64,000 nt of DNA from Paraburkholderia sediminicola. GTDB lineage: Bacteria; Pseudomonadota; Gammaproteobacteria; Burkholderiales; Burkholderiaceae. Position 1 is the stretch's first letter; each line of letters begins with the position of its first letter. The position numbers were made by a program, and so were the translations under genes. Below, piece after piece: positions 1-64,000 of the stretch. The notes below the pieces were generated by a model. It saw nothing but the letters and a program-made list of their open reading frames with translations, ran no database searches and was not told the DNA's origin. The stretch covers positions 62,001 through 126,000 of the forward strand of contig NZ_CADIKC010000001.1 of the NCBI RefSeq assembly GCF_902859805.1, in the 5' to 3' direction.

Positions 1-495
1 CACGAGCGGCATCAGATGAGCCGGGTTGAGCCAGTGCGCGTTGAGAAGCCGCCCGGGATGCACGACCACCTGCTGAAGCTCGGTCACGAGAAACGTCGAA
101 GTAGTCGATGCAAACAACACGTCCGCCCCAGCGTGCTCGCATAGCCAGGCGAACGCGACCTGCTTGGCCTCCATCACTTCCGGCACGGCCTCGAAGACGA
201 TCTCGCCTTCGGCAAGCCCTTCCCGCGCGCGCTCGCGATCCACAATGACGATGCGCGCCATCGTCTCCGCGGCCTGCGCCTCGGTGAGGCGGCCGAACAC
301 CACCTGCGTCTGCAACTGCCGCACGATCTCGCCACGCGCGGCGGCCGCAAAGGCGCTACGCGCTGCCGGGTCGCGCTCCTTGAAGTCGATCAGCGTCACG
401 CGCAGACCGGCATAAGCGAAAGCCAGCGCGATCCCCTGCCCCATCCGCCCCGCACCGAGGATATGAACGTGCTGGATCTCGACGGCTGCGCTCAT
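1..495 (-). CDS. 3-hydroxyacyl-CoA dehydrogenase family protein (partial)
   Basis: The reading frame runs off the left edge, so only the N-terminal 165 residues are visible. It opens with an NAD-binding Rossmann fold: the glycine motif ILGAGRMGQGIA is followed by an acidic strand end (LIDFKE). Further on are FEAVPEVMEAK and STTSTFLVTEL, the usual layout of the 3-hydroxyacyl-CoA/3-hydroxybutyryl-CoA dehydrogenase N-domain, which is shared with L-carnitine dehydrogenase. The ATG at 493-495 overlaps the stop of the upstream opine-dehydrogenase-like gene as ATGA, so the two are probably translationally coupled and act in one catabolic route. The exact substrate cannot be told from this half. Confidence 0.85.
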   Translation of the reverse strand, partial: MSAAVEIQHVHILGAGRMGQGIALAFAYAGLRVTLIDFKERDPAARSAFAAAARGEIVRQLQTQVVFGRLTEAQAAETMARIVIVDRERAREGLAEGEIVFEAVPEVMEAKQVAFAWLCEHAGADVLFASTTSTFLVTELQQVVVHPGRLLNAHWLNPAHLMPLV

Positions 496-1598
496 TGGTT
501 GAAACCCCGTTCGAGCAAGGCCGTCATCGCCTCACGTGAAAGCGACGCAAGGCCCAGCCGCTCGAGCGTGCGGCCTTCGCCGTACAGGTCGCGCTCCGAC
601 ACCGCGCTCGCCAGATTCAGCAGACCTTCGGCGACGGGCGTCGGCACGCCGGCCCAGCGTCCCGCCGAAACAAGAAACGACAACCCGAGCCGCGTATCTT
701 CGAGCATATAGCGATGCGTCTTCAGATCGATGTCCTCGCGCCAGTCGCCGCTATCGGTCAGCTTGCCGTGTGCGCCGCGGCCGTACATCCACTCGTCGCC
801 CTCGCTCGCGTAGTGGTCGGCGAGCGGAAAATGCGGCGCACCGTAGCCGAGGGCCTCGCGTACCGCCATCCGTTCGGCGTCGAGCACGCTCGTCACGCGG
901 CGGATCGACGGTTGCGTGCCTTCGTTGTGGATGTCCCAGGCGTCGAAGTGCTCGAGCGGTCCCGCGTTCATCATAATCAACGGCGGGTGGATTACCGGTC
1001 CCGCGTTCATCAGGGCGCCGCTCAGCGCATCCTCAATCGGTTCGACCGATGGATAAGCCTCCTGCAGCACCTGAACCGCCCACGTCGCAAACCGTGCGGG
1101 AAAGACGCCGCTCGGCAGACGCGTGGCGTACGCGCTCACCACCACATTGTCCTCGCCATGTTTGCGTGCGAGGTACGGCAACGTGCCGGTCTCCGCGAAG
1201 GCCACCTCGTGCGCGTTGCCCGCCTCGTGCATCGCCTTCGCGAACACATAGCTGCCGAACGTGCCGGGCGGCAGGAACACCACCTGATGGTCCGCGAGAA
1301 AGGGTGCCAGTTGTGCCGCCAGTGCTTCATGCGTCGTTGAAGGCAGCGGGATCACGATGAGCGCTGCGCCCTGCACCGCTTCCGCCAGGTCGTCGACGAG
1401 ACGGATCGCACCCGGCTGCGCGGCGATCGGCACCCGCCGCTCGCCGCGAAAATCCTTGACCTTGAGCGCGCCAAGTTCGCGCAGCCGCGCCGCGGCGACC
1501 GTATCGCGGCGCCACCACGTCACGTTATGGCCTTTTTCCAGCATGTCGATCACAGCCGCATAGCAGCCGTGGCCCCCGCCCAGTACGCTGACATTCAT
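492..1598 (-). CDS. NAD/NADP octopine/nopaline dehydrogenase family protein
   Basis: This 368-residue protein starts with a Rossmann glycine motif (VSVLGGGHGCYAA) and continues as the two-domain opine dehydrogenase fold. The family oxidises or reduces secondary-amine dicarboxylates (opines) with NAD(P). C-terminal motifs typical of the all-helical catalytic domain are MNAGPVIHPPLI and the segment LEHFDAWDIHNEGTQPS, which carries the conserved His and Asn region. The ATG at 1598 is preferred over an in-frame GTG at 1601 because AGGAG lies 7 bases before it. The stop overlaps the start of the dehydrogenase gene downstream. Natural substrate unknown; catabolism of an opine-like compound is an inference. 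Confidence 0.82.
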   Translation of the reverse strand: MNVSVLGGGHGCYAAVIDMLEKGHNVTWWRRDTVAAARLRELGALKVKDFRGERRVPIAAQPGAIRLVDDLAEAVQGAALIVIPLPSTTHEALAAQLAPFLADHQVVFLPPGTFGSYVFAKAMHEAGNAHEVAFAETGTLPYLARKHGEDNVVVSAYATRLPSGVFPARFATWAVQVLQEAYPSVEPIEDALSGALMNAGPVIHPPLIMMNAGPLEHFDAWDIHNEGTQPSIRRVTSVLDAERMAVREALGYGAPHFPLADHYASEGDEWMYGRGAHGKLTDSGDWREDIDLKTHRYMLEDTRLGLSFLVSAGRWAGVPTPVAEGLLNLASAVSERDLYGEGRTLERLGLASLSREAMTALLERGFNQ

Positions 1599-1813
1599 CA
1601 CACTTCTCCTTGTTCGATGATCGTCAGACTACGGGGTCGACGGCACAAAGACGCTTCACAGCGCGCAAGCGGCATTCAAATCCGGCAACTCAATGAGAAC
1701 GCCGTCGCGCGCCTGATGAACAATCGCGCAATCCGGGTCGATCCGTTCTTGCGCGAAAAAAATGGCCATCGCATGATGAGCGCGCTGCCCGCTCCCCGCT
1801 TCGAGGCCCATGA

Positions 1814-2797
1814 ATGGAAATCGCGATTTCACGCAGAAACCGTAACCGTCTGATCGCATCGCACGCCCGCGAGGATATCGAGCGGGAAGTCTCACAGGTG
1901 CTCTGTCCGCACCGGATGGAAGTCGCACACCGCGGCCCGCTCAATGCCGAGCTATACGGCGTCGCGCTCCATCAGGCGATGCTCCTCGAACTCCACTACG
2001 GCAGCGAAACTCACATCGATGCCGGCGACATCGGCAATCACTACCTGTTTCGCACCACGCTCAGCGGCCAATGCGCGCTGGAATCGGGCGGCGAACGCGT
2101 TTCGCTGCGGGCCGGGAGCCTGAGTGTGTCGTCGCCCGCGCGCATGAGCCGCATCGTCACGGACCGCGATTGCCGCAACCTGCTCCTGCGGATCGACCGC
2201 CAGGCGCTCGAGGTCAAACTTGCCGAGATGCTGAACGACAGCGTCAAACAACCGCTCGTGTTCGATCTCGCTTTCGACAACGCCCACACGGGCACCACGG
2301 TTTTTTTGTCGACACTGCGCTACCTGTGCAATCTGTGCGACCAGTTCGACGAACCCGCGCAGGAACGGATCTTCGGCCGCGATCTCACGCAGTGGCTGAT
2401 GACCGTTCTGCTCAGCCAGTTGCCGCACTCGTACAGCGCGACGCTGGCCCGTGCCTCCTCGGCGCCACTGCCGGTCCACGTGCGCCGCGCGCGCGACTAT
2501 ATCGACGCCCACCTCGACGAGCCGCTGCGGATGGACGCCCTGGCGCGCGCCGCCGGTGTTTCGACGCGCACGCTACAGAACGGTTTCAGCCAGTTCCTCG
2601 ATACGTCGCCCGGTGGGTATATCCGCGAACGGCGGCTCGAGGCCGTGCACCGTGCACTGCAGGCGCAGCCTGAACGGTCGGTGACCGATATTTTCATCGA
2701 GCACGGCGTGCATAGCTTCGGGCATTTCGCCAAGGCGTACGCGCGGCGCTTCGGCTGCCTGCCATCGGCCACCGCGAAGCGCATGGTGCGCAACTGA
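1814..2797 (+). CDS. AraC family transcriptional regulator
   Basis: This 327-residue protein has an N-terminal AraC-binding-like ligand domain (about 1-200, with the typical stretch LRAGSLSVSSPAR). It ends with a double helix-turn-helix AraC DNA-binding domain (about 220-325): YIDAHLDEPLRMDALARAAG, then SFGHFAKAYARRFG. It diverges from the opine-dehydrogenase operon across a 212-bp gap and probably regulates it, which is inferred from position only. The next gene, a LysR regulator, begins 5 bases after its stop, so the two are likely co-transcribed. No clear Shine-Dalgarno resolves the start; GAGG lies about 8 bases upstream. Confidence 0.85.
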   Translation: MEIAISRRNRNRLIASHAREDIEREVSQVLCPHRMEVAHRGPLNAELYGVALHQAMLLELHYGSETHIDAGDIGNHYLFRTTLSGQCALESGGERVSLRAGSLSVSSPARMSRIVTDRDCRNLLLRIDRQALEVKLAEMLNDSVKQPLVFDLAFDNAHTGTTVFLSTLRYLCNLCDQFDEPAQERIFGRDLTQWLMTVLLSQLPHSYSATLARASSAPLPVHVRRARDYIDAHLDEPLRMDALARAAGVSTRTLQNGFSQFLDTSPGGYIRERRLEAVHRALQAQPERSVTDIFIEHGVHSFGHFAKAYARRFGCLPSATAKRMVRN

Positions 2798-2802
2798 CTC
2801 TC

Positions 2803-3876
2803 ATGCAGACCGATCCCTCCAATTCCGCCGAGTCCGCCGACTCCACCGCTTCGGTTGCGCACGAACATGACCCGTTGCCCTTTGCAGAAACCGCCGGGGC
2901 TCCGCGTGTACGGGACCTTGATCTGAACCTGCTGAAGGCATTTCACGCGGTGTACATCGAGAAAAACGTCGGCCGTGCGGCGTTGCGGCTGGGAATCACG
3001 CAGCCTTCCGTGAGTCACGCGCTTGCCCGCCTGCGGCTCGTGTTCCGCGACGCGTTATTCGTGCGTACGCCCGGTGGTGTCGAAGCAACGCCACGTGCGC
3101 AGCGCCTCGCGATTTCAATCGATCGCGTGCTGGAGATTCTTCAGGACATGCTCGATGAAGGCGCGCAGTTCCGCGCCGCCACGTCGCGCCGCGTGTTCCG
3201 CCTGCATATGAGCGATTTCGCCGAAGCCGCGTTCCTGCCGACGCTGATGCGCGAACTCGATACGCGAGCGCCCGGTGTGGTGATCGAAACCCATCAGATC
3301 GACGACAGCCAGTTCAACGTGGCGCTCGAATCGGGCCGCATCGACTTTGCGCTCGGGCATTTCCCGCATGCGTCGAGCCACTTTCACCATAGCGAACTGC
3401 TGCAGGAGCGTTATGTGCTGCTGATGGCGCGGCGCGTGGCGGAGCAGTTCGAACTGCGGGAAGGCTATACGTTGAATGCGAACGTGCCCGCGGGGCTGCA
3501 CTTCATCGCGGTGACTTCGCACCCGCAATCGGTCGAACTGCTCGAACGCTATGGGCTCACCTCGCGCGTGCGAATTGCCGTGCCGAACTTCATGGTGGTG
3601 CCGGCGATCCTTAGCCGCTGCGATTACGCGCTGATCCTGCCGCGCACCGTTGCGCGCGCATTCTCCACGCTCGGTGAATCCGCCGTGTTCGAACTCGAAG
3701 ATGCGCTCACGTGGCCCGTGAACGCATACTGGCATCGCCGTTTCGATGCCGATCCCGGCCACCGGTGGCTGCGCGGTGTGCTCATGGAGCTGTTCCGGAT
3801 CGGCGCCCGTGAGCCTTTCGACAGCTGGCTCAGCGCGCCGCTCGATCTCAATCCGGAAGGCGTACGCAGCGCCTGA
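2803..3876 (+). CDS. LysR family transcriptional regulator
   Basis: The 357-residue protein has a winged helix-turn-helix at about residues 38-100 (LDLNLLKAFHAVYIEKNVGR, then LGITQPSVSHALARLR) followed by a periplasmic-binding-like effector domain. The first ~35 residues are an unusual Ser/Ala/Glu-rich extension, so the true start may lie further in. It sits directly behind the AraC gene and is followed by a hairpin, then by the convergent porin gene. The domain resembles the NodD/LeuO-like LysR branch that starts with DLNLL. Target genes are unknown; the neighbouring porin and MFS genes are candidates. Confidence 0.85.
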   Translation: MQTDPSNSAESADSTASVAHEHDPLPFAETAGAPRVRDLDLNLLKAFHAVYIEKNVGRAALRLGITQPSVSHALARLRLVFRDALFVRTPGGVEATPRAQRLAISIDRVLEILQDMLDEGAQFRAATSRRVFRLHMSDFAEAAFLPTLMRELDTRAPGVVIETHQIDDSQFNVALESGRIDFALGHFPHASSHFHHSELLQERYVLLMARRVAEQFELREGYTLNANVPAGLHFIAVTSHPQSVELLERYGLTSRVRIAVPNFMVVPAILSRCDYALILPRTVARAFSTLGESAVFELEDALTWPVNAYWHRRFDADPGHRWLRGVLMELFRIGAREPFDSWLSAPLDLNPEGVRSA

Positions 3877-3890
3877 GCGCGTCCGGAGTA

Positions 3891-3912
3891 ACCCGCCGGT
3901 TCATCGGCGGGT
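3891..3912. terminator. Hairpin between convergent LysR and porin genes
   Basis: ACCCGCCG and CGGCGGGT form a perfect 8-bp stem with a 6-base loop. It lies 14 bases after the LysR stop and 18 bases before the porin stop on the other strand. There is no strong T tract, so intrinsic termination is likely but not certain. Confidence 0.5.
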
Positions 3913-3929
3913 CGGCTTGATCGGCCCGC

Positions 3930-5024
3930 CTAGAACGCCGTCATGATGCCGGCCACCACCGAGCTTGCGGTCGCGCCAGCCTTCGCCACCGACACCCCGC
4001 CACCCGCCGCGCCGTTAACCGTGAAGTTCGCGTGTGCGCCGTTGCGAATCATTGCCGCGCCCGTATAGAGCACAGTGCGCTTGGAAAGCGGATAGTCGCA
4101 GCGCACGCCGAACGAATCGGCATTGCCTTGGCTGTCGGCCACTTTCCGGTAATGGCCGTAGCTCAGCAATACCAGCGAGCGGCCCACCGGCACCGTGGCG
4201 TCGAGTTCGAACAGATCATTGTGCGGATTCGAACTGGCGGCGTTCACACTCGTCGCGACGTCCGGCCCGCCGCGATGACGTAGATAGATGAAAGCCGGTT
4301 TGACGAAGCCGAAATCGTACGAAATTGCGCCAAGCGCGTAATTACCGGCGGCCGTCGGACTGTTCGCATTCAGCGCCGCCGCGCTCGCCGGACTGAAGGT
4401 CTGCTGCATGTAGTCGGCGTCGACCGAGAGATTGCCGTTCACGTAGTTGACCGACGCACCATACGTATCGCCCAGCGTCGACGGCACGTTCGATGCACCA
4501 TTCGCTCCACGCGCGGCGATCGCCCGCACGAGCACGCCGCCCATTCGCGGCGAGGAATAGCGTATCGAGTTGTTCACGCGCAAAAACGCGGGCCCGACGA
4601 AGTTATTCGCCGCATTGCCCCATGCGAGGCCGGCGCCGTCTCCCGGCAAGCTGTAGGTCACGAACGACGTATGCAGCACCGTGTAATTGACGCCGGCCTG
4701 CATCGCGCCAAACGGACCCGACAGCCCAACCCACGCTTCGCGTCCGAACAACGCGCCGTTGTTGCCGAGCGTGCCGTTAGCCGAGTTGAAGCCGTTTTCG
4801 AGCTTGAAGATCGCGCGATAGCCGCCGCCGAGATCTTCACTGCCCTTCAAGCCGAATTGCGTCGCGAAGATATCGCCGCTGCCCATCCGCACCACATGGT
4901 TGGGGCCGAAATTCGCGTATTCGATCGACGTGTCGATCCGTCCGTACAAAGTCACGCTCGATTGCGCAAGCGCGGGTGCCGCTGCGAGGCTCAGCAGCGA
5001 CACGCACCACATCCGTTTGGTCAT
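3930..5024 (-). CDS. Gram-negative porin (trimeric beta-barrel)
   Basis: This 364-residue outer-membrane porin is of the type common in Burkholderiaceae. A signal peptide ends at about residue 20 (LAAAPALA, then QSSVTLYG). Immediately after is the first strand motif SSVTLYGRIDTSIEY, followed by FGLKGSEDLGGG and REAWVGLSGPFG, the standard porin_4 signatures. The last residue is Phe, as needed for BAM-dependent assembly. Its place between regulators and an MFS carrier suggests that it admits the substrate handled by this cluster. It reads toward the LysR gene and is separated by 395 bp from the divergent MFS gene. Confidence 0.92.
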   Translation of the reverse strand: MTKRMWCVSLLSLAAAPALAQSSVTLYGRIDTSIEYANFGPNHVVRMGSGDIFATQFGLKGSEDLGGGYRAIFKLENGFNSANGTLGNNGALFGREAWVGLSGPFGAMQAGVNYTVLHTSFVTYSLPGDGAGLAWGNAANNFVGPAFLRVNNSIRYSSPRMGGVLVRAIAARGANGASNVPSTLGDTYGASVNYVNGNLSVDADYMQQTFSPASAAALNANSPTAAGNYALGAISYDFGFVKPAFIYLRHRGGPDVATSVNAASSNPHNDLFELDATVPVGRSLVLLSYGHYRKVADSQGNADSFGVRCDYPLSKRTVLYTGAAMIRNGAHANFTVNGAAGGGVSVAKAGATASSVVAGIMTAF

Positions 5025-5419
5025 TCCCTTGGTCCCGGCGAAAGTCTGGTTCTAACTGCCGCGCGGATTTGCCGTCGCGACGCTCGTGTTTTCCGTCTTC
5101 TCCAAAGCCCTTCGTTTGATGGAACGGAAAACGAAGCGAGTCTAGGAACACCAATTTCGAGCGTCGATGAATGCGCACATATAACACTTATAGACAGCGC
5201 GAATGACGTGCGCCGCGCACCGTACAACGGCCTCTCTCGCCTTATGGGACAAGCCTTTCCGGCCGCCGCCTGGGGAAAACTTTAGTGACCCAGGGGAATC
5301 TCGCCGTGTGTGCGCAGGCCTTGCGTATATGTTTCAGAAATTTGTTTACATACGCTGCTTCGACACCTCATTGCAACCTCATCGCAACTTCGTCGAATAT
5401 CAGGCACAGGAGAACCGGC
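5025..5419. promoter_or_regulatory. Divergent intergenic region between porin and MFS genes
   Basis: This 395-bp stretch has no convincing coding sequence. It must hold the promoters of both flanking divergent genes. An in-frame ATG at 5285 would give the MFS protein an implausible 45-residue N-terminal extension. I see no clear operator. Confidence 0.4.
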
Positions 5420-6844
5420 ATGGCCGTATCAACGAGCAATAACCCTGCACGCAGGCGCTATACGTACGAGTGGTACGTGGTCCTGATCTGCATGCTTGCG
5501 TATGTGTTTTCCTTCGTCGACCGACAGGTTCTCGCGCTGATGATCGAGCCGATCAAGAAGGATCTGCATCTGACCGACACGCAGTTCAGCCTGCTGCAAG
5601 GCTTCGCGTTTTCGCTTTTCTATGCGGTGATGGGCATGCCGCTCGCCTATCTCGCCGACCGCTTCGCCCGCCCTCGCATCATCGCGACTGGCATCGCGTT
5701 ATGGAGCCTCGCCACCGCGGCCTGCGGCGTCAGCCAGAACTTCATCCACATGTTCTTTGCCCGCATGAGTGTCGGCGTGGGCGAAGCCGCGCTGTCGCCC
5801 GGAACGTATTCGATGTTGAGCGACTACTTTCCGAAGGAAAAACTGGGGCGCGCGGTGGGCGTGTACTCGCTGGGCTCATTCATTGGCGGCGGGATGGCAT
5901 TCCTGATCGGCGGATACGTGATCCATCTGCTCAAACAGATGACGACGGTCAGCGTGCCGCTTCTCGGCGACGTGCGTTCGTGGCAACTCACGTTCTTTAT
6001 CGTCGGCTTGCCGGGCTTTCTGGTTGCTTTGCTGTTTATTCTCACCGTGCGCGATCCGGCGCGTCGAGGACTCGTGCGGGACGGCGCCGGCCAGGCAAAG
6101 CGTGTATCGATGGGCGACTCGCTGCGCTTCATCGGGACGCATGGCAAGACGTTTACCTGCCACTACCTCGGCTTCTCGTTCTATGCGATGACGCTGTTCT
6201 GCCTGATGAGCTGGACGCCGGCGTTCTATATCCGCCACTTCGGCCTCACGCCGGCTGAAGCTGGTTACACGCTCGGCACGATCCTGCTGGTCGCGAACAC
6301 CATCGGCGTGTTCTGCGGCGGGTGGCTCAACGACTGGCTCATGAAGAAAGGCCGCACGGACGGTCCGATGCTCGCGGGTTTTATCGGCGCGGCGGGGATG
6401 CTGGTACCGGCTGTTGCTTTCACGCAGGTCGATAGTTTGAATGTGTCGCTTGCGCTGCTGGTTGTGGCGATGTTCTTTGCGTCGTTTCCGATGCCGACTT
6501 CGACTGCTGCGATGCAGACGCTCGCGCCGAATCAGATGCGTGCGCAGATTTCGGCGGTGTTTCTGCTGGTTTCTAACCTCATCGCACTGGGAATCGGCAC
6601 GACGCTTGTCGCGTTGCTGACGGACAAGGTGTTCGGTTCGCCGAAAGCGGTTGGTGACTCGATGTCGGTTGTTAACCTCGTGGCCACGCTGCTGGCCGCT
6701 GGGTTGTTGTGGCTGGGGTGCAAGCAGTTCCGGTTGAGCCTTGCGCGTGTGCAGGGGCAAACGGGGGCGGCGGCAGTTGGGGCACATCACGATGTCGCAG
6801 ACGCCGCGCATGCCGGCGGCGTTGCGCCGCTCGTGGGACAGTAG
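5420..6844 (+). CDS. MFS transporter (spinster-like/ACS-type)
   Basis: A 474-residue inner-membrane carrier with about 12 hydrophobic segments. The first one contains the family motif YVFSFVDRQVLALMIEPIKK, and the conserved loop 2-3 motif appears as YLADRFARPR. The start at 5420 (MAVSTSNN) is chosen because CACAGGAGA lies directly upstream and the fold begins soon after. The longer in-frame start at 5285 adds a non-conserved arginine-rich tail. It is probably an importer for an organic acid or amino-acid derivative, working with the neighbouring porin. Substrate is not visible from sequence. A hairpin follows. Confidence 0.9.
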   Translation: MAVSTSNNPARRRYTYEWYVVLICMLAYVFSFVDRQVLALMIEPIKKDLHLTDTQFSLLQGFAFSLFYAVMGMPLAYLADRFARPRIIATGIALWSLATAACGVSQNFIHMFFARMSVGVGEAALSPGTYSMLSDYFPKEKLGRAVGVYSLGSFIGGGMAFLIGGYVIHLLKQMTTVSVPLLGDVRSWQLTFFIVGLPGFLVALLFILTVRDPARRGLVRDGAGQAKRVSMGDSLRFIGTHGKTFTCHYLGFSFYAMTLFCLMSWTPAFYIRHFGLTPAEAGYTLGTILLVANTIGVFCGGWLNDWLMKKGRTDGPMLAGFIGAAGMLVPAVAFTQVDSLNVSLALLVVAMFFASFPMPTSTAAMQTLAPNQMRAQISAVFLLVSNLIALGIGTTLVALLTDKVFGSPKAVGDSMSVVNLVATLLAAGLLWLGCKQFRLSLARVQGQTGAAAVGAHHDVADAAHAGGVAPLVGQ

Positions 6845-6906
6845 GTCTATTCCTGCTTCGGGCTCAACCTATTTCTTTGCACTATTCGCTGGTGGTGATG
6901 GGAAGG

Positions 6907-6924
6907 CCGCCCGCTTTCGGGCGG
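6907..6924. terminator. Hairpin between convergent genes
   Basis: CCGCCCG and CGGGCGG form a perfect 7-bp stem around a CTTT loop, between the MFS stop and the stop of the convergent small gene. Only two T residues follow. It probably serves as a shared terminator. Confidence 0.5.
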
Positions 6925-6975
6925 TTGCGCAATGGACGGCGGTCGGCGAACTGAAGCCGTCCGCCTTCCCGGTGC

Positions 6976-7446
6976 TTAATGTTGCACGGGAGCTGGTTGT
7001 TGGTCCGCGTCTTCTTCGTTTGTCGCGGAATTGGCTGACGTTTGTTTGGCCGGGCTGGGTGTCCTGGCTGCCGGTGTTTCCGTCCCCGCTATTTGTGATG
7101 CCTCTGCGAGCAGGCGCGCTGCACGGTTCGCGGTGATGCGGCTTTGAGGGACGCCCTTCGCATCGAGCGCAATCACCTGGTATAGCTCACGGTCGCATTC
7201 GAGCTCCCGATGATATTGCTCTGCTGTGTCGACGAGCAATTCAAGCATGGTCTGCTGGCGTCGTCTTTCGTCGCTTGTGATGGCAGGATTCCTACACATT
7301 GAGGACGCAAGCGTGATCAATGTGTTGAGTTGGCTCAACTGCCGGTTGCAGAGGTCGAAGGTCTGCAATGCAAGTTTTTCGTACTGGAGCGCGTCGACTG
7401 GCGGGCGTGAAGCGGGTTGAGATTGTTTTGTAGATTTGGTGTTCAT
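6976..7446 (-). CDS. Small helical hypothetical protein with structured leader
   Basis: A 156-residue protein of unknown function. The middle (about 20-115) is predicted mostly helical and rich in Leu, Arg and Glu (for example ERRRQQTMLELLVDTAEQYH). The N-terminal and C-terminal tails are polar and Ser/Ala/Pro-rich. The ATG at 7446 is preceded by GGGAGGT, 6 bases upstream. The frame is open for a further 73 codons upstream, but that stretch lies in the structured leader described separately and is not protein-like. I do not recognise the family with certainty. The combination of a small helical protein with a long structured 5' region suggests cis regulation. Confidence 0.72.
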   Translation of the reverse strand: MNTKSTKQSQPASRPPVDALQYEKLALQTFDLCNRQLSQLNTLITLASSMCRNPAITSDERRRQQTMLELLVDTAEQYHRELECDRELYQVIALDAKGVPQSRITANRAARLLAEASQIAGTETPAARTPSPAKQTSANSATNEEDADQQPAPVQH

Positions 7447-7527
7447 GGCGCGACCTCCCTGGTACTTCCTGGATCGCCCGACACTCGCTTGCTTGGGGAA
7501 GTGGGTGAGCGGGCACGTGGCGGGTTT

Positions 7528-7661
7528 GGAAGACCGGTGTTCTAACGAGCCGGCGAGCCTTGCGGCTCCCCCACCACAGCCCGCCCATTGAAAACAACAG
7601 ACGTGCAGGGGTAGACGCACGACCCGCCTAGGCGGGTGTGCGGTTAGAACAACAGGCTTCC
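7528..7661 (-). promoter_or_regulatory. Highly structured 5' leader (possible regulatory RNA)
   Basis: About 80 bases before the small gene, GGTTAGAACAACAGGCTTCC-side and GGAAGACCGGTGTTCTAAC-side sequences (7643-7661 and 7528-7546) form a 19-base inverted repeat with about 15 pairs, including a perfect GTTCTAAC/GTTAGAAC block. The ~96 bases enclosed hold a perfect palindrome, ACCCGCCTAGGCGGGT (7622-7637), and a GAGCC-GCAA-GGCTC hairpin. A further hairpin (GCCGTCGGG/CCCGGCGGT) lies outside. A nested, multi-branched layout like this is typical of a structured RNA or attenuator. No known riboswitch class was recognised. Confidence 0.5.
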
Positions 7662-7709
7662 ACACCTGACCGCCGGGTGTTTCCCGACGGCTTGATGATT
7701 ATAAATCAT

Positions 7710-8243
7710 GGCAGCCGCGTAGCGTTCAACCAGGCAGGCTAAGTGTTTGCGTTTGGCCGATTGGATAAGGGTTCGTCGGCGGCGGGTGGCGTGTTGTCGC
7801 GAATGCGGAGGTCACAGAAGATGCGGGCGATTGGTCGTCTCTGCGCCGATAGTCAGCGCGCAGGTGTATCTGGGCTTCGTCAGTTTCTGAACTTGGCGGT
7901 CGAGAGCGGTTCATCTGCCATTGCCGACGTTGGACTTCCATCTGATCGCGACTGGTCGAATGACTGCTCTCCGGGAATGCGGCGAACTGAAGTCGACTCA
8001 ACTCGGACCCTGGCACAGAGATCATCTGAATGGCTGCCTCCGAGCATAAAAGTCGTTGCTTCAGGGCACCTACTCTCCTGGAGTCAGGGGCGCGAAGATG
8101 GCCGGCAATACGTGACGAACTGCGGAAGCATCCGTCGTAAGCAAAGATTCCCAACCTTCGGCGACCGCGAAACCGTGTCGATTGCTGGGCGCGCGTATCG
8201 AACACCCAGCTGGATCGAGCTTTGCGATTTCGCCCTCGGCCAC
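7710..8243. other. Gene-poor stretch
   Basis: About 530 bp without a credible gene. Long frames exist on both strands, but their translations are Arg/Ser-rich with no family resemblance. Around 7960-8000 there is a weak resemblance to the intergenic element found further right (GACTGCTCTCCGGGAATG), too degenerate to call. Confidence 0.4.
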
Positions 8244-9158
8244 CTAGACAGACGACATGAGTCGTACGATCTCCCGGCACAGAAAGTTGGCGGCGGGGCT
8301 GAGCTTTCGGCCCACCCTCGTCGCCACATAGCGCTCGAACGTATCGGCGATCGGGTGTTGAATGGGCACCGCCACCACGAGGCCTGCCTCGACTTTTTCC
8401 TTTGCCGCCCATCTGGTCATGAACGCAATGCCCAACCCTTGTGCCACAAGCGACGAGGCGACGGTAAAGAGATCGCAGGTGAACACTGGCGAAACGCTCA
8501 GATCGGCGTCCCAGAACATGGCATTCACATAACCCCGCGCCGCGAACTGGCCCGACATGAAAATGAGCGGCTCGTGCACAAGCTCCTCAATGCGAACCGA
8601 CGCATTCACGGCGAACCGATGGCCGGCGGGCACAATCGCACACAACGGTTCACGCTGGAATAGCCGCGCATTCAGCAAAGGATCGCGCGACGTACCGATG
8701 GAAACGCAGATGTCCGCCTCATCCTCCCGAACCATTCGAATCAGATCCGGCAGTGGGCCCGTGCGGATATCCATGGCGATATCCGGGTACTTTTGATGGA
8801 AACGCGTCAGTACCACCGAAATCAGGTTACCGACCAAGCCTTCACCGACAGCCAGCGTGACATGTCCGCGCCGTAGGTCGCGATATTCAGCGAGCTGCGC
8901 GCGAAAGCGCTTTGCCTGACGCTCCCGTTCGTGGCCGTACTCGACGGCGGCCAGACCGACCTGGGTCAGCGAGATGCTCCGCCCGCGTCGCGACACTAGA
9001 GCCAGTCTCATCTGACGTTCCGCCGACGCGATCTGCCGGCTGATAGTCGATACGTTTACCCCCAGCGATTCGGCGGCCTGCCGCATTCCCCCATGTTTAT
9101 CCACTGCGCTGAGGTACTCGAGCGTTCGCTCACTGATGCTCTGGTCTTCAGTCGGCAT
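8244..9158 (-). CDS. LysR family transcriptional regulator
   Basis: A 304-residue regulator with an N-terminal helix-turn-helix (LEYLSAVDKHGGMRQAAESL, then VNVSTISRQIASAERQM) and a type-2 periplasmic-binding effector domain (about 95-290). It diverges from the YfcC-like carrier gene across 186 bp. A perfect 8-3-8 inverted repeat starts 12 bases before its ATG, placed for autoregulation and control of the carrier. By position it probably controls the carrier and the amidohydrolase. The inducer is unknown, perhaps an acylated amino acid or peptide. Confidence 0.88.
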   Translation of the reverse strand: MPTEDQSISERTLEYLSAVDKHGGMRQAAESLGVNVSTISRQIASAERQMRLALVSRRGRSISLTQVGLAAVEYGHERERQAKRFRAQLAEYRDLRRGHVTLAVGEGLVGNLISVVLTRFHQKYPDIAMDIRTGPLPDLIRMVREDEADICVSIGTSRDPLLNARLFQREPLCAIVPAGHRFAVNASVRIEELVHEPLIFMSGQFAARGYVNAMFWDADLSVSPVFTCDLFTVASSLVAQGLGIAFMTRWAAKEKVEAGLVVAVPIQHPIADTFERYVATRVGRKLSPAANFLCREIVRLMSSV

Positions 9159-9169
9159 GTGGATTTTCC

Positions 9170-9188
9170 TGTTGCATCAAATGCAACA
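9170..9188. promoter_or_regulatory. Probable LysR operator (perfect inverted repeat)
   Basis: TGTTGCAT and ATGCAACA flank the three bases CAA, a perfect 8-bp dyad just upstream of the divergent LysR gene. Its size and place fit a LysR recognition site. Confidence 0.55.
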
Positions 9189-9344
9189 TTTTCGCATGTT
9201 GACGTGTCGATTTCCGAATTGTTTCTGACACATACTCCGGGTCTTTCAGACACAGCGCGAGACCTGATCCGAATGGTCCGCACCGGGCACGCATGCCGCC
9301 GATCCGATTGGCTCGCGATCTCGCCCCCAAAAGAGGAGACACAA

Positions 9345-10748
9345 ATGGATCCCAGCGAAATGACACCGGTCGAGGTAACAGCAAAGCGGCGTAATGCTTT
9401 GCCCGTCCAACGCACACCGACGAGTCCGTACGTGTTGCTCTTCGCGGTGCTGCTGCTTGCAGCCGTTGCCACGTGGATCATTCCGGCCGGCGAGTACGAT
9501 CGCGTGATCAGGAACGGTATCAGCTTCGTGGTACCCCATAGCCTCAAGCGCGTCCCGCAAGGCGGGATCGGACCCGGCGCGGTCTTCATGACGATTGCGA
9601 ACGGTCTGATCGCCTCGGCGCCGATCATCTTCCTGATCCTGTTTACCGGAGGCGCGCTCGCCGTTCTTGAGAAATCGGGGGCGATAAGCGCCGCGCTCAA
9701 TCGAATCGGCAGCGGATCGAACACGCGGGACGTATCAGTCATCGTCACCGTGTGTACAGTCTTTTCGTTGCTGGGTACGCTCGGCGTAGTGGGCAATTCC
9801 GTCGTGGCCTTCGTTCCGCTCGGGCTTCTGATCGCGCGCTCGATGCGCCTGCCCGCCGTATTCGGTGTGGCCTTCATCTATCTGGGGGCGTACGCCGGTT
9901 TCAACAGCGCCCTTCTCAATCCCGCAACCACCGGGGTGTCGCAACGGTTGGCGGAATTGCCCATTTTTTCGGGTATTGGGTTTCGCGCTGTGGTGTACGT
10001 CTTCTTTACCGTGGCCACTATCGTGTTCCTGATAGTGAACGTAAGGGCGTTCCGGCGCGAGCCACAGACGCAGAGATTTCTCATTGCCGGCGGCGACGCC
10101 CCCGAACCCCACATGCCGGCGAGTGTCATCGCGCCGACCTGGCGGCAGACATTGGCGCTCCTCTTTTCGACTCTTGCCCTCGGTACGTTTGTTTTCGGCG
10201 CGATCGAGATGCATTGGGGAGAGACCGAGATGATCTCAATGTTCATGATCATCGCGATTGGCGCAGGCCTGATCTGCGGTATACGGCCTACCCGGATCGC
10301 CGACGAGTTTCTGGCGGGATCCGGAAGATTGGTGCACGGCGCACTCATCGTCGGCCTTGCACGCGCGATTTCCAGTGTGCTGAGCAACGGCAAAATTCTC
10401 GACCCCATCGTCGATCTACTGTCCAACATTCTGGCGCCTCTTCATCCCATGTTCGCGGCCATCGGCATGTTTTTGAGCGCGGCCGTAATGCATATCGCGA
10501 TTTCGTCGGGGTCGGGGGAGTCCGCGGCGTTGATCCCTGTCTTCGCACCGCTGGGTGACGCACTTCATCTGACGCGTCAGGTCACCGTGCAGGCGGTGCT
10601 GTTAGGCGAAGGGATCATGAATTGCTTCAATCCGACATCCGGCGTTTTGATGGCCGTTCTCGCGACTGCGCGGATTCCATTCGGAAATGGGTGCGCTTTG
10701 TCATGCCGCTTATCCTGCTCTGGGGTGTCATCTGCATTGTTGCATTGA
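9345..10748 (+). CDS. YfcC-family C4-dicarboxylate/amino-acid carrier, 3' frameshift
   Basis: A polytopic inner-membrane carrier of the YfcC/DcuC-like family. Features are VAVATWIIPAGEYDR-type N-terminal segments, LLGTLGVVGNSVVAFVPLG, and near the C-terminus SGSGESAALIPVFAPLGDAL and GEGIMNCFNPTSG. ATG at 9345 follows AGAGGAGA and opens with MDPSEMTP. The frame as read ends at 10748 with a Cys/Ser-rich tail unlike the family. Removing the effect of one missing base near 10685 restores WVRFVMPLILLWG, a final membrane helix and a stop at 10781-10783. So the last helix is out of frame, by real mutation or sequence error. Probably imports the substrate of the downstream amidohydrolase. Confidence 0.82.
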   Translation: MDPSEMTPVEVTAKRRNALPVQRTPTSPYVLLFAVLLLAAVATWIIPAGEYDRVIRNGISFVVPHSLKRVPQGGIGPGAVFMTIANGLIASAPIIFLILFTGGALAVLEKSGAISAALNRIGSGSNTRDVSVIVTVCTVFSLLGTLGVVGNSVVAFVPLGLLIARSMRLPAVFGVAFIYLGAYAGFNSALLNPATTGVSQRLAELPIFSGIGFRAVVYVFFTVATIVFLIVNVRAFRREPQTQRFLIAGGDAPEPHMPASVIAPTWRQTLALLFSTLALGTFVFGAIEMHWGETEMISMFMIIAIGAGLICGIRPTRIADEFLAGSGRLVHGALIVGLARAISSVLSNGKILDPIVDLLSNILAPLHPMFAAIGMFLSAAVMHIAISSGSGESAALIPVFAPLGDALHLTRQVTVQAVLLGEGIMNCFNPTSGVLMAVLATARIPFGNGCALSCRLSCSGVSSALLH

Positions 10749-10851
10749 TGGTCGGCGTCCTCATTCACTGGGGGCCGTTCTGAATCGCGAGGCTCGCCAA
10801 GTAACGCCGCCATGATCGTCGTCTCCCGCTTATCACTCCTGGTGAATCTCC

Positions 10852-12045
10852 ATGCCGTTCAAACCTTTTACATCATTGATCGATCTCGTGCCTCACGAGG
10901 CGGACCTCGCGCGCTTGCGTTATCAACTGCATAGCCATCCGGAACTCGCCTTCTCGGAGAACCAGACCTCGGATCTCGTCGCGGCTCATCTGCGCGACTA
11001 CGGCTACGAGGTTCATCGGGGTATTGCGGAAACGGGGGTGGTCGGAACACTCTCAATAGGCGACGGCTGCCGCACGATCGGCATTCGCGCCGATCTCGAC
11101 GCGTTGCCGATTTGCGAGGCCAACACTTTCGCTCACGCCAGCAAGCATCCCGGAAGAATGCATGCCTGTGGTCACGACGGCCATACGGCGATGCTGTTGG
11201 GCGCAGCGAAACAGCTCGCGCAAAACCGATGTTTCAACGGTACCGTGAACCTGATCTTTCAGCCAGCGGAAGAACGCGGGTTCGACAGCGGAGCAAAGCA
11301 GATGATCGCGGAGGGACTCTTCGAGCGGTTCCCGTGCGATGCCGTTTTTGCCATGCATAACCACCCCGGCAAGCCGGCCGGTACTTTCATGTTCCGCTCC
11401 GGCGCGTTCATGGCGGCGGGAGACCGGGTGTTCATCAAGATTGTCGGACAGGGAGGTCATGCAGCGAGGCCACATCTCGCCCACGATCCGGTCGTCGCCG
11501 CATCGAGCATCGTGATGGCGTTGCAGACCGTGGTCGCGCGAAACGTCGATCCGACGAAGTCAGCCGTCGTTACAGTCGGCAAAATCGCTGGCGGCGATGC
11601 GCCCAACGTTATTCCCGGTCAGGTCGAACTGAGTCTGAGCGTACGATCGTTCGACCCGGAGGTCCGGGATCTGTTGAAGGACAGGATCATTGCGCTCGTC
11701 CATGCCCAGGCAAAAAGCTTTGATGTCGACGCGACGATCGATTATGTCGAAGGGTATCCCGTCGTCCGCAATTCCGATGAGGAAACTCGCTTCGCCGTCG
11801 AAGTCGCGCGAGAGCTGGTGGGCCGCGACGCCGTGAACGACAGTATGGACATGCTCATGGGAAGCGAGGATTTTGCCTACATGCTCCAGGAACGGCCCGG
11901 TTGTTTTCTGCGCATCGGCAACGGTCCTGCCGATCAGGGACGCACCTTGCACAGTCCGAACTACGACTTCAACAACGAGAACCTCGCTGTGGGCGCCGCG
12001 TTCTGGTCTCGCCTTGCCGAGCGTTACCTGAATCTGGACCGCTAG
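10852..12045 (+). CDS. M20 family amidohydrolase (hippurate hydrolase/aminoacylase-like)
   Basis: A 397-residue metal-dependent hydrolase of the M20D group, which cleaves N-acyl or N-aroyl amino acids. Visible motifs are RADLDALPI, HACGHDGHTAMLLG (metal-binding Cys/His/Asp), FQPAEE with the catalytic Glu, and MGSEDFAYML near the end. A dimerisation (lid) domain occupies about 180-290, with GQGGHAARPHLAHDP. It lies 68 bp after the restored end of the carrier gene in the same direction, so a transport-plus-hydrolysis operon under the divergent LysR is likely. Exact substrate unknown. Confidence 0.9.
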   Translation: MPFKPFTSLIDLVPHEADLARLRYQLHSHPELAFSENQTSDLVAAHLRDYGYEVHRGIAETGVVGTLSIGDGCRTIGIRADLDALPICEANTFAHASKHPGRMHACGHDGHTAMLLGAAKQLAQNRCFNGTVNLIFQPAEERGFDSGAKQMIAEGLFERFPCDAVFAMHNHPGKPAGTFMFRSGAFMAAGDRVFIKIVGQGGHAARPHLAHDPVVAASSIVMALQTVVARNVDPTKSAVVTVGKIAGGDAPNVIPGQVELSLSVRSFDPEVRDLLKDRIIALVHAQAKSFDVDATIDYVEGYPVVRNSDEETRFAVEVARELVGRDAVNDSMDMLMGSEDFAYMLQERPGCFLRIGNGPADQGRTLHSPNYDFNNENLAVGAAFWSRLAERYLNLDR

Positions 12046-12146
12046 TCCCGACGAGGAATGGTTGCTTGAATCGAACATGATCTTTAGGAGAAGGTCCCTT
12101 GCCGGAGGGAAGCGGACATTCGAACGTCCGACTTAGATCTGCTTCG

Positions 12147-12260
12147 AGCGGCCGAAGTTGGCCGCACTGAGCCGGACGACGATCGGCTCTGATCGACCCA
12201 CAAGGGACGGTCGCGGTTAGCCTAAGCGGACATTGGCGAGCGGCGTCGACGAGGACCAAT
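12147..12260. repeat. Intergenic hairpin element, copy 1
   Basis: This copy contains GGCCGAAGTTGGCCGCACTG, the block CGACCCACAAGGGACGGTCG and the outer end AAGCGGACATTGG. It matches the copy at 15960-16060 over about 100 bases, including the trailing GCGAGCGGCGTCGAC. The 14-bp dyad seen in other copies is not evident here. Part of a second element type (GAAGGTCCCTTGCCGGAGGG) lies just upstream at about 12092. Confidence 0.75.
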
Positions 12261-12312
12261 GCTCCTATGACACAATGGCTACACACCAGCCTGCTCGCGA
12301 CGACGTAAGACT

Positions 12313-12888
12313 ATGACTCACACTCAATCAGCCACCAACGCTGCCCAATCGAGTTCGTTGATGACGGCATTTCCGGCGGCGCTTCGCCCTGAAGTGAGTG
12401 TCGTCGCGGATTTGATCCAAGGTAGCAACGCCACTCATCCTGGATTGCCTGTCGTTGTTCGAGGCGAGTCGCTCAATATTCCATATCGGATTCACCACGA
12501 TTCCGATGAAATGCTGTTCGCGCGGCTGAACGAAACCCAAGCGATCGTGTACGCGTGCGTGCTAACGAGACACCATGATGGGCATATGCGGCAGCGCCAA
12601 ATTGGGCGACTGGTTACGTTAACTGAACCTTGGGTAGCGCCATTCGTTATGCAACTCTGCGGCGAGTACGTCATTGAGATTCTCGATGCTATCGAGGCGC
12701 ACTTACCATCCATGCATCAACGCAGTTACGGAGCGTTCTTCCGGGAAAATCCGCTATTTTTTCAAAGAACGCAGGATCGCATGATTAGCTACTGGGATTG
12801 CTATTACCGTTGGCTATACAAGCGAAAACTCGACTATGTTGGGTTCCGATTATTCGGCCGATTCCGTGAATGGAGTGCTGCTGTCTAG
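12313..12888 (+). CDS. Hypothetical protein
   Basis: A 191-residue soluble protein of unknown function, without a signal peptide or clear membrane segment. The N-terminal 20 residues are Ser/Thr/Gln-rich. The body is acidic in the first half and aromatic/basic near the end (SYWDCYYRWLYKRKLDYVGF). It reads as a genuine globular protein with varied composition. It is flanked on its 5' side by an intergenic element and on its 3' side by a DUF7660 pseudogene on the other strand, so it belongs to the accessory array. No motif allows a function. Confidence 0.7.
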   Translation: MTHTQSATNAAQSSSLMTAFPAALRPEVSVVADLIQGSNATHPGLPVVVRGESLNIPYRIHHDSDEMLFARLNETQAIVYACVLTRHHDGHMRQRQIGRLVTLTEPWVAPFVMQLCGEYVIEILDAIEAHLPSMHQRSYGAFFRENPLFFQRTQDRMISYWDCYYRWLYKRKLDYVGFRLFGRFREWSAAV

Positions 12889-12935
12889 CCAATTCGTCCC
12901 ATCGAACGCCGGAACCGGCCAGACTCGGCGACCCC

Positions 12936-13256
12936 TTACTCGTAGGATTTTCCCGCCATTAGAATGTCCGTGGCGCGGCGCCACGGGTTCCCAGGCCGGA
13001 CGTAGAACTGGAGACCGTTCTTCGACGCTTCGGCCCATGCGCCGGCGGCCCCAAGAAATGCTCCAATGGTCCCGCTTTCCCAGCCAAGCGCGCCAATGGA
13101 GTGCGGAGGCGACGGCATGGCAGCCTCTATCTCCCGTTCAACGGTCCAGTCGCCCGCGAGAGCGCTCAGAAAATCGACGAAGGATCGTTAATCGAAAACG
13201 CGATCCAATGCCTCGCGCAGCTTACCCGCCATCTCAGCTTGAAGTTTATCGTTCAC
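12936..13256 (-). pseudogene. DUF7660-like protein with in-frame stop
   Basis: One reading frame gives MNDKLQAEMAGKLREALDRV from a GTG at 13254-13256, meets TAA at 13188-13190 (codon 23), and then continues with SFVDFLSALAGDW, ALGWESGTIGAFLGAAGAWA and NPWRRATDILMAGKSYE to TAA at 12936. The combined sequence matches the usual DUF7660 layout (FxxFLxALAxDW, GWENGTIxAFLxAA, NPWRRCADIL). The single in-frame stop breaks it. These proteins often occur among orphan immunity-type genes, which fits the surroundings. Family call from memory of the motif pattern. Confidence 0.6.
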
Positions 13257-13284
13257 AGGCCTATTGTCCGAACGCTCTGCAATG

Positions 13285-13447
13285 GATTGTCGACGTTCTG
13301 GCAACGCTCGTCGAGTGTCGCTTTGTGGCCGATCCTTGCCTCATGCAAACGGCATGGATCACCCGAATGTCACATGGTCGCGATCGGCAGCACGCGACCC
13401 GGAGCAGCCCATCAGATTTCTCCGGAGCGGCCGTTCGCATGTTGGAG
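13285..13447 (+). repeat. Intergenic hairpin element, dyad-bearing copy
   Basis: Starts with the dyad GATTGTCGACGTTC, then CGATCGGCAGCACGCGACCC and the outer end GGAGCGGCCGTTCGCA. This is the second subtype, in which GGCAGC-type arms replace the AGCCGG hairpin. Confidence 0.6.
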
Positions 13448-13541
13448 GTGCAAATTTTTCTTGGCCATCGTGCAATTTTTCATCGTTTGTTGCTCCGGCG
13501 AAGAGGTGCGATATTGGCGATTCATTCGGGGAGGTAGTGAG

Positions 13542-14324
13542 TTGATTACGCGAAGGCAGGTCACAGTGGCGGTATCTGTCGCTCTTACCTCATTGATGAT
13601 CTCGCCATGTGGGTTGGCTTTGCCGCGAGCGGAACCTTCCATCAAGACGGTTGAGTCCTCCCGACCGCCGTATGTCGCCAGAACCGCTGGCGATGCACTG
13701 ATTTCGATTACGCTGCCGCCAAAGCTGTTGGGCCTGGACATGAACGTCGAGAACTCGATCGCGTCGGAAACCGGCGATTTCAAACCGGCACGCTATTCAT
13801 TTCCGGATACCGCCGTTCCGCAATCTGTCCTTCACGATCTGACCAGAATCTATCGTTACGATCGTCGACGGGATGTTCCGATCGTCTCTTCGGGGGGGGA
13901 CTGGGTAATCGCGGAGTACTTCATTGCGGGCTCCCATGTTCCCGTGTCACGATTCCGGTTGCTGGGCAAGCAGGTCCAGCGTCAGGAACAGCTGGATGGG
14001 AGTGGACGAACGATCAGGATCATCGCGGTCGGCTGGGCTCGTCCGTCCACGGCGGAAGATGACGGGACAACGAATATGTCAGAGCTCGGTCAACATCCTG
14101 CGTGGATTCGCGTATTCAAAGTGTCTCCTGCGGGAACGAAAACACTCGTTGCTTTAGCCTGGCGGCGGAAGGGTTTCGCTACTGCGCCTGAGACCTATGA
14201 CGAACCGGACGAGAAGTTACTCATGTTCGGTCTACCGGATGGCACCATGAAGTGGCGTACGAAGGCCGAGTTCCTGAAAGCGCAGGATATTGACCTCAAT
14301 GCTGCAAAGTTTGATGCTCAGTAG
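13542..14324 (+). CDS. Hypothetical secreted protein
   Basis: A 260-residue protein starting at TTG 13542, chosen because GGGGAGGT lies 7 bases upstream and the following residues form a signal peptide (RRQVTVAVSVALTSLMISPC, then GLALPRA). The upstream in-frame stretch overlaps an intergenic element and is not protein-like. The mature part has alternating hydrophobic strands and looks like a small periplasmic beta-rich protein. TLPPKLLGLDMNVEN near residue 60 recalls type VI amidase immunity (Tai4/Tli4-like) proteins, but I am not sure. Function unknown. Confidence 0.65.
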   Translation: MITRRQVTVAVSVALTSLMISPCGLALPRAEPSIKTVESSRPPYVARTAGDALISITLPPKLLGLDMNVENSIASETGDFKPARYSFPDTAVPQSVLHDLTRIYRYDRRRDVPIVSSGGDWVIAEYFIAGSHVPVSRFRLLGKQVQRQEQLDGSGRTIRIIAVGWARPSTAEDDGTTNMSELGQHPAWIRVFKVSPAGTKTLVALAWRRKGFATAPETYDEPDEKLLMFGLPDGTMKWRTKAEFLKAQDIDLNAAKFDAQ

Positions 14325-14756
14325 TGCGTCCTACAAGGTTGAAACAGATGCGCTTCGACAATCGGTGCCAGTTGCCGCGCACGGATATTCGCCAGCGGTT
14401 GCCAGAATCGGGTATAGCCCGAGGCACCAGCCAGGAAAAGGAGCTTCGATGGTGTCGACATCGTTTCTGGTGGCCTCTGTGGCTGTCACGAAACTGCGCT
14501 GCCCGCGAACAGAACTGTGCATAGAGCCGTCACAAATCATAGAGCAGTCACAAATACTTTTTTCTCAACATGGGTGCAATATCGTCTGCGAAATGAAAAT
14601 CAATTTTCGACGATGTAGGCAGTCCCGTCGAGCATCCCTTTGTGGTCGCACCCGGACCTACGATGCGGTTGGCTCTGCTGAGGCAACTATCCGCTGGCGC
14701 GACGCATTTCTGCAGGCGCCACCCACGTCCGCAGACGCGACACCGGGACAGAGACC
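14325..14756. other. Non-coding stretch with degenerate element
   Basis: No credible gene. At 14601-14670 there is an element remnant: AATTTTCGACGATG (dyad-like) followed by GTCGAGCATCCCTTTGTGGTCG. A short direct repeat, GTCACAAAT, occurs at about 14529 and 14547. Confidence 0.4.
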
Positions 14757-15896
14757 ATGAACCCGGCCCCCCGCAATCTGCGGATCGACACGCTGCGCGG
14801 TGTGTCGATCCTGCTCGTTTTGCTGCATCACTTCAACATAGCTTATGTACTGCGCGATACAGCCGTCGCGCGCGCATTCGGCTGGGACGCCATACATGCC
14901 GTGGTCCGGAACGGCAACTATGGCGTCACGATGTTCTTCGTCATCTCCGGCTACCTGATTACGTCAAACGCACGGCGCCGATGGGGCTATCTTAGTGCAA
15001 TCGATGCGCGAACTTTCTATGTGTCGCGCATCGCGCGTATCCTGCCGTGCCTGCTCCTGTTGCTCGTCCTCATCAACGGGCTTGCGGCGGCCGGCGTGCC
15101 GATATTCAGCAATCATGCGCCGCTTGGCGCGCCTGTGTCGTTCTGGCTCGTCAATTTCGCGTCGTTGACTTTCTGGATGAACGTGCTGATCGGCTCCTAC
15201 GGCTGGGTCAATTACGCGCTCGGCGTGCTGTGGTCGCTGTCGGTCGAAGAGGTGTTCTACCTGTCGTTTCCACTGCTTTGCATCGCGCTGCGCCGCGATG
15301 GGCAACTGCTCGTGTTCTGGGCGTTCGTCGTCGCGGTTGGCCCGTTATATCGGGCGATACATTCTGGCGACGAGGGCGGCTTTCTCTACGCGTACTTCGC
15401 GTGCTTCGACGGAATCGCGATCGGCTGCTGTACAGCGCTGCTGGCCGACCGGCCTCTGTGGCGCGCAGTCACGATGCGCACCACGCAATGGCTGACGGTC
15501 GCCGGAATGACAATTCTCTATCTTGCATGGCCCATTGCGCAAAGCCACGTCTTCGGGGTGACCGGCATTGCACTCGGCACAGCCGTGCTGCTGATCGATG
15601 CGCACGCCAGCGGTGCATCCGGAAGCGCTCGCCTGCTGGCGCCGCTACGCTGGAGCGGCAAACTCAGCTACGAGCTTTATCTGTTCCATCTCGTTGTGCT
15701 CGGCGGGCTTCGTACGCTGTACCCACCATCGACGACGCACGGTAATGAGAAACTGCTGTTGCTCGGCGTTTATCTGGTGCTGTCGGCTGCCGTGAGCACA
15801 CTGATCGCGCGAAGCTATGCGACACCGCTCGATCGCTTCGTTAAACGGAAGTGGCTTCGCGCCTCGGCGCGAGTTCCGGACGGCGCTCGCCTTTGA
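14757..15896 (+). CDS. Acyltransferase family 3 (OafA/YrhL-like) membrane protein
   Basis: A 379-residue integral membrane O-acyltransferase with about 10 hydrophobic segments. Family signatures are RIDTLRGVSILLVLLHHF at the N-terminus, with the conserved Arg and His, then GVTMFFVISGYLIT, FYVSRIARILP and VLWSLSVEEVFYLSFP. Such enzymes move acetyl or other acyl groups from the cytoplasm onto surface polysaccharides such as O-antigen. No glycan cluster is nearby, so it looks like a lone accessory gene. It is flanked by intergenic elements (12.15 and 15.93 kb). Confidence 0.9.
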   Translation: MNPAPRNLRIDTLRGVSILLVLLHHFNIAYVLRDTAVARAFGWDAIHAVVRNGNYGVTMFFVISGYLITSNARRRWGYLSAIDARTFYVSRIARILPCLLLLLVLINGLAAAGVPIFSNHAPLGAPVSFWLVNFASLTFWMNVLIGSYGWVNYALGVLWSLSVEEVFYLSFPLLCIALRRDGQLLVFWAFVVAVGPLYRAIHSGDEGGFLYAYFACFDGIAIGCCTALLADRPLWRAVTMRTTQWLTVAGMTILYLAWPIAQSHVFGVTGIALGTAVLLIDAHASGASGSARLLAPLRWSGKLSYELYLFHLVVLGGLRTLYPPSTTHGNEKLLLLGVYLVLSAAVSTLIARSYATPLDRFVKRKWLRASARVPDGARL

Positions 15897-15927
15897 TACC
15901 GTGACGCGGGTTCCGATCGGTTGCATC

Positions 15928-16060
15928 GATTGTCAGCGATCTGGACATCAACCGCGAATGGCCGAAATTGGCCGCACTGAGCCTGACGACAAGCAGCTCA
16001 TTTCGACCCACAAGGGACGATCACGGTTAGCGGAAGCGGACACTGGCGAGCAGCGTCGAC
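15928..16060 (+). repeat. Intergenic hairpin element with dyad
   Basis: Begins with GATTGTCAGCGATC (15928-15941). Then come AATGGCCGAAATTGGCCGCA, TTTCGACCCACAAGGGACGA and AAGCGGACACTGG. It lies between the acyltransferase 3' end and the 3' end of the minus-strand cyclase gene. Confidence 0.8.
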
Positions 16061-16142
16061 GACGTCCGATGCTCCCATCCGAATTCCTACCCCAAGCCCA
16101 TCCGCGACGGTACGGTTTGAGTGCTTGCCGGCCTTCGGGCGA

Positions 16143-17336
16143 TCAGACGATATCAAGCTCGGGGGCATCCGACGTCTGACCTAATGGCTCCGTGACCACC
16201 CGGTTCCTCCCCGCGCGCTTCGCCGCATAGAGCAGGTGATCGGCGCGCGCCAGCAACGCTCCGACCGCCTCGCCAGGTCGATACCGGGCAATGCCGGCAC
16301 TCGTCGTAACGCACAGCGTAGCCTCGATTTCATTAAAGCGTGAAGACTCCAGCACGGTGCGCAAGCGCTCGGCGATCTGATACGCGAATTTATCGTCAGC
16401 GCCCGGCAGCAGAAGCACGAACTCCTCGCCGCCGATGCGCGCCACCACGTCTTTCTCGCGCACCGCGGCTCGCAGGATTGCGGCGAACTGGCGCAGCACC
16501 GCGTCGCCGGCCGCATGCCCATAACGGTCGTTGATGGATTTGAAGTTGTCGATGTCGAAAGCGATCAGCGCGAGCGGATAGCTTCGCTTGTCCGCGACGC
16601 GGCGGCCCGCCATGCGTTCGAACGCGCGCCGGTTCAACGTTTCGGTGAGCGAGTCGAGATCGCGTTCGAGAGTCAGCCGGTCGATCACGTCCGACATCGC
16701 GGCGGCCAGCAGCACGAGCCCCAACACAGCGCCCATCAAGGCGAGCGACAACTGCAGCAAGACCCAGAAAATGGTGCTCGCGAACGGCGCAGCGCTATGC
16801 GGCAAGGGTTGGATCGTAGTGAGCGGCGTTCTGATGAAAAAACTGGCGCCGAAGATCAGCAGCGCCCAGAGAAGAACGTGGTTGACGGTGCGGCCATTGC
16901 AGCGTTTCCTGAAACGGACCGCGGTAAACACCATCAACAGCCCGGCGCTGAGATTCAGAATGTAGACGCGCAAGAGCAGGTTGGACGTCACGAAGGAGAA
17001 GTAATACATGCCGCCCAGCACGAGCGCGAACATCGACGCATGCGTCGCTAGCCGCAAGTGAAGCCCAGCCCTGCGCAAAACACCTTCCGCCAACAGTTGA
17101 ATGCTTAACACATAAAACGTTGCCGATATAAGCGCGTTCAATCGCCATTCATCCGGCAGGTGACAGATCTGCACTGCCGAGCCGAGTGCGAAAGCAACAA
17201 ATGAAGCGGCGAGAAAGCGCAGATAGCGCAGTCGTCTATCGTAGAGCCATGCACAGGCAAAACCGAGCGAAAAGACGGCCGTGATACCTGGGATGATCAA
17301 TTGAACGAGTTGATTGGGCGTTATCTGAGCGGGCAT
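16143..17336 (-). CDS. Diguanylate cyclase with N-terminal membrane sensor
   Basis: A 397-residue protein with about six N-terminal membrane segments (1-215) and a C-terminal GGDEF domain (about 225-385). The active site reads GGEEF at about residue 302. The inhibitory I-site RxxD (REKD) lies five residues before it, so both synthesis of c-di-GMP from GTP and product inhibition are expected. DIDNFKSINDRYGHAAGD is the usual metal/GTP-binding segment. It acts at the inner membrane and probably affects biofilm or motility. It forms a single-gene unit with an element at its 3' end. Confidence 0.92.
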   Translation of the reverse strand: MPAQITPNQLVQLIIPGITAVFSLGFACAWLYDRRLRYLRFLAASFVAFALGSAVQICHLPDEWRLNALISATFYVLSIQLLAEGVLRRAGLHLRLATHASMFALVLGGMYYFSFVTSNLLLRVYILNLSAGLLMVFTAVRFRKRCNGRTVNHVLLWALLIFGASFFIRTPLTTIQPLPHSAAPFASTIFWVLLQLSLALMGAVLGLVLLAAAMSDVIDRLTLERDLDSLTETLNRRAFERMAGRRVADKRSYPLALIAFDIDNFKSINDRYGHAAGDAVLRQFAAILRAAVREKDVVARIGGEEFVLLLPGADDKFAYQIAERLRTVLESSRFNEIEATLCVTTSAGIARYRPGEAVGALLARADHLLYAAKRAGRNRVVTEPLGQTSDAPELDIV

Positions 17337-17546
17337 GTGGCTCGTTCTCCGCTGCCGGCCACAAAATCGCCGGGCCTATGGGTTGGCGGTTCTCAGGGCG
17401 TGCATCGTCAGCCGCCATTGACGACTCTCCCAAAAATGGACGTGGCACCCGATATGGTCAGAGGATTGTACGCCTGGCGAGTGGGAGCCCTCGGGCAAGG
17501 CGATAGTGTCGCATCCGGTCTCGGGTTCGGAAATTGATGCGCGCTG

Positions 17547-17670
17547 GATTGTCAGCGATTCTTCTGACATCGGCGAAGGTCCCTTATGGGTCGAACTGCG
17601 CCCACTACAACTGGGTCAGTTCGATCCATTGCGGACAATTGGCTGCCTCGGTAGCGGACGTTCGTCGGAC
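17547..17670 (+). repeat. Intergenic hairpin element with dyad
   Basis: GATTGTCAGCGATT at 17547-17560, then CGAAGGTCCCTTATGGGTCG, GGGTCAGTTCGATCC and the outer end GTAGCGGACGTTCG. Separates the start of the cyclase gene from the 3' end of the next minus-strand gene. Confidence 0.75.
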
Positions 17671-17708
17671 GGATGTAAGCCGAGAAGGTAGACTCTGGAA
17701 CCTTTCGT

Positions 17709-18080
17709 CTATGGTTCGCCTCGGTCAACCTTCCAAACGTAGACTTTGCCGCTCGCACCAATCGTGTAGTCGACTTTCAGCGGCTCGCCAGGGACGGCAT
17801 CAAATGGCGCGGGATACTCGATCTCCTGCCCTTGAACCCGGAACACGAATTTCTCCGTGGCAGCGAATCCCTGCTTCGGTCCAGGCCGATACATGCCAAT
17901 GCGCTCAATGGTGGAATAGCCGTGATGCATCGATCGGTTCGAAAGTTCTGTTTTGAAGCGCCCCGTCAAGTAAAGGTACCCAGCAATGCCAAGCGCAATC
18001 AAGCCGATGGTGACTGCAAACGGCACACCCCACTCGCGCAGGTAGATTCGTGCATCGAGTAACAAATATCGTCGTTTCAT
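17709..18080 (-). CDS. Hypothetical single-pass membrane protein
   Basis: A 123-residue protein. The ATG at 18080 (MKRRYLLLDARIYLREWG) is used because everything upstream in frame lies in an intergenic element. One membrane helix (VPFAVTIGLIALGIAGYLYL, about 21-40) follows a short basic cytoplasmic tail, leaving a small extracytoplasmic domain. The domain's pattern (EKFVFRVQGQEIEYPAPFD, GEPLKVDYTIGASGKVYVWK) resembles small DUF3592-like beta domains. That likeness is tentative and the function is unknown. Unit of the accessory array. Confidence 0.7.
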   Translation of the reverse strand: MKRRYLLLDARIYLREWGVPFAVTIGLIALGIAGYLYLTGRFKTELSNRSMHHGYSTIERIGMYRPGPKQGFAATEKFVFRVQGQEIEYPAPFDAVPGEPLKVDYTIGASGKVYVWKVDRGEP

Positions 18081-18100
18081 TTTTTGGTCAGTGCTGTCGA

Positions 18101-18240
18101 CCGATTGTACGTGGCCGGTTACTGCCTGATGGCGACCGGCAACACACGACACTGGGCAGCCCCTCGGCCTTGCCCGAACCGGCCATTCCTCCGGAGACGT
18201 TTCTTGGCTTCGCGGTCGGTCAGGCCACACTCGCCGACCC
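18101..18240 (+). repeat. Degenerate intergenic element
   Basis: CGATTGTACGTGGCCGGTTA, then CTGCCTGATGGCGACCGGCA, of the GGCAGC-arm subtype, and GGCCATTCCTCCGGAGACG. Lies between two minus-strand genes in the same place and orientation as its relatives. Confidence 0.6.
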
Positions 18241-18245
18241 GGCGT

Positions 18246-18518
18246 CTAAACTATTTTGCGACCGTACAGGTCTTGACCAGTCAATTTGTTCGCTTCGCGC
18301 AGCAGACTCTCAAGCGCCTCATATTCCGAACCGTAGTCCAGCTTTCGTGATGCCAAACCCACGCAAGTCGACCTCAGTTCCGAGGTCAAGTCGCGTAACG
18401 CGGCAATTACTTCGCGGTCACCCGCAGATTCTTCCAATGCAGCGCGACCGATCAAATAAGCCTCCTCATACGCCGCGGCATGTACCTTCTCTCTTATGCG
18501 ATCGGAATTTGAACTCAA
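18246..18518 (-). CDS. Small hypothetical helical protein
   Basis: A 90-residue acidic protein read from TTG 18518 (SSNSDRIREKVHAAAYEEA). The start is uncertain, but CAGGGACAG lies upstream and no ATG precedes the coherent part. It is predicted almost entirely helical, with regular Leu/Ala spacing (EEAYLIGRAALEESAGDREV, SLLREANKLTG). It has no signal or membrane segment. It is a self-contained unit between two elements in the array. Function unknown. An immunity-type or adaptor role would be a guess. Confidence 0.6.
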   Translation of the reverse strand: MSSNSDRIREKVHAAAYEEAYLIGRAALEESAGDREVIAALRDLTSELRSTCVGLASRKLDYGSEYEALESLLREANKLTGQDLYGRKIV

Positions 18519-18549
18519 CTTAGTCTGTCCCTGACAATGCGGATTGAGC

Positions 18550-18666
18550 GATTGTCGTCAATCTTGACAACGATGTCGAATGACTGCGGCCGGCCTCTGC
18601 CCGACGCGGTCGGCTCAGTTCGACCCGGAGCGGTCGTTTGACTTACCCCAAAACCGACATTCAAAG
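18550..18666 (+). repeat. Intergenic hairpin element with dyad
   Basis: GATTGTCGTCAATC at 18550-18563, then TGACTGCGGCCGGCCTCTGC, GGTCGGCTCAGTTCGACCCG and the outer end CCGACATTCAAAGG. Position and orientation match the neighbouring copies. Confidence 0.75.
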
Positions 18667-18755
18667 GCCATGAAGATACATGGGAGCAGCGGTCGACCTT
18701 CTTCATCTACCGACGCGCGCCCCCGACTTGCTAAGGGGTGGTTTCCTCTCACTTT

Positions 18756-19235
18756 TTAAGTCGTTGCGATCTCTATGGTAATTTCCGGTTCGGACGGCGA
18801 TGCAACATCAACGACCTGATTCAGGCAATACGCAGCCCAATGCCTGTAAGGTCCGGGGTGGTCATCGCAGGCCCATGACGCCTTGCGCATGTAGTTGAGA
18901 TACTCCGAGCGCATGTATTCCTTGAAGAGTTTCCCTGACCCGTCGGAGGTCTCGGGTTCCCCCGACGCGTAGCTTTCGTTGACAACAGAGTACGCAATGT
19001 AGCTAGACCAGCGGATATCAAATATGCGACATCCAGGCAGATGCTCGATCGCGCGCGCCCCCTTAAGTATGCCTGTCAACTCAGGGGGCGAGTCAAAGCC
19101 GAGCTTTGCCGCGTCGACGGGACCACCTTCGGTTGCCTCCAACAGGACAAGCCGCAATGTCCGGTCATCCATTTGGCCGATACCTCTGAGATAGAGATAT
19201 CGGCAGTCCAAAAAAATATCGGTCAGTTTTGACAT
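18756..19235 (-). CDS. Hypothetical immunity-like protein
   Basis: A 159-residue soluble acidic protein beginning MSKLTDIFLDCRYLYLRG. It has no signal peptide. It has a mixed alpha/beta pattern, with Trp and aromatic residues near the middle and end (IFDIRWSSYIAYSVVNES, KASWACDDHPGPYRHWAAYC). Size, acidity and lone-gene context resemble the orphan immunity proteins of contact-dependent or polymorphic toxin loci, but I do not recognise a named family. No toxin gene is next to it. The ATG at 19235 is the first available start after the element. Confidence 0.65.
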   Translation of the reverse strand: MSKLTDIFLDCRYLYLRGIGQMDDRTLRLVLLEATEGGPVDAAKLGFDSPPELTGILKGARAIEHLPGCRIFDIRWSSYIAYSVVNESYASGEPETSDGSGKLFKEYMRSEYLNYMRKASWACDDHPGPYRHWAAYCLNQVVDVASPSEPEITIEIATT

Positions 19236-19266
19236 AGTGTTCGGAGTTCCCCGCGAGAATCGGGTC

Positions 19267-19380
19267 GATTGTTAACGATCTATGCCGTGGTGTCGACTGG
19301 CCGTTCATGGCCGCACTTAGCCGGATGGTGACCAGCGGAGTTCGGCCAGTTTCGGACGTTCAACGTTCGGTCGTGAGCGT
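19267..19380 (+). repeat. Intergenic hairpin element with dyad
   Basis: GATTGTTAACGATC at 19267-19280, then CGTTCATGGCCGCACTTAGC, CGGATGGTGACC and TTTCGGACGTTCAACG. This copy clearly shows the CTTAGCCGG hairpin arm. Confidence 0.8.
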
Positions 19381-19576
19381 CCGGATCGCGGCGAATTACC
19401 GCCGTCCCGATGGTATGCAAAAGCGCAACGAACAGCGCATTGCGATAAAGTCGGTGCCGACACGCCGCGCGATTTGCTCAAAATATTGTCATCTCATCAG
19501 CAAGCTGCGTCGTGTGGATTGGTGCGCGACCGATTCGATGCCCTCGTTCTCGCGCCTATCGAACACACCGGCCGAA

Positions 19577-20113
19577 CTAGGATTTACAGGAACTCGTCGA
19601 CCTGAGCGGATACGGTACGGTGGAGGTGCCATTTACACTTGAGACAAGTTCGCGCGCGAAGATCTCGTCAGGGCCATCATTGTCTTGGATCAAGATCTCG
19701 TAGTCATGCCCGCGCTCGGGCACGAAAGTGCTAGCTTTCGGCGCGTCGGTCACTCTGTACCGCTTCCCGTTGATAAACTGTTCGCTCACAATCTGCGCAT
19801 GAACTGTCATTGGCTGGCCAGCCGGGACAATGTACTCGTGGAAATACCGAGCCGCGTCGGGTGGCACGGGCATGCCGACGGTTTTGTTAGACAGGCTCGA
19901 CAAGCCGGGTTTGGACGCGACGAAGTGCTTGGCCTCACCTGTAACGCACGCAGTGTTCAAGTAAAAGGTCACATTCGCTCCCCAATACACACGCACGCGA
20001 GCTTCCGTTTCCGGGTGATAGTCCGCCGCAGTCTGAGACGGCGTCCCCGCGTAGGCGCACAGCAGCACTGAGCTGACAATTGGAACGAACAGGGTGGCAG
20101 TATGACGTGTCAT
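19577..20113 (-). CDS. Hypothetical secreted protein or lipoprotein
   Basis: A 178-residue exported protein. The N-terminus MTRHTATLFVPIVSSVLLCA is a signal peptide. The Cys after VLL could be a lipid anchor, but the lipobox is imperfect. The mature part is beta-rich (EARVRVYWGANVTFYLNTAC, GKRYRVTDAPKASTFVPERG), like small periplasmic immunoglobulin-type domains of unknown function. No family was recognised. It is a unit of the array with an element at its 3' side. Confidence 0.65.
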   Translation of the reverse strand: MTRHTATLFVPIVSSVLLCAYAGTPSQTAADYHPETEARVRVYWGANVTFYLNTACVTGEAKHFVASKPGLSSLSNKTVGMPVPPDAARYFHEYIVPAGQPMTVHAQIVSEQFINGKRYRVTDAPKASTFVPERGHDYEILIQDNDGPDEIFARELVSSVNGTSTVPYPLRSTSSCKS

Positions 20114-20729
20114 TGGGCGTGAAATCGGGAGAACGAAGGCGAGCGCTTGAAGCGATATAACCAGCGTGACTGACTATCGAAAATTCGCACTATCTATATC
20201 GGCTTCGAGTCAAAAAACTTAAATTCGAAGGTGGACCCGCCATCGTGCGTACGCTGCCGTCCCCCGAACCCTTGAGGCATCGGATCTGTCTAATACCGAC
20301 AGTGTCTGGGGGGCACAAAGCTGCTCTTGCGTTTGCGCAACGTGAATGGCTAACCGTCGGTGCCACAATGGTCATTGCGCTTGCCGACCACCCATTTATA
20401 TGCTCATTTTCCGACGAGCATCACCGCCATTCGCACCAACCGCAAAACGTCGTCTGTTCGTCCGCTTTCCGCACGAATCCAGGCGCCTAGCGTTTGAACA
20501 TAAAAGGCAGCGATGGGTCGACCTATGCCGGACGACACTCGGCCCAGTTCGACCCCGAGCGGACTTTCGGCATACGTGGGAACGAACGACCAAAGCCAAG
20601 CCGCCCTCGCCCTTCGCGAAAGCTCCACCTAGACGCGTGCGCCGCCCCTCAACTATCCTTGCGACACCATCAAGAGCTAACCGCGTCCTATCTCCCTACA
20701 TTTCCTTCGCTTCCTTTTACTGGTCGGCG
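20114..20729. other. Gene-poor stretch with element and possible gene stub
   Basis: Contains a partial element at about 20526-20575 (GGCCCAGTTCGACCCCGAGC, then GGACTTTCGG). On the minus strand, directly after the element, a short frame ending at 20404 reads AAFYVQTLGAWIRAESGR and VLRLVRMAVMLVGK. This could be the C-terminal stub of a gene cut at the element border. Nothing else here is convincing. Confidence 0.4.
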
Positions 20730-20945
20730 ATGCGTGAAGACACACCTGTTCTTCGTCGGAAATTTGCACGGAGGGAATACGCGATCGCTCGCCTGCGTGT
20801 CGCAACGGCCCGTCTTATCCGAGCCGATTCGGAGGTTGAACAGGCTCGCGCTACTTACTGGGTCAATGCCTGGGCGAGCGCGATCGGCAATCTACACTTT
20901 CATGGATTCGCCGAAGGGCGGGTTGGACACAAGCCGAGGCGGTGA
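20730..20945 (+). CDS. Small basic hypothetical protein
   Basis: A 71-residue Arg/Ala-rich protein beginning MREDTPVLRRKFARREYAIA. A predicted amphipathic helix continues through ATARLIRADSEVEQARATYW to a Trp/Ala-rich segment (VNAWASAIGNLHFHGF). The frame extends upstream, but that part covers an element and is not protein-like. No clear ribosome-binding site. Kept because the helix-forming composition is coherent; it may still be chance. Function unknown. Confidence 0.4.
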   Translation: MREDTPVLRRKFARREYAIARLRVATARLIRADSEVEQARATYWVNAWASAIGNLHFHGFAEGRVGHKPRR

Positions 20946-20996
20946 TCTTTCGAAGCATGGGGACCGCAGACTCATGCCCCTATCCAATGCCATCGC

Positions 20997-21299
20997 TCAG
21001 GCCGCATTTCGCGCCACGGCATGCCGACTTGACCTGCGCTGCTCCTTGCTCGTTGAACTGAAATCGGTTGCCTGAAGTGGAACCGTGTTTGACCCGGCAC
21101 TCGAACGTTTCGTGCTGGCTTGTGCCAGGATGCGATCCAGATGCAAATAGAAGTGTTCGAGCTGTCTTGCGTCCGAAGCAGCTGGTTCGAGGTCGAAGAC
21201 ATCCTCGAGCGTGCGGCGCGTTACGTGGAAACGTTGAAGGCCGTGGACAATACGAACCTGGAAGACGACGCCGTCGCTATTGTGCGGCACGCTCCCCAT
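20997..21299 (-). CDS. DUF1488-like protein
   Basis: A 100-residue frame with the DUF1488 pattern: a beta segment (GVVFQVRIVHGLQRFHVTRR), then the helix TLEDVFDLEPAASDARQLEH, a His/Arg-rich helix and a closing VPLQATDF where family members have LxxxDF. A stop lies five codons before the ATG, so this is the first possible start; no good Shine-Dalgarno is present. A Ser/Arg-rich tail of about 20 residues follows the domain and may come from read-through into unrelated DNA. A plus-strand frame over the same region is judged a shadow. DUF1488 proteins have no known function. Confidence 0.5.
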   Translation of the reverse strand: MGSVPHNSDGVVFQVRIVHGLQRFHVTRRTLEDVFDLEPAASDARQLEHFYLHLDRILAQASTKRSSAGSNTVPLQATDFSSTSKEQRRSSRHAVARNAA

Positions 21300-21530
21300 A
21301 TGAGCGAATGGCTACCCATGGAGTCCCCCGTGAATCATGCCAGATCAAAAGCTCGTCAACTCATGTTCGCACATCTCCACGAGAGGCGAATCTTTTCAAA
21401 ATTGTGACACGTCATAGTTTGACATTTTTACCACGGTCAACCCACAGCCGCGCAGCAAGATGTCTGTAGACTAAAAATAGAGCGTCTGCAATCGTGCCTC
21501 CGCAGTCGCAATATGACCGGGAGATTCGCC

Positions 21531-21758
21531 ATGATGACGTCTCAGGCTTACACGCCAACCGCCCCTGTATTGCATGTCTTCGAGCAAACCGGAGGCTGGC
21601 ATTGGGGCATCACCGTCCCGCGTGCAAGGGGAAGTGGATTCAAACTCATTGCTTTCAGTGAGAGAACCTTCCCGGTTGAGGACGCCGCACGCACGGATGG
21701 GCGTCAGGCGCTGGTCGACCTGGCGGATAGCGGCATCCGAGACCGACTCGCCACCTAG
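21531..21758 (+). CDS. Small hypothetical protein
   Basis: A 75-residue protein beginning MMTSQAYTPTAPVLHVFEQT. GGGAG lies 7 bases before the ATG at 21531, so that start is preferred over the upstream one at 21513. The core GGWHWGITVPRARGSGFKLI and AFSERTFPVEDAARTDG has the look of a short conserved beta hairpin plus helix, of the kind seen as a conserved hypothetical in Burkholderiaceae. It is followed 76 bp later by another small gene in the same direction. Confidence 0.65.
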   Translation: MMTSQAYTPTAPVLHVFEQTGGWHWGITVPRARGSGFKLIAFSERTFPVEDAARTDGRQALVDLADSGIRDRLAT

Positions 21759-21834
21759 ATCGCGGGAATAGGACGTCTGTAAGTTCGCCGTGCAAAAATC
21801 AGCACCCATCCCTATCGATCAGAAAGTGACAGCC

Positions 21835-22101
21835 ATGGACCAGCTCCGTACAAACCTCACGGCCCCTCTGCTTTCCGTCGACTCCACACTATGGTTTTCG
21901 GCCTACGCCTTTGGTTGGGGATACTGCGCCTTTGCGCTGCCTGCTGAAACGGTTTGTGAAAAACTCGGCGCTGCGAACGAGACCCCGAAACAATTGATGC
22001 TCGCCTTCGAGCTTGGCAAGCGCCGGCTTTTGCAAGCTGTGGAGCAGAAAGCGTTGCCAGGCACTGGCGAGCGGATAACGCTTTCGACCGACGATCTCTG
22101 A
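21835..22101 (+). CDS. DUF1488-like protein
   Basis: An 88-residue protein, MDQLRTNLTAPLLSVDST onward. It follows the DUF1488 scheme: WFSAYAFGWGYCAFALPAET (two strands), a helix ending in FELGKRRLLQAVEQKALPG, and the closing RITLSTDDL. A GTG at 21790 gives 15 more residues and cannot be excluded. It is the second DUF1488-like gene within 1 kb. Function of the family is unknown. Confidence 0.6.
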   Translation: MDQLRTNLTAPLLSVDSTLWFSAYAFGWGYCAFALPAETVCEKLGAANETPKQLMLAFELGKRRLLQAVEQKALPGTGERITLSTDDL

Positions 22102-22179
22102 CAACGGGGTGACGCCCGGCTGCATCACGCGATATTGTGACTCTGCGTGCGAAGAGTGGCTTCCGAGGTGAAGTCGGAC

Positions 22180-22290
22180 AGTCAGATGCGGCCATTAGCA
22201 GGAGAGTGACCGACTGCTTCTGGCCGGCCCCTGCCTGTCGGCGACCGGCAGCACGCGACCCTTCTCGAACAGTCGATCCACTCTTCCGGG
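22180..22290 (+). repeat. Intergenic element, GGCAGC-arm subtype
   Basis: TGACCGACTGCTTCTGGCCG, then CCTGCCTGTCGGCGACCGGC and AGCACGCGACCCTTCTCG. The CTGCC/GGCAG arms can pair around TGTCGGCGACC. Lies between the small plus-strand genes and the D-amino-acid operon. Confidence 0.65.
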
Positions 22291-22486
22291 AGTCTGCTTA
22301 CTACTCGATAGGGCCCCCTCTCCAGCAAGGTTGATGGTTAGCGAACCCTCAAAATCCCGGTTAGCCGCAAGCGGCACGAAGCGTGACAGATCTCCTTCAC
22401 AGCACTCACAGAATGAGGACCTGGATCGCGGTGGTCACCGTCCCGCCTGGTGTTTCATTCGTCTCTGAAACCTCAAAATCATTCGT

Positions 22487-23731
22487 TCACAGCAAAAACT
22501 CGTCCACGTCAGATTTGTGCTCCCGGCCAGAGATTCTGTCGGCCAGACCTTTACCGCTGCCGAGCGCCAGCGTAAAGCCCAACGCGCCATGACCGACGTT
22601 CAGCCACAGGTTTCGATATCGCGTGCGCCCGAGTATCGGCGTACCCGCGGGTGTTGCGGGCCGCAAACCGGCCCACGGTTCAGCCGATGCATAGTGGCCG
22701 ACCTCGGGAAACATCGCCTCCGCTTCCGCTCTCAACGTGGCCACGCGCGACGGGTCGATCGTTGCGCGTTGTCCATTCAGATCGGCCATGCCGGCGATTC
22801 GCAACCGGTCGCCGAGACGGGCATACACGATCTTCCGCTGGAAATCGGTCACGCTGATCGACGGCGCCGCGGCCTGGCTTTTTACGTTCACGGTCAGGCT
22901 GTAACCCTTCAGCGGATAGAGCGGCAGTCGGATGCGTAGCGGTCGCAGCAGCGCTGCACTGGCAGTTCCCGCCGCCACCACGATTTGCTCGGCGTCCAGC
23001 ATCTCCCGTCCGGCGAAAGCGCTGATCCTACCCGTGCAATCCTCGCGAAGGTCGTTGATTCGGGTGGTGAAGCGGAATCGCACACCTGCGCGCCGCAAGC
23101 GCCGCTCAAGACCGACGCAGAAGCGATAGCAGTCGCCGCTGTCCTCACTTGCGGTATAGATGCCGCCCACCAGGCGCCTGCCCATATGCGCAAGTGCCGG
23201 TTCTGCGTATATGCATTCATCGGCGGTCATGGCCTGCTGCTCACAACCCAGTGTTCGCTGATAGTCGAGCAGTCGGCACGCTTTATCGAACGAAGCAAAG
23301 TCGCGATGAAGCACCAGTTTGCCGCTATTCGCGTAGTCGAAGGCGATGTCCGGTTCGCAAGCAACGAACTCATGCATCAGTGCGCGGCTGAACATCGCCA
23401 GGCTCAGCAGACGGCGCGTCGTCAGGTCGCTTTGCCGTTGGCTGCATGCGCGCACGAAGTTCAGACACCAGCGCCATTGGTCCGGGTCCAGCGACGGGCT
23501 GAAGCGCACGGGCGAGTCGGCGCGCAACAGCCACGCCGGCAATTTGCCGAGCACGCCAGGTCCGGCGAGCGGCGCAACGTAGCTGTACGACAGTTGCCCG
23601 CCGTTGGCGTAGCTCGCCATCGTGCCGGCGCCGCTGTTGCTGTCGACAACGGTGACGTCGTGGCCATCGGTGCGCAGGTAGTAGGCGGTCGACAACCCGA
23701 TGACGCCCGCGCCTATCACGAGGACTTTCAT
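22487..23731 (-). CDS. dadA: D-amino-acid dehydrogenase (FAD-dependent, DadA-like)
   Basis: A 414-residue flavoprotein of the DadA type, which oxidatively deaminates D-amino acids at the inner membrane and passes electrons to the respiratory chain. It starts [19 protein letters not shown], the FAD-binding GxGxxG motif. Further signatures are [19 protein letters not shown] and, near the end, [18 protein letters not shown] and [20 protein letters not shown]. The start at 23731 overlaps the stop of the deacylase gene as ATGA. With the upstream deacylase and carrier it forms a pathway: import, deacylation to a free D-amino acid, oxidation to the 2-oxo acid. Confidence 0.92.
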
Positions 23732-25185
23732 GACGCGGACATCCCGCGCGTGATGACCTGCCCGGCGCGCGCGCCCGCATGTCGGCCGTCGCGCCATGTC
23801 AGCACGCCGTTCACGATCACGGCCTCGATGCCCTCGGCCGGCTGGATCGGTTTTTCGTAACTGGCGATGTCGCGAATCGTTGCGGGATCGAACACGACGA
23901 CATCGGCATGGTTGCCCACCGTCAACGTGCCGCGCCCGCTGAGCCCAAAATTCCTGGCTGTCAGACCCGTCATTTTCCATACCGCCGTCTCGAGATCGAA
24001 CAGACGCAGATCGCGGCTGTAGTGCCCGAGAATGCGCGGGAATGTGCCCCACAAACGTGGATGCGGCCGCGCGCCGACGCTCAGGCCGTCCGAGCCGATC
24101 ATCGTTTCATCGAAGGCGAGGATCGCGCGCACGTCGCCCTCGTCCATACCGAAGTAGATCGCGTTCGCGGGTTGAAGCCGCGCTGCCGCTTCTTCTCTGG
24201 TGACGCACCAACCGGCAGCGATCTCGCCGAGCTCCCGGCCTGCCTGTTCCGGATGCGGCTCGCTGGAACTGATCACGATACGTTCGCGGAGCCGCGCGGG
24301 GTCGCGATGCAGCATCGTGGAACTGGCGTTGTACGGATAACAGTCAAGCGCCACGCACTGGCAGCGCATCGCCTTCCGGATACGCGGCAGCGTCACGGCC
24401 GACTTGCCGTGGTTCGACGCTCGCAAAAGTTTGTGATGCGAAATGATGACCGGGCATCCGAGTTCGCGCCCGATCAGGAAACTCTCTTCGAGCGATTCCA
24501 TCGACCTGTCCGCTTCGTCACGCATATGCGTGGCATAGACCGCACCGGTGCCGGTGAGCGGACGGCAGACGTCAATGATTTCCTGGGTCGGTGCGTGAGC
24601 CGCTGGCGGGTAGTACGTGCCGGTCGATATGCCTATTGCACCCGCCGCCAGCGCTTCCTCAAGCAGTTCGCGCATCGCGGCGATTTCGAAGTCGCGTGCG
24701 GGGCGATCGAGCGTATCCATCGTCAGCACACGCAAGGTCGAATGGCCGACCATCGCTGCAACGTTCACCGCAGACGGCGCGCTGCGCAGCGCGGCGAGAT
24801 AGCCGCCAAACGTTGCGTAGCGCTCGCTGTCGCCAGCATCGAGCAGATTGAGCGGCGCAGGCAGCGGAGTATTGTCGCGAAACGGCGCGATGCTGATTCC
24901 GCAGTTCCCGGTGACGACGGTCGTCACGCCTTGCGAGATCTTGGCCGTCATGTCCGGCTGCGCAAGCACCGCCTGGTCGTCGTGAGCATGCGAATCGATG
25001 AAGCCTGGCGCGACGATCTTCCCGCTTGCATCGAGCCGTGCGGCGGCCTTGCAATCGGCGAGGTTGCCGATGACGGCGATTCGTCCGCTTCTGATACCGA
25101 TGTCGGCCCGCATGCGCGGCGCACGCGACCCGTCGATCAGCATGCCGCCGTGGACGATAAGGTCAAGTTCGGAATTGATCTGCAT
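23728..25185 (-). CDS. N-acyl-D-amino-acid deacylase (D-aminoacylase)
   Basis: A 485-residue amidohydrolase-superfamily enzyme that removes the acyl group from N-acyl-D-amino acids. Visible signatures are [20 protein letters not shown] at the start, [11 protein letters not shown] (metal ligands), [14 protein letters not shown] with the family Cys, [16 protein letters not shown], and the C-terminal cap [22 protein letters not shown] 25185 is chosen because the 26 upstream in-frame residues overlap the MFS gene's 3' end. It lies 7 bp after the carrier gene and is coupled to dadA by a 4-base overlap. Confidence 0.92.
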
Positions 25186-25192
25186 GGTTGGC

Positions 25193-26413
25193 TCAGGTGG
25201 ATAGATGCGGCTGCGCGCGCCACGTGATGGCAACGATGAAAGCAAGCAGCGCGCTCGACACAAGGAACGACAGCGCGACGAGATAGCTGCCGTGGAACTC
25301 GACGATCAACGCCCCCATCACGGACGGCGCGAGCGAGCCGGCAATCTGGCCTCCGAAATTCATCAGGCCGGTTGCGCTGCCGATCAGATGCTCCGGAAAA
25401 TACTTGAGTGGGATCGAGAACACCGTGGCATAGACGAAGTTGAACGACAGCAGGCAGAGCGTCCAATACACCACCAGCAGCGTGATCGACGTCGTCGAGA
25501 TCATCAGCGCGAGAAACACCGCCGACCCGAGCGCGCCAGCCATCATGAAGCGCTTTTCGCGCCCCTTACCGTGACGGTCGAGCAGCCAGCCCACGACATT
25601 CGTACCGAGAAACGCGATCAGATACGGAATCGTCGATGCAATGCCGACATGCAGCAGATCGATGCGATAAGCCTTCAGCAGATAGGACGGCATCCACGAA
25701 ATCATCCCGATATAGACGATGCTGGTGCCGAACCAGATGAAAGTCAGCTTCAGTGCGTCCGGGCGCCGGATGAGTTCACGCAGTTGGTGCTTCGGACGCG
25801 CCGCCATCCTGCCGCGTTGGCCGGCCATGCCGTCCCTGAGCGCTAGCCACAGCATCACGGCGACGGCCAGACCGGCGACCGAGAGAATATGGAATGCGCT
25901 GCGCCAGCCAAGATACACGACGGCAAGCGCGACGCCCGCGGAGCCTGCGGCATTGCCAAGGAACACGGTCGAAATGAGAAATGATTTGGCGCGCGCACGT
26001 TCCGGCTTCGGAAACGTCTCAGCGACCGTCACCGAACTGGCCGGCGAAAAAAATCCCTCGCCAACGCCGAACATGAAACGGATCACCAGCAGCGATCCGA
26101 ACGACCAGGCCAATCCCGTCAGGCCTGTGAAAAGCGACCATAACGCGACACACATGACGACAACGATACGCGAGCCGTAGCGGTCTGACAGCCATCCGCC
26201 GAGCAGTTGCATTACGGCATAGCTGACGTAGAACACGCTGAGCAGCAGACCGGCTTGGCCGGCGTCGAGTGCGAATTCCCGGCTGATCGGGATAATCGCG
26301 GTGCTCATCACGATCCGGTCGGAATAGCCTATTGCCCATGCGAGGAACAAGGCGGCGAGACAAACTGTTTTCTGCATCCGCGTGTATGCGGGATTGATCG
26401 CTTGTGCTTCCAT
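25193..26413 (-). CDS. MFS transporter (ACS family)
   Basis: A 406-residue inner-membrane carrier with 12 predicted segments. Signatures are LAWAIGYSDRIVMSTAIIPI in the first helix, QLLGGWLSDRYGSRIVVVM (loop 2-3 motif), and FGVGEGFFSPASSVTVAETF, typical of anion:cation symporters for organic acids and acyl amino acids. It is the first gene of the operon with the deacylase and dadA, so N-acyl-D-amino acids or D-amino-acid-containing peptides are the likely substrates (inference). It is divergent from a LysR gene. Confidence 0.9.
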   Translation of the reverse strand: MEAQAINPAYTRMQKTVCLAALFLAWAIGYSDRIVMSTAIIPISREFALDAGQAGLLLSVFYVSYAVMQLLGGWLSDRYGSRIVVVMCVALWSLFTGLTGLAWSFGSLLVIRFMFGVGEGFFSPASSVTVAETFPKPERARAKSFLISTVFLGNAAGSAGVALAVVYLGWRSAFHILSVAGLAVAVMLWLALRDGMAGQRGRMAARPKHQLRELIRRPDALKLTFIWFGTSIVYIGMISWMPSYLLKAYRIDLLHVGIASTIPYLIAFLGTNVVGWLLDRHGKGREKRFMMAGALGSAVFLALMISTTSITLLVVYWTLCLLSFNFVYATVFSIPLKYFPEHLIGSATGLMNFGGQIAGSLAPSVMGALIVEFHGSYLVALSFLVSSALLAFIVAITWRAQPHLST

Positions 26414-26500
26414 GTGCGTCTCCTGGTGCGACCGTGTGTGGGTTGGAAACGACTATAGAAGTTTGATGACGAGACCGTCGAATGAGACAAAATCGATGGG

Positions 26501-26512
26501 CTATAACCATAG
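26501..26512. promoter_or_regulatory. Possible LysR operator half-sites
   Basis: CTAT and ATAG flank AACC, with a further GGCTATATAC just beyond. It lies in the 133-bp gap between the divergent carrier operon and LysR gene, in an AT-rich patch suited to the shared promoters. Confidence 0.35.
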
Positions 26513-26546
26513 GCTATATACTTTTCGCAACCGAAAAGGAGCCCGC

Positions 26547-27449
26547 ATGCGCCTTCGACACATCGAAGTATTCTCAGCCATCATGAAGACGGGCAGCACG
26601 GTCGGCGCGGCCAGTGTGCTGAACATCTCGCAGCCGGCGGTCAGCAAGACGCTCCAGCACGCGGAGCGCACGCTCGGGTTCGCGCTGTTCGTGCGGTCGA
26701 AAGGCAAACTGGTGCCCACGCCTGAGGCGCTGCGTTTGCAGGAAGAGTTGCAGCCGCTCGACGATCAGTTGGCGCGCGTTCACCGGGTCGTGGCAAACCT
26801 GTCGGCGGGCAAGGAAGCACCGTTGCGGATCGCCGCGACGTCTTCGCTTGCCCATCATCTGGTGCCCTATGCGCTGGCGGCGTGGGGCCGCGCATTTCCG
26901 AACGCGCAGTGCATGCTGGTCTCGTCGCTTACACGCGAGATGGTCTACTGGCTGCTGATCGGCGAGATAGATATTGGTTTCACGATGCAGGCTATCTCTC
27001 AGCCCAATCTCGTGACAACGCCCGTCTGCAATTTCGACCTGTATGTCATCGCCCCACCGGACTGGTGGCCAAAGAGCGTGCTCGACCGCCCAGCCGTACC
27101 CGCCGATCTCGCGGGCCAGCCGTTCATTGCGCTCGATACTGCTTCGCCACTGGGCGTCACGGTAATGGGATGGCTCAATGGCGTCGAACCCGAAATCAAG
27201 GCATCGGTGAAGACTTACGCACTCGCGCGTGCGCTGGTCGAGGCAAACGTTGGTATTGCGGTTGTTGATAGCTTCACGGCGCAAGCGGGTTCATCTGCAG
27301 GAAAGGTGCAGATGCGGCCGATCATGTCGCCGACAGAAAACTGGGTGTATGCGTTGACCAATAGCTCGCGGCCGCCGCCGCAAAGCGCAGACGTTCTGGT
27401 AAGGTCGATGCAGGAACTTGGCGGCTTTTCTTCATTGGAACGCCGGTAG
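26547..27449 (+). CDS. LysR family transcriptional regulator
   Basis: A 300-residue regulator beginning MRLRHIEVFSAIMKTGSTVG, with the helix-turn-helix NISQPAVSKTLQHAERTLG and an effector-binding domain at about 90-290. ATG 26547 follows AAAAGGA by 6 bases; the longer frame upstream runs through the divergent promoter and is rejected. The arrangement points to control of the D-amino-acid operon, probably with an N-acyl-D-amino acid or D-amino acid as inducer (inferred). Confidence 0.9.
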   Translation: MRLRHIEVFSAIMKTGSTVGAASVLNISQPAVSKTLQHAERTLGFALFVRSKGKLVPTPEALRLQEELQPLDDQLARVHRVVANLSAGKEAPLRIAATSSLAHHLVPYALAAWGRAFPNAQCMLVSSLTREMVYWLLIGEIDIGFTMQAISQPNLVTTPVCNFDLYVIAPPDWWPKSVLDRPAVPADLAGQPFIALDTASPLGVTVMGWLNGVEPEIKASVKTYALARALVEANVGIAVVDSFTAQAGSSAGKVQMRPIMSPTENWVYALTNSSRPPPQSADVLVRSMQELGGFSSLERR

Positions 27450-27576
27450 GAAACCTGGAAAGATTCAGCGGCGCGGAATCTGGATAGATACCTGTCGGTA
27501 TCGCTCCACTGAATGACTCGCGCGGATAACTGAGGACTCCAACGTTGAGCGAAGAGCTCTCAGCCACAGACAGACT

Positions 27577-27735
27577 ATGAAATTATGGCAAGTACAACTT
27601 GAGGGTGAAGGCTTTGTCATTGACGGCATGCCCATGACCTTCGAGCTGACCGGCTTTGTCGAAGCTGATGGCCCATATCCAGATGTGAGAGCCCCGCGGT
27701 TCCGCAGCCGTCCCTTTCATGGATTGAAGGACTGA
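27577..27735 (+). pseudogene. N-terminal gene stub cut at an element border
   Basis: A 52-codon frame reading MKLWQVQLEGEGFVIDGMPM, TFELTGFVEADGPYPDVRAP and then a basic tail (RFRSRPFHGLKD). The first ~40 residues look like the opening strands of a larger small-domain protein of the kind common in this array. The reading frame ends exactly where element sequence begins (CCCCTCAAGGGACGTTCG), so the rest of the gene appears to be missing. It may instead be a genuine 52-residue protein. Confidence 0.45.
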
Positions 27736-27790
27736 GATCGCCCCTCAAGGGACGTTCGCAGTCATGCGAAAGCGGACACCCGAATCGAGG
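27736..27790 (+). repeat. Partial intergenic element
   Basis: GATCGCCCCTCAAGGGACGT and GCGAAAGCGGACACCCGAAT, the outer half of the element without a full dyad. Confidence 0.55.
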
Positions 27791-27807
27791 ATTTCACTAC
27801 TTCGGTA

Positions 27808-27944
27808 CTAGCTTGCGACTACCTTCTTTAAGGGGTGAATGGCCAAATCCATCGCCGTGCTCGAGTCTCGGCCATTCTGATTTTCCAGCGACTTGAAACC
27901 CATTTTCTCGTAGAAACCAACAGCGTTGGCTGCGGCATTTACCT
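27808..27944 (-). pseudogene. GNAT acetyltransferase, C-terminal remnant
   Basis: The minus strand reads VNAAANAVGFYEKMGFKSLE, then NQNGRDSSTAMDLAIHPLKK and a stop at 27808-27810. AVGFYEKMGF is the classic last helix-strand of a GCN5-related N-acetyltransferase. There is no start codon; the sequence breaks off at about 27944 beside the 3' end of the Sel1-repeat gene, so the first ~100 residues are gone. Confidence 0.6.
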
Positions 27945-27954
27945 AGATGGACGA

Positions 27955-29079
27955 TTAGAGCAGCCCCCACCTGCGCGGTGCGGACGGTGCAAACAGATTT
28001 AGCATCAAATCTCGCGCGATAAAACTACCTCTGTGCTCGGTCGATAATTCTTGATATCTTTTTACGAGTTCTGGATCGCCAAGCGGATCTTCGAATTTAA
28101 ATTGCGCGAACAGTGGATTGTGGGCTTCCCAAGCTTCAAGAGAAAGCGCCCCCATTGCTTTGAAACTTCCTTGTTGGACGGCCTTTTCATACCAGGCGTC
28201 CGCCTGTTTTTGGTCCTTGGTGGCGCCATAGCCGCTTTCATAATCGCGAGCCAAAGAATTTTCCGCCTCGACCATCCCCAGGTCGGCAGCCTTACTCTCC
28301 CAGTACACCATTTTCTGCAGGCTCTGATGAACTCCAAACCTTCCATCGCGGTACATATACGAGACGGCGAGTTGAGAAACGGCTGAGCCCTGTGAAGCTG
28401 CGTCCAAGCACTGCTGAACGGTCTGTCCCGGCTGATCATCCTTGCTCGAGACGATATCGAAAAGACATTGCGCTTCGATCCGCTGGTGTTGCGCTGCCTG
28501 CCTGAATTCAGCTTGGGCAAAAAGGTAATTTCTAGGTATCCCTACACCCGCCAGATAGTCAAATCCAAGTTGGATCATGGCATCGGTATCGCCTTGGTCT
28601 GCGGCCTCGAATGTCCGCCAGTATGCTTGTCTTTCTTCTTCAGCCTGTTGGACCAAAGCTCGCCACCATGGACCGGCATTAGAAACTTCGACAGGTTTTA
28701 ATTCGCCAAAATAGAACATAGTCATGAGACTACCGCGCGCATAGACGTCCCCTTGTTCTGCAGCCTTCCTATACCAAAGTACGGCTTGAGCCGTATCTTT
28801 TGGTACTCCCTCGCCGTTAGCGTAGCTCTGGCCCAGCAAGAACGCTCCCTTGGCATTTCCTTGGTCGGCGGCTCGCCGGAACAAAGCTGCAGCATGATTA
28901 AGGTCTTGCGGCGAGCTGGATGCGAATTGCTCGCCGAGCTGTACCAAGTCGTTCGGATCTCGTCGACCGACATCCGATCGGTCAGCAGCTCTCTCGTTGC
29001 TCGTTTCGGCCCGCGCGCATCCTAGCACCGCGACAAACGCAATCAAGACGCCAGCGCGCACCAGGTGATGTCTCATCAT
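27955..29079 (-). CDS. Sel1-repeat (TPR-like) lipoprotein
   Basis: A 374-residue exported protein. The signal peptide ends in a lipobox (AVLGC, Cys at about 21), so it should be lipid-anchored. The body consists of Sel1-like repeats such as FRRAADQGNAKGAFLLGQSY, ANGEGVPKDTAQAVLWYRKA and QLGFDYLAGVGIPRNYLFAQ, with later, more degenerate repeats (YESGYGATKDQKQADAWYEK). Sel1 proteins are scaffolds for protein interaction in stress responses and envelope processes, and are also common beside secreted effectors. It is an array unit of the minus-strand run. Confidence 0.85.
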   Translation of the reverse strand: MMRHHLVRAGVLIAFVAVLGCARAETSNERAADRSDVGRRDPNDLVQLGEQFASSSPQDLNHAAALFRRAADQGNAKGAFLLGQSYANGEGVPKDTAQAVLWYRKAAEQGDVYARGSLMTMFYFGELKPVEVSNAGPWWRALVQQAEEERQAYWRTFEAADQGDTDAMIQLGFDYLAGVGIPRNYLFAQAEFRQAAQHQRIEAQCLFDIVSSKDDQPGQTVQQCLDAASQGSAVSQLAVSYMYRDGRFGVHQSLQKMVYWESKAADLGMVEAENSLARDYESGYGATKDQKQADAWYEKAVQQGSFKAMGALSLEAWEAHNPLFAQFKFEDPLGDPELVKRYQELSTEHRGSFIARDLMLNLFAPSAPRRWGLL

Positions 29080-29128
29080 TTTGACCTTTCTAGTCCAAAT
29101 CGTAGCCGTATGGATTAAGGGGAATACG

Positions 29129-29205
29129 GATTGTCGACGAATCTAGGAGGCATGTCCAATGACCGGAATTGGCCGACCACTGCCTCATACCCGCTCATAT
29201 GCGCC
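29129..29205 (+). repeat. Intergenic hairpin element with dyad
   Basis: GATTGTCGACGAATC (dyad with one extra base) at 29129-29143, then GGCATGTCCAATGACCGGAA and TTGGCCGACCACTGCCTC. Lies between the Sel1 gene start and the 3' end of the next minus-strand gene. Confidence 0.7.
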
Positions 29206-29211
29206 GCGCAA

Positions 29212-29472
29212 CTAAAGCCAGCGGTTCGCGAGCGCCTTCAGCCGTGGGTTGAGGAAACGAGCGCATACCGTGGTTATTATCGCTAGCGAAGGCATTCCGA
29301 TAACCAGAAAAAGAAACCCCAGCCCCGGGTCGGCATAGCCCGGTCCCACTAACTCGGGAGGATTGATTTGACGGTCAATAAAAGCAAAGGCCGAAAACAC
29401 CACCGCACTTCCGAGTATAAAGCTCAAAGTGAGCGAGACCAGGAACACGGCAATACGGTAGCTGCGCTTCAT
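29212..29472 (-). CDS. Small hypothetical membrane protein (two TM segments)
   Basis: An 86-residue protein with two membrane helices: FLVSLTLSFILGSAVVFSAF (about 10-30) and LGFLFLVIGMPSLAIITTVC (about 51-70). A short polar loop separates them and the C-terminal tail is basic. The Arg-rich end suggests both termini in the cytoplasm. No family recognised. Array unit between two elements; its small size and lone position suit an immunity or envelope-stress role, but that is only a guess. Confidence 0.65.
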   Translation of the reverse strand: MKRSYRIAVFLVSLTLSFILGSAVVFSAFAFIDRQINPPELVGPGYADPGLGFLFLVIGMPSLAIITTVCARFLNPRLKALANRWL

Positions 29473-29582
29473 GTGATCGAAGTTTTGTATTGTGATCCTC
29501 GCCGGGCCATATGCGAGTGGAAAGCCGTGCCGTTATCGCGCCCCACTTCGGTTCGACTGAGCGGCTTCTTCTTGCTTCCCGA

Positions 29583-29705
29583 AATTGTCGCCGATTCGAG
29601 GCACGTGGTCGACTGTCCGAAAGTTGCCGGTCACTGCCCCACGCAAATTGCATACGCAGCCCCGAAGCCACAACAGTTTGAGACAAGCGCGGAGGCCGTC
29701 CCAAG
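29583..29705 (+). repeat. Intergenic element with dyad
   Basis: AATTGTCGCCGATT at 29583-29596, then GTGGTCGACTGTCCGAAAGT and TGCCGGTCACTGCCCCACGC, of the second subtype. Confidence 0.65.
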
Positions 29706-29734
29706 GGTGACGGCCGTTTGAGTTTCCCGACGAG

Positions 29735-30244
29735 TCAGTGACGCGCGACGCTGTAAACGTCCCAATGCGGATCCTGATAGCGTGCCCTTATGCCCTGCTC
29801 CAATTCAGCCGCGCTGGCATAGTGAAACAGACCCTCCTCGATGTCGTAGAAGTGCAGCCGCCCAGCGCGTGTGTCCACCGCCATCATATGGGTATCGTTG
29901 GCGATCAGGTACACCCCTGGTGTGGCGAAGACGATTCCGAACAATGCCGTGAGCGACACCTGATCGCCCATCTGAGCACCCTGCAGTTCTGCCTGCTGCA
30001 GGAGGTTCAACGTCGCCTCTTGTTCGGTTCCCACGTTCCAGCGGTACTTCACTTGCAAGATGCCTGTGCGCATCTTGTCCGGATTGGAGTCCTTAGGTGC
30101 GACAGCAGGGTCGAGCGCGGTCTTCGTCCACAGCACGCTGGCCGCTACGCACCAGCCATAACGGCGAAGAATTCTGCGGTCGCCGGCCTCAGTTTGCGAG
30201 CTGTAGTAGTCGTTGCGAGATGCGAAGAGTTGGATTTCTGACAT
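29735..30244 (-). CDS. Candidate C58 (YopT/papain-like) cysteine protease
   Basis: A 169-residue protein from ATG 30244 (MSEIQLFASRNDYYSS); the frame is open upstream but is not protein-like. It has the Cys-His-Asp arrangement of YopT-type proteases: RYGWCVAASVLWT (Cys32, with the small residues and Trp usual after the nucleophile), ANDTHMMAVDTRAG (His119) and LHFYDIEEGLFHY (Asp134). His-to-Asp spacing of 15 and the FYDxEEGLF motif match the family's FDPNxGxF pattern. It is shorter than YopT and lacks a visible secretion signal. It may be a toxin-domain cargo gene. Call rests on motif pattern only. Confidence 0.6.
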   Translation of the reverse strand: MSEIQLFASRNDYYSSQTEAGDRRILRRYGWCVAASVLWTKTALDPAVAPKDSNPDKMRTGILQVKYRWNVGTEQEATLNLLQQAELQGAQMGDQVSLTALFGIVFATPGVYLIANDTHMMAVDTRAGRLHFYDIEEGLFHYASAAELEQGIRARYQDPHWDVYSVARH

Positions 30245-30596
30245 GATATGGGCCTCAATCGACATACGTGAAGCATTGGGCGACATGCGACCCAACGCAC
30301 CCCGGACCACCCGGGACGAGACCAGTCTAGGGGGCGCCCTCAAGGCACGATATCCACCGGATGGGCCAAACGCAGACAAGGGCCTTATGGCATAGGCCCT
30401 TCCCGCCGTATCGCCGGCAGCCAGGCGCCGAAGGCGAGTCGATGCGCTGCGGGGCACCGCGTAGCTACAAAAGAATCGTGTGCCGCGAAAGATTCTCTGT
30501 TGATCACACGCTCCTCACCGCAGCAAAGCGTTGGGTTACTGCCTTTCGCATACCAGAAACTTCAACAGAGTGGCGCTCGAGGATTGCCGAAGGCAG
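30245..30596. other. Non-coding stretch
   Basis: About 350 bp without a credible gene. It includes GTATCGCCGGCAGCCAGGCG (about 30408-30427), perhaps a decayed element arm. It is the widest gap inside the otherwise regular array. Confidence 0.4.
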
Positions 30597-30848
30597 TTAA
30601 CGCTCCTTCTTTTTCGCCTGTGCAGCGACCATCCAACAGACCACCGCACCCGCAGCCCAACCGCATGCGAACATCAGTTCGAGATCGAGCAAGCCTTGAA
30701 AATTCTCCGCATTTTCGTAGCTGCATGTCTTATGAGTTTGGAACTGGATGCAACCAGTTTGCATGTCTTGAAAGACGACAAACAATTTATACAGACCCAA
30801 TGCCGTGAATGCCACGGCAATAAGAGCGAACTTCTTCGAGTTGTTCAT
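30597..30848 (-). CDS. Small hypothetical membrane protein (two TM segments)
   Basis: An 83-residue protein starting MNNSKKFALIAVAFTALGLY. Membrane segments lie at about 6-26 and 54-76 (LELMFACGWAAGAVVCWMVA), separated by a polar loop with two Cys (GCIQFQTHKTCSY) that could form a periplasmic disulfide. It ends in AAQAKKKER. No family recognised. Unit of the minus-strand array with an element at its 5' side. Confidence 0.65.
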   Translation of the reverse strand: MNNSKKFALIAVAFTALGLYKLFVVFQDMQTGCIQFQTHKTCSYENAENFQGLLDLELMFACGWAAGAVVCWMVAAQAKKKER

Positions 30849-30882
30849 CGCACGCTCCGTTGCTTCGTTCTAACACGATACC

Positions 30883-30944
30883 AATTTTCAACGATCCATG
30901 TGCCGAGGTCGAGAGTCCGTTCCTGACCGGTTCGCGGCGGTGAT
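30883..30944 (+). repeat. Short intergenic element with dyad-like end
   Basis: AATTTTCAACGATC at 30883-30896, then GAGAGTCCGTTCCTGACCGG. Lies directly at the stop of the NTF2-like gene. Confidence 0.55.
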
Positions 30945-31373
30945 CTAACTGGCACAACGCTGGCGATACGCGGTCACCTGCTCGATGCGCTCGACAAGAT
31001 GCGCACGATTGGCGGGGGCAGCATATGACTCCGGCCAATATTCAACGATGCGAGTGATTTTGCCGGCTTCGACTGAGAAAAACGATACGGCCCGCGCGGT
31101 CATGGATCCATCGGTAACCGTCACATCGGATACTGCTTCACTAACCGTGTTAGCCACCACCCTGTTCACTGTAAACCGCCACGGGCCTTGCGCCGGGTAC
31201 TCTGAGTTCATCTGTGCGAACCGCGCGACACCACGGATGCGTTCGTTCGACTGGGGCCATTCAAGCATGAATTGCTCACCTAACACCGCCTGCACGGATG
31301 CAAAGTCGTTTGAACCCATGAGCGTCCAAAATTCGTGGACGAGCACGGAGATATCGTTGGTGTCTTCTGTCAT
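30945..31373 (-). CDS. NTF2-like (SnoaL-type) protein
   Basis: A 142-residue protein of the SnoaL/NTF2-like cone fold: VHEFWTLMGSNDFASVQAVL, then FMLEWPQSNERIRGVARFAQ, and the final sheet VSFFSVEAGKITRIVEYWPE. ATG 31373 is used; the upstream TTG adds six residues. Such folds bind small molecules or act as isomerases. The motif WPQSxERxxGxxxF is typical of the uncharacterised members found in many bacteria. Function here unknown. Array unit. Confidence 0.8.
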   Translation of the reverse strand: MTEDTNDISVLVHEFWTLMGSNDFASVQAVLGEQFMLEWPQSNERIRGVARFAQMNSEYPAQGPWRFTVNRVVANTVSEAVSDVTVTDGSMTARAVSFFSVEAGKITRIVEYWPESYAAPANRAHLVERIEQVTAYRQRCAS

Positions 31374-31412
31374 CGTTGCTGCGTTCGGCAAATTGAATGA
31401 GTTGTGATGCGC

Positions 31413-31510
31413 GATTGTCAGCGATTCCGCCGCCTATGTCGAATGTCTCCTTTTGGCCAAACTTAGCCGGACGACGACCGGCTAAGTTGGACCCACACGG
31501 GACACCCGCA
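31413..31510 (+). repeat. Intergenic hairpin element, clear copy
   Basis: GATTGTCAGCGATT at 31413-31426. The hairpin is perfect here: TTAGCCGG, a 7-base loop ACGACGA, then CCGGCTAA. It continues into GTTGGACCCACACGGGACAC. Confidence 0.85.
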
Positions 31511-31565
31511 TTTTCGGAAAGCAGCCACTCGATGCGAGTCCGTCGCCAGCAACGCGAACCAACCG

Positions 31566-31700
31566 TTAACTATCAGTTTCCTGGAGCTTGGCAATGTCGT
31601 TCACGAGAATTCGCGGCCCCTGGAAAATCGCGAGACGTTCGTCCATTGAGTGAAGGTCTGAACGCAGATATATACCTGTTTAGCACAACGGTTGCTATCT
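31566..31700 (-). pseudogene. Possible gene stub
   Basis: The minus strand ends a frame at 31566-31568 reading GIYLRSDLHSMDERLAIFQG and PRILVNDIAKLQETDS. An overlapping second frame begins MMDAVDSNRCAKQVYICVQ. Together they look like one frameshifted small gene, but the evidence is weak. Confidence 0.3.
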
Positions 31701-31759
31701 ACAGCGTCCATCATGGGCTCCGATTGACCACTGGTGGATGAAAACCTTGGAAGCGGATT

Positions 31760-32464
31760 TCAATGCGGGAGGCTTGCCCTGGCAATCGCCGCGCGATAGG
31801 GTTCGGCTAACGCCGTCCCCTCCCGAAACAGAATGCGCATCGTCCAGCACGCATCGGAAGGAGAGACCGCGCGCAGGTTTTGCAGCGCCGAAGCGAATTT
31901 CAGCCTCTCCTGAGGGGACAGCGTGGCCTTTATTCTGGACAAGGCTTCGTTGACATCCTCCCGCTTGACGGAAGGAATGGGATCTTGTCGCAGTTCGGCT
32001 AGTGTCGCGTCGCCCGCGAGTGCAAACCAGGAATCGGCGTCAGTTTGATTGAGCTTGATCAGGCCGGCATCCATTGCGCTGAGCCCCGGTGTCGATGACG
32101 GCCCCTGCATGATCGACACGCACTCGGCTTCGCTTGCATCGTCAAGTATCTTGGACCAAATTCTCATCCTGGTCTCGAGCGATGCATCGTCAAGCCTCTT
32201 CAGGCCGGTGAGTGACAAATCGGTTCCCTTCCTAAACGCATTCTCACGCGTCGTCTTTGCCACGAACGCCTGAACGGTGGGGTCATCGTGCATCCGTATG
32301 ACGAACCTTGCGTAGCTCGTGTGGACGGGAGCGGATTCCGGGTAGGGATTGTAGATCGACGCGGCTTGGATTTTCTCCCCGGCATCTGGCGCCGAAGGGA
32401 CGTTGGCGCAACCCGTGATGGCGAGCGCACATGCGCACAGCATAAGTGTTCGGCTAAGTTTCAT
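31760..32464 (-). CDS. Hypothetical lipoprotein
   Basis: A 234-residue exported lipoprotein. The N-terminus MKLSRTLMLCACALAITGCA has a good lipobox (ITGC, Cys19). The rest is predicted helical and Ala/Leu/Asp-rich (KRLDDASLETRMRIWSKILD, EALSRIKATLSPQERLKFAS), with a Cys pair possibly linking distant helices. I do not recognise the family. In type VI and contact-dependent loci such lipoproteins can serve as periplasmic immunity proteins, but no partner is visible. Array unit. Confidence 0.7.
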   Translation of the reverse strand: MKLSRTLMLCACALAITGCANVPSAPDAGEKIQAASIYNPYPESAPVHTSYARFVIRMHDDPTVQAFVAKTTRENAFRKGTDLSLTGLKRLDDASLETRMRIWSKILDDASEAECVSIMQGPSSTPGLSAMDAGLIKLNQTDADSWFALAGDATLAELRQDPIPSVKREDVNEALSRIKATLSPQERLKFASALQNLRAVSPSDACWTMRILFREGTALAEPYRAAIARASLPH

Positions 32465-32601
32465 TGTTATTGATTAGGGTGTGCGCAGAGTAAAATCACA
32501 CGCAATCGCGCTCAAAAGCGCAAGCGTGGCTAATCATCAATTACGGCACCTAGCAAGATATGTTGAGGGATTGTCCATTCCGCAGGCAAGCGTAAATCGC
32601 A

Positions 32602-32721
32602 GTCTGTCAACGATTTGCTTGCTAACGTCGATTGCCCGCTCCTGGCCGAATTTAGCCGGATGGTGACCGGCTCAGTTCGACCCACAAGGGACGGTCGGTC
32701 GTGCCCGAAGCGGCCGTTCAA
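32602..32721 (+). repeat. Intergenic hairpin element, clear copy
   Basis: GTCTGTCAACGATT at 32602-32615, then CGAATTTAGCCGG, loop ATGGTGA, CCGGCTCAGTTCG, and ACCCACAAGGGACGGTCGGT with the outer end AAGCGGCCGTTCAA. This is the best full-length copy for deriving a consensus. Confidence 0.85.
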
Positions 32722-32740
32722 TTGAGTTCGCTCGTTATTG

Positions 32741-33277
32741 TTAAACGATGGCTTCGCCGGTCGTGTAGTCAAGCCGATAAGTGGTCCGATTGAAATCGAC
32801 TACCTCGATGCAGTCGGACAGCAAACTGAATCCTTCGGAAAACACATCGGCGCCGGATGCCGACCAGATCACATCGCCTTGCGGTGTTAGGCGCACAATT
32901 TCCAGTTCCCCGTGCGAAATGAGCGCGGCCCGCTTGCCTTCCCAGAAAATACCAAAGCACGTCGCGGTGTCGACCTGCGTTGCCCAGACCAACCGATGGG
33001 GAAAATCCAAGGACAGGCAAACGACGTGATCACCAACAGCCAAGTACAGCTTATCCTTGATCGCCACCGCCGAATGCTCATGCACCGCGGAGCATCCCCC
33101 TCTGGCACCGACGACCACAACCCCGAGTCCGTTCAGCTCAACTGCGTGGACCGACGTCAGCGTGCCGTCCGAAAGACGTACTTCAAGCGGATACGTGCGC
33201 ACATTGTCGTGTGATCCGAACGAGTAGGCTGGCTCATTTACGATTCTCACCGGGCCAGATTGTGTGTGTATTTGCAT
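32741..33277 (-). CDS. Conserved hypothetical protein (beta-rich)
   Basis: A 178-residue protein from ATG 33277. A TTG four codons upstream falls inside element-like sequence and is not used. The sequence is beta-rich with blocks I associate with a widespread uncharacterised family: AYSFGSHDNVRTYPLEVRL, EHSAVAIKDKLYLAVGDHVV, LVWATQVDTATCFGIFW and ISHGELEIVRLTPQGDVIWS. The repeated strand pattern suggests part of a propeller-like or sandwich fold. Members are often found beside toxins, but their role is unknown. Array unit. Confidence 0.75.
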   Translation of the reverse strand: MQIHTQSGPVRIVNEPAYSFGSHDNVRTYPLEVRLSDGTLTSVHAVELNGLGVVVVGARGGCSAVHEHSAVAIKDKLYLAVGDHVVCLSLDFPHRLVWATQVDTATCFGIFWEGKRAALISHGELEIVRLTPQGDVIWSASGADVFSEGFSLLSDCIEVVDFNRTTYRLDYTTGEAIV

Positions 33278-33281
33278 GCGC

Positions 33282-33385
33282 ACGTTCAACGATTGTTTGT
33301 TGGCGGGGGTCTAACTCAACGACTGGTCTTCAGTGCACCGTCGACTGGCAGGCTGTTGCCTGCCCCGTCGAACGCCCGGCTCGTC
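33282..33385 (+). repeat. Degenerate intergenic element
   Basis: GTTCAACGATTGTTTG (dyad-like) at 33284-33299, then GTCGACTGGCAGGCTGTTGC and CTGCCCCGTCGAACGCCC. Subtype with GGCAG/CTGCC arms. The dyad abuts the start of the preceding gene. Confidence 0.55.
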
Positions 33386-33426
33386 ATGATAAAACCCACG
33401 CGAACTGCTGGGCTAATCGCTCATTC

Positions 33427-33852
33427 CTATCGCTGTTCGGAGTTAAACAAAAAAGATTGGTCGCCAGCCGACGACGCCCAGTTCGCGAGTTCAGAACCAA
33501 GCCGATTGATTGTTGCAGGCTCAAGCTCAACGGCGAACCGAGATCGGGCGCTTACAAGACGCGTACCATTTCTCTGACACTCGACCTCGAGTGCCGAATG
33601 TCCAACCCCGTCAAAAACGAACGCGCGCAGAACCAGCCAGCTATATGAATTCGGAGCATTCGAGCCGTTCTCAAAAACCACTTCGTCTGTCGATGACCGA
33701 GGAAATTCATGCAGGGTACGACCGAACGTTTCTATCGTTTCTGGATAGTCGTAGAAATTGACTTCCGCTGCAAAGCCAGAGCCCTGCATGGAAAATCGAA
33801 GTTCCAACATGCCGTCGTGATCACGCCATAGCGGCTCAAGGGTAAGTAGCAT
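33427..33852 (-). CDS. DUF6228-like hypothetical protein
   Basis: A 141-residue protein starting MLLTLEPLWRDHDGMLELRF. GGAG lies 5 bases before ATG 33852, which fixes the start over the longer frame. Two beta blocks (FSMQGSGFAAEVNFYDYPET and SWLVLRAFVFDGVGHSALEV) surround a helix with FGRTLHEFPRSS. The pattern, including DGxGHxxLEV, resembles DUF6228, a family common among immunity-type genes. The assignment is tentative. Array unit. Confidence 0.65.
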   Translation of the reverse strand: MLLTLEPLWRDHDGMLELRFSMQGSGFAAEVNFYDYPETIETFGRTLHEFPRSSTDEVVFENGSNAPNSYSWLVLRAFVFDGVGHSALEVECQRNGTRLVSARSRFAVELEPATINRLGSELANWASSAGDQSFLFNSEQR

Positions 33853-33925
33853 TCCAACTCCGAACTCATCTTTCCGGGGTGTTTGACCACCTTTTACCAT
33901 AACCGGCAGGGGACCCAAACATCGA

Positions 33926-34005
33926 GATTGTTGACGATCTAGCCGGCGACAGCGACTGTCCCTTCATGGCCGGACTGAGCCCGACGGTAACCCGTGTCTG
34001 CGTCT
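33926..34005 (+). repeat. Intergenic hairpin element with dyad
   Basis: GATTGTTGACGATC at 33926-33939, then GACTGTCCCTTCATGGCCGG and ACTGAGCCCGACGGTAACCC. Here the GTCCCTT arm that pairs with AAGGGAC in other copies is well preserved. Confidence 0.75.
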
Positions 34006-34006
34006 C

Positions 34007-34432
34007 CTACGTGGGAACCCTGCGGAACCAGTGTGTACACGGCCCCAGAAACAACAGTACCGTCGCCGCTGCATTCGCCAAGAAGGCAGTCTCGTACAAA
34101 CTCAGCCGAAGCGGCGGCGACACCGAAAGGCAAAATATCGTCGTAACGACTGTCAGTAACAGTTCCAGCCATCGTGCCAGCCTCTGCCGCTGGCAGAGTC
34201 CAACGATCAAGCAGGCATTTAGAACAAGCCAGAAAGCCAGAAGGAATACTAGTAAAAAGAATCCATCGTGCGTTTTAGGTGTCAGCGGGACGCCCATCGC
34301 AATGTCTACAAATTTGGCAAACATGAAACACTCGACGAGCCAGACGACACAGAGAAGGCCGATAGCGAGGCGTATGTGTTGCGGTGCGTCGGCCTGAAAG
34401 GCTGGCATCTCTTTTAATTTTTGTATTGGCAT
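34007..34432 (-). CDS. Hypothetical membrane protein (four TM segments)
   Basis: A 141-residue inner-membrane protein with four hydrophobic segments: IGLLCVVWLVECFMFAKFVD (about 24-44), FFLLVFLLAFWLVLNACLIV (about 58-78), a third around 90-107 (LELLLTVVTTIFCLSV) and a fourth around 113-131 (ETAFLANAAATVLLFLG). It has short polar loops and no recognised motif. Size and topology match the DUF-type membrane proteins scattered through accessory regions. Function unknown. Its 3' end directly touches an element. Confidence 0.7.
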   Translation of the reverse strand: MPIQKLKEMPAFQADAPQHIRLAIGLLCVVWLVECFMFAKFVDIAMGVPLTPKTHDGFFLLVFLLAFWLVLNACLIVGLCQRQRLARWLELLLTVVTTIFCLSVSPPLRLSLYETAFLANAAATVLLFLGPCTHWFRRVPT

Positions 34433-34596
34433 CCGTTCTCAGGCGACTGTCGCCCCCCGCTCTCAGTTGTTTTGTCGTGTACGTCTTGTTGCCGTCTCGC
34501 CGCTCCGTCTCCAAGCCATAGACCTCACGCTCCCGGCAATATAGCAGCACGCGGGTAGCCACAATTATCTGACCGTTGCGCTAGGGCCGACGCTGC

Positions 34597-34645
34597 CATT
34601 GTCATCAATCGTGATCGCCATGCCGACAGTCCGTTTCTGGCCGAT
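34597..34645 (+). repeat. Partial intergenic element with dyad
   Basis: CATTGTCATCAATC at 34597-34610, then GACAGTCCGTTTCTGGCCGA. Truncated at the 3' end of the next gene. Confidence 0.6.
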
Positions 34646-35676
34646 CACGGCTCGTTCCTGCCCCGGTCTTCAAGTTTCACCCCGTGGGCGTCGCGCCCGT
34701 GCTGGTGATGTACAAGGGAGGTGACATTTCCGTCACCGTCTCTTTCAAAGGTGACTTGCGCATCAACTACCTTCCAGAAATACCGATTCTCGCTCTCCGG
34801 GAAAATCTCGTATTTCTGTTGGCGGCCATACTGAGCAAACAGTTGCTCACCCTCGATCGTGATCAATACGATCTCCATTGGACTCGTAAGCTGATACCGC
34901 CCGACACACGCCTGCTTCAAACTCAGGCCCAAGGAGATCGGCTGACGCTCTGGTCCAAGGGTAATCGAACCGATAACCTTGGGCACTAGCGGGCGCTCAT
35001 CGACTCCAGTTGGCTGGAGCTTCAGTTGGTAAGCGGTTGCGCCCTCCCGCCAGGAGAGAACGTCGGCGATAGAGTCCTCCTCGAACAGTACTGCCGCATC
35101 ATCGTCAATCGCAATCGCTGAGGACAACACGAGCATTCGCATCGTCTCCAATATCTCTTGTCGGCGAATACCGTCACCAGCGTGGTAATGGACATCGCAG
35201 ATTCCAGGTAGAAGTCCGAGGCATCGCTGGAGCGGGAGACGACGGCGCCCAGGAGGCGGCAAGGGATGCTCAAACCAGCAAACCGCACCGGCACTCATAC
35301 CAGACAGCAGGACGCCATGCTCCCACGCGTCCCGGAGCACCAGATCTAAACCCCAGTCTTTCCATAGCGCCAATGCGCAACGTGGATTGCCGCCGCTGAC
35401 AAAGATCGCATCTTGCTGCCGCAGGTGCGCTGCTGCGTCGTCCGGATGAATGCACTGGGTTCCTGCCCTTCCGAAGAAGGAGACGTTGGACGTCTGGCAA
35501 CCTAGTTTTCCGTAAATGTCATCAAAATCATTGATCAGCATTGGCGGGTCGCCGGCTGGAGTGGACAGGAGACACATCTTAGGTTGCGCCTTTCCCGTGA
35601 GGTCGCGAACGTAAGCAGCGGCGAGCGCCTCTGATTCGCCGGTCGAGAAACCTCCAATCGCAAGAATTCGTCGCAT
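34645..35676 (-). CDS. Peptidase S51-like protein fused to a DUF3471-like domain
   Basis: A 343-residue protein with two parts. Residues 1-230 are a class-I-glutaminase-like peptidase E (S51) fold: RRILAIGGFSTGESE at the start, VSGGNPRCALALW (95-104), the nucleophile elbow GMSAGAVCWF with Ser128, and HYHAG with His163/His165. S51 enzymes cleave Asp-X dipeptides or process cyanophycin. Residues 252-332 form a small beta domain (CVGRYQLTSPMEIVLITIEG, FPESENRYFWKVVDAQVTFE) like the DUF3471/lipocalin-type tail of serine hydrolases. ATG 35676 follows AAGGATG. The fusion is unusual. Array unit. Confidence 0.8.
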   Translation of the reverse strand: MRRILAIGGFSTGESEALAAAYVRDLTGKAQPKMCLLSTPAGDPPMLINDFDDIYGKLGCQTSNVSFFGRAGTQCIHPDDAAAHLRQQDAIFVSGGNPRCALALWKDWGLDLVLRDAWEHGVLLSGMSAGAVCWFEHPLPPPGRRRLPLQRCLGLLPGICDVHYHAGDGIRRQEILETMRMLVLSSAIAIDDDAAVLFEEDSIADVLSWREGATAYQLKLQPTGVDERPLVPKVIGSITLGPERQPISLGLSLKQACVGRYQLTSPMEIVLITIEGEQLFAQYGRQQKYEIFPESENRYFWKVVDAQVTFERDGDGNVTSLVHHQHGRDAHGVKLEDRGRNEP

Positions 35677-35845
35677 ATCATCCTTTCCTGAGCTATCTGG
35701 ACTGCCTCGATATCAGCAACTGACAAGGCGCCATTGCCGTTTGCTTTACATTTTCCACTGAGACCCTACGCAAACTTCACTGGGACAGCATTCGATTCGA
35801 ATTGCGCCGGAGCGGCTGATGCCCGTCTGACTGCAGTCGCGTGTT

Positions 35846-35937
35846 GATTGAAGACGATCTCGCCTGCACTACCAAATGGCCGAACTCGGCTCGGCGACGA
35901 TCGGCTCAGTTCGCCCCCAAGCGGACGTTGAGCTTTC
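35846..35937 (+). repeat. Intergenic hairpin element with dyad
   Basis: GATTGAAGACGATC at 35846-35859, then AATGGCCGAACTCGGCTCGG, CGACGATCGGCTCAGTTCGC and the outer end CAAGCGGACGTTGAGC. Confidence 0.75.
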
Positions 35938-36028
35938 TCGGACAGCAGGCATTCAATCGTCGGCGATCATGTACGGCTCGAAGAGCAAACCGCCCCGATA
36001 CTGGTTGAGTCTCGAGGTATCAGCCTCA

Positions 36029-36541
36029 TCAGTGGAGAATGCTCCGCGGATGAAGAACCAAGGCGAACAGCTCTTGTGCTCGCGCTTCGGTGATCCCGCT
36101 ATGAAAGTCAATCGATAGCGGATGGTTAGTCTGCGCGAGCTCGATAAGTGGTCTGTCCGTGCCTGCCTGAGGAAAAGTGCGTGCCTTTAGCCCCTCCACC
36201 GATGGATAGCCTGGAAGTTGATTTGCTAGCCAGCTGAAGTACGGTCCGCCCGGCTTGCCTGATACAAGCCTGGACTCATAGTCCTTGAAACTGTGCTCGC
36301 TAAGGGAAACCCATATTCCCCATAAGAACGGCTCTGCAGCACGGATGATCGGAATCTCCAGGCATGCCCGCGCGAAGAAATACCGACTGTCGATAACACA
36401 GAGGTCTTCGTTCCACCATGCTCGCGCCGCTCTGTCCGCCTCTGGTATATCCAGTAAATATCCGGGGACTTTGAAGCCGATACTGGGTTCCCCCTCGTGC
36501 CATTCCGAACATTGCGAGCACTTGAATCTCAACAGGCCCAT
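36029..36541 (-). CDS. DUF2199 domain protein
   Basis: A 170-residue protein starting MGLLRFKCSQCSEWHEGEPS, the standard DUF2199 opening: an FxCxxCxxxH metal-binding-like knuckle. It continues with SRYFFARACLEIPI, FLWGIWVSLSEHSFKDY, YFSWLANQLPGYPSVEGLKA and LAQTNHPLSIDFHSGI, in family order and length. ATG 36577 further upstream lies inside an element end, so 36541 is preferred. DUF2199 proteins are of unknown function and are frequent among lone immunity-type genes. Array unit. Confidence 0.85.
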   Translation of the reverse strand: MGLLRFKCSQCSEWHEGEPSIGFKVPGYLLDIPEADRAARAWWNEDLCVIDSRYFFARACLEIPIIRAAEPFLWGIWVSLSEHSFKDYESRLVSGKPGGPYFSWLANQLPGYPSVEGLKARTFPQAGTDRPLIELAQTNHPLSIDFHSGITEARAQELFALVLHPRSILH

Positions 36542-36574
36542 TCGATCTCTCGCGTTTTCCAGGTTGTGGTCCGC

Positions 36575-36640
36575 CATTGTCGCCAACCTGGGAACAGACG
36601 TCGAACGTCCCTTCGTGGCCGGCGCAAGCCGATCCTACTG
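36575..36640 (+). repeat. Partial intergenic element with dyad-like end
   Basis: CATTGTCGCCAACC at 36575-36588, then ACAGACGTCGAACGTCCCTT and CGTGGCCGG. Sits between the DUF2199 start and the next gene's stop. Confidence 0.6.
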
Positions 36641-36937
36641 TTAGCTTGTTCGAGTTATTTCCGATTGCGGTCGAATACCATCACTGTCGATTCGGCAACA
36701 CCACTTTACGTGCGCTGGCCAACCGCCCTCCGCGTTTTTTGCTACGACTCCATTCGCAACCAAGTCGTCTACGTTTCCGTTCTCGTCCAAGTCATGCATG
36801 TACACACGAACAAGCATTCCTTCGTACAGTTGAACCGGAACGCCGCAGGCGTCGACCTTGCTGTCGTCAGCGGAGAGCAGTACGGTATTTGCGTCGACCA
36901 TTTCATTGAAGTCGACGAAGAAATCTGACCTATGCAT
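36641..36937 (-). CDS. Conserved small hypothetical protein
   Basis: A 98-residue acidic protein: MHRSDFFVDFNEMVDANTVL, then YEGMLVRVYMHDLDENGNVD, and HVKWCCRIDSDGIRPQSEI at the end. The beta-strand pattern with the WCCRID motif is one I associate with a recurring uncharacterised protein of Burkholderiaceae. No signal or membrane segment. Function unknown. Array unit and the last of the minus-strand run. Confidence 0.75.
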   Translation of the reverse strand: MHRSDFFVDFNEMVDANTVLLSADDSKVDACGVPVQLYEGMLVRVYMHDLDENGNVDDLVANGVVAKNAEGGWPAHVKWCCRIDSDGIRPQSEITRTS

Positions 36938-37024
36938 GATTAGCCGCTATTTCCCGCCTCCAAGTCCGATCCGCCCCGCCGACGCTCGGAGCAATCGAAG
37001 GCGCAAGACGTCCCTCTTGTTGGT

Positions 37025-37146
37025 GATTGTCAGCAATCCAGACGTCCGTGTCGACCGGCCGCTCGTGGCCACCCGCCGCCTGTCGTCGATCGGCAGCGCG
37101 CAACCCGCAGCGGGCCTTAAGTTTTCCCGAAAGCGGCCGTTCAACA
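37025..37146 (+). repeat. Intergenic element, GGCAGC subtype with dyad
   Basis: GATTGTCAGCAATC at 37025-37038, then GTCGACCGGCCGCTCGTGGC, GATCGGCAGCGCGCAACCC and the outer end GAAAGCGGCCGTTCAACAG. It joins the dyad and outer end of the first subtype to a different middle. Confidence 0.75.
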
Positions 37147-37173
37147 GTCTGTGATATTTCGGATCAAAATGCC

Positions 37174-37434
37174 ATGTTTACGCCAGAGTTTTCTGCAACC
37201 GATGCCACACAACATACACTGATCGCCAATCACTATGTCGAGACGGAAGAGGCACTGAACCTAAGCGTTGCGTTCGTACGGGCGCGCATACTTTTTGGCC
37301 GACAACACGTGCCGCAGCCGACAAGGTTTGTGGTGCACTACGACGTGCGTGGACAAAGGGTTGCGGACAATCTGGAAGGCCGCCTTAAGAAAACGCTCGG
37401 AGACGTCGCCGAGGTTCGGGTGAAGCGGTCATGA
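37174..37434 (+). CDS. Small hypothetical protein, coupled to the next gene
   Basis: An 86-residue protein starting MFTPEFSATDATQHTLIANH. It has a helix (YVETEEALNLSVAFVRARIL) and a basic tail (RLKKTLGDVAEVRVKRS). The frame upstream of 37174 lies in an element. Its stop overlaps the start of the next gene as ATGA. The pair reads as a two-component unit, possibly interacting proteins. No family recognised and no strong ribosome-binding site. Confidence 0.6.
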   Translation: MFTPEFSATDATQHTLIANHYVETEEALNLSVAFVRARILFGRQHVPQPTRFVVHYDVRGQRVADNLEGRLKKTLGDVAEVRVKRS

Positions 37435-37652
37435 GCCTTCAACTTATAGTTCGTGGGATATCCCTGAGCGATGTTGAGCGCAGCCTTGACCTGCTCGACG
37501 GTAAAGCGGAAGTATTTTCGATTGGCCGAGAGCATGTCGGGATTTCTATCCCGACCCGCATGCTTGACACCGTCGGGGAGGAAAAGGTTAGAGAGGCGCT
37601 ACGACACGTGACCGTCTATGACCTTTACTCGGGCGTTTGGAACGGACAGTAA
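37431..37652 (+). CDS. Small hypothetical protein, coupled to the previous gene
   Basis: A 73-residue protein: MSLQLIVRGISLSDVERSLD, LLDGKAEVFSIGREHVGISI and a closing helix VREALRHVTVYDLYSGV. It looks like a small alpha/beta domain. The 4-base overlap with the gene upstream implies coupled translation. No family recognised. The pair is bracketed by elements at 37025 and 37687. Confidence 0.6.
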   Translation: MSLQLIVRGISLSDVERSLDLLDGKAEVFSIGREHVGISIPTRMLDTVGEEKVREALRHVTVYDLYSGVWNGQ

Positions 37653-37686
37653 TGTGCAGTCGAGCAACTTGGAACATCGACGGAAA

Positions 37687-37806
37687 AATTGCCGACGATT
37701 CGGAAAGGGATATCGACAGTCCCTTCCTTGCCGAACTTAGCCGGATGGCAACCGCCAAAATTCGCCCCGGAGCCAACAGTCAGGTTTCTCGCTAGCGGAC
37801 ATTCGA
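37687..37806 (+). repeat. Intergenic hairpin element with dyad
   Basis: AATTGCCGACGATT at 37687-37700, then GACAGTCCCTTCCTTGCCGA, ACTTAGCCGGATGGCAACCG and the outer end CTAGCGGACATTCGAG. The last clear copy of the first cluster. Confidence 0.75.
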
Positions 37807-37943
37807 GCCGATAGCGCTGCGCCAAACTGGCAGCAAACTGATGAGGATCGGACGGCCCTTAGCGTTGGCTCTCACCATGCGAGCCGAGCATAGACGATAA
37901 CCGGACCGTCTGAACATCAAATGTTAAATACACGCACGTTGAA

Positions 37944-38846
37944 TCATGTGTTCGAATCTGGAGTCCAGCTCCTTGCGAACGCGATGAGCGCCCGCAAGCT
38001 GCTCGATTGATGTCGACGGTTGGCAAAGTACAGGCTAGGCCTGTCATGCACGGGTACCCACTTTTCAAGCACGCGTTGCAGTCTTTGAGTGGCGATGTCC
38101 TCCATGACATGCCATTCGTTGATGAAGGCAATGCCGACTCCGCTAAGGACGGCATCTCGCGTCAGATTTCCCGAATTGACTATTAAGCGACCCTTCGGTT
38201 CTATCCGGATTTTTTTGCTCCGGAACTCGAAGTCCCATGTATTGATCGTTCCGTCAGTTAGCCGGAACCGAACACATTCGTGATGATGCAGCTCATGAGG
38301 TGTTTTCGGAATGGGGTATCGCAGAAAGTACTCGGGCGTTGCCACCACGGCACTACGCTGAGGACGCCCGAACGGGACCGAGATCATGTCCTTGGGAACG
38401 TCCATGGGGAAACGGATGCCTAGATCAAAACCCTCCGAGACAATATCAACGATACGGTCCTCAGCCTTTAGCTCTAGTTCGATGTCGGGATAACGCTCCA
38501 TAAACGAGAGAAACATCGGCATGGTCTGTCGCGCGAAGCCCGTGCTTGTACTCACGCGAATCCGCCCGGAGGGCGAATCCTTTTGCGCCCCCGCGCGCTC
38601 AGTCGCGTCACGAATCACTGCGACCGCAGGTGCGATGGTTTCCACGAACTCCCGTCCAGCATCTGTGAGCGACACGCTTCGGGTAGTGCGGTGGAACAGT
38701 TGCACTCCGATGCGCGACTCCGACGCGGCGATCATCTGGCTTAACGCAGATGTCGAAATCTCAAGTTCGGCCGCCGATGACCGAAAGCTACGATAACGGG
38801 CGACCGTCAATATGGCTTCGAGATCAGTCAATCCATTCTTTCGCAT
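37944..38846 (-). CDS. LysR family transcriptional regulator
   Basis: A 300-residue regulator of the DsdC/AaeR-like branch: MRKNGLTDLEAILTVARYRS, the helix-turn-helix LEISTSALSQMIAASESRIG, then LFHRTTRSVSLTDAGREF. The effector domain shows SGRIRVSTSTGFARQTMPMF and the C-terminal SVPFGRPQRSAVVATPEYF. It is divergent from the gene at 38944. A perfect TCATGCATGA palindrome lies in the gap and may be its site. Target genes are not evident. Confidence 0.9.
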   Translation of the reverse strand: MRKNGLTDLEAILTVARYRSFRSSAAELEISTSALSQMIAASESRIGVQLFHRTTRSVSLTDAGREFVETIAPAVAVIRDATERAGAQKDSPSGRIRVSTSTGFARQTMPMFLSFMERYPDIELELKAEDRIVDIVSEGFDLGIRFPMDVPKDMISVPFGRPQRSAVVATPEYFLRYPIPKTPHELHHHECVRFRLTDGTINTWDFEFRSKKIRIEPKGRLIVNSGNLTRDAVLSGVGIAFINEWHVMEDIATQRLQRVLEKWVPVHDRPSLYFANRRHQSSSLRALIAFARSWTPDSNT

Positions 38847-38867
38847 TATCCTGTTTCACTTAATGAT

Positions 38868-38877
38868 TCATGCATGA
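38868..38877. promoter_or_regulatory. Palindrome in divergent LysR promoter region
   Basis: TCATGCATGA is a perfect 10-bp palindrome within AATGATTCATGCATGATTA, 21 bases before the LysR start. Possible regulator site. Confidence 0.35.
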
Positions 38878-38943
38878 TTATCCGTCTAGTTGATTGCCCG
38901 GTGTGGATATATTCTTCGGCCTTGCCCCGTGCGAGGAGGAACG

Positions 38944-39591
38944 ATGCGTCAACAAGGCAACCGGCCAGGCGAGCAAGCCACGCGTGCGCCGGGTAACGAA
39001 AGGATCGCGACGAAGCATCTGGAGCCGTCGCTTGAAAGCTTTCGCGCGACGGAAGGAACAGATCGAGGGACGCTAACCGACATGCTCTTCGCAATCTCGC
39101 TTGGCTGGCGACCGCTAGGGACTATCGGCTGCGTAGCAAGCATCGATGACATTTGGGCGGTCTATGAGAACGCAAGCGAAGCCGGCGCCTCCACACTACA
39201 ACCCGGGCTGCTGCGCGTGGCAGACGCTTATTCCGAGACACAGCGCATCGCGCCGCGCCCTGCATCTCCAACCCGACCTTGCGAGCTGCGTTGGTCGAGG
39301 CTGACTGCCGGGGGCAGTTTGCGGCGAGTGGCCGCGCTGTGGTTTGTCACCGGTGTTGCGGCCGGGTTCTTCCTGACACGCCTCGCTGAAAAGCAGGGAT
39401 GGTCGCGATCTATTGCCGCCGAGCAGAGAACCTCAGCCTCTACGCCGGAAAAGGATGTGCTACTGGCTTCAAAGGTGTCGCACCTGCAAGCATCTCAGGA
39501 GCCCAGGGAGGATCCGGCTGATGGCGGTGGACAACGCGCTGCTTCACGAGTGGACTCGCCACACTCCGCAACTTCATATCTGACTATGTGA
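38944..39591 (+). CDS. Hypothetical single-pass membrane protein
   Basis: A 215-residue protein starting MRQQGNRPGEQATRAPGNER, chosen because GAGGAGGAACG precedes ATG 38944. A central helix (ALWFVTGVAAGFFLTRLAE, about 150-168) is the only membrane segment; both flanks are polar and Arg/Ser/Glu-rich. It is divergent from the LysR gene and overlaps the next gene by GTGA. No family recognised. Confidence 0.6.
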   Translation: MRQQGNRPGEQATRAPGNERIATKHLEPSLESFRATEGTDRGTLTDMLFAISLGWRPLGTIGCVASIDDIWAVYENASEAGASTLQPGLLRVADAYSETQRIAPRPASPTRPCELRWSRLTAGGSLRRVAALWFVTGVAAGFFLTRLAEKQGWSRSIAAEQRTSASTPEKDVLLASKVSHLQASQEPREDPADGGGQRAASRVDSPHSATSYLTM

Positions 39592-40208
39592 ATACATTGA
39601 TGCCATGGGCCTCGAAGTCCACTTCATTTTTTATGTTCACCGAAATGAAAAAAAATATTTCATCCGCGCAATTCGGCGGCAAGATCCGCGCGCTGAGGCA
39701 GCGGCTAAAGCTCACTCTTGACTGTACGGCAAGGGCTGCAGGGATTTCGAAACCTTTCCTGTCACAGATAGAGCGCGGCTTGGCCATGCCCTCGATTGCC
39801 TCGTTGAAAGGCATTGCCGACGCGCTTGGTGTTGCCGTGCAATACTTTGTTGACGCGCCAAGCGAACAGAAATTTGTGTGTCGTGGCGAGGAAGTGAGCT
39901 TCTTCGAGTTCGCGGATACCGCAAACTCGTTCGCCAGACTTACGCATAAGTCTGGAGGCCGGCAGCTTGAGGCCGTCCTTGTGAGATTCCCGCCCTATCA
40001 GAGCGGACCTGCCGATATGCCAACCAGCGCAGAAGAAGAGTTTCTTTACGTCACTTCGGGTGAAATTTCGTTGACTCTTGAGGGCAAGACGTTTGTGCTC
40101 AAAACAGGGGACAGTGCGCATTACCAATCGACGCTGCCTCAAGGATGGTTGAATAACCAATCCACTGAGGCGCTTGCGATCTGGGTCGGGACGCCGAACC
40201 TACTTTAA
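39588..40208 (+). CDS. XRE-type regulator with cupin sensor domain
   Basis: Up to 206 residues with an HTH_3 domain (FGGKIRALRQRLKLTLDCTA, then KPFLSQIERGLAMPSIASLK) and a C-terminal cupin_2 domain (PPYQSGPADMPTSAEEEFLY, GEISLTLEGKTFVLKTGDSA). This layout is that of PuuR/SutR-like regulators that sense small metabolites. Start is uncertain: GTG 39588 overlaps the previous stop, while ATG 39633 or 39645 gives the usual length. The cupin is complete. Possibly co-transcribed with the membrane-protein gene before it. Confidence 0.85.
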   Translation: MNTLMPWASKSTSFFMFTEMKKNISSAQFGGKIRALRQRLKLTLDCTARAAGISKPFLSQIERGLAMPSIASLKGIADALGVAVQYFVDAPSEQKFVCRGEEVSFFEFADTANSFARLTHKSGGRQLEAVLVRFPPYQSGPADMPTSAEEEFLYVTSGEISLTLEGKTFVLKTGDSAHYQSTLPQGWLNNQSTEALAIWVGTPNLL

Positions 40209-40418
40209 ATGTCGAAACAGAGTAATCGCAAGCAACCAATTTAGTGCGATCGCCTGGGAGCCAAGGATTCCGTGACCTTGAATCGCAACGCTGCGCAACC
40301 CAATCGAAGAATAATCGCCGTTCGCCAGGCTGCGCTCAGCGCGCATAGTGACTAGCGCGCGTTCGCGGTCCGCGCCCAATGGGCCACTTGCGTGTTTTCC
40401 AGCAAGGTTGCGGAGCGA

Positions 40419-40640
40419 CGTTTGTCGGCAATCTGGGGGGCCAGCGTTGAACGTCCGTAAGTGGCCAAACCCCGAAGTACAAAGTCGACCCAGCAGCGAG
40501 GGCTTGGAACGACAGCCGAACTTCCGTAGCCGACCCGGAGCTGCCGCTCAATTTTTCCGATCGCAGCCGTCCGAAGGACTACATCAGTTCGCCGCCATAG
40601 ACGAGACGTTCCCGCTAACGCTAAAAAGCTTTGCGGAGGC
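40419..40640 (+). repeat. Degenerate intergenic element next to the helicase operon
   Basis: GTTTGTCGGCAATC (dyad-like) at 40419-40432, then TTGAACGTCCGTAAGTGGCC, GTCGACCCAGCAGCGAGGGC and AGCTGCCGCTCAATTTTTCC. A long minus-strand frame across it is regarded as chance. The rest of 40209-40766 shows no gene. Confidence 0.5.
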
Positions 40641-40766
40641 ATGTTTGCGATCATGCGAAAAGCCGCAGCAATTCCTCCACCGGTTGCGATGCCTAGCTTT
40701 TGGGCGAAGCGGTTTGTTACGCGAGGGACCGTACTGAAAGACCATCGAATACGGTCCCGACTCTTC

Positions 40767-43700
40767 TTACCCCTCCACATAACCCTTGCGCAGCTTCTCC
40801 GCCACGAGCTTGTCCATCTCGCGGCAGGCCCGCTCCGGTGTGTCGAATTCCTTCAGATTGGTTTGCCCGTTACTGCCTATGCGGCCATAGCTCACGCTCA
40901 ACTCTGTGCCACGCAACCTCGCGCGCCAGAACTTGCTCGAACCACCTTGCTCGAAGCGCAGCGTCCGCACCACTTCTGTTTGCGCAGTTTGCGCCGCTTC
41001 CGCGGCTCGAACGTCGACATTGGATGCATCCGCCGATAGTGCCGAAGGGGGTGTCTGCCGCGGAGTAAGAAGCTCGACTTCCGCACTCAAGGCGCGGTCC
41101 TCGCCATCCGTCAGCATTGCCTCGATACGCGCCAGCACTCCGTCCGCATCGGTGAGCCAATCTTTGCCGGGAATGTCGAGTACGCGCCAGCCGAAGCTGC
41201 GCAAAATTCCGGGGCGAAATACGAAACGCTCAATGGTGTCCGCGACCTCTTCGCCGGGTGCATCGAGAAGGATTGCCAGCGCATAGCCCTGCGCCGACGG
41301 ATCGGCAATGGCCAGATCGCATCGGAACTGGGAGTGCCCGACATTGACATGCACATGATGACCACGGGCTCTCAACGCCCTGGCCAGAGCATCCCTGATC
41401 GTGTCGGACGCGGCCTGACGCGTGAACGTGTTGCGCGCACCGAGATTGATCGCCCCCAGCACCGCCTGCGCGCGCTCGTACTGTCCGCAGGCGCTGGCTT
41501 GAGCGAACTGCAGGAACGTGCGTAGTGCCGCCGCGCCGTCGTTGTGCACGTTGGTGATGGCATCGGCCTGAATTGTCGACACAACCGCCATGCGATGGCG
41601 GGCACGGCTGAAGATCACGTTCAGGCGTTTTTCGCCGCCGCGCTGGTTGATCGGACCGAAATTCATCAGCATCTTGCCGTCGGGCCCTGGGCCGTAACAG
41701 ATGCTCAGAATAATCACGTCGCGCTCGTCACCCTGGACGTTCTCGAGGTTTTTGACAAACAGGCCATTGAACTGGTCGTCGTCCTCGCGCACATACTCTC
41801 GTTCAAGGCGCGCGGCGAAGTCGGCATCCTCGCTCGCCAGGGCTTCCAGCGCGGACTCAATGCTGCTTTGCTGGGCCTCGGAAAACGCGACAATACCTAC
41901 GCTCAATCCGGTCTCGCGACGTAGCAACTCACTCACGGTATGGGCGATATAGCGCGCCTCAGGTTCATTGCGCCGATCCAGATAGACGCCGTCGCTCAGT
42001 TGATGGAAACTGACCGGCCTCATTAGCAGCGCGTCGGCGCCGGCGATACCGACGTCATCCTGATCCGAGCGCAACGGTGTCGTTTCGTTTTCGACTACAT
42101 CCAGCAAACGGTCCGGAATAGTGACGAGGCGACCGCTGTAGAACGCCGCGTTGGAAAAGCTGATCAGCGATTCGTGACGGCTTCGGTAATGCCATGCCAG
42201 TAGCGTGGCAGGAAGGTTGCGCGCGGCCTGATTGAGCAGGCTGTCAGCGTCCAGATTGATGGCAATTCGCTCACCATCCTCCTCCACGACGATCTCGTCG
42301 TCGCCATCGGCACCGCCGGAGGAGAAGAAACTCGTCGGCGGCAATTGCATTTCGTCACCGACCACGACTATCTGGCGTGCCCGGCTCATGGCAGGAACCG
42401 CTTCTTCCGTAGGAATCTGACTGGCCTCGTCGAAAATCACCACATCGAACAGGTTCGGTGACAGCGGCAGCGTGTCGGACACCGATAACGGGCTCATGAG
42501 CCAGATCGGCTTCAGGTCGTTGATCACAGCGCCGGTCTCACTATCGCTGAGATCGCGAATCGAACGATGACGCATGCTCTTGCTGAACTCATGCTCCAGT
42601 TCACGGCGACCTGTGGCATAGAGCTTCTTGAACGCTTTGCCATCGGCGTCCAGTTGCGTGGCCGACAGCGACGACTGCCGCACGTGTTCGGCAAACTGCC
42701 GATGCTTCGTTGCTTGCACGACGTGTGCGTTGAGGGCGAGCAACTCGCGCTGGTTATTCGCAACTGCGCGTGCGGTTTGCGCAAGCGCCGCACCATTGAA
42801 ACGCGCCAGTACCGGATCGCCGCGCTCAAGCCGGCGCAACGCTTCGTCGGCGACCAGCGCCTCGATTTGGGCCGGTGCGTGATCGATCATCTGCAGCGCG
42901 ACGGCATAGGTCGGGTCTGCGGCATGAACTGCACACAGCAGCGGGAGCAGGTCGGGAAGATCGTCCAGTGCTTCACGCAGGTCACGTAATTGTTCCGCGA
43001 TGTCGGCGAGACGCGCACCCGTGCTCAACGTCGTTCCATCGCAAACACGTGCGGTCAGCTTGTTCAGCACCTCGCACGAACGGGCTTCCGCGAGTGCCGT
43101 TTCAACCGGGTCGACGGCGTGGCGCAGATGCGCGACCAGTGCGCGAAGACCGCTGTCCGACTCCAGCCGTACCTTGAGTTCGCCCAGCGCGTTCAGAAAG
43201 ACGCTCATGTCGCTTACGCCATAGCGTCGGCGGCAGTCGGCATCGGCCGCACTCATTGCTGCACTGGCGGCGTGCTCCGCGGCCAACGCCTCAAGCACTT
43301 TGCCGTACCCCGGATGAACTGCATGCTTGCCGAAGTCGTAACGCCGCTTCAACTGACCACGCAAGCGCCACCACATGGGTTTCAGCCAACGTGCTGCCGA
43401 GTGCTCCAGACGCCGCGCCATCGCGAGCGCCGACTCGGTGTCGTCCGAAGCAAGCTTGTCGCGCCAGTTCGCGGTGGCCGCTTGCGCCGCGCTCAACGCT
43501 TGCGCGCACTCCTCCAGGCTCGCGCGTACCCGGCTCAGTTCGCCTTGTGCGGAAGAATTCGCATCGAGAAGATTCAGCTGGGCGGCAAGGCCACGGTCGA
43601 GCAGCCATTGACTATCGGTTGCGATCGAACGGGCATGTTCCAGCGTGCTGTCCTGATCGATCAGACTCGCCGTACTTTCGAAAACCGGGTCCAGTAAATC

Positions 43701-46256
43701 GAATAGCACTTCGACGTCGTGGCATAGCTGCTCGACGCGCCCAAATGCGTGCTGGCCGTCCAGTAACCGCGGCGAGATTCTGGCGAATGGGTGCGCGGCA
43801 AGACTGTCCAGACCGAAGCGATCCTTCATCACGTGGTGTATGCGCTGGGTGAGTTCCCGATGAGTGTCCCAGGTCGCCAGCGTCGGCAGACGCTCTCGCA
43901 TGGCTGGACCGGCCTCCGGAGTAACGCCCAGTTCGGCCAGGCGGCGCAGCAGTGCACGCACGCTAACTCCTAGCGTCTCGGGGACCTCGGCCATCGCCGA
44001 CTCGAAACGGTCGATAGACCGTTGTTGCTCCGCCAGGGCGTCTACGATCTGGGCGCGCCGTGCGCCTAACGCGTCGCAGTCGTGCGGTTTGGAAATCCAC
44101 TGCTCGTAGCAGGTGCGCAAATCGGCAATGAAGGATTTTTTATCGGCCTGAGAGTCGTGGATGAGGCAGCACAGCGACTCCAGCCCGCTTTGCTTGAGCC
44201 GATGGAACACCACGTCCAGGGCAGCACGCTTCTCGCAAACGAACAGAACACGTTTGCCGCGTCCCGCGTAGTCTGCGATCAGGTTAGTAATGGTTTGCGA
44301 TTTGCCGGTGCCGGGCGGCCCCTGGATGATAAAACTACGCTGGTTGCGAGCGAGGCCAACCGCCGCGTTCTGGGTCGCGTCGGAAGCGACAACGTTCCAC
44401 TGGTCGCCGGGTGCGAGCAGCACAGGTGTATCGGTCTCCACTTCGCGCGGCTCGATCGAGAAGACGCGATCGAACGCGGGGTTGGCCCCGGGTTCGTCGA
44501 TCAGTTGAGCGTAGTCGCGCACCAGCGACATCTTCCGGTAGTTGAAGTTGGCCAGCGTGACCTGGGTCAAGTCGATATCCCACGCATATCGATGACCTTC
44601 GACCTCTTCCAGCACGAAACCTTGTCGATCGTCGTCGGCCACTGCCGCATCCGACATGTTTGGTCGACGCAGACCAGCACGCGGTGCGGCGCCCGCTTCG
44701 AAGCGCTGCGGCAGATCGCTTGACCGGACCCAATGCTCGAACAGCGCGCGTCCAAGCGGGCGGTAATCGTCCTGTGCATAGCTATACGGTGGCAGCGACC
44801 CGCTGCGTGCGCGCACGACGGCTCCTGGCCTGCGGCGCTTGAATTGCTGCATGCGCTGGAGGGCCTTCTGCCGCACCAGCCGGACCGAGGCTCTTTCGAC
44901 GAGCCGCAGTTCGACCGATGGCTCCGAGCGATGGATCTGCGTGAGGATATTGGCATGGATTTCGGCGAGCGAAGTCTTGCCCAGATCCACTGTTTCGTCG
45001 AGGTGGATGCCGTAGAGCTGACTAAGATGATGACGCAACACCGGATTGAATTCGGCATCACCACTCGTGCACTGGACCACATACTGGTCACGCACGCCTT
45101 TGCGCTTGACCAGTTCCACCGGCAGCCATAACAGCGGCGTCATGATACGTTCGTCTGGCGCCTCCTTGAGGTTGTGCCAGCGCAGGAAAGCGACCACGAG
45201 GCGCAAGTTGCTGAAGCCGAATTCAGCGCGGTCGCGACGGGTTTCGGTGATCAGTCGATCAAGCGCGGCTGGCAAATAGGGTTGATCGTCGAAGCGCAGC
45301 CAGCGCTGCAAGGGTACCGATCGCCCGGCGACCAGTTCAGCTGCAAACGGTCCACCCCATGTGCAGATGTGCTCTGGCCGTACGCTCTGGATTTGCAACA
45401 TCAAGGGGACGCTGGCCACCGTCAGGTTGACGTTGGCCGCGCTGGGACGGAAGTACAGCAACCGGTTGCGCCGCGACAGATCGAAGAGACGGTCGCGCAG
45501 ATGTGTGAGCACCGCGGCGCGCCGCGGTGCAGCACCGCTCGCGCCGGCCAGCGCCCGCTCGATATCAAGACCCAGCGGCTGCTCGCGCCAGGTGCGCAGC
45601 CTTGCGGCCAAAGCGGACACGTCAGTCGCGCGGTCGTGCCGGTTGATCTCGGTCATTTCCACGATGACCGACGCCACGATCGGATTCAGCCGGCCGTGGA
45701 GCGAGAACAGGTTGCGGCGGTGGGCAAGGAATCGGCGCAGATCGCCCTCATCGGCAAAGTCGAGGCCGCAGGCCAGACTGGCGAGCGCCATGCCGAGAAG
45801 GAAGGTGTCACTGATCTCATCGTGGTGACCGATCAGCAATTCCCAACTGAGCGGACCAGGCAGGTAGACCGGGCGTTCAATCGGCGCGGCGCAATCCAGT
45901 TGTAGCGCCTCGTCCGTCACTTCGCGTCGACCGTCCTCGGCATGGCTGCGCTGCAGCGCGCCAATGATGTTCAGACCAGACGCCGGATGCGGCTGCACCC
46001 GATGCACCGCGCCGATATCCATCGCCGGCAGTTCGCCTTCCGGCCGGCGCAGGACTAGTGCGCCGCCCTCGCCCACCAGGATGCTGTCGACGTCGAGTGC
46101 GGCGACCTGGCCATGCTTGTGCAGGGAAGCCACTTGTTCGAACAGCGGCACCACCAGCACGAGTACATCGTCGGTGAGCAGCGGAGCACCTGCCTGAGCT
46201 TGAATCAGCGTGCGCAGCGTACGCGGTGCGTCCTTGTGAATCGGCTGGTCGCTCAT
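40767..46256 (-). CDS. DUF4011-type SF1 helicase with nuclease-like and WGR domains
   Basis: A 1829-residue protein. Residues about 10-235 resemble a degenerate protein-kinase lobe (LFEQVASLHKHGQVAALDVD, SILVGEGGALVLRRP) without catalytic residues. A DUF4011 domain follows from about 245 (LRDRLFDLSRRNRLLYF). The SF1 helicase core has Walker A GPPGTGKSQTITN at about 646, DEASQIPTEEA at about 1272, VVVGDEMQLPPTS at about 1300 and NVIFSRARHRMAVVS at about 1545. A DUF559/Vsr-like segment lies at about 1620-1720, with its catalytic acid/Lys pair not obvious. A C-terminal WGR-type domain (SVSYGRIGSNGQTNLKEF) ends it. ATG 46256 follows GGGGAGGG and overlaps the M48 gene stop. Similar helicases occur in phage-defence loci, so a defence role is plausible but unproven. 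Confidence 0.88.
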   Translation of the reverse strand: MSDQPIHKDAPRTLRTLIQAQAGAPLLTDDVLVLVVPLFEQVASLHKHGQVAALDVDSILVGEGGALVLRRPEGELPAMDIGAVHRVQPHPASGLNIIGALQRSHAEDGRREVTDEALQLDCAAPIERPVYLPGPLSWELLIGHHDEISDTFLLGMALASLACGLDFADEGDLRRFLAHRRNLFSLHGRLNPIVASVIVEMTEINRHDRATDVSALAARLRTWREQPLGLDIERALAGASGAAPRRAAVLTHLRDRLFDLSRRNRLLYFRPSAANVNLTVASVPLMLQIQSVRPEHICTWGGPFAAELVAGRSVPLQRWLRFDDQPYLPAALDRLITETRRDRAEFGFSNLRLVVAFLRWHNLKEAPDERIMTPLLWLPVELVKRKGVRDQYVVQCTSGDAEFNPVLRHHLSQLYGIHLDETVDLGKTSLAEIHANILTQIHRSEPSVELRLVERASVRLVRQKALQRMQQFKRRRPGAVVRARSGSLPPYSYAQDDYRPLGRALFEHWVRSSDLPQRFEAGAAPRAGLRRPNMSDAAVADDDRQGFVLEEVEGHRYAWDIDLTQVTLANFNYRKMSLVRDYAQLIDEPGANPAFDRVFSIEPREVETDTPVLLAPGDQWNVVASDATQNAAVGLARNQRSFIIQGPPGTGKSQTITNLIADYAGRGKRVLFVCEKRAALDVVFHRLKQSGLESLCCLIHDSQADKKSFIADLRTCYEQWISKPHDCDALGARRAQIVDALAEQQRSIDRFESAMAEVPETLGVSVRALLRRLAELGVTPEAGPAMRERLPTLATWDTHRELTQRIHHVMKDRFGLDSLAAHPFARISPRLLDGQHAFGRVEQLCHDVEVLFDLLDPVFESTASLIDQDSTLEHARSIATDSQWLLDRGLAAQLNLLDANSSAQGELSRVRASLEECAQALSAAQAATANWRDKLASDDTESALAMARRLEHSAARWLKPMWWRLRGQLKRRYDFGKHAVHPGYGKVLEALAAEHAASAAMSAADADCRRRYGVSDMSVFLNALGELKVRLESDSGLRALVAHLRHAVDPVETALAEARSCEVLNKLTARVCDGTTLSTGARLADIAEQLRDLREALDDLPDLLPLLCAVHAADPTYAVALQMIDHAPAQIEALVADEALRRLERGDPVLARFNGAALAQTARAVANNQRELLALNAHVVQATKHRQFAEHVRQSSLSATQLDADGKAFKKLYATGRRELEHEFSKSMRHRSIRDLSDSETGAVINDLKPIWLMSPLSVSDTLPLSPNLFDVVIFDEASQIPTEEAVPAMSRARQIVVVGDEMQLPPTSFFSSGGADGDDEIVVEEDGERIAINLDADSLLNQAARNLPATLLAWHYRSRHESLISFSNAAFYSGRLVTIPDRLLDVVENETTPLRSDQDDVGIAGADALLMRPVSFHQLSDGVYLDRRNEPEARYIAHTVSELLRRETGLSVGIVAFSEAQQSSIESALEALASEDADFAARLEREYVREDDDQFNGLFVKNLENVQGDERDVIILSICYGPGPDGKMLMNFGPINQRGGEKRLNVIFSRARHRMAVVSTIQADAITNVHNDGAAALRTFLQFAQASACGQYERAQAVLGAINLGARNTFTRQAASDTIRDALARALRARGHHVHVNVGHSQFRCDLAIADPSAQGYALAILLDAPGEEVADTIERFVFRPGILRSFGWRVLDIPGKDWLTDADGVLARIEAMLTDGEDRALSAEVELLTPRQTPPSALSADASNVDVRAAEAAQTAQTEVVRTLRFEQGGSSKFWRARLRGTELSVSYGRIGSNGQTNLKEFDTPERACREMDKLVAEKLRKGYVEG

Positions 46257-47446
46257 ACCCGGCCCTCCCCGGCCACTTGGCGGCAGAAGCGCTCGAGGTC
46301 GCACTTGCTGAAACCGGCATCGCGACGAAGATTAGTCTGCAGGGCATCGAGGCTGCCGAGCGCCCTGGCCACGTGGCCAGCCCGAAGCAACGCCGCATCC
46401 TGCTGGTCGGGGTCCGCTAGAGCGAGATCCATCATCAGCGCATTGAGGTAGTCACGGATGCTTTCGTCGGCCACGTCGCCAGCGAATGCTTCCGGCCCGA
46501 TAGCGGGCTCATCGTCCTGCCAGTCGGGGAACAGCATCCGGAGCTGAGCCTGTACGCCGTCGCTCGCCAACGGCGTACCGGCCAGGTAATGAGCCAGGAA
46601 GCCACGCGTCAACTGCTGCAGCCGCTCCTGCTCCGGCAGGTCCAGCCGTTCCAGTCCCAACGGACCATGCAACCGGGTCTCGATCCACGAGTCGAGGTTC
46701 TCCGCCTGCTCCCACCACAGCGCCAATGCGCGGGCCCGGATGAAGGTCTCCGGATGGGTATGCGCGGCGCTTGCCTTTGCTTCGTGCGACTCGATCTCCG
46801 ACGCCTGGCGTAGGTAAGCCGCTGCATCAACGCTGTTTATGCCTGTCTGGATTTTTACCAGCGTCGATACTGCTGGGGCCACTGCGCCGGCTGCCACCGC
46901 GCCACCCCGGTCGGCAAACAGTTCGGTATGCAGGGCATAACGCCGATAAGTCTCACGATGGCTGCTGCTGTTGCCAGGAGCGGCCAGCGCGTCGTTAAGG
47001 ATGCGGTCCGCCACCAGAAACTGGCCATCGTCTCGCGACCATAGCAGGTGATGAGCAAGCTCATGGCCGAATACCGCCATCAGCTCCTCAGTCGACAAGC
47101 GCTCCAGCAACGGTCCTTGCAAGATGATGTGCACTTCGTCGGGCACATAAATCAACGACGCATTCATTTCCTGCCCTGACGACTGATAAAGCGTTGCTCG
47201 ACCTTCGACGCCAAGGCGCTTCATAGCGTGCTCCAGCGCCGCGTGCACCTCGGCATGGGCGTCGGCATCGAGGCGATATGTGTCGCGCAATAACATCGAA
47301 CGCAACTCTTCGCGTTGCTCGACGGAGCCGGTGCGGGCGCTGGCCCAGCGCCAGACCTCCGGCTCGTGGCGACGTAGGTAGTCGACCACCTTTGCGTGAT
47401 ATGCGAGCGGCACAAGCGCACCGCGGTCTGGGGCGTAAGAGTCCAT
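46253..47446 (-). CDS. M48 family metallopeptidase-like protein
   Basis: A 397-residue protein with a zinc-peptidase core: VFGHELAHHLLW holds HExxH at 128-132, and HTELFADRGGAV supplies the third ligand Glu175 and the ExxxD pattern of M48. It lacks the membrane helices of HtpX, so it should be cytosolic. The last ~170 residues are a helical region of unknown role. The stop overlaps the helicase start as ATGA, so the two are made together. A peptidase paired with a large helicase-nuclease suggests that one activates or restrains the other (inference). The ribosome-binding site is weak. Confidence 0.85.
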   Translation of the reverse strand: MDSYAPDRGALVPLAYHAKVVDYLRRHEPEVWRWASARTGSVEQREELRSMLLRDTYRLDADAHAEVHAALEHAMKRLGVEGRATLYQSSGQEMNASLIYVPDEVHIILQGPLLERLSTEELMAVFGHELAHHLLWSRDDGQFLVADRILNDALAAPGNSSSHRETYRRYALHTELFADRGGAVAAGAVAPAVSTLVKIQTGINSVDAAAYLRQASEIESHEAKASAAHTHPETFIRARALALWWEQAENLDSWIETRLHGPLGLERLDLPEQERLQQLTRGFLAHYLAGTPLASDGVQAQLRMLFPDWQDDEPAIGPEAFAGDVADESIRDYLNALMMDLALADPDQQDAALLRAGHVARALGSLDALQTNLRRDAGFSKCDLERFCRQVAGEGRV

Positions 47447-47613
47447 GTAGGGACGTCCGGGATTGAGTCGGTCTGGTTTTAGAAGGGTAAGTGGCGAACA
47501 GCGGTCGTTGAAACAGGGCCCGCGACGTCAACATGGGCGACGCGAAATCATCACGCCATATATTGACGGTCCGCTTGGCGCGCTTTCACGCCTCGGAGTG
47601 TGAGTGCCGATAC

Positions 47614-47960
47614 CTACTCCCCATATTCAGCGTCATTGAGTTGGTGTAGCCAGTCAACATTGCATCGGCCGCCTAGTTGGATCAACGGCTTGCCGATTGC
47701 AGCTGAAAGCACCGGCAGATACGGAATGTATTCGTCAATGGCTGCACGAGAAGCAGGCGCCCCCTCTAAAAGTTCGGAAACGCCTGGCCCAAGCTTGCAG
47801 ACCGTTCGATTTCTGGGGAACCCACGACGCATAAACGGGCATCAAGTAGGCAAACACAGAGTGCTCCCCATGAATATCGGCATGACTGTTCACGTTCTTT
47901 AGTCGCAGCTTGTGAAAGCCGTGCGGATGAATGCTTATGCGATTATTGACGCTCTACTCG
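47614..47960 (-). pseudogene. Frameshifted, N-terminally cut hypothetical gene
   Basis: The minus strand reads NNRISIHPHGFHKLRLKNVN, SHADIHGEHSVFAYLMPVYA then SWV in one frame (47960-47830). It continues in another as PRNRTVCKLGPGVSELLEGA, IDEYIPYLPVLSAAIGKPLI and WLHQLNDAEYGE to the stop at 47614. A one-base slip near 47825 joins them into a coherent protein. No start codon exists; the frame begins where the element dyad starts, so the N-terminus was lost there. Family not recognised. Confidence 0.5.
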
Positions 47961-48060
47961 ATGGCGTTGAACGCCACAAGCTGGCCGGTTGCTGCCTGAC
48001 GCAGAACAGGCTGCAAGCGGAATTTCATTGGCAATAGCAGTTAGCAACGAATGTCCGCTA
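47941..48060 (+). repeat. Intergenic element with dyad
   Basis: GATTATTGACGCTC (dyad-like) at 47941-47954, then GGCCGGTTGCTGCCTGACGC and GCAACGAATGTCCGCTAAGC. Lies between the cut pseudogene and the 3' end of the aminotransferase gene. Confidence 0.6.
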
Positions 48061-48159
48061 AGCCCGATTAGTGCGCATAGCCCATTCGCCAGGCCTCAGC
48101 TTCCTCCTGCCAAACCGGTAGCGATGACGACCAATACGCACCTCCTCCACAAAAATCCC

Positions 48160-49287
48160 CTAAAGAATACTACCCAGCGCCTTCGCAAGCCTGCCCACCG
48201 CCCCCTCAACATCATGCAGCTTATCCAAACCAAATAACCCAATACGGAAGGTCTTAAAATCCTCAGGCTCATCACATTGAAGCGGAACACCAGGCGCGAT
48301 CTGCAAGCCCGCCTCAGCGAACTTCTTACCAGACCGTATTCCATCATCATCCGTGTAACTAACGACAACACCCGGCGCCTCAAAACCTTCCGCCGCCACG
48401 CTTTTAAAACCCTTATCCACAAGAAGTGAGCGAACGCGCTTACCGAGTTCAAGCTGCTCTACTCTCACTTTATCGAAACCGTATGCCTCGGTCTCCTTCA
48501 TGACGTCACGCAACGTAGCGAGACCGTCCGTGGGCATCGTTGCGTGGTACGCGAACCCGCCGTTCTCGTAGGCTTCCATGATCTGCAACCACTTGCGAAG
48601 ATCGCAAGCGAAACTGGTGCTGGTTGTCGAGTCGATTCTTTCGCGGGCAAGCGGGCTAAGCATGACCAGCCCGCAGCACGGTGACGCGCTCCATCCCTTT
48701 TGCGGCGCGCTGATCAGGACGTCAACGCCGCTCGCCTCCATGTCGACCCAGACCGTGCCGGAGGCAATGCAATCCAGTACAAACATGCCGTCGACGGCAT
48801 GCACCGCGTCGGCCACCGCGCGCAAATAAGCGTCCGGCAGCATGATCCCGGATGCGGTTTCGACATGCGGCGCAAAGACCAGATCCGGCTTGTTTTCCCT
48901 GATCGCAGCGACCACCTCTTCGATCGGTGGCGGTGCATAGGCAGCCTGTCTGCCTTGTTCGACCGGGCGCGCCTTCAGCACGATCGATTCAGACGGAATG
49001 CCGCCCATGTCGAAAATCTGCGACCAGCGGAAACTGAACCAGCCATTCCGGATGACAAGACACTTCTTGTTCGTTGCAAACTGCCGGGCAACGGCCTCCA
49101 TGCCGAACGTCCCGCTGCCCGGTACGACAACGGCCGACTTCGCGTTGTAGACTTTCTTCAGAGAACCGGAAATATCACGCATGACTCCTTGAAAGAGCTG
49201 CGACATATGATTGATTGATCGGTCGGTGTAGACGACTGAATACTCGAGCAGTCCCTCGCGGTCGACATCGGGAAGTAAGCCTGGCAT
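48160..49287 (-). CDS. Class V PLP aminotransferase (alanine-glyoxylate/serine-pyruvate type)
   Basis: A 375-residue fold-type I enzyme. The PLP Lys sits in LISAPQKGWSASPCCGLVML. The cofactor Asp lies in MFVLDCIASGTVWVDM, and the N-terminal loop VVPGSGTFGMEAVARQF binds the phosphate. Length and motifs fit alanine-glyoxylate, serine-glyoxylate or 2-aminoethylphosphonate-pyruvate transaminases. HVETASGIMLP favours the first group. GGAGA precedes the ATG by 7 bases. It stands alone, so the amino donor cannot be fixed. The codon usage looks normal for the genome. Confidence 0.9.
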   Translation of the reverse strand: MPGLLPDVDREGLLEYSVVYTDRSINHMSQLFQGVMRDISGSLKKVYNAKSAVVVPGSGTFGMEAVARQFATNKKCLVIRNGWFSFRWSQIFDMGGIPSESIVLKARPVEQGRQAAYAPPPIEEVVAAIRENKPDLVFAPHVETASGIMLPDAYLRAVADAVHAVDGMFVLDCIASGTVWVDMEASGVDVLISAPQKGWSASPCCGLVMLSPLARERIDSTTSTSFACDLRKWLQIMEAYENGGFAYHATMPTDGLATLRDVMKETEAYGFDKVRVEQLELGKRVRSLLVDKGFKSVAAEGFEAPGVVVSYTDDDGIRSGKKFAEAGLQIAPGVPLQCDEPEDFKTFRIGLFGLDKLHDVEGAVGRLAKALGSIL

Positions 49288-49621
49288 GTTTGTCTCCGGT
49301 TTTGGACGAATATAAGGATCGCAAACACATTCTAACGAAAGCCGCCTGCAACGGCATCGGCCGAGACGCCCCCGTTACTCATCGAGCAAGTTTCGGCATG
49401 AACCAGCCGTCGAGTCACGCTGGCTGGGAATGCGCCAGTGGCGGCAATCGGTACGATTATGGACCTTCGCAGGAATCGCCCTGATGGGCGACCGGAGTCA
49501 CGGCAGTGCCATCGCACGTGTCCGCATGCGCATGTTGCGTCCATCATGGAAACGGGACGCCTGTAACGCCCCGTTTCATACGTGAGTCAGCGCGCCCGGC
49601 GGCACATGCGAGTGAGTGCGC
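49288..49621. other. Intergenic stretch
   Basis: 334 bp with no credible gene or element copy. It should carry the promoter of the minus-strand aminotransferase gene near 49300. Confidence 0.4.
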
Positions 49622-50821
49622 CTACTCCCATCCCTGATATCCGGCAGGCTGTGCCGGATTGCCGTAGCCGGCGGGGTACGGCCGCCGCTGTTCAGGCGGC
49701 GTGTACATCTCGTTGTATGCCGGATAGGCAGGCGGGCGGCCCACTATGATGACCTGCTGCGCCGCCTGAGTGGGCGGCCGAGGTACATAGGCGGACTGCG
49801 CGTCAACCGGTTGGTACCGAGCGGGCGGATACGGAGTTGGCGCGTATTGGTTAGGCTGAACAGTTCGAGGCGGCGGCGCGTAGTCCCGCCTGGCGTACCC
49901 AGCTGACTCCTGCGACTCGGTTGACGCCTGGTTATAGGCCGGCGCCGCTGCGTATTGCTGGGGCTGCTGATTCCGATATTGCCGGGCTTGCCGGTTGTAA
50001 GCCGCTTGAGCTCCCTGCTCCGCCGCGTATTGCGGTTCCTCATCGGCCTGCCGATACTGCGGCACCGCCCGCTGAGCGTTCGACAAATCGCGCCTCTGCG
50101 TCACCTGCGCGTCGTCATCATGCGGCAATGCCGTCACGGCTTGCGTCGGAATCAGTATGGGAGGCTGGGACTCGGTGCCAAACAGCTTCGGCGGCGTAGT
50201 CCGCGTGGAAACCTGCTTCAGAGGCACGGGCTGCATTTCAGTCCGCTTGGGCGGCATAACCCGCAGCGAAGCCTGCTTCAACGACGCAGCCGGTGCGGAG
50301 ACCCGCTTCGGCGGCGCAGACACGACTTGCACGGGGGCGTGCTTCAGCGGCACAGGGCCGGCCTGCACGACGACCTGCCTCACCGGCGTGGCTCGCGCAG
50401 CAGCATCCCGCTTCGGCGACGTGACCGGCGCGGATACTTGCTTCGGCGGCGCGGCTTGCGCTACGACCCGCCTTGGGGGCGCAACCCGCTCGGCAACCGG
50501 CTTCGGCGATGCGGGCATAGCCGACGCAGCAGGCTGCTTTTGCCGATGCTTCACCTCGTCGCCCAACGTCGCATAGGATTTCGAGTCTTCCCTGGCGCGC
50601 GCGTTATAGCCGATGAAATACGCATAGCGCAGGTCTGCCAGGCGCGCCTGAATATCGGCATCGGAGGAGACGCGCTTTTCGCCGGGGTCAAGCGATGAGT
50701 CGATGGTCGAGTCGTCGAAGGCCGAGGTTGCAGCATCAGCGGCACGGGCGGATTCGGGATGCAGCGCGCCGACAGAAGACATAAGCGCAGCGGCTACCGC
50801 GACGAGCACTTTTCTTTCCAT
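49622..50821 (-). CDS. Secreted Pro/Gln-rich repeat protein
   Basis: A 399-residue low-complexity exported protein. A signal peptide (MERKVLVAVAAALMSSVGAL, cleaved near SARA) is followed by a short ordered region (ADIQARLADLRYAYFIGYNA). A central segment of imperfect ~9-17-residue repeats built on PPKQVSAP (PPRRVVAQ, SPKRDAAA, PPKRVSAP) covers about 105-220. The last ~150 residues are Tyr/Gln/Pro-rich (RQYRNQQPQQYAAAPAYNQ). The tail resembles disordered envelope or wall-spanning linkers. No catalytic motif. The repeats make length variation likely. Confidence 0.7.
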   Translation of the reverse strand: MERKVLVAVAAALMSSVGALHPESARAADAATSAFDDSTIDSSLDPGEKRVSSDADIQARLADLRYAYFIGYNARAREDSKSYATLGDEVKHRQKQPAASAMPASPKPVAERVAPPRRVVAQAAPPKQVSAPVTSPKRDAAARATPVRQVVVQAGPVPLKHAPVQVVSAPPKRVSAPAASLKQASLRVMPPKRTEMQPVPLKQVSTRTTPPKLFGTESQPPILIPTQAVTALPHDDDAQVTQRRDLSNAQRAVPQYRQADEEPQYAAEQGAQAAYNRQARQYRNQQPQQYAAAPAYNQASTESQESAGYARRDYAPPPRTVQPNQYAPTPYPPARYQPVDAQSAYVPRPPTQAAQQVIIVGRPPAYPAYNEMYTPPEQRRPYPAGYGNPAQPAGYQGWE

Positions 50822-51259
50822 ACTTTCACCTCGGAATTCCGTGCGACAGACCGCGTGGGATTCTCCAATCTGCGGACCGGATCTTCACTCGCGCTTACGG
50901 GATATCGACTATTTTTAGCACGTCCTTGAGGGCCGCGGGTAGTGTTTCCGGGTATAACCCAGGCGAAAGCGTATGTGCTGGACAACCGTAGCAATGCTGA
51001 TGTTGTCGGTTCGGAAATTCTTGCCTGCTGCGGCGGCTATAAAACCGAGGAGCACGTCATCGTGTGCAGCCGCGGTGAGGGGCGTATTTCCGCCAGCAAC
51101 AGCTGGCGTGTGAATCGACTCGATCGCGGGCACGATCTGGTCATGGTCCGGGAAGTTCGGCTTCGGACGGGATCCGGCCAGTTTCGGCCGTTGGACATCG
51201 ACGCGGAGATGGTCACCCACGGTCGCAGCAAAAGAACTGCAACGGATTACAGGGCGAAT
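50822..51259. other. Intergenic stretch with faint element sequence
   Basis: 438 bp between divergent genes. At 51171-51206 CGGGATCCGGCCAGTTTCGG and CCGTTGGACATC resemble the outer part of the intergenic element. No gene is supported; the in-frame extension of the next gene through here is not protein-like. Confidence 0.4.
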
Positions 51260-51775
51260 ATGGGCTTGCCGAAGTGGTGGTTGAAAAGCATCCTCGCCAG
51301 TGTGGTGGGCATAGTTGGCGTCCTTTTCATCATGCACGAAGATATTCGTGTGCATGCGGATGTTCTCATCGATCGGCCGCCTTCCGATGTCTGGGACGTT
51401 ATTTCGGATAGTGCCGCGTATCCTGATTGGAATCCCTTCATTACTCGAGTTGACGGCGACTTCAGGGAGGGCGCGACAATTCGCATTGTGCTAGGCAGCG
51501 GATCGGATTCGATGGTATTCAAGCCAACCGTCCTGCTCGTTCGTCCAGGCCAGGACCTTTGCTGGCGTGGCAGCGTGTGGATTCGCGGCGTCTTCGACGG
51601 CAAACATTGCATTCACCTGACGGCTGTACACGGTGGCACCCATCTTGAGCAAACTGAGCGTTTCTCTGGATTACTTGTCGGGCGGTTGACGAAAGACGTA
51701 ATCGAGGACACTCGGCGAAGTTTTCAGGCGATGAATACCGCGGTCAAGCAGCGCGCCGAATCCAAAGCCCCCTGA
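51260..51775 (+). CDS. SRPBCC family (START/Bet v1-like) protein with N-terminal membrane anchor
   Basis: A 171-residue protein starting MGLPKWWLKSILASVVGIVG, where the first helix (to about 30) is a membrane anchor or uncleaved signal. The rest is a SRPBCC hydrophobic-pocket fold: VHADVLIDRPPSDVWDVISD, YPDWNPFITRVDGDFREGAT and the late strand THLEQTERFSGLLVGRL. These bind lipids or aromatic ligands. Export through the anchor would be uncommon for the family. A separate MFS gene follows 200 bp later. Confidence 0.8.
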   Translation: MGLPKWWLKSILASVVGIVGVLFIMHEDIRVHADVLIDRPPSDVWDVISDSAAYPDWNPFITRVDGDFREGATIRIVLGSGSDSMVFKPTVLLVRPGQDLCWRGSVWIRGVFDGKHCIHLTAVHGGTHLEQTERFSGLLVGRLTKDVIEDTRRSFQAMNTAVKQRAESKAP

Positions 51776-51977
51776 GCGCCCGCGCCCGCTTCTTGCGGGG
51801 GCCCAACGGAATCGACATGACGGTGGTCGCTGATCGGCTACTTTCGTTCAGTCGGTATCCCCTCGTGAATCGCACCGTTCATCGGCCCACGAATGAAACG
51901 ACGATATCTGGAAAAATTCACCTAAGTTGCGGGAAAAATGTTGACGTAGCATCATCAAACTCAACAGGGGGAAACCG

Positions 51978-53291
51978 GTGCTTCGGGGAATCAAATCTCG
52001 CATAAACGCAATCGCCCCCTCTCTTGCCTGTCTGCTTCTCAGCGATCTTTTTACGATCCTGGCAGACATGGTTGGCTATATCACGCTCCCTTGGTGGATC
52101 GTTCATCAGGGCGGCGCACATCACCTTGCAATCTACGGCGTAAGCATTGCCATCACCACGATCTTCGCAATGCCGCTGCTTTCGCCGCTCGGGGACCGAT
52201 ACGCAAAGAGACCGCAGATTGTATGGGGCATCTGCGCCTTAATGGTCGTCGCTTTTACCCTCGCTACGCTCGCCTCACTGTCCGACTACCGACTTACGCT
52301 CATCATTTGCATAGGCGTAGTCACCGTTATAGCGAAAGCTTTCATCGATCCAGCCAGTTCCACCATTTCGGCCGAACTTGTTCCAGCGAATCGTTTGGCC
52401 GAAGCGCTTCGTCTTCGTAAATCGACGCAAGCGGCCGGACGTGCCTTGGGGCCGGCACTGGCTGGTGCGGCATTGGCTTTGGGCGGTATTGCTGCAACCT
52501 TCTGGATGAACGGCATTCTGCTTGGCGTCGCTGCGTACGTGACCTTGCATCTTCCATCCCAGTCTCAGCTTCGTGAACACCATCGCGGCTTGGCCCGTTG
52601 GTGGGAAGACCTGCGCGCGGGGCTGCATGCTAAATGGATCGTCCCGCTGGAGCGTGGCTGGACACTGGTCAACTTCCTCGTGTGGATATTCCAGGGCCCT
52701 GCAGTCGGCATGCTGATTCCGCTCAAAGTTCAATCACTGGGGCTGTCGGGGCTCTGGCTAGGTAGTTGCGAAGCGGCCCTATCTGCAGGTTTGCTACTCG
52801 GCAGCTTTCGTGGTTCTGACGCACTGGTCAGGTGGTTCGGCCGATTCAATGTCCGGGTGGGGGCCGCAATGTGTGAAGGGCTGGCACTTGCTGCTTCCGG
52901 CTGGGCCCATTCACCTATCGTTCTCATGTTGACGCTTGCATGTGTGGGCTTCGCCAATGCATCGATGGGGCTCGTTGGCGCGACTCATCGTTCATTGGCC
53001 ATCCCGCAGAATTTCCGCGTTCGCATTCTCGCTGCCAGCATGATGACCACGCAGATTGCTGGCATTCTTGGACCGATGATCGCAGGTGCGGCACTCACGC
53101 ACTGGGCGGTGGGCCAGGTTTATACATGCTTCGGTCTTGCCACCTGTCTGCTCGCTTTTGGTTTTGTCCTGATACCGCGATCGCGCGAATTCTTTGCGCT
53201 CAACCACGATCAGGTGAAGGACTGGTTTCGTCAAGAATATCCCGATGCATTCAAAGCATCCGTGGTACCTGAGTCGAGACAAACTACGTAG
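51978..53291 (+). CDS. MFS transporter (EntS/MdtH-like exporter)
   Basis: A 437-residue carrier with 12 predicted helices, starting at GTG 51978 with CAGGGGGA 6 bases upstream. The conserved loop motif is LSPLGDRYAKRPQIVWG. DPASSTISAELVPANRLAEA and RKSTQAAGRALGPALAGAAL fit the drug/siderophore exporter branch rather than sugar importers. No regulator or biosynthetic gene is adjacent, so its substrate is unknown. The C-terminal tail (KDWFRQEYPDAFKASVV) is cytoplasmic. Confidence 0.88.
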   Translation: MLRGIKSRINAIAPSLACLLLSDLFTILADMVGYITLPWWIVHQGGAHHLAIYGVSIAITTIFAMPLLSPLGDRYAKRPQIVWGICALMVVAFTLATLASLSDYRLTLIICIGVVTVIAKAFIDPASSTISAELVPANRLAEALRLRKSTQAAGRALGPALAGAALALGGIAATFWMNGILLGVAAYVTLHLPSQSQLREHHRGLARWWEDLRAGLHAKWIVPLERGWTLVNFLVWIFQGPAVGMLIPLKVQSLGLSGLWLGSCEAALSAGLLLGSFRGSDALVRWFGRFNVRVGAAMCEGLALAASGWAHSPIVLMLTLACVGFANASMGLVGATHRSLAIPQNFRVRILAASMMTTQIAGILGPMIAGAALTHWAVGQVYTCFGLATCLLAFGFVLIPRSREFFALNHDQVKDWFRQEYPDAFKASVVPESRQTT

Positions 53292-53344
53292 ATCGCAACG
53301 CGGCAAGGGTCAGGAAATCCCATGCGTATATACGCGGATTGGTC

Positions 53345-53450
53345 TTACCCGAGACACGATCGAGTGACCGCTTTGAGGAAGTTTGATCGACCGCTCCGGG
53401 TCGGGTGCTGCCGATCACAGACCTGCGCGGTTCAGGTGCGTGCCCTTTGC
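53345..53450. repeat. Intergenic element, CGACCGCTC subtype
   Basis: GAGTGACCGCTTTGAGGAAG, then TCGACCGCTCCGGGTCGGGT, GCTGCCGATCACAGACC. Resembles the copies at 54230, 60970 and 63270. Confidence 0.55.
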
Positions 53451-53501
53451 ATGAGGCATGCATGCGACCACAACCTGGCGTTCGAGGCGTGTTTATCCTT
53501 G

Positions 53502-53774
53502 TCATCGCAACTTCTGAAAAATCCGGAGACTTGCGATCACGCATATGGGCAGCAAAATAAACAGAACTGGAAGCGTCGCGAGCAGCACAAATCCACCGCT
53601 AAGATCGTCGCCGCCAGCCACGGGATGCCGTGGCTGGAAGATGCTGTGGTACGTGAGCAAGTTAAAGAGTGCGCCCCAGGTAACCAGTGCTACGAGAATC
53701 CCGACACCAATCGCAAGCGTGTTCAATGCACCTTTCTCAATCGCGCTTATTTTTCCTTCGTCGTTCTCAGCCAT
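53502..53774 (-). CDS. Small hypothetical membrane protein (two TM segments)
   Basis: A 90-residue protein from ATG 53774 (MAENDEGKISAIEKGALNT), preferred over 53798 because GGGG lies 6 bases upstream. Two helices (TLAIGVGILVALVTWGALFN and GGFVLLATLPVLFILLPICV) flank a polar loop containing SIFQPRHPVAGGDD. No family recognised. Its 3' end faces an element, as in the first array. Confidence 0.6.
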   Translation of the reverse strand: MAENDEGKISAIEKGALNTLAIGVGILVALVTWGALFNLLTYHSIFQPRHPVAGGDDLSGGFVLLATLPVLFILLPICVIASLRIFQKLR

Positions 53775-53894
53775 TGGCAACCCCGAACATCGTTTCAAAA
53801 CACACGCATTGTGGCACGGGCCGAACGCCCTGAACGTCTCCTTTTGAACGATACGAATGTCCCTTCAGGGTCGGCTAACTATGGAGTTCGATTC

Positions 53895-54044
53895 ATGGGT
53901 CGTCCAACTAAGAAAATGATCAGAGTAGCATTGGCGATCTGCACGATATGCGTTGTCATTGGCGTCTACTACTTCAGGTGGCAGGGCGTCGACACCTCAA
54001 TTGCCAATGCCCCTGACTACCCGTCTGCGGGCGGCATCCGCTGA
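53895..54044 (+). CDS. Very small single-pass membrane protein
   Basis: A 49-codon gene: MGRPTKKMIRVALAICTICV continuing VIGVYYFRWQGVDTSIANAP. A positive N-terminus followed by one helix and a short periplasmic tail gives a normal N-in topology. GGAG lies 7 bases before the ATG. The frame upstream is open but not protein-like. Function unknown. Confidence 0.5.
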   Translation: MGRPTKKMIRVALAICTICVVIGVYYFRWQGVDTSIANAPDYPSAGGIR

Positions 54045-54738
54045 AGTCAATCGCTGCCGAATTGCGACGTATTAGCCGCGGGCGCATCTACGACTTGGAG
54101 ACTTTGACGGGGTCGTTCCAATATCTGCTCCACCCCGTCTGGCTTCTGATGTGTCCAATGACGGGGAATTCGTGACGGACACCATCGCCTCGCAGATCGC
54201 TAGTTCGTATGGGTATCGACTATGCCGAACGACCGCTCTGGAGGAAACCGAAGGTCCCTTATGGGTCCACTCCTGTTTCAAGCTTCCCTCGCAAACGGCC
54301 ATTCGTTGAACGGGGGATTCGATGGGTTGCGAATGACCGCTTTGGCCTGCGGATGCAACCGGTGCGCCGACGAGTTGGGTTGCTTCCTGGTCGTGCAAAA
54401 GACATGTGAGTTGCCACCACTCCGCGTGATGGCGAATATCCGCTTCGACACGACCTGTCTGGCAACCGTCTCCAAGGGTGGTCCGATGCCTCGTTTTCGT
54501 CTATGCGACTGTCAGTACGAGGTGGTGCCGGTGGGCGTCTGACAAGGCGCGATGAAGGCAATCGCGGAGTCCTTCGCTGCGGTCGGTGTCTTGCGTCGCT
54601 ATGGCGAATGAAGAGGCAGGCGTGGTTCATCGACCGCGGGTTCTGGCTCATATGAGAATCACCCGTGCAGTGCTACAAAAAGCATTCGGCGTTTCGAGCT
54701 TAGCCTTTGATTGAACCACGCCGTTTTTTGCTCAACGC
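54045..54738. other. Gene-poor stretch with element copies
   Basis: Nearly 700 bp without a gene I can support. An element of the CGACCGCTC subtype lies at 54225-54275 (CGAACGACCGCTCTGGAGGA, then CGAAGGTCCCTTATGGGTC). GAATGACCGCTTTGGCCTGC at about 54331 marks a second partial copy. Frames on both strands between 54400 and 54650 have mixed composition and no family likeness. Confidence 0.45.
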
Positions 54739-55176
54739 TCAGTCATGGTGGCGATGTTTGTGATGGCGGTTGTTCGGTCGGTAGCCACGGGCATAGTCGT
54801 CCGAGTACGAATTGGACCGCGACATGTTACCGCCAAGCGCTGAACCCGCGCCGCCGCCCACGGCCGCGCCGACGAGGCCGCCCGTGCGGCCGCCCATCGC
54901 ATTGCCTGCTGCAGTGCCGGCACCGCCCCCGAGCGCGCCACCGATAATGGCGCCCGTGCGCTCCCTGCGGTTTGACGTGACTGCGCCGCCAGCGCCGCCG
55001 CCCACTGCACCGCCAATGACGGAACCCGTGCTGCCGCCTATTGCGCCACCCAGGGCAGCGCCGGCTACACCGCCGAGCGCGCCGCCAAGGGCATTGTTCA
55101 TATCGCCGGCCACTGCCGGTAACGACGCAGTGGTGAGCGCTGCAATGGCAACTATCTGGAAGATTCTCTTCGACAT
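54739..55176 (-). CDS. Glycine-zipper outer-membrane-type protein
   Basis: A 145-residue exported protein: a signal peptide (MSKRIFQIVAIAALTTASL, cleaved at AVA/GD), then a long run of GxxxG units (LGGALGGVAGAALGGAIGG, IIGGALGGGAGTAAGNAMGG) forming a glycine-zipper domain at about 28-118. It ends in a His-rich tail (YRPNNRHHKHRHHD). Glycine-zipper proteins sit in or on the outer membrane. The His tail could bind metal, which is speculation. Stand-alone gene. Confidence 0.8.
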   Translation of the reverse strand: MSKRIFQIVAIAALTTASLPAVAGDMNNALGGALGGVAGAALGGAIGGSTGSVIGGAVGGGAGGAVTSNRRERTGAIIGGALGGGAGTAAGNAMGGRTGGLVGAAVGGGAGSALGGNMSRSNSYSDDYARGYRPNNRHHKHRHHD

Positions 55177-55317
55177 AAAAGGTCTTTAGTTTTTGGGACG
55201 GCGCCGAGTATAACCGCCCATCGAAAGGTTTTTGTAACCAGCCAGTGCGGGCTTCGGTAAGAGGTGTAACAAAATGATCTGACGGCTTTTTAGTAAAGCG
55301 CTTTTGGCGTCATTGGC

Positions 55318-55365
55318 GTCAGGCGGCCATGAAGGGACCGTCGACGCGCATAGCTAAATCGTCGA
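55318..55365 (-). repeat. Inverted copy of the intergenic element
   Basis: On the minus strand: GATTGTCGACGATTTAGC, then CGTCGACGGTCCCTTCATGG and CCGCC. The dyad end (55349-55365) faces the plus-strand gene at 55436, mirroring the arrangement in the minus-strand run. Confidence 0.7.
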
Positions 55366-55435
55366 CAATCTACTGCGATACGTCGACGACAGAGAAGTTT
55401 GAAGGATCTAGCCATACGGCAACCATAAAGCTCCA

Positions 55436-55768
55436 ATGCGAAAAGTATGCGTACTCGTTGCTTTGGCGGTAACCACTTCGGGAGCAATAGCAAACCCGTC
55501 AGTCGCTGCTTTTTTGGGCTTGGAATATGATCCTGTGGTTCAATCTGCTACTCGCCCTCACGGATTGATTTCCGCCGTCGAGGATGATTCGGGGCCGCTG
55601 CGCACGCAAGCGCAGACGTGTTTCGAACGGCCCGCAGCGGAAGAGATGATCCGCTCCGAGCGGCTGTCCACAGACCTGTTGCAAAGCGTGTCGCTCTCTC
55701 TCGGGATCTTCGGGTTCCTGCATGCGTGGCTGCAATCGACGTGCTCGCTAGCCGCCAATTCCATCTAA
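55436..55768 (+). CDS. Hypothetical exported protein
   Basis: A 110-residue protein with an N-terminal signal-like segment (MRKVCVLVALAVTTSGAIA, then NPSVAAFLG). A second hydrophobic stretch near the end (LSLGIFGFLHAWLQSTC) could be a membrane helix. Two Cys residues (TCFERP and STCSLA) might pair. It has no recognised family and a weak ribosome-binding site. It follows an inverted element whose dyad faces its start. Confidence 0.5.
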   Translation: MRKVCVLVALAVTTSGAIANPSVAAFLGLEYDPVVQSATRPHGLISAVEDDSGPLRTQAQTCFERPAAEEMIRSERLSTDLLQSVSLSLGIFGFLHAWLQSTCSLAANSI

Positions 55769-55934
55769 AGCAGCGATCGAACAGTGGAACGCCAAGGCCC
55801 ACGACGCGCGTGAGAGTGCGATGCACGCGACTGCGAGGCCGCGAGCGCGGATCCAAACGAAACGGTCGAATGCATGGGCGAGTAATTGTTGATGTACGGA
55901 CCAACGGCCGCTTTTGGGTATGTCGAGAGACCGC

Positions 55935-56093
55935 TCAGGGTCGATGACGGTCGTTCTCAAAAATATTGTCGGCGTAGGTCTTCGAGTAGGTTTTACAACT
56001 CAGCCTTATCTGGCAACGCGGAGGGACCTATGCATCATTGGGGTGACGGCCACAGCCGCCGGTCGACACCTGGATCTAGATCGCCGACGATCG
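55935..56093 (-). repeat. Inverted degenerate element with dyad
   Basis: The dyad GATCGCCGACGATC lies at 56080-56093. Leftward are GGTCGACACC and, at 55932-55957, GACCGCTCAGGGTCGATGAC and GGTCGT. The dyad end again faces a plus-strand reading frame. Confidence 0.55.
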
Positions 56094-56131
56094 ATGCACC
56101 GGCAAACCACTTCGCTGCGCCTGCCATATGC

Positions 56132-56345
56132 AATATACGGAACGACCTGGACCGCGCCGCTTCCTGGAATGAATTCATCTTTGAGCGCTGCCAATTTCCC
56201 AATCGCCCTGCGCTCGCGGCCCAATTTGAGAATGCCCAAATTGTTGAGCTTTGTGAATACGGGTGCAACAGTTTCGCGCTGTCTATGTCGACTCCTGATG
56301 AAGTGCCTGGAATTTCGGCGAGCGGACGCGGTTACGGCCTGATAT
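56132..56345 (+). pseudogene. Hypothetical gene fragment between element and IS66 tail
   Basis: The plus strand reads NIRNDLDRAASWNEFIFERC, QFPNRPALAAQFENAQIVEL and CEYGCNSFALSMSTPDEVPG, a coherent protein-like sequence I associate with a small uncharacterised family (WNEFIFERCQF, CxYGCNSFAL). There is no start codon at its left end, next to the element dyad, and on the right it breaks at about 56345 into transposase sequence. Both ends are missing. Confidence 0.5.
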
Positions 56346-56477
56346 CTGAAAGACGTACTCACCCGACTGCCGACCCACAAAGCGTCCGACATTGCCGAAC
56401 TGCTCCCGCATCGTTGGACACCCAGCGCCACCAAACTGGCAAGACAGGTTCACCTGCGCCTAGAATCAGAAAAGTGA
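56346..56477 (+). mobile_element. IS66-family transposase C-terminal remnant
   Basis: The frame reads LKDVLTRLPTHKASDIAELL, PHRWTPSATKLARQVHLRLE and SEK then stop. The block VLTRLPTHKxxxIAELLPHRW is the conserved C-terminal tail of IS66 TnpC transposases. Only about 43 residues remain, with no intact transposase or accessory genes, so this is a scar of a past insertion or deletion. Confidence 0.7.
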
Positions 56478-56583
56478 GTACGCCGATTCTGGAAGAAGCC
56501 TTGGCCACGCCCTATATCGGCGACCTCGATGTCGTCTCGCGGGCGGCGGCGCCTCGATTACCGTGCAGCAACAGGAGAACCCG

Positions 56584-56910
56584 ATGATCAAAGTCAGTGT
56601 CATGTACCCGTACGCCGCAGGCGCGCGATTCGATCATACTTACTACCGCGAGAGGCATATGCCAATGATGAAACAACTGCTCGGCGCCGCATGTCTGTAC
56701 TACACGGTGGACAAGGGCATTGCAGGCGGTGCTCCGGGCAGTGACCCTGTTTACGTGGCCAAGTGCGACTTCGTCTGCACTTCTGTCGAAGCTTTCCAGG
56801 CAGCCCGCGGCCCGCACGCGCAGGAGATCAGGGCCGACATAGCCAATTACACGGATATACAACCCGTGCTGCAAATCAGTGAGGTGGTAGTGGAGCGTTC
56901 GGAAGTCTGA
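56584..56910 (+). CDS. EthD family protein
   Basis: A 108-residue protein, MIKVSVMYPYAAGARFDHTY, with a dimeric ferredoxin-like fold. EthD signatures are YPYAAGARFDHTYYRERHMP near the start, LYYTVDKGIAGG, and AAKCDF-like YVAKCDFVCTSVEAFQAA. CAGGAG lies 6 bases before ATG 56584. EthD was named for its need in ether degradation, but most members are of unknown role in small-molecule metabolism. It stands just after the IS66 remnant. Confidence 0.88.
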   Translation: MIKVSVMYPYAAGARFDHTYYRERHMPMMKQLLGAACLYYTVDKGIAGGAPGSDPVYVAKCDFVCTSVEAFQAARGPHAQEIRADIANYTDIQPVLQISEVVVERSEV

Positions 56911-56946
56911 CCAAGGTTCGCATATCGCCAAGCACCGCATCCGTGT

Positions 56947-57206
56947 ATGGCGTACCCCAGCAACAAGGCGGTGCTTATGCAAGCGCTCCACCACTTCAAC
57001 GACCTACGTAGTCGTAGGAATTTCTTCGAGCTTTACGCCGACCATGCGGTCATGCCCCCTCACCGTCCCTCGCTCCTGGCGTCGAGGCCATCACGGAGTG
57101 GTACAGATTGCTTTGGAGCGCATTCGCGGACTGCCACTTGGAACTCGGCAACGTTGTCGCGAAAGGCTCGTTCGTTGCGAATAACTTCAGGCTGAGCCTT
57201 CGATGA
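56947..57206 (+). pseudogene. SnoaL/NTF2-like gene with frameshift
   Basis: Frame one reads MAYPSNKAVLMQALHHFNDL, RSRRNFFELYADHAVMPP. After about 57060 the reading continues in another frame with GVEAITEWYRLLWSAFADCH, LELGNVVAKGSFVANNFRLS and a stop at 57204-57206. Together these give the first helices and strands of a SnoaL-like domain (FxELYAxDAVxPP, GVEAIxEWYRxLWxAFxD). The gene lacks its final strands as well, so it is shifted and shortened. Confidence 0.55.
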
Positions 57207-57446
57207 ACACTGTCGCCTTGGAGCCAGCTACCTTTGCGGCCTCGATCTCCTTCTCGGTGCCCTTCTTGTTGGCACAAGCCGCGATGGGTGGCCGCACGAT
57301 CTGATTGAACAATGATTTCTCAGCGTGGCTGTAGTCGACGGCATAGAAGTTCTTCCCTTGATACACGAGGGCGCTGTGGTGAGTAATCGTATGTCCGTTT
57401 TCGGGCGTTGAATTCTCGAAATTGAAGGACAGGAACGGGTCGGACT
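57187..57446 (-). pseudogene. C-terminal gene stub cut at an element border
   Basis: On the minus strand an 86-codon stretch reads AKSDPFLSFNFENSTPENGH, TITHHSALVYQGKNFYAVDY, SHAEKSLFNQIVRPPIAACA and AGSKATVFIEGSA then TGA at 57187. It is clearly protein-like, but the frame is closed by a TGA inside element sequence immediately upstream and has no start codon. Its 3' end overlaps that of the SnoaL-like pseudogene by 20 bases. Family not recognised. Confidence 0.5.
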
Positions 57447-57505
57447 TAGCCAGTCACCGTCCGGCTAAGTTCGGCCAGTTTCGGACGTTCGACGCGACGG
57501 GACAC
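57437..57505 (-). repeat. Intergenic hairpin element, inverted copy
   Basis: GGACTTAGCCAGTCACCGTC and CGGCTAAGTTCGGCCAGTTT. The CCGGCTAAGTTCGGCCA arm is the reverse complement of the TGGCCGAACTTAGCCGG arm in the other copies. The outer end TCGGACGTTCGACG follows. Confidence 0.7.
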
Positions 57506-57609
57506 TTCGCTGGCGATCTGCGAGGTCTCGCCAACGAAGTGAGATTCCATCGCTACTCGTTATAGACTGTGATACCGGATTCCGCCCTATCTCATCAAGG
57601 ACCCGAATC

Positions 57610-59253
57610 ATGTGCTTGACGCCTCCCGTGGAAAACTACGCTGCAGCGGCACAGGAAATCGTATCGCCTTTTCTCCAGGACGACCTTTTTTCCGGTGTAG
57701 TTCTGGTCGCTAAAGAGGGAAATGTAATCTTCCGGCGGCCCTTCGGTCTCGCAAATCGGGAGTGGGCAATCCCGAACACACCAGAAACGAGATTTCGCAT
57801 CGGCTCAATCACGAAACAGTTCACGGCAGCCGCAATTCTCCGGCTCACAGAGCGCGGCAAGTTGAGCGTTCATGACCAGTTAGGTCAGCATCTCCCCGAC
57901 GTGCCCGATAGTTGGCGTGAAGTCACGATCCATCAATTGCTGACGCATACATCAGGCATACCGTCCTATACGAACCTGCCGGACTTTTTGAGTCGCATTT
58001 CGCTTCAGGAGCGAACCCCGAGAGAGATCATGGAACTGACCAGTGGTCAGGCACTGGAGTTTCCGCCCGGTGATCGGTTTTGCTACAGCAATACCGGCTA
58101 TGTATTACTTGGCAGCGTGGTGGAGAGCATTAGCGGACAGACCTACGCTACATTCTTGAAAGACGAATTCTTCCAGCCGCTTGGCATGGTCGACAGCGGT
58201 TACGACCATACGTCGAAGATTGTCGAGCGGCGAGCTGACGGATACACCTTCATCGGCGGTAAGTGGAGACACGCGAGGTTCATTGCAATGTCTTTACCCT
58301 ATGCCGCCGGCGGCCTTTATTCCACCGCTGACGACTTGTATCGTTGGTCGCAGGCCCTCATGAAAGGCGATGTGATCGGACCAGCCGCTCTCCAGGAAAT
58401 GTTGCACGATCATGGGCAGGGATATGGCTATGGCTGGTTCGTTGAGTCCATCGACGGGCGCCGCTTCGTCCACCATGGCGGCGCCATAAATGGATTCATG
58501 GGCACTTTGGGCCTGCGCCCAGACGACCTGACGGTCATCGTTCTCGCTAATCTCCAGGCCTCGGAGGTTTCAATGATCGCCGAGCGCCTTGCGCAAGCTA
58601 ACCTCGGCCTGTATCAGCCGCGTCGCGAAATCACCTTGGGTGCCTCGAAACTTAACGAATATGTGGGAGTCTTTCGACTGGGTCATCGGTGTTTTCTGGA
58701 AATTTCACTGGATAAGAACGAGATTCTCTGTGCTCACCTGACTGGTCATCAGCGGCTAACACTAGCTTGTTCCGAAGCCGACGCATTCTTTTCAAGAACC
58801 CGCGACATTGAGATCGCATTCAGTCGCGGAGCGGAAGGAAAGGTTTCTTCGGTAACCCTTCGCGAGCATGACGTGTCGTTCGCAGGACGAAGGGTGGATG
58901 AAGCAGTCCGACTGAAGATGGAGGAAAAGCAGCCGGGAACCGGCGAGGACATCTCCCCAGATTCAACGGATCTCTCGCAGTATGTTGGACGCTATCGACA
59001 CCCGCGCATGCATCTTGAAGTGACGCTCCGGGGCGACCAGTTATCGGTGCAAGCCACGGGGCAAATGAAGTCGACCGCTATCTTTGAGAGTGGTCGCCGT
59101 TTTGTCCTCGAGGAAGTACAAGCCGAGATTACTTTCGAGCACACGGAGAAGGAGGGAGTTTGGGGGCTGACTTTGCGTCAGGCTGGAATACAGCTACGTG
59201 CGTTCAAGCTGTTCGACGTAAGTACCCGTGAGGGCTTGGGTCAAAGCTGCTGA
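57610..59253 (+). CDS. Class-C beta-lactamase-like serine hydrolase with two C-terminal beta domains
   Basis: A 547-residue protein. The N-terminal ~340 residues are a serine hydrolase of the beta-lactamase/DD-peptidase class C fold: RFRIGSITKQFTAAAILRL (SxxK, Ser66 and Lys69), CYSNTGYVLLGSVV (YSN at 159-161) and VHHGGAINGF (HxG at 289-291). Two DUF3471-like beta modules follow, starting at about 348 (LNEYVGVFRLGHRCFLEIS) and 452 (LSQYVGRYRHPRMHLEV). No signal peptide is seen, so it may be cytoplasmic. Esterase or D-aminopeptidase activity is as likely as beta-lactamase. A methyltransferase follows 40 bp later. Confidence 0.88.
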   Translation: MCLTPPVENYAAAAQEIVSPFLQDDLFSGVVLVAKEGNVIFRRPFGLANREWAIPNTPETRFRIGSITKQFTAAAILRLTERGKLSVHDQLGQHLPDVPDSWREVTIHQLLTHTSGIPSYTNLPDFLSRISLQERTPREIMELTSGQALEFPPGDRFCYSNTGYVLLGSVVESISGQTYATFLKDEFFQPLGMVDSGYDHTSKIVERRADGYTFIGGKWRHARFIAMSLPYAAGGLYSTADDLYRWSQALMKGDVIGPAALQEMLHDHGQGYGYGWFVESIDGRRFVHHGGAINGFMGTLGLRPDDLTVIVLANLQASEVSMIAERLAQANLGLYQPRREITLGASKLNEYVGVFRLGHRCFLEISLDKNEILCAHLTGHQRLTLACSEADAFFSRTRDIEIAFSRGAEGKVSSVTLREHDVSFAGRRVDEAVRLKMEEKQPGTGEDISPDSTDLSQYVGRYRHPRMHLEVTLRGDQLSVQATGQMKSTAIFESGRRFVLEEVQAEITFEHTEKEGVWGLTLRQAGIQLRAFKLFDVSTREGLGQSC

Positions 59254-59293
59254 CTGTCTGCTTTATCGATAATCGCAATTTTACGGGGGTTCC

Positions 59294-60058
59294 ATGAGTC
59301 AATCCGCAGAGAGCTTCTACGATGACATGGCATCCTCTTATCATCTGATTTTCGATGATTGGGATAAGGCAATCGAGCGTCAACGGGCGGTATTGGCGCC
59401 ACTCATAGGCACGTCTGGTGTGCTTGGCCCTGTGCTCGATTGCGCATGCGGAATCGGTACTCAAGCGTTGGGTCTCGCACGCGCGGGATATGACGTTGAG
59501 GGCACGGATATATCGAAGACAGAAATCGAGCGGGCGGCACGGGAGGCCGCTCTGCGAAACCTTGACGTCAAATTTCGCGTGGACGACATGAGGTTGCTCG
59601 CCACGTGCAAGGCGCAAAGTTACGGCACGGTTGTGGCTTTTGACAACGCCATTCCACACCTCGACCGCGACGAAGAGGTCGCCGAAGCATTGGCGACAAT
59701 GCTCAGGAGTCTACGAGCGCGAGGCAAGGTGTTTGTTAGCTTGAGGGACTATGGCACGCTGCTAACTCAGCGACCAATTGTGCAACCGCCATCACTGTTC
59801 ATGGACAACGGCCTTCGCCGCATTGTGCATCAGGTCTGGGACTGGCAGGACGCTCGGCGTTACACAGTTCATCTGTACATCACTCGCCAGACGAACAGTC
59901 TCGACTGGCAGTCGAGCCATTTCATCGGTCACTATCGGGCTATCACGCCCGAGGAGGTGGCGACACTTGCCGCCCAGGTCGGATTCAACGACGTACAGGT
60001 CCTCTCACCCGTTGTCAGTGGCTATTACCAACCGATTGTTACGGGCATTGCCCCCTAG
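59294..60058 (+). CDS. Class I SAM-dependent methyltransferase
   Basis: A 254-residue methyltransferase. AdoMet motif I reads VLDCACGIGTQALGLARAG, motif II EGTDISKTEIERA, and FRVDDMRLLATC and AFDNAIPHLDRD fill the following positions. The N-terminus FYDDMASSYHLIFDDWDKA matches the UbiE/BioC-like group of small-molecule methyltransferases. GGGGG lies 4 bases before the ATG. Only 40 bp separate it from the hydrolase gene, so co-transcription is likely. Substrate unknown. Confidence 0.88.
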   Translation: MSQSAESFYDDMASSYHLIFDDWDKAIERQRAVLAPLIGTSGVLGPVLDCACGIGTQALGLARAGYDVEGTDISKTEIERAAREAALRNLDVKFRVDDMRLLATCKAQSYGTVVAFDNAIPHLDRDEEVAEALATMLRSLRARGKVFVSLRDYGTLLTQRPIVQPPSLFMDNGLRRIVHQVWDWQDARRYTVHLYITRQTNSLDWQSSHFIGHYRAITPEEVATLAAQVGFNDVQVLSPVVSGYYQPIVTGIAP

Positions 60059-60087
60059 TCTGGATGCCCCGTCTGGTTGTGCTTTGA

Positions 60088-60160
60088 ATGGCCGATACCG
60101 GGAACGACGACCGTCTGTTGTGGGTCGATCACGGCCGGTCACGTCAGATGGAGCACCAAA
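60088..60160. repeat. Degenerate intergenic element
   Basis: GAATGGCCGATACCGGGAAC, then GACGACCGTCTGTTGTGGGT and CGATCACGGCCGGTCACG. Hairpin arms are partly preserved. The remaining bases to 60298 hold nothing I recognise. Confidence 0.5.
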
Positions 60161-60298
60161 CCGACACATCTCGATGCAAGCCTGGGCACTCGATGCCGCC
60201 GTGCCGCTACCAGTTTGTGTCAAACTCTTTTTTCCCAAGATGCCTATGCGAACGGCCGCGGCACGGGCTTCACTTCAAACCTTTGACGAACCAGATCA

Positions 60299-60940
60299 AT
60301 GATAGGAAAACTTCACGCGTTCCTGTGCACTACCATCGCAATCGTCAGTGTGCCTCTCCACGCCCAACCGTTGCTTCAGTACGTTCCAGCTGCCCTCGTG
60401 CAGTGCCAGTATGGCTCCCCCCCTTTTGGTCTCTCGGCTAGCGTTGTTCGCACGCTGCCGACACAAGGCCTGTTTGCTGTCGTCCGGGCCTCGGTGGATG
60501 CGCAGGGGAAGGTGACGGATGCAGTGCTGGTTCGGTCTTCCGAAAATCCGATGTTTGACGATATTGCGCTTCGTAAGTCGCAATTGGCCATCTGCAATCC
60601 ATTTACCGGCACAGACCGGAAACCGGTTGCCATCGAGACAGAATTCCAGTTTTCCGTCCTGCGCACCGATGCGTTCGGATCGTTCGCGAAGAAAGTCCGG
60701 CAGCGCATCAGACCCAATATCGTCTGGGACGGGAAGGACCGAAACCTGGAAACGCTTATTGCTGTCCGCTGTGAGCCAGACGGTCGGCTTCTGGATGCGA
60801 CCATCGCCCAATCCAGTGGCAATTCCGAGTGGGATTCAGTTGCCCTGCAGGCCGTCCTTCGCTCGGCCCCGATGCCTGCCGATGACGACGGAAAGACACC
60901 GGCTAAGTTCAAGCTGACGATCCGACCAGGGCCCAATTAA
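60299..60940 (+). CDS. Exported protein with TonB-C/TolA-C-like domains
   Basis: A 213-residue exported protein: a signal peptide MIGKLHAFLCTTIAIVSVPL (cleaved at LHA/QP), then two related beta-alpha modules. The second (VRQRIRPNIVWDGKDRNLET, then EPDGRLLDATIAQSSGNSEW and DSVALQAVLRSAPMP) closely follows the TonB/TolA C-terminal domain. The first (VVRASVDAQGKVTDAVLVRS) is a shorter relative. It has no transmembrane anchor or Pro-rich spacer of a real TonB, so energy transduction is unlikely. It may be a periplasmic binding protein. Confidence 0.75.
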   Translation: MIGKLHAFLCTTIAIVSVPLHAQPLLQYVPAALVQCQYGSPPFGLSASVVRTLPTQGLFAVVRASVDAQGKVTDAVLVRSSENPMFDDIALRKSQLAICNPFTGTDRKPVAIETEFQFSVLRTDAFGSFAKKVRQRIRPNIVWDGKDRNLETLIAVRCEPDGRLLDATIAQSSGNSEWDSVALQAVLRSAPMPADDDGKTPAKFKLTIRPGPN

Positions 60941-60969
60941 CCGGCGGGGATCAAGCGGCCGCTTCCGGG

Positions 60970-61093
60970 AGAATTGATTGTCCGCTCCAGGTCGGGTGTT
61001 GTCGATCGAAACCGAGGGAGCTCGAGTCGCCGAAGCGGTTGACTTGAGGCAGCGCGCGGCCATTCAACACCTGCACTTAGATCGCCCACAATC
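60970..61093 (-). repeat. Inverted intergenic element with dyad
   Basis: The dyad GATCGCCCACAATC lies at 61080-61093. Leftward are GCGCGCGGCCATTCAACACC and TGTCCGCTCCAGGTCGGGTG. The dyad end faces the plus-strand gene at 61161. Confidence 0.65.
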
Positions 61094-61160
61094 GCGGTGT
61101 GTTGGAAGTCTAGGCACGTACTTGGAATCATGCTCGACTAAAAGACTGCATAGTGAGCCA

Positions 61161-61484
61161 ATGTTAAAAAAACGACTATCGTTTCTTTTTTCCGTCCTGC
61201 TTACCATAGGCCTTTCGGCCGGGATTCCAATTCTTACCTGCGATAACTCATCGCTAAATGTTCGTGTGTCCCTTGGCTCAAGCTTCGGAGGCGTGCTCGC
61301 GGCCTACGCAATCGCGCTTGGCTTTGCGACGCTCGGAACTACAATTCAATACTTTTATGTTTTTGCGGACAGGGGTACTGCAACTCGACCGACGATGTCG
61401 AGTAAGCGTGCCTGGCTTTTTTTAGGCGGGCTGGCTGTTTTCCTTTGGGTGTACAGGTGGGCAATCAGCCATATCTGCTCCTAA
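61161..61484 (+). CDS. Hypothetical membrane protein (three TM segments)
   Basis: A 107-residue protein starting MLKKRLSFLFSVLLTIGLSA. Hydrophobic helices lie at about 5-24, 41-62 (GGVLAAYAIALGFATLGTTI) and 84-101 (WLFLGGLAVFLWVYRW). The frame upstream of 61161 covers an element and is not used. GTGAG lies 6 bases before the ATG. No family recognised. Lone gene between two elements. Confidence 0.65.
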   Translation: MLKKRLSFLFSVLLTIGLSAGIPILTCDNSSLNVRVSLGSSFGGVLAAYAIALGFATLGTTIQYFYVFADRGTATRPTMSSKRAWLFLGGLAVFLWVYRWAISHICS

Positions 61485-61560
61485 AGTTCAAAACAAGCCG
61501 CGCGGTCTCCGTAATACATTTTCGTGGATCGTAAGTCGAAGACGAATGCCTGCTTACGAG
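61481..61560 (-). pseudogene. Short C-terminal gene stub
   Basis: The minus strand reads RKQAFVFDLRSTKMYYGDRA, ACFEL then a stop at 61481. The sequence is protein-like but only about 25 codons long, and on its 5' side runs straight into element sequence. Weak evidence. Confidence 0.3.
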
Positions 61561-61697
61561 AAATTCGGCCGTCCGCTTGGGGTCGTGTTATGACCTTTGC
61601 ATGAAACGTACGTCTCAGACGATCGCCGCGTTCGGTCGTGAAGCGCTGGCCGGCCATTTTGAGACATTCGGTACCGCCATTTAGATCGCTGACAATT
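61560..61697 (-). repeat. Inverted degenerate element with dyad
   Basis: On the minus strand: AATTGTCAGCGATC (61684-61697), then CTCAAAATGGCCGGCCAGCG and, at the other end, GACCCCAAGCGGACGGCC. Confidence 0.6.
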
Positions 61698-61716
61698 GAC
61701 GCTCCTGGAACCAACT

Positions 61717-62148
61717 CTACTGTTCCTGTGGCGCTCTCGTCCTCCGTGCTCCAATCGTTCCGGACGCGAAGGCCCGAAGGATGCGACGGAACGTAGGGCA
61801 TTCCATGTGGTTCGGTGCGGGGCACGCAGCGGCATGCCGTAGCCCATCGCGCATCGTGCTCAGTTTGCGGATCGTCCTGTCCAACTCCTCGGCCTTTGCC
61901 ACAAGCATTTGGCGGTCGATTCGCGGCTGCCCCCCCGGCGCGAACATCAGCGCGATATCATCCAGCGAGAAGCCAGCGGCGCGCCCCAGAGCGATCAATG
62001 CGAGCCGGTCCAGCACGCCGGGATCGAACTGGCGCCGCAACCCTCGGCGGCCCCTCGAGCTAATGAGCCCCTTTTCCTCGTAGAACCGCAGTGTTGATGC
62101 GGGAACGCCGGATCGCTGCACCACCTCGCCGATATCTAGCTGAATCAT
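61717..62148 (-). CDS. MerR family transcriptional regulator
   Basis: A 143-residue regulator starting MIQLDIGEVVQRSGVPASTL with the MerR winged helix (RFYEEKGLISSRGRRGLRRQ). A dimerisation helix (QMLVAKAEELDRTIRKLSTM) follows, and the C-terminus has a Cys pair (AAACPAPNHMECPTF) that could sense metal or oxidants, as in SoxR/CueR-like members. ATG 62148 is right for the family; longer in-frame starts lie inside the divergent methyltransferase gene. It is divergent from that gene and probably controls it. Confidence 0.9.
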   Translation of the reverse strand: MIQLDIGEVVQRSGVPASTLRFYEEKGLISSRGRRGLRRQFDPGVLDRLALIALGRAAGFSLDDIALMFAPGGQPRIDRQMLVAKAEELDRTIRKLSTMRDGLRHAAACPAPNHMECPTFRRILRAFASGTIGARRTRAPQEQ

Positions 62149-62151
62149 CGC

Positions 62152-62182
62152 TTGACCTAAAGTCGACTTGAACTTGCATAGT
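62152..62182 (+). promoter_or_regulatory. Probable MerR-type promoter with 19-bp spacer
   Basis: TTGACC (62152-62157) and CATAGT (62177-62182) are separated by 19 bases, the stretched spacing that MerR proteins act on. Between them is AGTCGACT, a perfect palindrome. It points to the methyltransferase gene at 62224. Confidence 0.5.
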
Positions 62183-62223
62183 TTAGCTTCCGCTCCCCGG
62201 GGGGCAAGCCAAGGACGACGATC

Positions 62224-63105
62224 ATGGATTCCACACACCAGACCGAAGGCACGCAGACGGCGCTTTGGAACGGCAGCGCCGGGCGCGCGTGGGTGGCCGC
62301 GCAGGAGCTGCTCGACCAGATGTTTAAGCCTTTCGAGAATCTGCTCGTCGACATGATGGGCACCGCAGCCGGGCTCCGGGTACTCGACGTCGGCTGTGGC
62401 ACGGGCAGCACGACACTGGCTGCGGCACGGCGGGTCGGCGTAGCGGGCCATTGCATTGGAGTTGATGTCTCAGCCCCGATGATCGCCGTCGCTCAGGCGC
62501 GTGCCGAACGGGAGGACTCGACGGCAAGCTTCGTCTGTGCCGATGCGCAGACCCATACCTTTGAGCTGGCGAGCTTCGACCGGATCACGTCGCGCTTTGG
62601 CGTCACGTTCTTCGATGACCCGGTATCGGCCTTCGCGAACCTGCGCCGGGCTGCAAGGGACGGAGCCGAATTGCGCTGCATCGCCTGGCGCAGTGCCGTC
62701 GACAATCCGTTCATGACGACCGCCGAACGTGCCGCCGCGCCTGTGCTGCCGAACCTGCCCGCCCGCCGACCCGACGCGCCGGGGCAGTTCTCCTTCGCAG
62801 ACCGGCACCGGGTTTCGTCTATCCTGGAAGCGAGCGGCTGGGCGGAGATTGACATCCGGCCGATCGATATAGACTGTACCCTGCCCGAGCAGGAGTTGGT
62901 CAGCTACTTCAGTCGACTCGGTCCTGTTGGTATGATCCTTCAAGAGGCGGACGAGCGGACGCGCGTGTCGGTCATTGAATCTGTCCGAGCCGCCTTTGAG
63001 CCCTATGTACACGGAACCGATGTTCGCTACACCGCTGCCTGCTGGATGGTCAGCGCCCGAGCGCTGACTACGTCAGTCTCGCCGAAGGCGGTAGTCGGTG
63101 TATGA
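62224..63105 (+). CDS. Class I SAM-dependent methyltransferase
   Basis: A 293-residue methyltransferase: TALWNGSAGRAWVAAQELLD at the start, motif I LRVLDVGCGTGSTTLAAARR, motif II CIGVDVSAPMIAVAQARAE and motif III FDRITSRFGVTFFDDP. The opening WNGxAGxxWV is typical of a UbiE/ArsM-like group often found next to MerR or ArsR regulators. No arsenic motifs (paired Cys) are evident. Likely induced by the MerR product. Substrate unknown. Confidence 0.9.
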   Translation: MDSTHQTEGTQTALWNGSAGRAWVAAQELLDQMFKPFENLLVDMMGTAAGLRVLDVGCGTGSTTLAAARRVGVAGHCIGVDVSAPMIAVAQARAEREDSTASFVCADAQTHTFELASFDRITSRFGVTFFDDPVSAFANLRRAARDGAELRCIAWRSAVDNPFMTTAERAAAPVLPNLPARRPDAPGQFSFADRHRVSSILEASGWAEIDIRPIDIDCTLPEQELVSYFSRLGPVGMILQEADERTRVSVIESVRAAFEPYVHGTDVRYTAACWMVSARALTTSVSPKAVVGV

Positions 63106-63264
63106 GCAGCGGACTATCCGATGAGCGCTCCTCGATAGAGGCAGGCGCGACGACGGCGACGGCGGAGGAGGTGTAGTTAGGCGTCTCAGAAATTCCCAAA
63201 AGCCGTGACGCGACGTTCTCTGCGGGCGTGGTTACTGCCACGAGATGCGCTCCTCACTAAATAC

Positions 63265-63335
63265 CTCGATGACCGCTCTTGAGAAAGACGAAAGTCCCTT
63301 GTGGGTCGGTAGCTGCCTCTGCCCCCCCGCGGCCG
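63265..63335. repeat. Intergenic element, CGACCGCTC subtype
   Basis: ATGACCGCTCTTGAGAAAGA, then CGAAAGTCCCTTGTGGGTCG and GTAGCTGCC. Closest to the copy at 54225. Confidence 0.6.
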
Positions 63336-63374
63336 ACACCAGAACCCGGCTATCCCCACCCCGGCCCCGTCACC

Positions 63375-63767
63375 TCAATCGAGTGGTAGCTGTATCCCAG
63401 ACTCTGCGAATACCTCGCGTACGACGGACAATCCGTTCAGCGCCGCCGGAAATCCCGCGTAGACCGCCATCTGCATCACAACTTCCACCACCTCGCCTGG
63501 TTTGCAGCCGACGTGCAATGCGGCATGAACATGCACACGAAGCTGGGGTTGCGCATTTCCAAGTGCGCATAGCGCTGCGACTGTTGCCAGTTCCCGTTCG
63601 CGCAAGCCAAGCCCTTCCCGCGCGTAGATGTCGCCGAAAGAGAACTCAACCACATAGCGCGCAAAGTCCGGAAACGATTTTGCCAGCGCTTCGACCACCT
63701 GGATACCGGTCACGCCATCCACTGCAGCCAGCATCTTTGAGCCGCGCTCGTAACGTTCAGCGCTCAT
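63375..63767 (-). CDS. Carboxymuconolactone decarboxylase (AhpD-like) family protein
   Basis: A 130-residue helical protein. The family core is seen in FARYVVEFSFGDIYAREGLG, LRERELATVAALCALGNAQP and HVHAALHVGCKPGEVVEVVM. It has a single Cys in HVGC and lacks the AhpD CxxC pair, so it is closer to the PcaC-type decarboxylase group. AAAGGAGG lies 7 bases before the ATG. That site lies in the end of a 22-codon leader ORF whose stop overlaps this start. Divergent from the LysR gene at the right edge, its likely regulator. Confidence 0.88.
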   Translation of the reverse strand: MSAERYERGSKMLAAVDGVTGIQVVEALAKSFPDFARYVVEFSFGDIYAREGLGLRERELATVAALCALGNAQPQLRVHVHAALHVGCKPGEVVEVVMQMAVYAGFPAALNGLSVVREVFAESGIQLPLD

Positions 63768-63832
63768 TGGCCACCTCCTTTACGATCTCGCCGAACAATT
63801 CGGGCCAAGGCAGCATTGCGAGCAAGGTTCAT
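63764..63832 (-). CDS. 22-codon leader ORF coupled to the decarboxylase-family gene
   Basis: MNLARNAALARIVRRDRKGG then GQ and TGA. It has its own GGAGA upstream and its stop overlaps the next ATG (ATGA). The Shine-Dalgarno of the downstream gene lies within its last codons. It may be a regulatory leader peptide or the left-over start of a fused gene. Confidence 0.4.
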   Translation of the reverse strand: MNLARNAALARIVRRDRKGGGQ

Positions 63833-63916
63833 GGTGTTCTCCAGAAATGTTGATGCGGCCACTGTAGAGCCAGTCCCCGGCAAGCGGAATGACCAAGTTC
63901 GTGATACCTTTTTGAT

Positions 63917-64000
63917 ATGTCTGATCATCTCGATTCCCGATCCCTTTTGCTCTTCCTTGCCGTTGCGGATGCGCTGAGCTTCCGCCAGGCGGCCGAGACG
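63917..64000 (+). CDS. LysR family transcriptional regulator (partial)
   Basis: Only the first 28 codons are in the window: MSDHLDSRSLLLFLAVADAL, then SFRQAAET. This is the opening of a LysR helix-turn-helix (LxxFLAVADxxSFRxAAE). It is divergent from the decarboxylase-family gene, which it probably regulates. Confidence 0.75.
   Translation, partial: MSDHLDSRSLLLFLAVADALSFRQAAET

Follow-up and report, generated by a model that had tools for sequence, protein, structure and literature searches.

Box-bordered gene units in Paraburkholderia sediminicola suggest cassette arrays served by a candidate tyrosine recombinase

The window analyzed here, 64,000 nt of Paraburkholderia sediminicola (GCF_902859805.1, NZ_CADIKC010000001.1, positions 62,001–126,000, forward strand), probably holds gene-cassette arrays whose units are exchanged by site-specific recombination at a short box, with a 208-residue tyrosine recombinase as the predicted catalyst (probability about 0.7). 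What can be read directly from the sequences is the boxes themselves, the separate recurrence of units, the placement of unit borders at boxes, covariation in a 41-nt hairpin, and boxes around the recombinase gene. Integrons are the textbook bacterial platform for storing and shuffling single genes. We lean slightly toward the broader proposal of a second, integron-independent platform, in which a catalytic-domain-only tyrosine recombinase recognizing GGYCR-box palindromes, its own gene lying in the loop of a site, built long shuffled arrays of single genes in Paraburkholderia, Caballeronia, and Burkholderia. If true, gene-cassette shuffling would have evolved more than once, and many orphan genes in Paraburkholderia islands could be explained; the platform might also be widespread, since relatives of the enzyme number in the thousands. 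A defined enzyme, box, and set of arrays are now at hand for testing.

Split sites at gene junctions

The 14-mer GATTGTCAACGATC, allowing up to three mismatches, occurs 25 times in the window (7.1 expected; at most 16 in 100 shuffles). A 46-position matrix of the right half-site (GGCCAnnWnSRGAC-n-TTCGAC-N10-nRATCGTCGACAATC), seeded with 25 copies, 16 of them from the window, and then refined on its own hits, recovered 167 copies from array loci totaling 1.127 Mb and none when those loci were shuffled base by base. Within the window, 18 minus-strand and six plus-strand copies scored at least 8, and five shuffled windows gave none. The sequence model R1 matched 33 times (E ≤ 1e-6) in the 8.64-Mb genome, with 18 matches clustered inside the window, a count tilted toward the window because 16 of the 25 copies used to build R1 came from there; the elements are thus clustered rather than evenly spread, as expected from the preliminary description.

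Each junction is, on its sequence, composed of two half-sites: a left arm with GGGTCG behind one gene, and GGCCA with a right arm and dyad before the next. The insert between the two boxes often measures 40–41 or 74–79 nt; GGCCA lies ∼45 nt upstream of the last base of the dyad and, with 41-nt inserts, GGGTCG lies ∼36 nt farther upstream. The 14-bp dyad sits at the 5′ end of a unit and is carried with the downstream gene. The coordinates are as follows, by feature, position, and strand; half-sites comprise box, right arm, and dyad, with matrix scores.

Right half-site, box GGCAA: 37687..37732, minus; score 35.8; breakpoint in three genomes
41-nt hairpin insert, box GGGGCG to box GGCAA: 37728..37768, minus
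Unit U1, 91–92% in three genomes, boxes at both ends; plus-strand ORF 37027–37434: 37103..37736, minus
Right half-site: 37025..37070, minus; 49.5
41-nt hairpin insert, GGGTTG to GGCCA: 37066..37106, minus
Right half-site, no GGGTCG-type box detected ahead of it: 36575..36620, minus; 41.8
Unit U2, DUF2199 gene, 84% in a P. largidicola F2 array from GGCCA to GGGGCG: 35912..36624, minus
41-nt hairpin insert, GGGGCG to GGCCA: 35877..35917, minus
Cargo, peptidase S51/DUF3471 protein: 34645..35676, minus
Right half-site: 34597..34642, minus; 36.8
Right half-site: 33926..33971, minus; 49.1; marks where the 98% unit in G046 begins
Unit U3, two orphan genes, 98% in G046 from CGGCCA to GGGTCG: 32678..33972, minus
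41-nt hairpin insert, GGGTCG to GGCCA: 32643..32683, minus
Right half-site: 32602..32647, minus; 34.9
41-nt hairpin insert, GGGTCC to GGCCA, strongest of eight folds (z −4.3 with flanks): 31454..31494, minus
Right half-site: 31413..31458, minus; 51.7
Unit U4, SnoaL-like gene (30945–31391): 30917..31458, minus
Right half-site, box GGTCA: 30883..30928, minus; 40.7
Right half-site, box GGCAA: 29583..29628, minus; 39.4
Right half-site: 29129..29174, minus; 40.1
Cargo, Sel1-repeat protein: 27955..29079, minus
Right half-site, hairpin 19308–19348: 19267..19312, minus; 54.2
Right half-site: 18550..18595, minus; 40.4
Right half-site: 17547..17592, minus; 34.2
Unit U5, GGDEF gene (16143–17336), 90–98% over both ends in three genomes (L202, L204, L205): 16004..17594, minus
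Right half-site, hairpin 15969–16009: 15928..15973, minus; 43.3
Right half-site, the sole block crossed, by two shared segments: 14602..14647, minus; 36.8
Right half-site with 75-nt insert: 13285..13330, minus; 39.8
Unit U6, 93% in G044, beginning a few bases ahead of CGGCCA and stopping immediately before GGGTCG: 12201..13336, minus
Right half-site, beyond the range described earlier: 47941..47986, minus; 26.1
Right half-site, opposite orientation: 51176..51221, plus; 25.4
Right half-site, opposite orientation: 55325..55370, plus; 49.9
Right half-site, opposite orientation: 56047..56092, plus; 27.9
Right half-site, opposite orientation: 57473..57518, plus; 34.5
Right half-site, opposite orientation: 61048..61093, plus; 29.1
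Right half-site with 77-nt insert, opposite orientation: 61652..61697, plus; 46.2

Fifteen dyads had been listed previously. Twelve are clear (15928, 17547, 18550, 19267, 29129, 29583, 30883, 31413, 32602, 33926, 34597, and 36575), that at 35846 is weak (score 10.8, GGCCA out of register), and those at 18101 and 33284 were not recovered as blocks by the matrix, a GGCCA with hairpin-like sequence lying near the former at 18116. The list had overlooked 13285, 14602, 37025, 37687, and 47941 on the minus strand and 51176, 55325, 56047, 57473, 61048, and 61652 on the plus strand. The order proposed at the same time (stop codon, hairpin, dyad, next start codon) holds as a rule with exceptions: an ORF of at least 70 aa starts within 250 nt downstream on the same strand for 150 of the 167 blocks, as compared to 89 of 167 in the opposite direction, with a median block-to-start distance of 50 nt. 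Among the exceptions, several window junctions carry no GGGTCG-type box or hairpin, and the plus-strand ORF in U1 departs from the common orientation.

In the 41-nt hairpin class, 80% of cells are paired and eight of 15 pairs are altered on both sides, a covariation score reached by none of 500 shuffles. Computed single-strand DNA folding at eight sites was convincing in one (z −4.3), weak in three (−1.7), and absent in four; single-strand folding of the site may form part of the mechanism. A strict pattern for an empty site (left arm, box, right arm) found none. The dyad is a putative accessory binding site or operator. Placement before starts and after stops would also suit a purely regulatory module, with an operator dyad before the gene and a hairpin terminator behind it, kept by selection, and the dyad may resemble GntR-type operators. 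This reading leaves unexplained the unit borders at boxes and the boxes around the recombinase, no −10 box was found at sigma-70 spacing from the TYGACA of the dyad, and we regard it as the least probable of those considered.

Recurrence of units and placement of their borders

By comparison with other genomes, units start at GGCCA, end at GGGTCG or at the next GGCCA, and recur singly across species and strains. Two comparisons of the window with 144 genomes of the genus (its own included) yielded matches in 38 and in 67, mostly as separate pieces. Twenty-eight shared segments (at least 85% identity and 150 bp) were collected from 27 loci. Of their 56 ends, 23 lie within 8 bp of a box (both ends in eight segments), as compared to a mean of 0.91 and a maximum of 8 in 2000 circular shifts, the segments being partly non-independent: of the 15 touching a box, four come from U5 and three from U1. 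Counting matrix blocks and exact GGGTCG only, 18 of 56 ends qualify (null mean 0.6, largest 7). A block start is crossed by only two of the 28 segments, as compared to a null mean of 17.5 and a minimum of 10. The remaining 33 ends lie away from any box, and in an all-against-all comparison of segments without the recombinase, 73 of 94 ends have no GGCCA or GGGTCG in both copies. U4 illustrates borders falling singly: in one genome, L198, the similarity begins at GGCCA, and in two others (L180, L181) it ends at GGYCA.

Closely related genomes behave similarly. Between two P. largidicola strains, L103:11411–13040 (96.4%) and L103:16070–17317 (96.2%) span GGCCA to GGCCA in F2, and L085:13113–13938 (98.5%) spans GGCCA to GGGTC. 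In F2, the end of the L103:11411–13040 unit is joined, in the box or within 3 nt of it, to a relative (87%, 286 bp) of a unit that sits 6.7 kb farther on in the other strain. Across species, a unit with unrelated flanks is alike from GGCCA to GGCCA (94%; ∼90% in a further case). Among block pairs related on one side only, similarity begins or ends at the box in 10 and 17 pairs, 13 of the 17 being copies of the recombinase gene. The cassette-like behavior proposed for the gene units is thus borne out between species and strains by shared segments with borders at boxes, while the breakpoint had been misplaced: breaks fall at the GGCCA and GGGTCG boxes, and not at the dyad. The refuting outcome named with the proposal, gains that ignore element borders, is not seen in the shared segments.

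RecA-type homologous recombination between dispersed, non-autonomous (MITE-like) hairpins or blocks could also reshuffle the genes in between. The elements are repeats, their copies 60–84% alike, and several array-bearing genomes have a missing or broken recombinase. Among 24 colinear length differences, none amounted to a clean gain or loss of one unit between two shared neighbors; one has box-like words at both ends, as chance can give. Caballeronia SBC1 and SBC2 were 99.99% identical over the 40 kb compared. However, the conserved block spans 46 nt, yet breaks fall at a 5-bp box, and the boxes are also where strain pairs at 96–98% identity break; homologous recombination needs more than five identical bases. 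Moreover, where similarity is confined to the downstream side (10 pairs), identity in the non-conserved block spacer is ∼0.7, as compared to 0.33 for unrelated pairs, and to the left of the box it stays at the level of unrelated pairs. Homologous recombination therefore appears unlikely.

A small tyrosine recombinase bordered by the same boxes

The preliminary description had reported no integrase. None lies in the window, but a candidate recombinase gene is found inside arrays of related genomes and, as the sole copy found in the P. sediminicola genome, in broken form near another array; because of this, the window arrays may now be immobile. The array enzyme is a tyrosine recombinase of 208 aa with the catalytic domain only: Pfam PF00589 matches residues 42–192 alone, with 41 residues in front. 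Across 30 relatives, R59, K87, H156, and H182 never vary, and R159 and Tyr191 are conserved in over 90%; from the known family pattern we presume these six to be the catalytic residues. Simple tyrosine recombinases have two domains, core-binding and catalytic (PMC8138268), and the array enzyme, with PF00589 alone, does not belong among them.

The gene is present in 70 of 144 genus genomes (E ≤ 1e-60). Among 79 non-identical loci taken from named species, the gene is preceded by a GGGTCG-like box in 76 (all six letters in 64; chance 4.7%) and followed by GGCCA within 75 nt in 68 (chance 13.8%); the same boxes surround most copies in several genera. At the first G of GGGTCG, identity drops from 0.98 to ∼0.3 (60 pairs), and past GGCCA it goes from 1.00 to 0.25 (488 pairs), in recombinase pairs selected for similarity on the inner side. 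This arrangement would be accounted for if the hairpin and the recombinase gene were alternative fillings of the slot between two boxes. The recombinase would cut in the shared GG of the box, a free unit would be a circle, and the closed junction would form an imperfect palindrome around the box; the enzyme may recognize this palindrome rather than a fixed arm sequence, as with attC.

Alternatively, only the recombinase gene and the GGGTCG…GGCCA hairpins might be mobile, in the manner of a transposon, the genes being passengers moved otherwise. Consistent with this, box borders with unrelated flanks are seen for the recombinase unit and for a 67-nt hairpin of which one array has two copies, and in genera such as Achromobacter and Cupriavidus boxes flank the enzyme with no 46-nt block seen nearby. 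Gene units themselves, however, are box-bordered (GGCCA to GGGTCG or GGCCA) between strains and species, making passenger genes a rather unlikely account as well.

Elements are denser near the enzyme: around 40 recombinase genes, 42 element matches of at least 33 bits fall in 0.72 Mb (∼58 per Mb), as compared to 136 matches at E ≤ 1e-6 in ∼142 Mb (∼1 per Mb) of 18 relatives of the same genus. The association is incomplete, with such matches located in only 16 of the 40 neighborhoods. No recombinase was found at E ≤ 1e-20 in nine of 18 element-bearing genomes, and one genome of another family (G030) has the recombinase and no element. Relatives of the enzyme comprise at least 7999 proteins (E ≤ 1e-30), and 354 plasmid records matched at E ≤ 1e-40, including Sinorhizobium, Vibrio, and Escherichia.

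Comparison with known systems

The arrays resemble integrons in holding genes that are mostly single, unrelated to one another, often orphans, and oriented alike, and in having a tyrosine recombinase, a partly palindromic site at each junction with a short crossover box and a variable interior, arrays without intact enzyme, and gene-plus-site units that recur with breakpoints at the site. They differ in the box (GGYCR/GGGTCG rather than GTTRRRY/RYYYAAC), in a split site, by which the 5′ end of each unit bears a right arm and dyad, in an enzyme with the catalytic domain only, and in that the recombinase gene, unlike attI-associated integrases, mostly lies between the GGGTCG and GGCCA boxes of a site. 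Mostly single-gene units in one orientation, a hairpin site past the stop codon, a crossover box, and several genomes with arrays lacking integrase would also suit a degenerate sedentary integron that lost its integrase (CALIN). Against this, GTTRRRY/RYYYAAC ends were near the site ends in none of 63 sites with a good left arm, confirming the earlier failure to find attC-type ends; the integron-integrase model TIGR02249 matched none of the 144 genus genomes at E ≤ 1e-40, although it matched no control genome either; and the array enzyme, which sits between two boxes of a site, scores 25 bits against that model's cut-off of 265. Judged by IntI and attC, the arrays do not qualify as integrons, and a CALIN is very improbable.

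On Acinetobacter plasmids, genes are reported to move as pdif modules between short tyrosine-recombinase sites (PMC12907356, PMC11705084), a likeness to the present units; those modules are reported to use the XerCD system (PMC12907356), unlike the dedicated small enzyme encoded in the arrays. MITEs and REP elements are similar in being short, palindromic, multicopy intergenic repeats that have a larger coding relative. The present elements differ in having a tyrosine recombinase as coding partner and in that entire genes recur, keeping the same borders. GGGTCG and GGCCA are common to the hairpins and the recombinase unit, with inverted likeness of the ends judged by eye only. FimB and FimE, tyrosine recombinases of ∼200 residues with only the catalytic domain, are similar in build, and the array enzyme matches the invertase model NF007371 at 23 bits (cut-off 222). 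FimB and FimE invert one promoter segment with no array, whereas the present enzyme sits in arrays.

Repeated element and junction anatomy

The repeated dyad, which occurs far above chance in the window, is part of a 46-nt constant block that was almost gap-free in an alignment of 25 copies (16 from the window): GGCCAnnWnSRGAC-n-TTCGAC-N10-nRATCGTCGACAATC. Within the block, the TCGAC word of the right arm and that of the dyad are spaced 21 bp apart, i.e., two helical turns. Matrix scanning of the window detected 18 minus-strand copies at 13-48 kb and 6 plus-strand copies at 51-62 kb, 24 in all, and nothing in five shuffled windows. Of 15 dyads listed in the preliminary description, 12 coincided with clear copies and one with a weak copy, while those at 18101 and 33284 were not found. 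Across the 8.64-Mb genome, a model drawn mostly from window copies gave 33 matches at E≤1e-6, 18 of them inside the window; an exact signature pattern matched twice, versus once for its reversed control. The six plus-strand blocks lie at 51176-61697, and the arrays flanking ~38-51 kb face away from each other, a divergent layout similar to that in P. megapolitana (locus L129). A further element cluster occupies 188-220 kb of contig C5 of the same genome, near three consecutive Phage_integrase matches (C5:180684-184258), one of which is under the family cut-off.

In the direction of the genes, a complete junction consists of stop codon, left arm GnCCGCTTn, box GGGTCG, insert, box CGGCCA, right arm, 12 nt, dyad, and start codon. 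Among the array loci searched, a GGGTCG-like word preceded the block at 114 junctions, with a good left arm at 63, and several junctions had only a GGCCA-type box and the block. The commonest insert lengths were 41 nt (14 cases), 75 nt (12), and 40 nt (7). When, in 19 inserts of 41 nt selected from seven loci, position i was paired with position 42-i, 80% of pairs were standard and both sides had changed in 8 of 15 pairs; the covariation score was reached by none of 500 shuffles and dropped strongly when the partner was slid by 1-3 columns. Predicted single-strand DNA folding was strong at a single site among the eight and ranged from weak to absent at the other seven. Inserts of 74-79 nt form a second class (e.g., window 61652, L155 16994, and L103 15358), several of which share the inner motif TTGCATGA after GGGTCG. 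Repeats of ~104 bp bounded on each side by GGGTCG-type words were also observed (L136 3895-3998 and 16359-16462; L151 13879-13983; L149 2035-2136 with L150 8644-8746), with 88-93% identity between places.

Recurrence of single units and position of the breaks

When window segment 27600-37900 was compared with 144 genus genomes (its own included), 38 had matches, most of them isolated pieces of at most 1.3 kb; segment 12000-20700 had matches in 67 of the same genomes. In four recurring units, likeness begins within 8 bp of a GGCCA-type box and ends within 8 bp of a GGGTCG-type box, and the flanks differ between genomes.

Window units recurring in other genomes
37103-37736, unit, 3 genomes, 91-92% identity
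32678-33972, unit, 1 genome, 98% identity
16004-17594, GGDEF unit, 3 genomes, 90-98% identity, spanning both ends
12201-13336, unit, 1 genome, 93% identity

Among 28 shared segments (56 ends; at least 85% identity and 150 bp), 23 ends lay within 8 bp of a box, as compared to a mean of 0.91 and a maximum of 8 in 2000 circular shifts; a box lay at one or both ends of 15 segments and at both ends of 8. The count leaves out a putative box at 27744, noticed from a segment end there, and includes variants (GGGGCG, GGGTTG, GGGTCC, GGATCG, and TGGCCG) chosen after viewing the alignments, which do not affect a stricter count using matrix blocks and exact GGGTCG only (18 of 56 ends; shifts mean 0.6, largest 7). 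A word-based version with a 7-bp limit placed 17 of 56 ends at boxes versus 7.2% expected. A block start was crossed by only two of the 28 segments, both at 14647 (2000 shifts: mean 17.5, minimum 10). The remaining 33 ends lay away from any box, many of them inside units. Between array loci of different species, L102 and L140 shared 94% identity from GGCCA to GGCCA, and L143 and L152 shared ~90% between two outer GGCCA borders, with an additional 130 bp inside.

Strain-level comparison involved two P. largidicola strains, F2 (AP028203.1) and one other. One F2 array contained a unit 98.5% identical to a unit of the other strain's megaplasmid NZ_AP023176.1 and a second unit 96.2% identical to one in that strain's NZ_AP023177.1, and a second F2 array opened with a unit matching L103:11411-13040 at 96.4% identity. 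In all three, likeness started 0-6 bases ahead of GGCCA; it stopped at GGGTC, GGCCA, and GGCCA, respectively. Behind the 96.4% unit, F2 continued with a relative (87%, 286 bp) of a unit that the other strain carries 6.7 kb further along, the join being in the box or at most 3 nt away. The first F2 array also held the window's DUF2199 unit (35912-36624; 84%, GGCCA to GGGGCG). In the second P. largidicola strain, which lacks the L085 array, the flanks matched up to L085:11200 and resumed at L086:3870, with other DNA between, a comparison uninformative at base level. Genome comparison yielded no convincing clean unit insertion, and a strict empty-site pattern had no match; a loose pattern gave 175 matches versus 54 in shuffled sequence and was discarded.

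The preliminary description had proposed gene cassettes with breakpoints at the dyad. The cassette idea was right in kind but misplaced the break: the breaks fall at the boxes rather than the dyad, which goes with the downstream gene. Pairs of blocks from different places were alike downstream only in 10 cases and upstream only in 17, 13 of the latter being recombinase gene copies. In downstream-only pairs, bases left of the box were at the level of unrelated pairs and the non-conserved spacer of the block was ~0.7 identical (unrelated 0.33); in upstream-only pairs, bases immediately right of the box were no more alike than in unrelated pairs. Homologous recombination over the 46-nt block would scatter the breaks. 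The dyad itself was ruled out as the recombination point, since it moves with the downstream gene, and no -10 signal was found at 16-18 bp for a sigma-70 promoter; it may be an accessory site or operator.

A small tyrosine recombinase in the arrays

A gene for a 208-residue tyrosine recombinase lies beside and inside arrays of related genomes, and a search at E≤1e-60 detected it in 70 of the 144 genus genomes. PMC8138268 describes a core-binding plus a catalytic domain as the general make-up of tyrosine recombinases; here, the Phage_integrase catalytic domain spans residues 42-192, with just 41 residues ahead of it. Across 30 aligned relatives, four residues (R59, K87, H156, and H182) never varied and two others (R159 and Tyr191) hardly did. 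The solved structures matched by sequence were XerH, XerD, a XerC-like protein, and XerA (E 9e-6 to 6e-5), and the predicted structure, with a mean pLDDT of 56, was set aside. Phages contributed three records at E≤1e-20.

In 79 non-identical recombinase loci from named species, a GGGTCG-like box was present upstream of the gene in 76 (all six letters in 64), and GGCCA lay within 75 nt past the stop codon in 68. In locus pairs chosen for inner likeness, identity fell at the first G of GGGTCG and right after GGCCA. Outside these borders, conservation persisted at spaced positions (-9, -7, +11, and +13) that lie symmetrically around the box. The same borders occurred in Cupriavidus, Achromobacter, Pseudothauera, and one of two Pandoraea loci; in the Ralstonia and Pseudomonas copies examined, the front box was weak at best. 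The 46-nt block was found near the recombinase at 16 of 35 Paraburkholderia loci, 6 of 13 from Caballeronia, 5 of 6 from Burkholderia, and one of two each from Pandoraea and Pseudomonas; the 22 loci from eight other genera showed none. Element density near the recombinase was ~60 times the genome average, with a strong element match in only 16 of 40 neighborhoods. Nine of 18 element-bearing genomes had no recombinase match at E≤1e-20. The window's genome yielded a single copy (C1:1216743-1217234; L097 6705-7271), which is disrupted by a frameshift and is missing the C-terminal region that carries the catalytic tyrosine. It seems that arrays persist longer than the recombinase. An enterobacterial plasmid, NZ_CP020517.1 of E. 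coli (locus L167), carries a recombinase relative with related words behind it, AAAGCGGGCATT; the element type may extend past Burkholderiales.

Possible mechanism and relation to known systems

Gene position, borders, and conserved residues point to the recombinase as the probable agent. The boxes GGGTCG and GGCCA have GG in common, and their arms are of opposite sense. Closure of a gene unit into a circle would bring left and right arms together around a box, and closure of a hairpin or recombinase unit would join the inner arms; each closed junction would be an imperfect palindrome, with differing arm sequence. Because these palindromes would differ in arm sequence and the inserts covary, site recognition by shape, as for attC, is suggested.

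As the preliminary description had noted, attC ends were absent (0 of 63 sites). The integron integrase model TIGR02249 matched none of the 144 genus genomes at E≤1e-40, nor any control genome, and the array recombinase scored far under the cut-offs of IntI, XerC, XerD, and DNA invertase models. No tRNA was found in the window, and a tRNA-linked island was therefore rejected. The best explanation is a gene-cassette system working like an integron, without the tested defining enzyme and site features of that family. Among the open-access papers listed, titles and abstract beginnings dealt with integrons, Xer/pdif modules, MITEs, and REP elements, and none described such a system; with the search confined to open-access papers, novelty is provisional.

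The sole Rfam match in the window was a C4 antisense RNA (RF01695; 7501-7592, minus strand), a type known from P1/P4-like prophages. Between the two arrays, the minus strand at 40767-46304 encodes an 1845-aa protein with AAA helicase, DUF4011, MTES_1575 nuclease, and WGR domains, which could be of defense type and is adjoined by an M48 peptidase protein (46253-47446).
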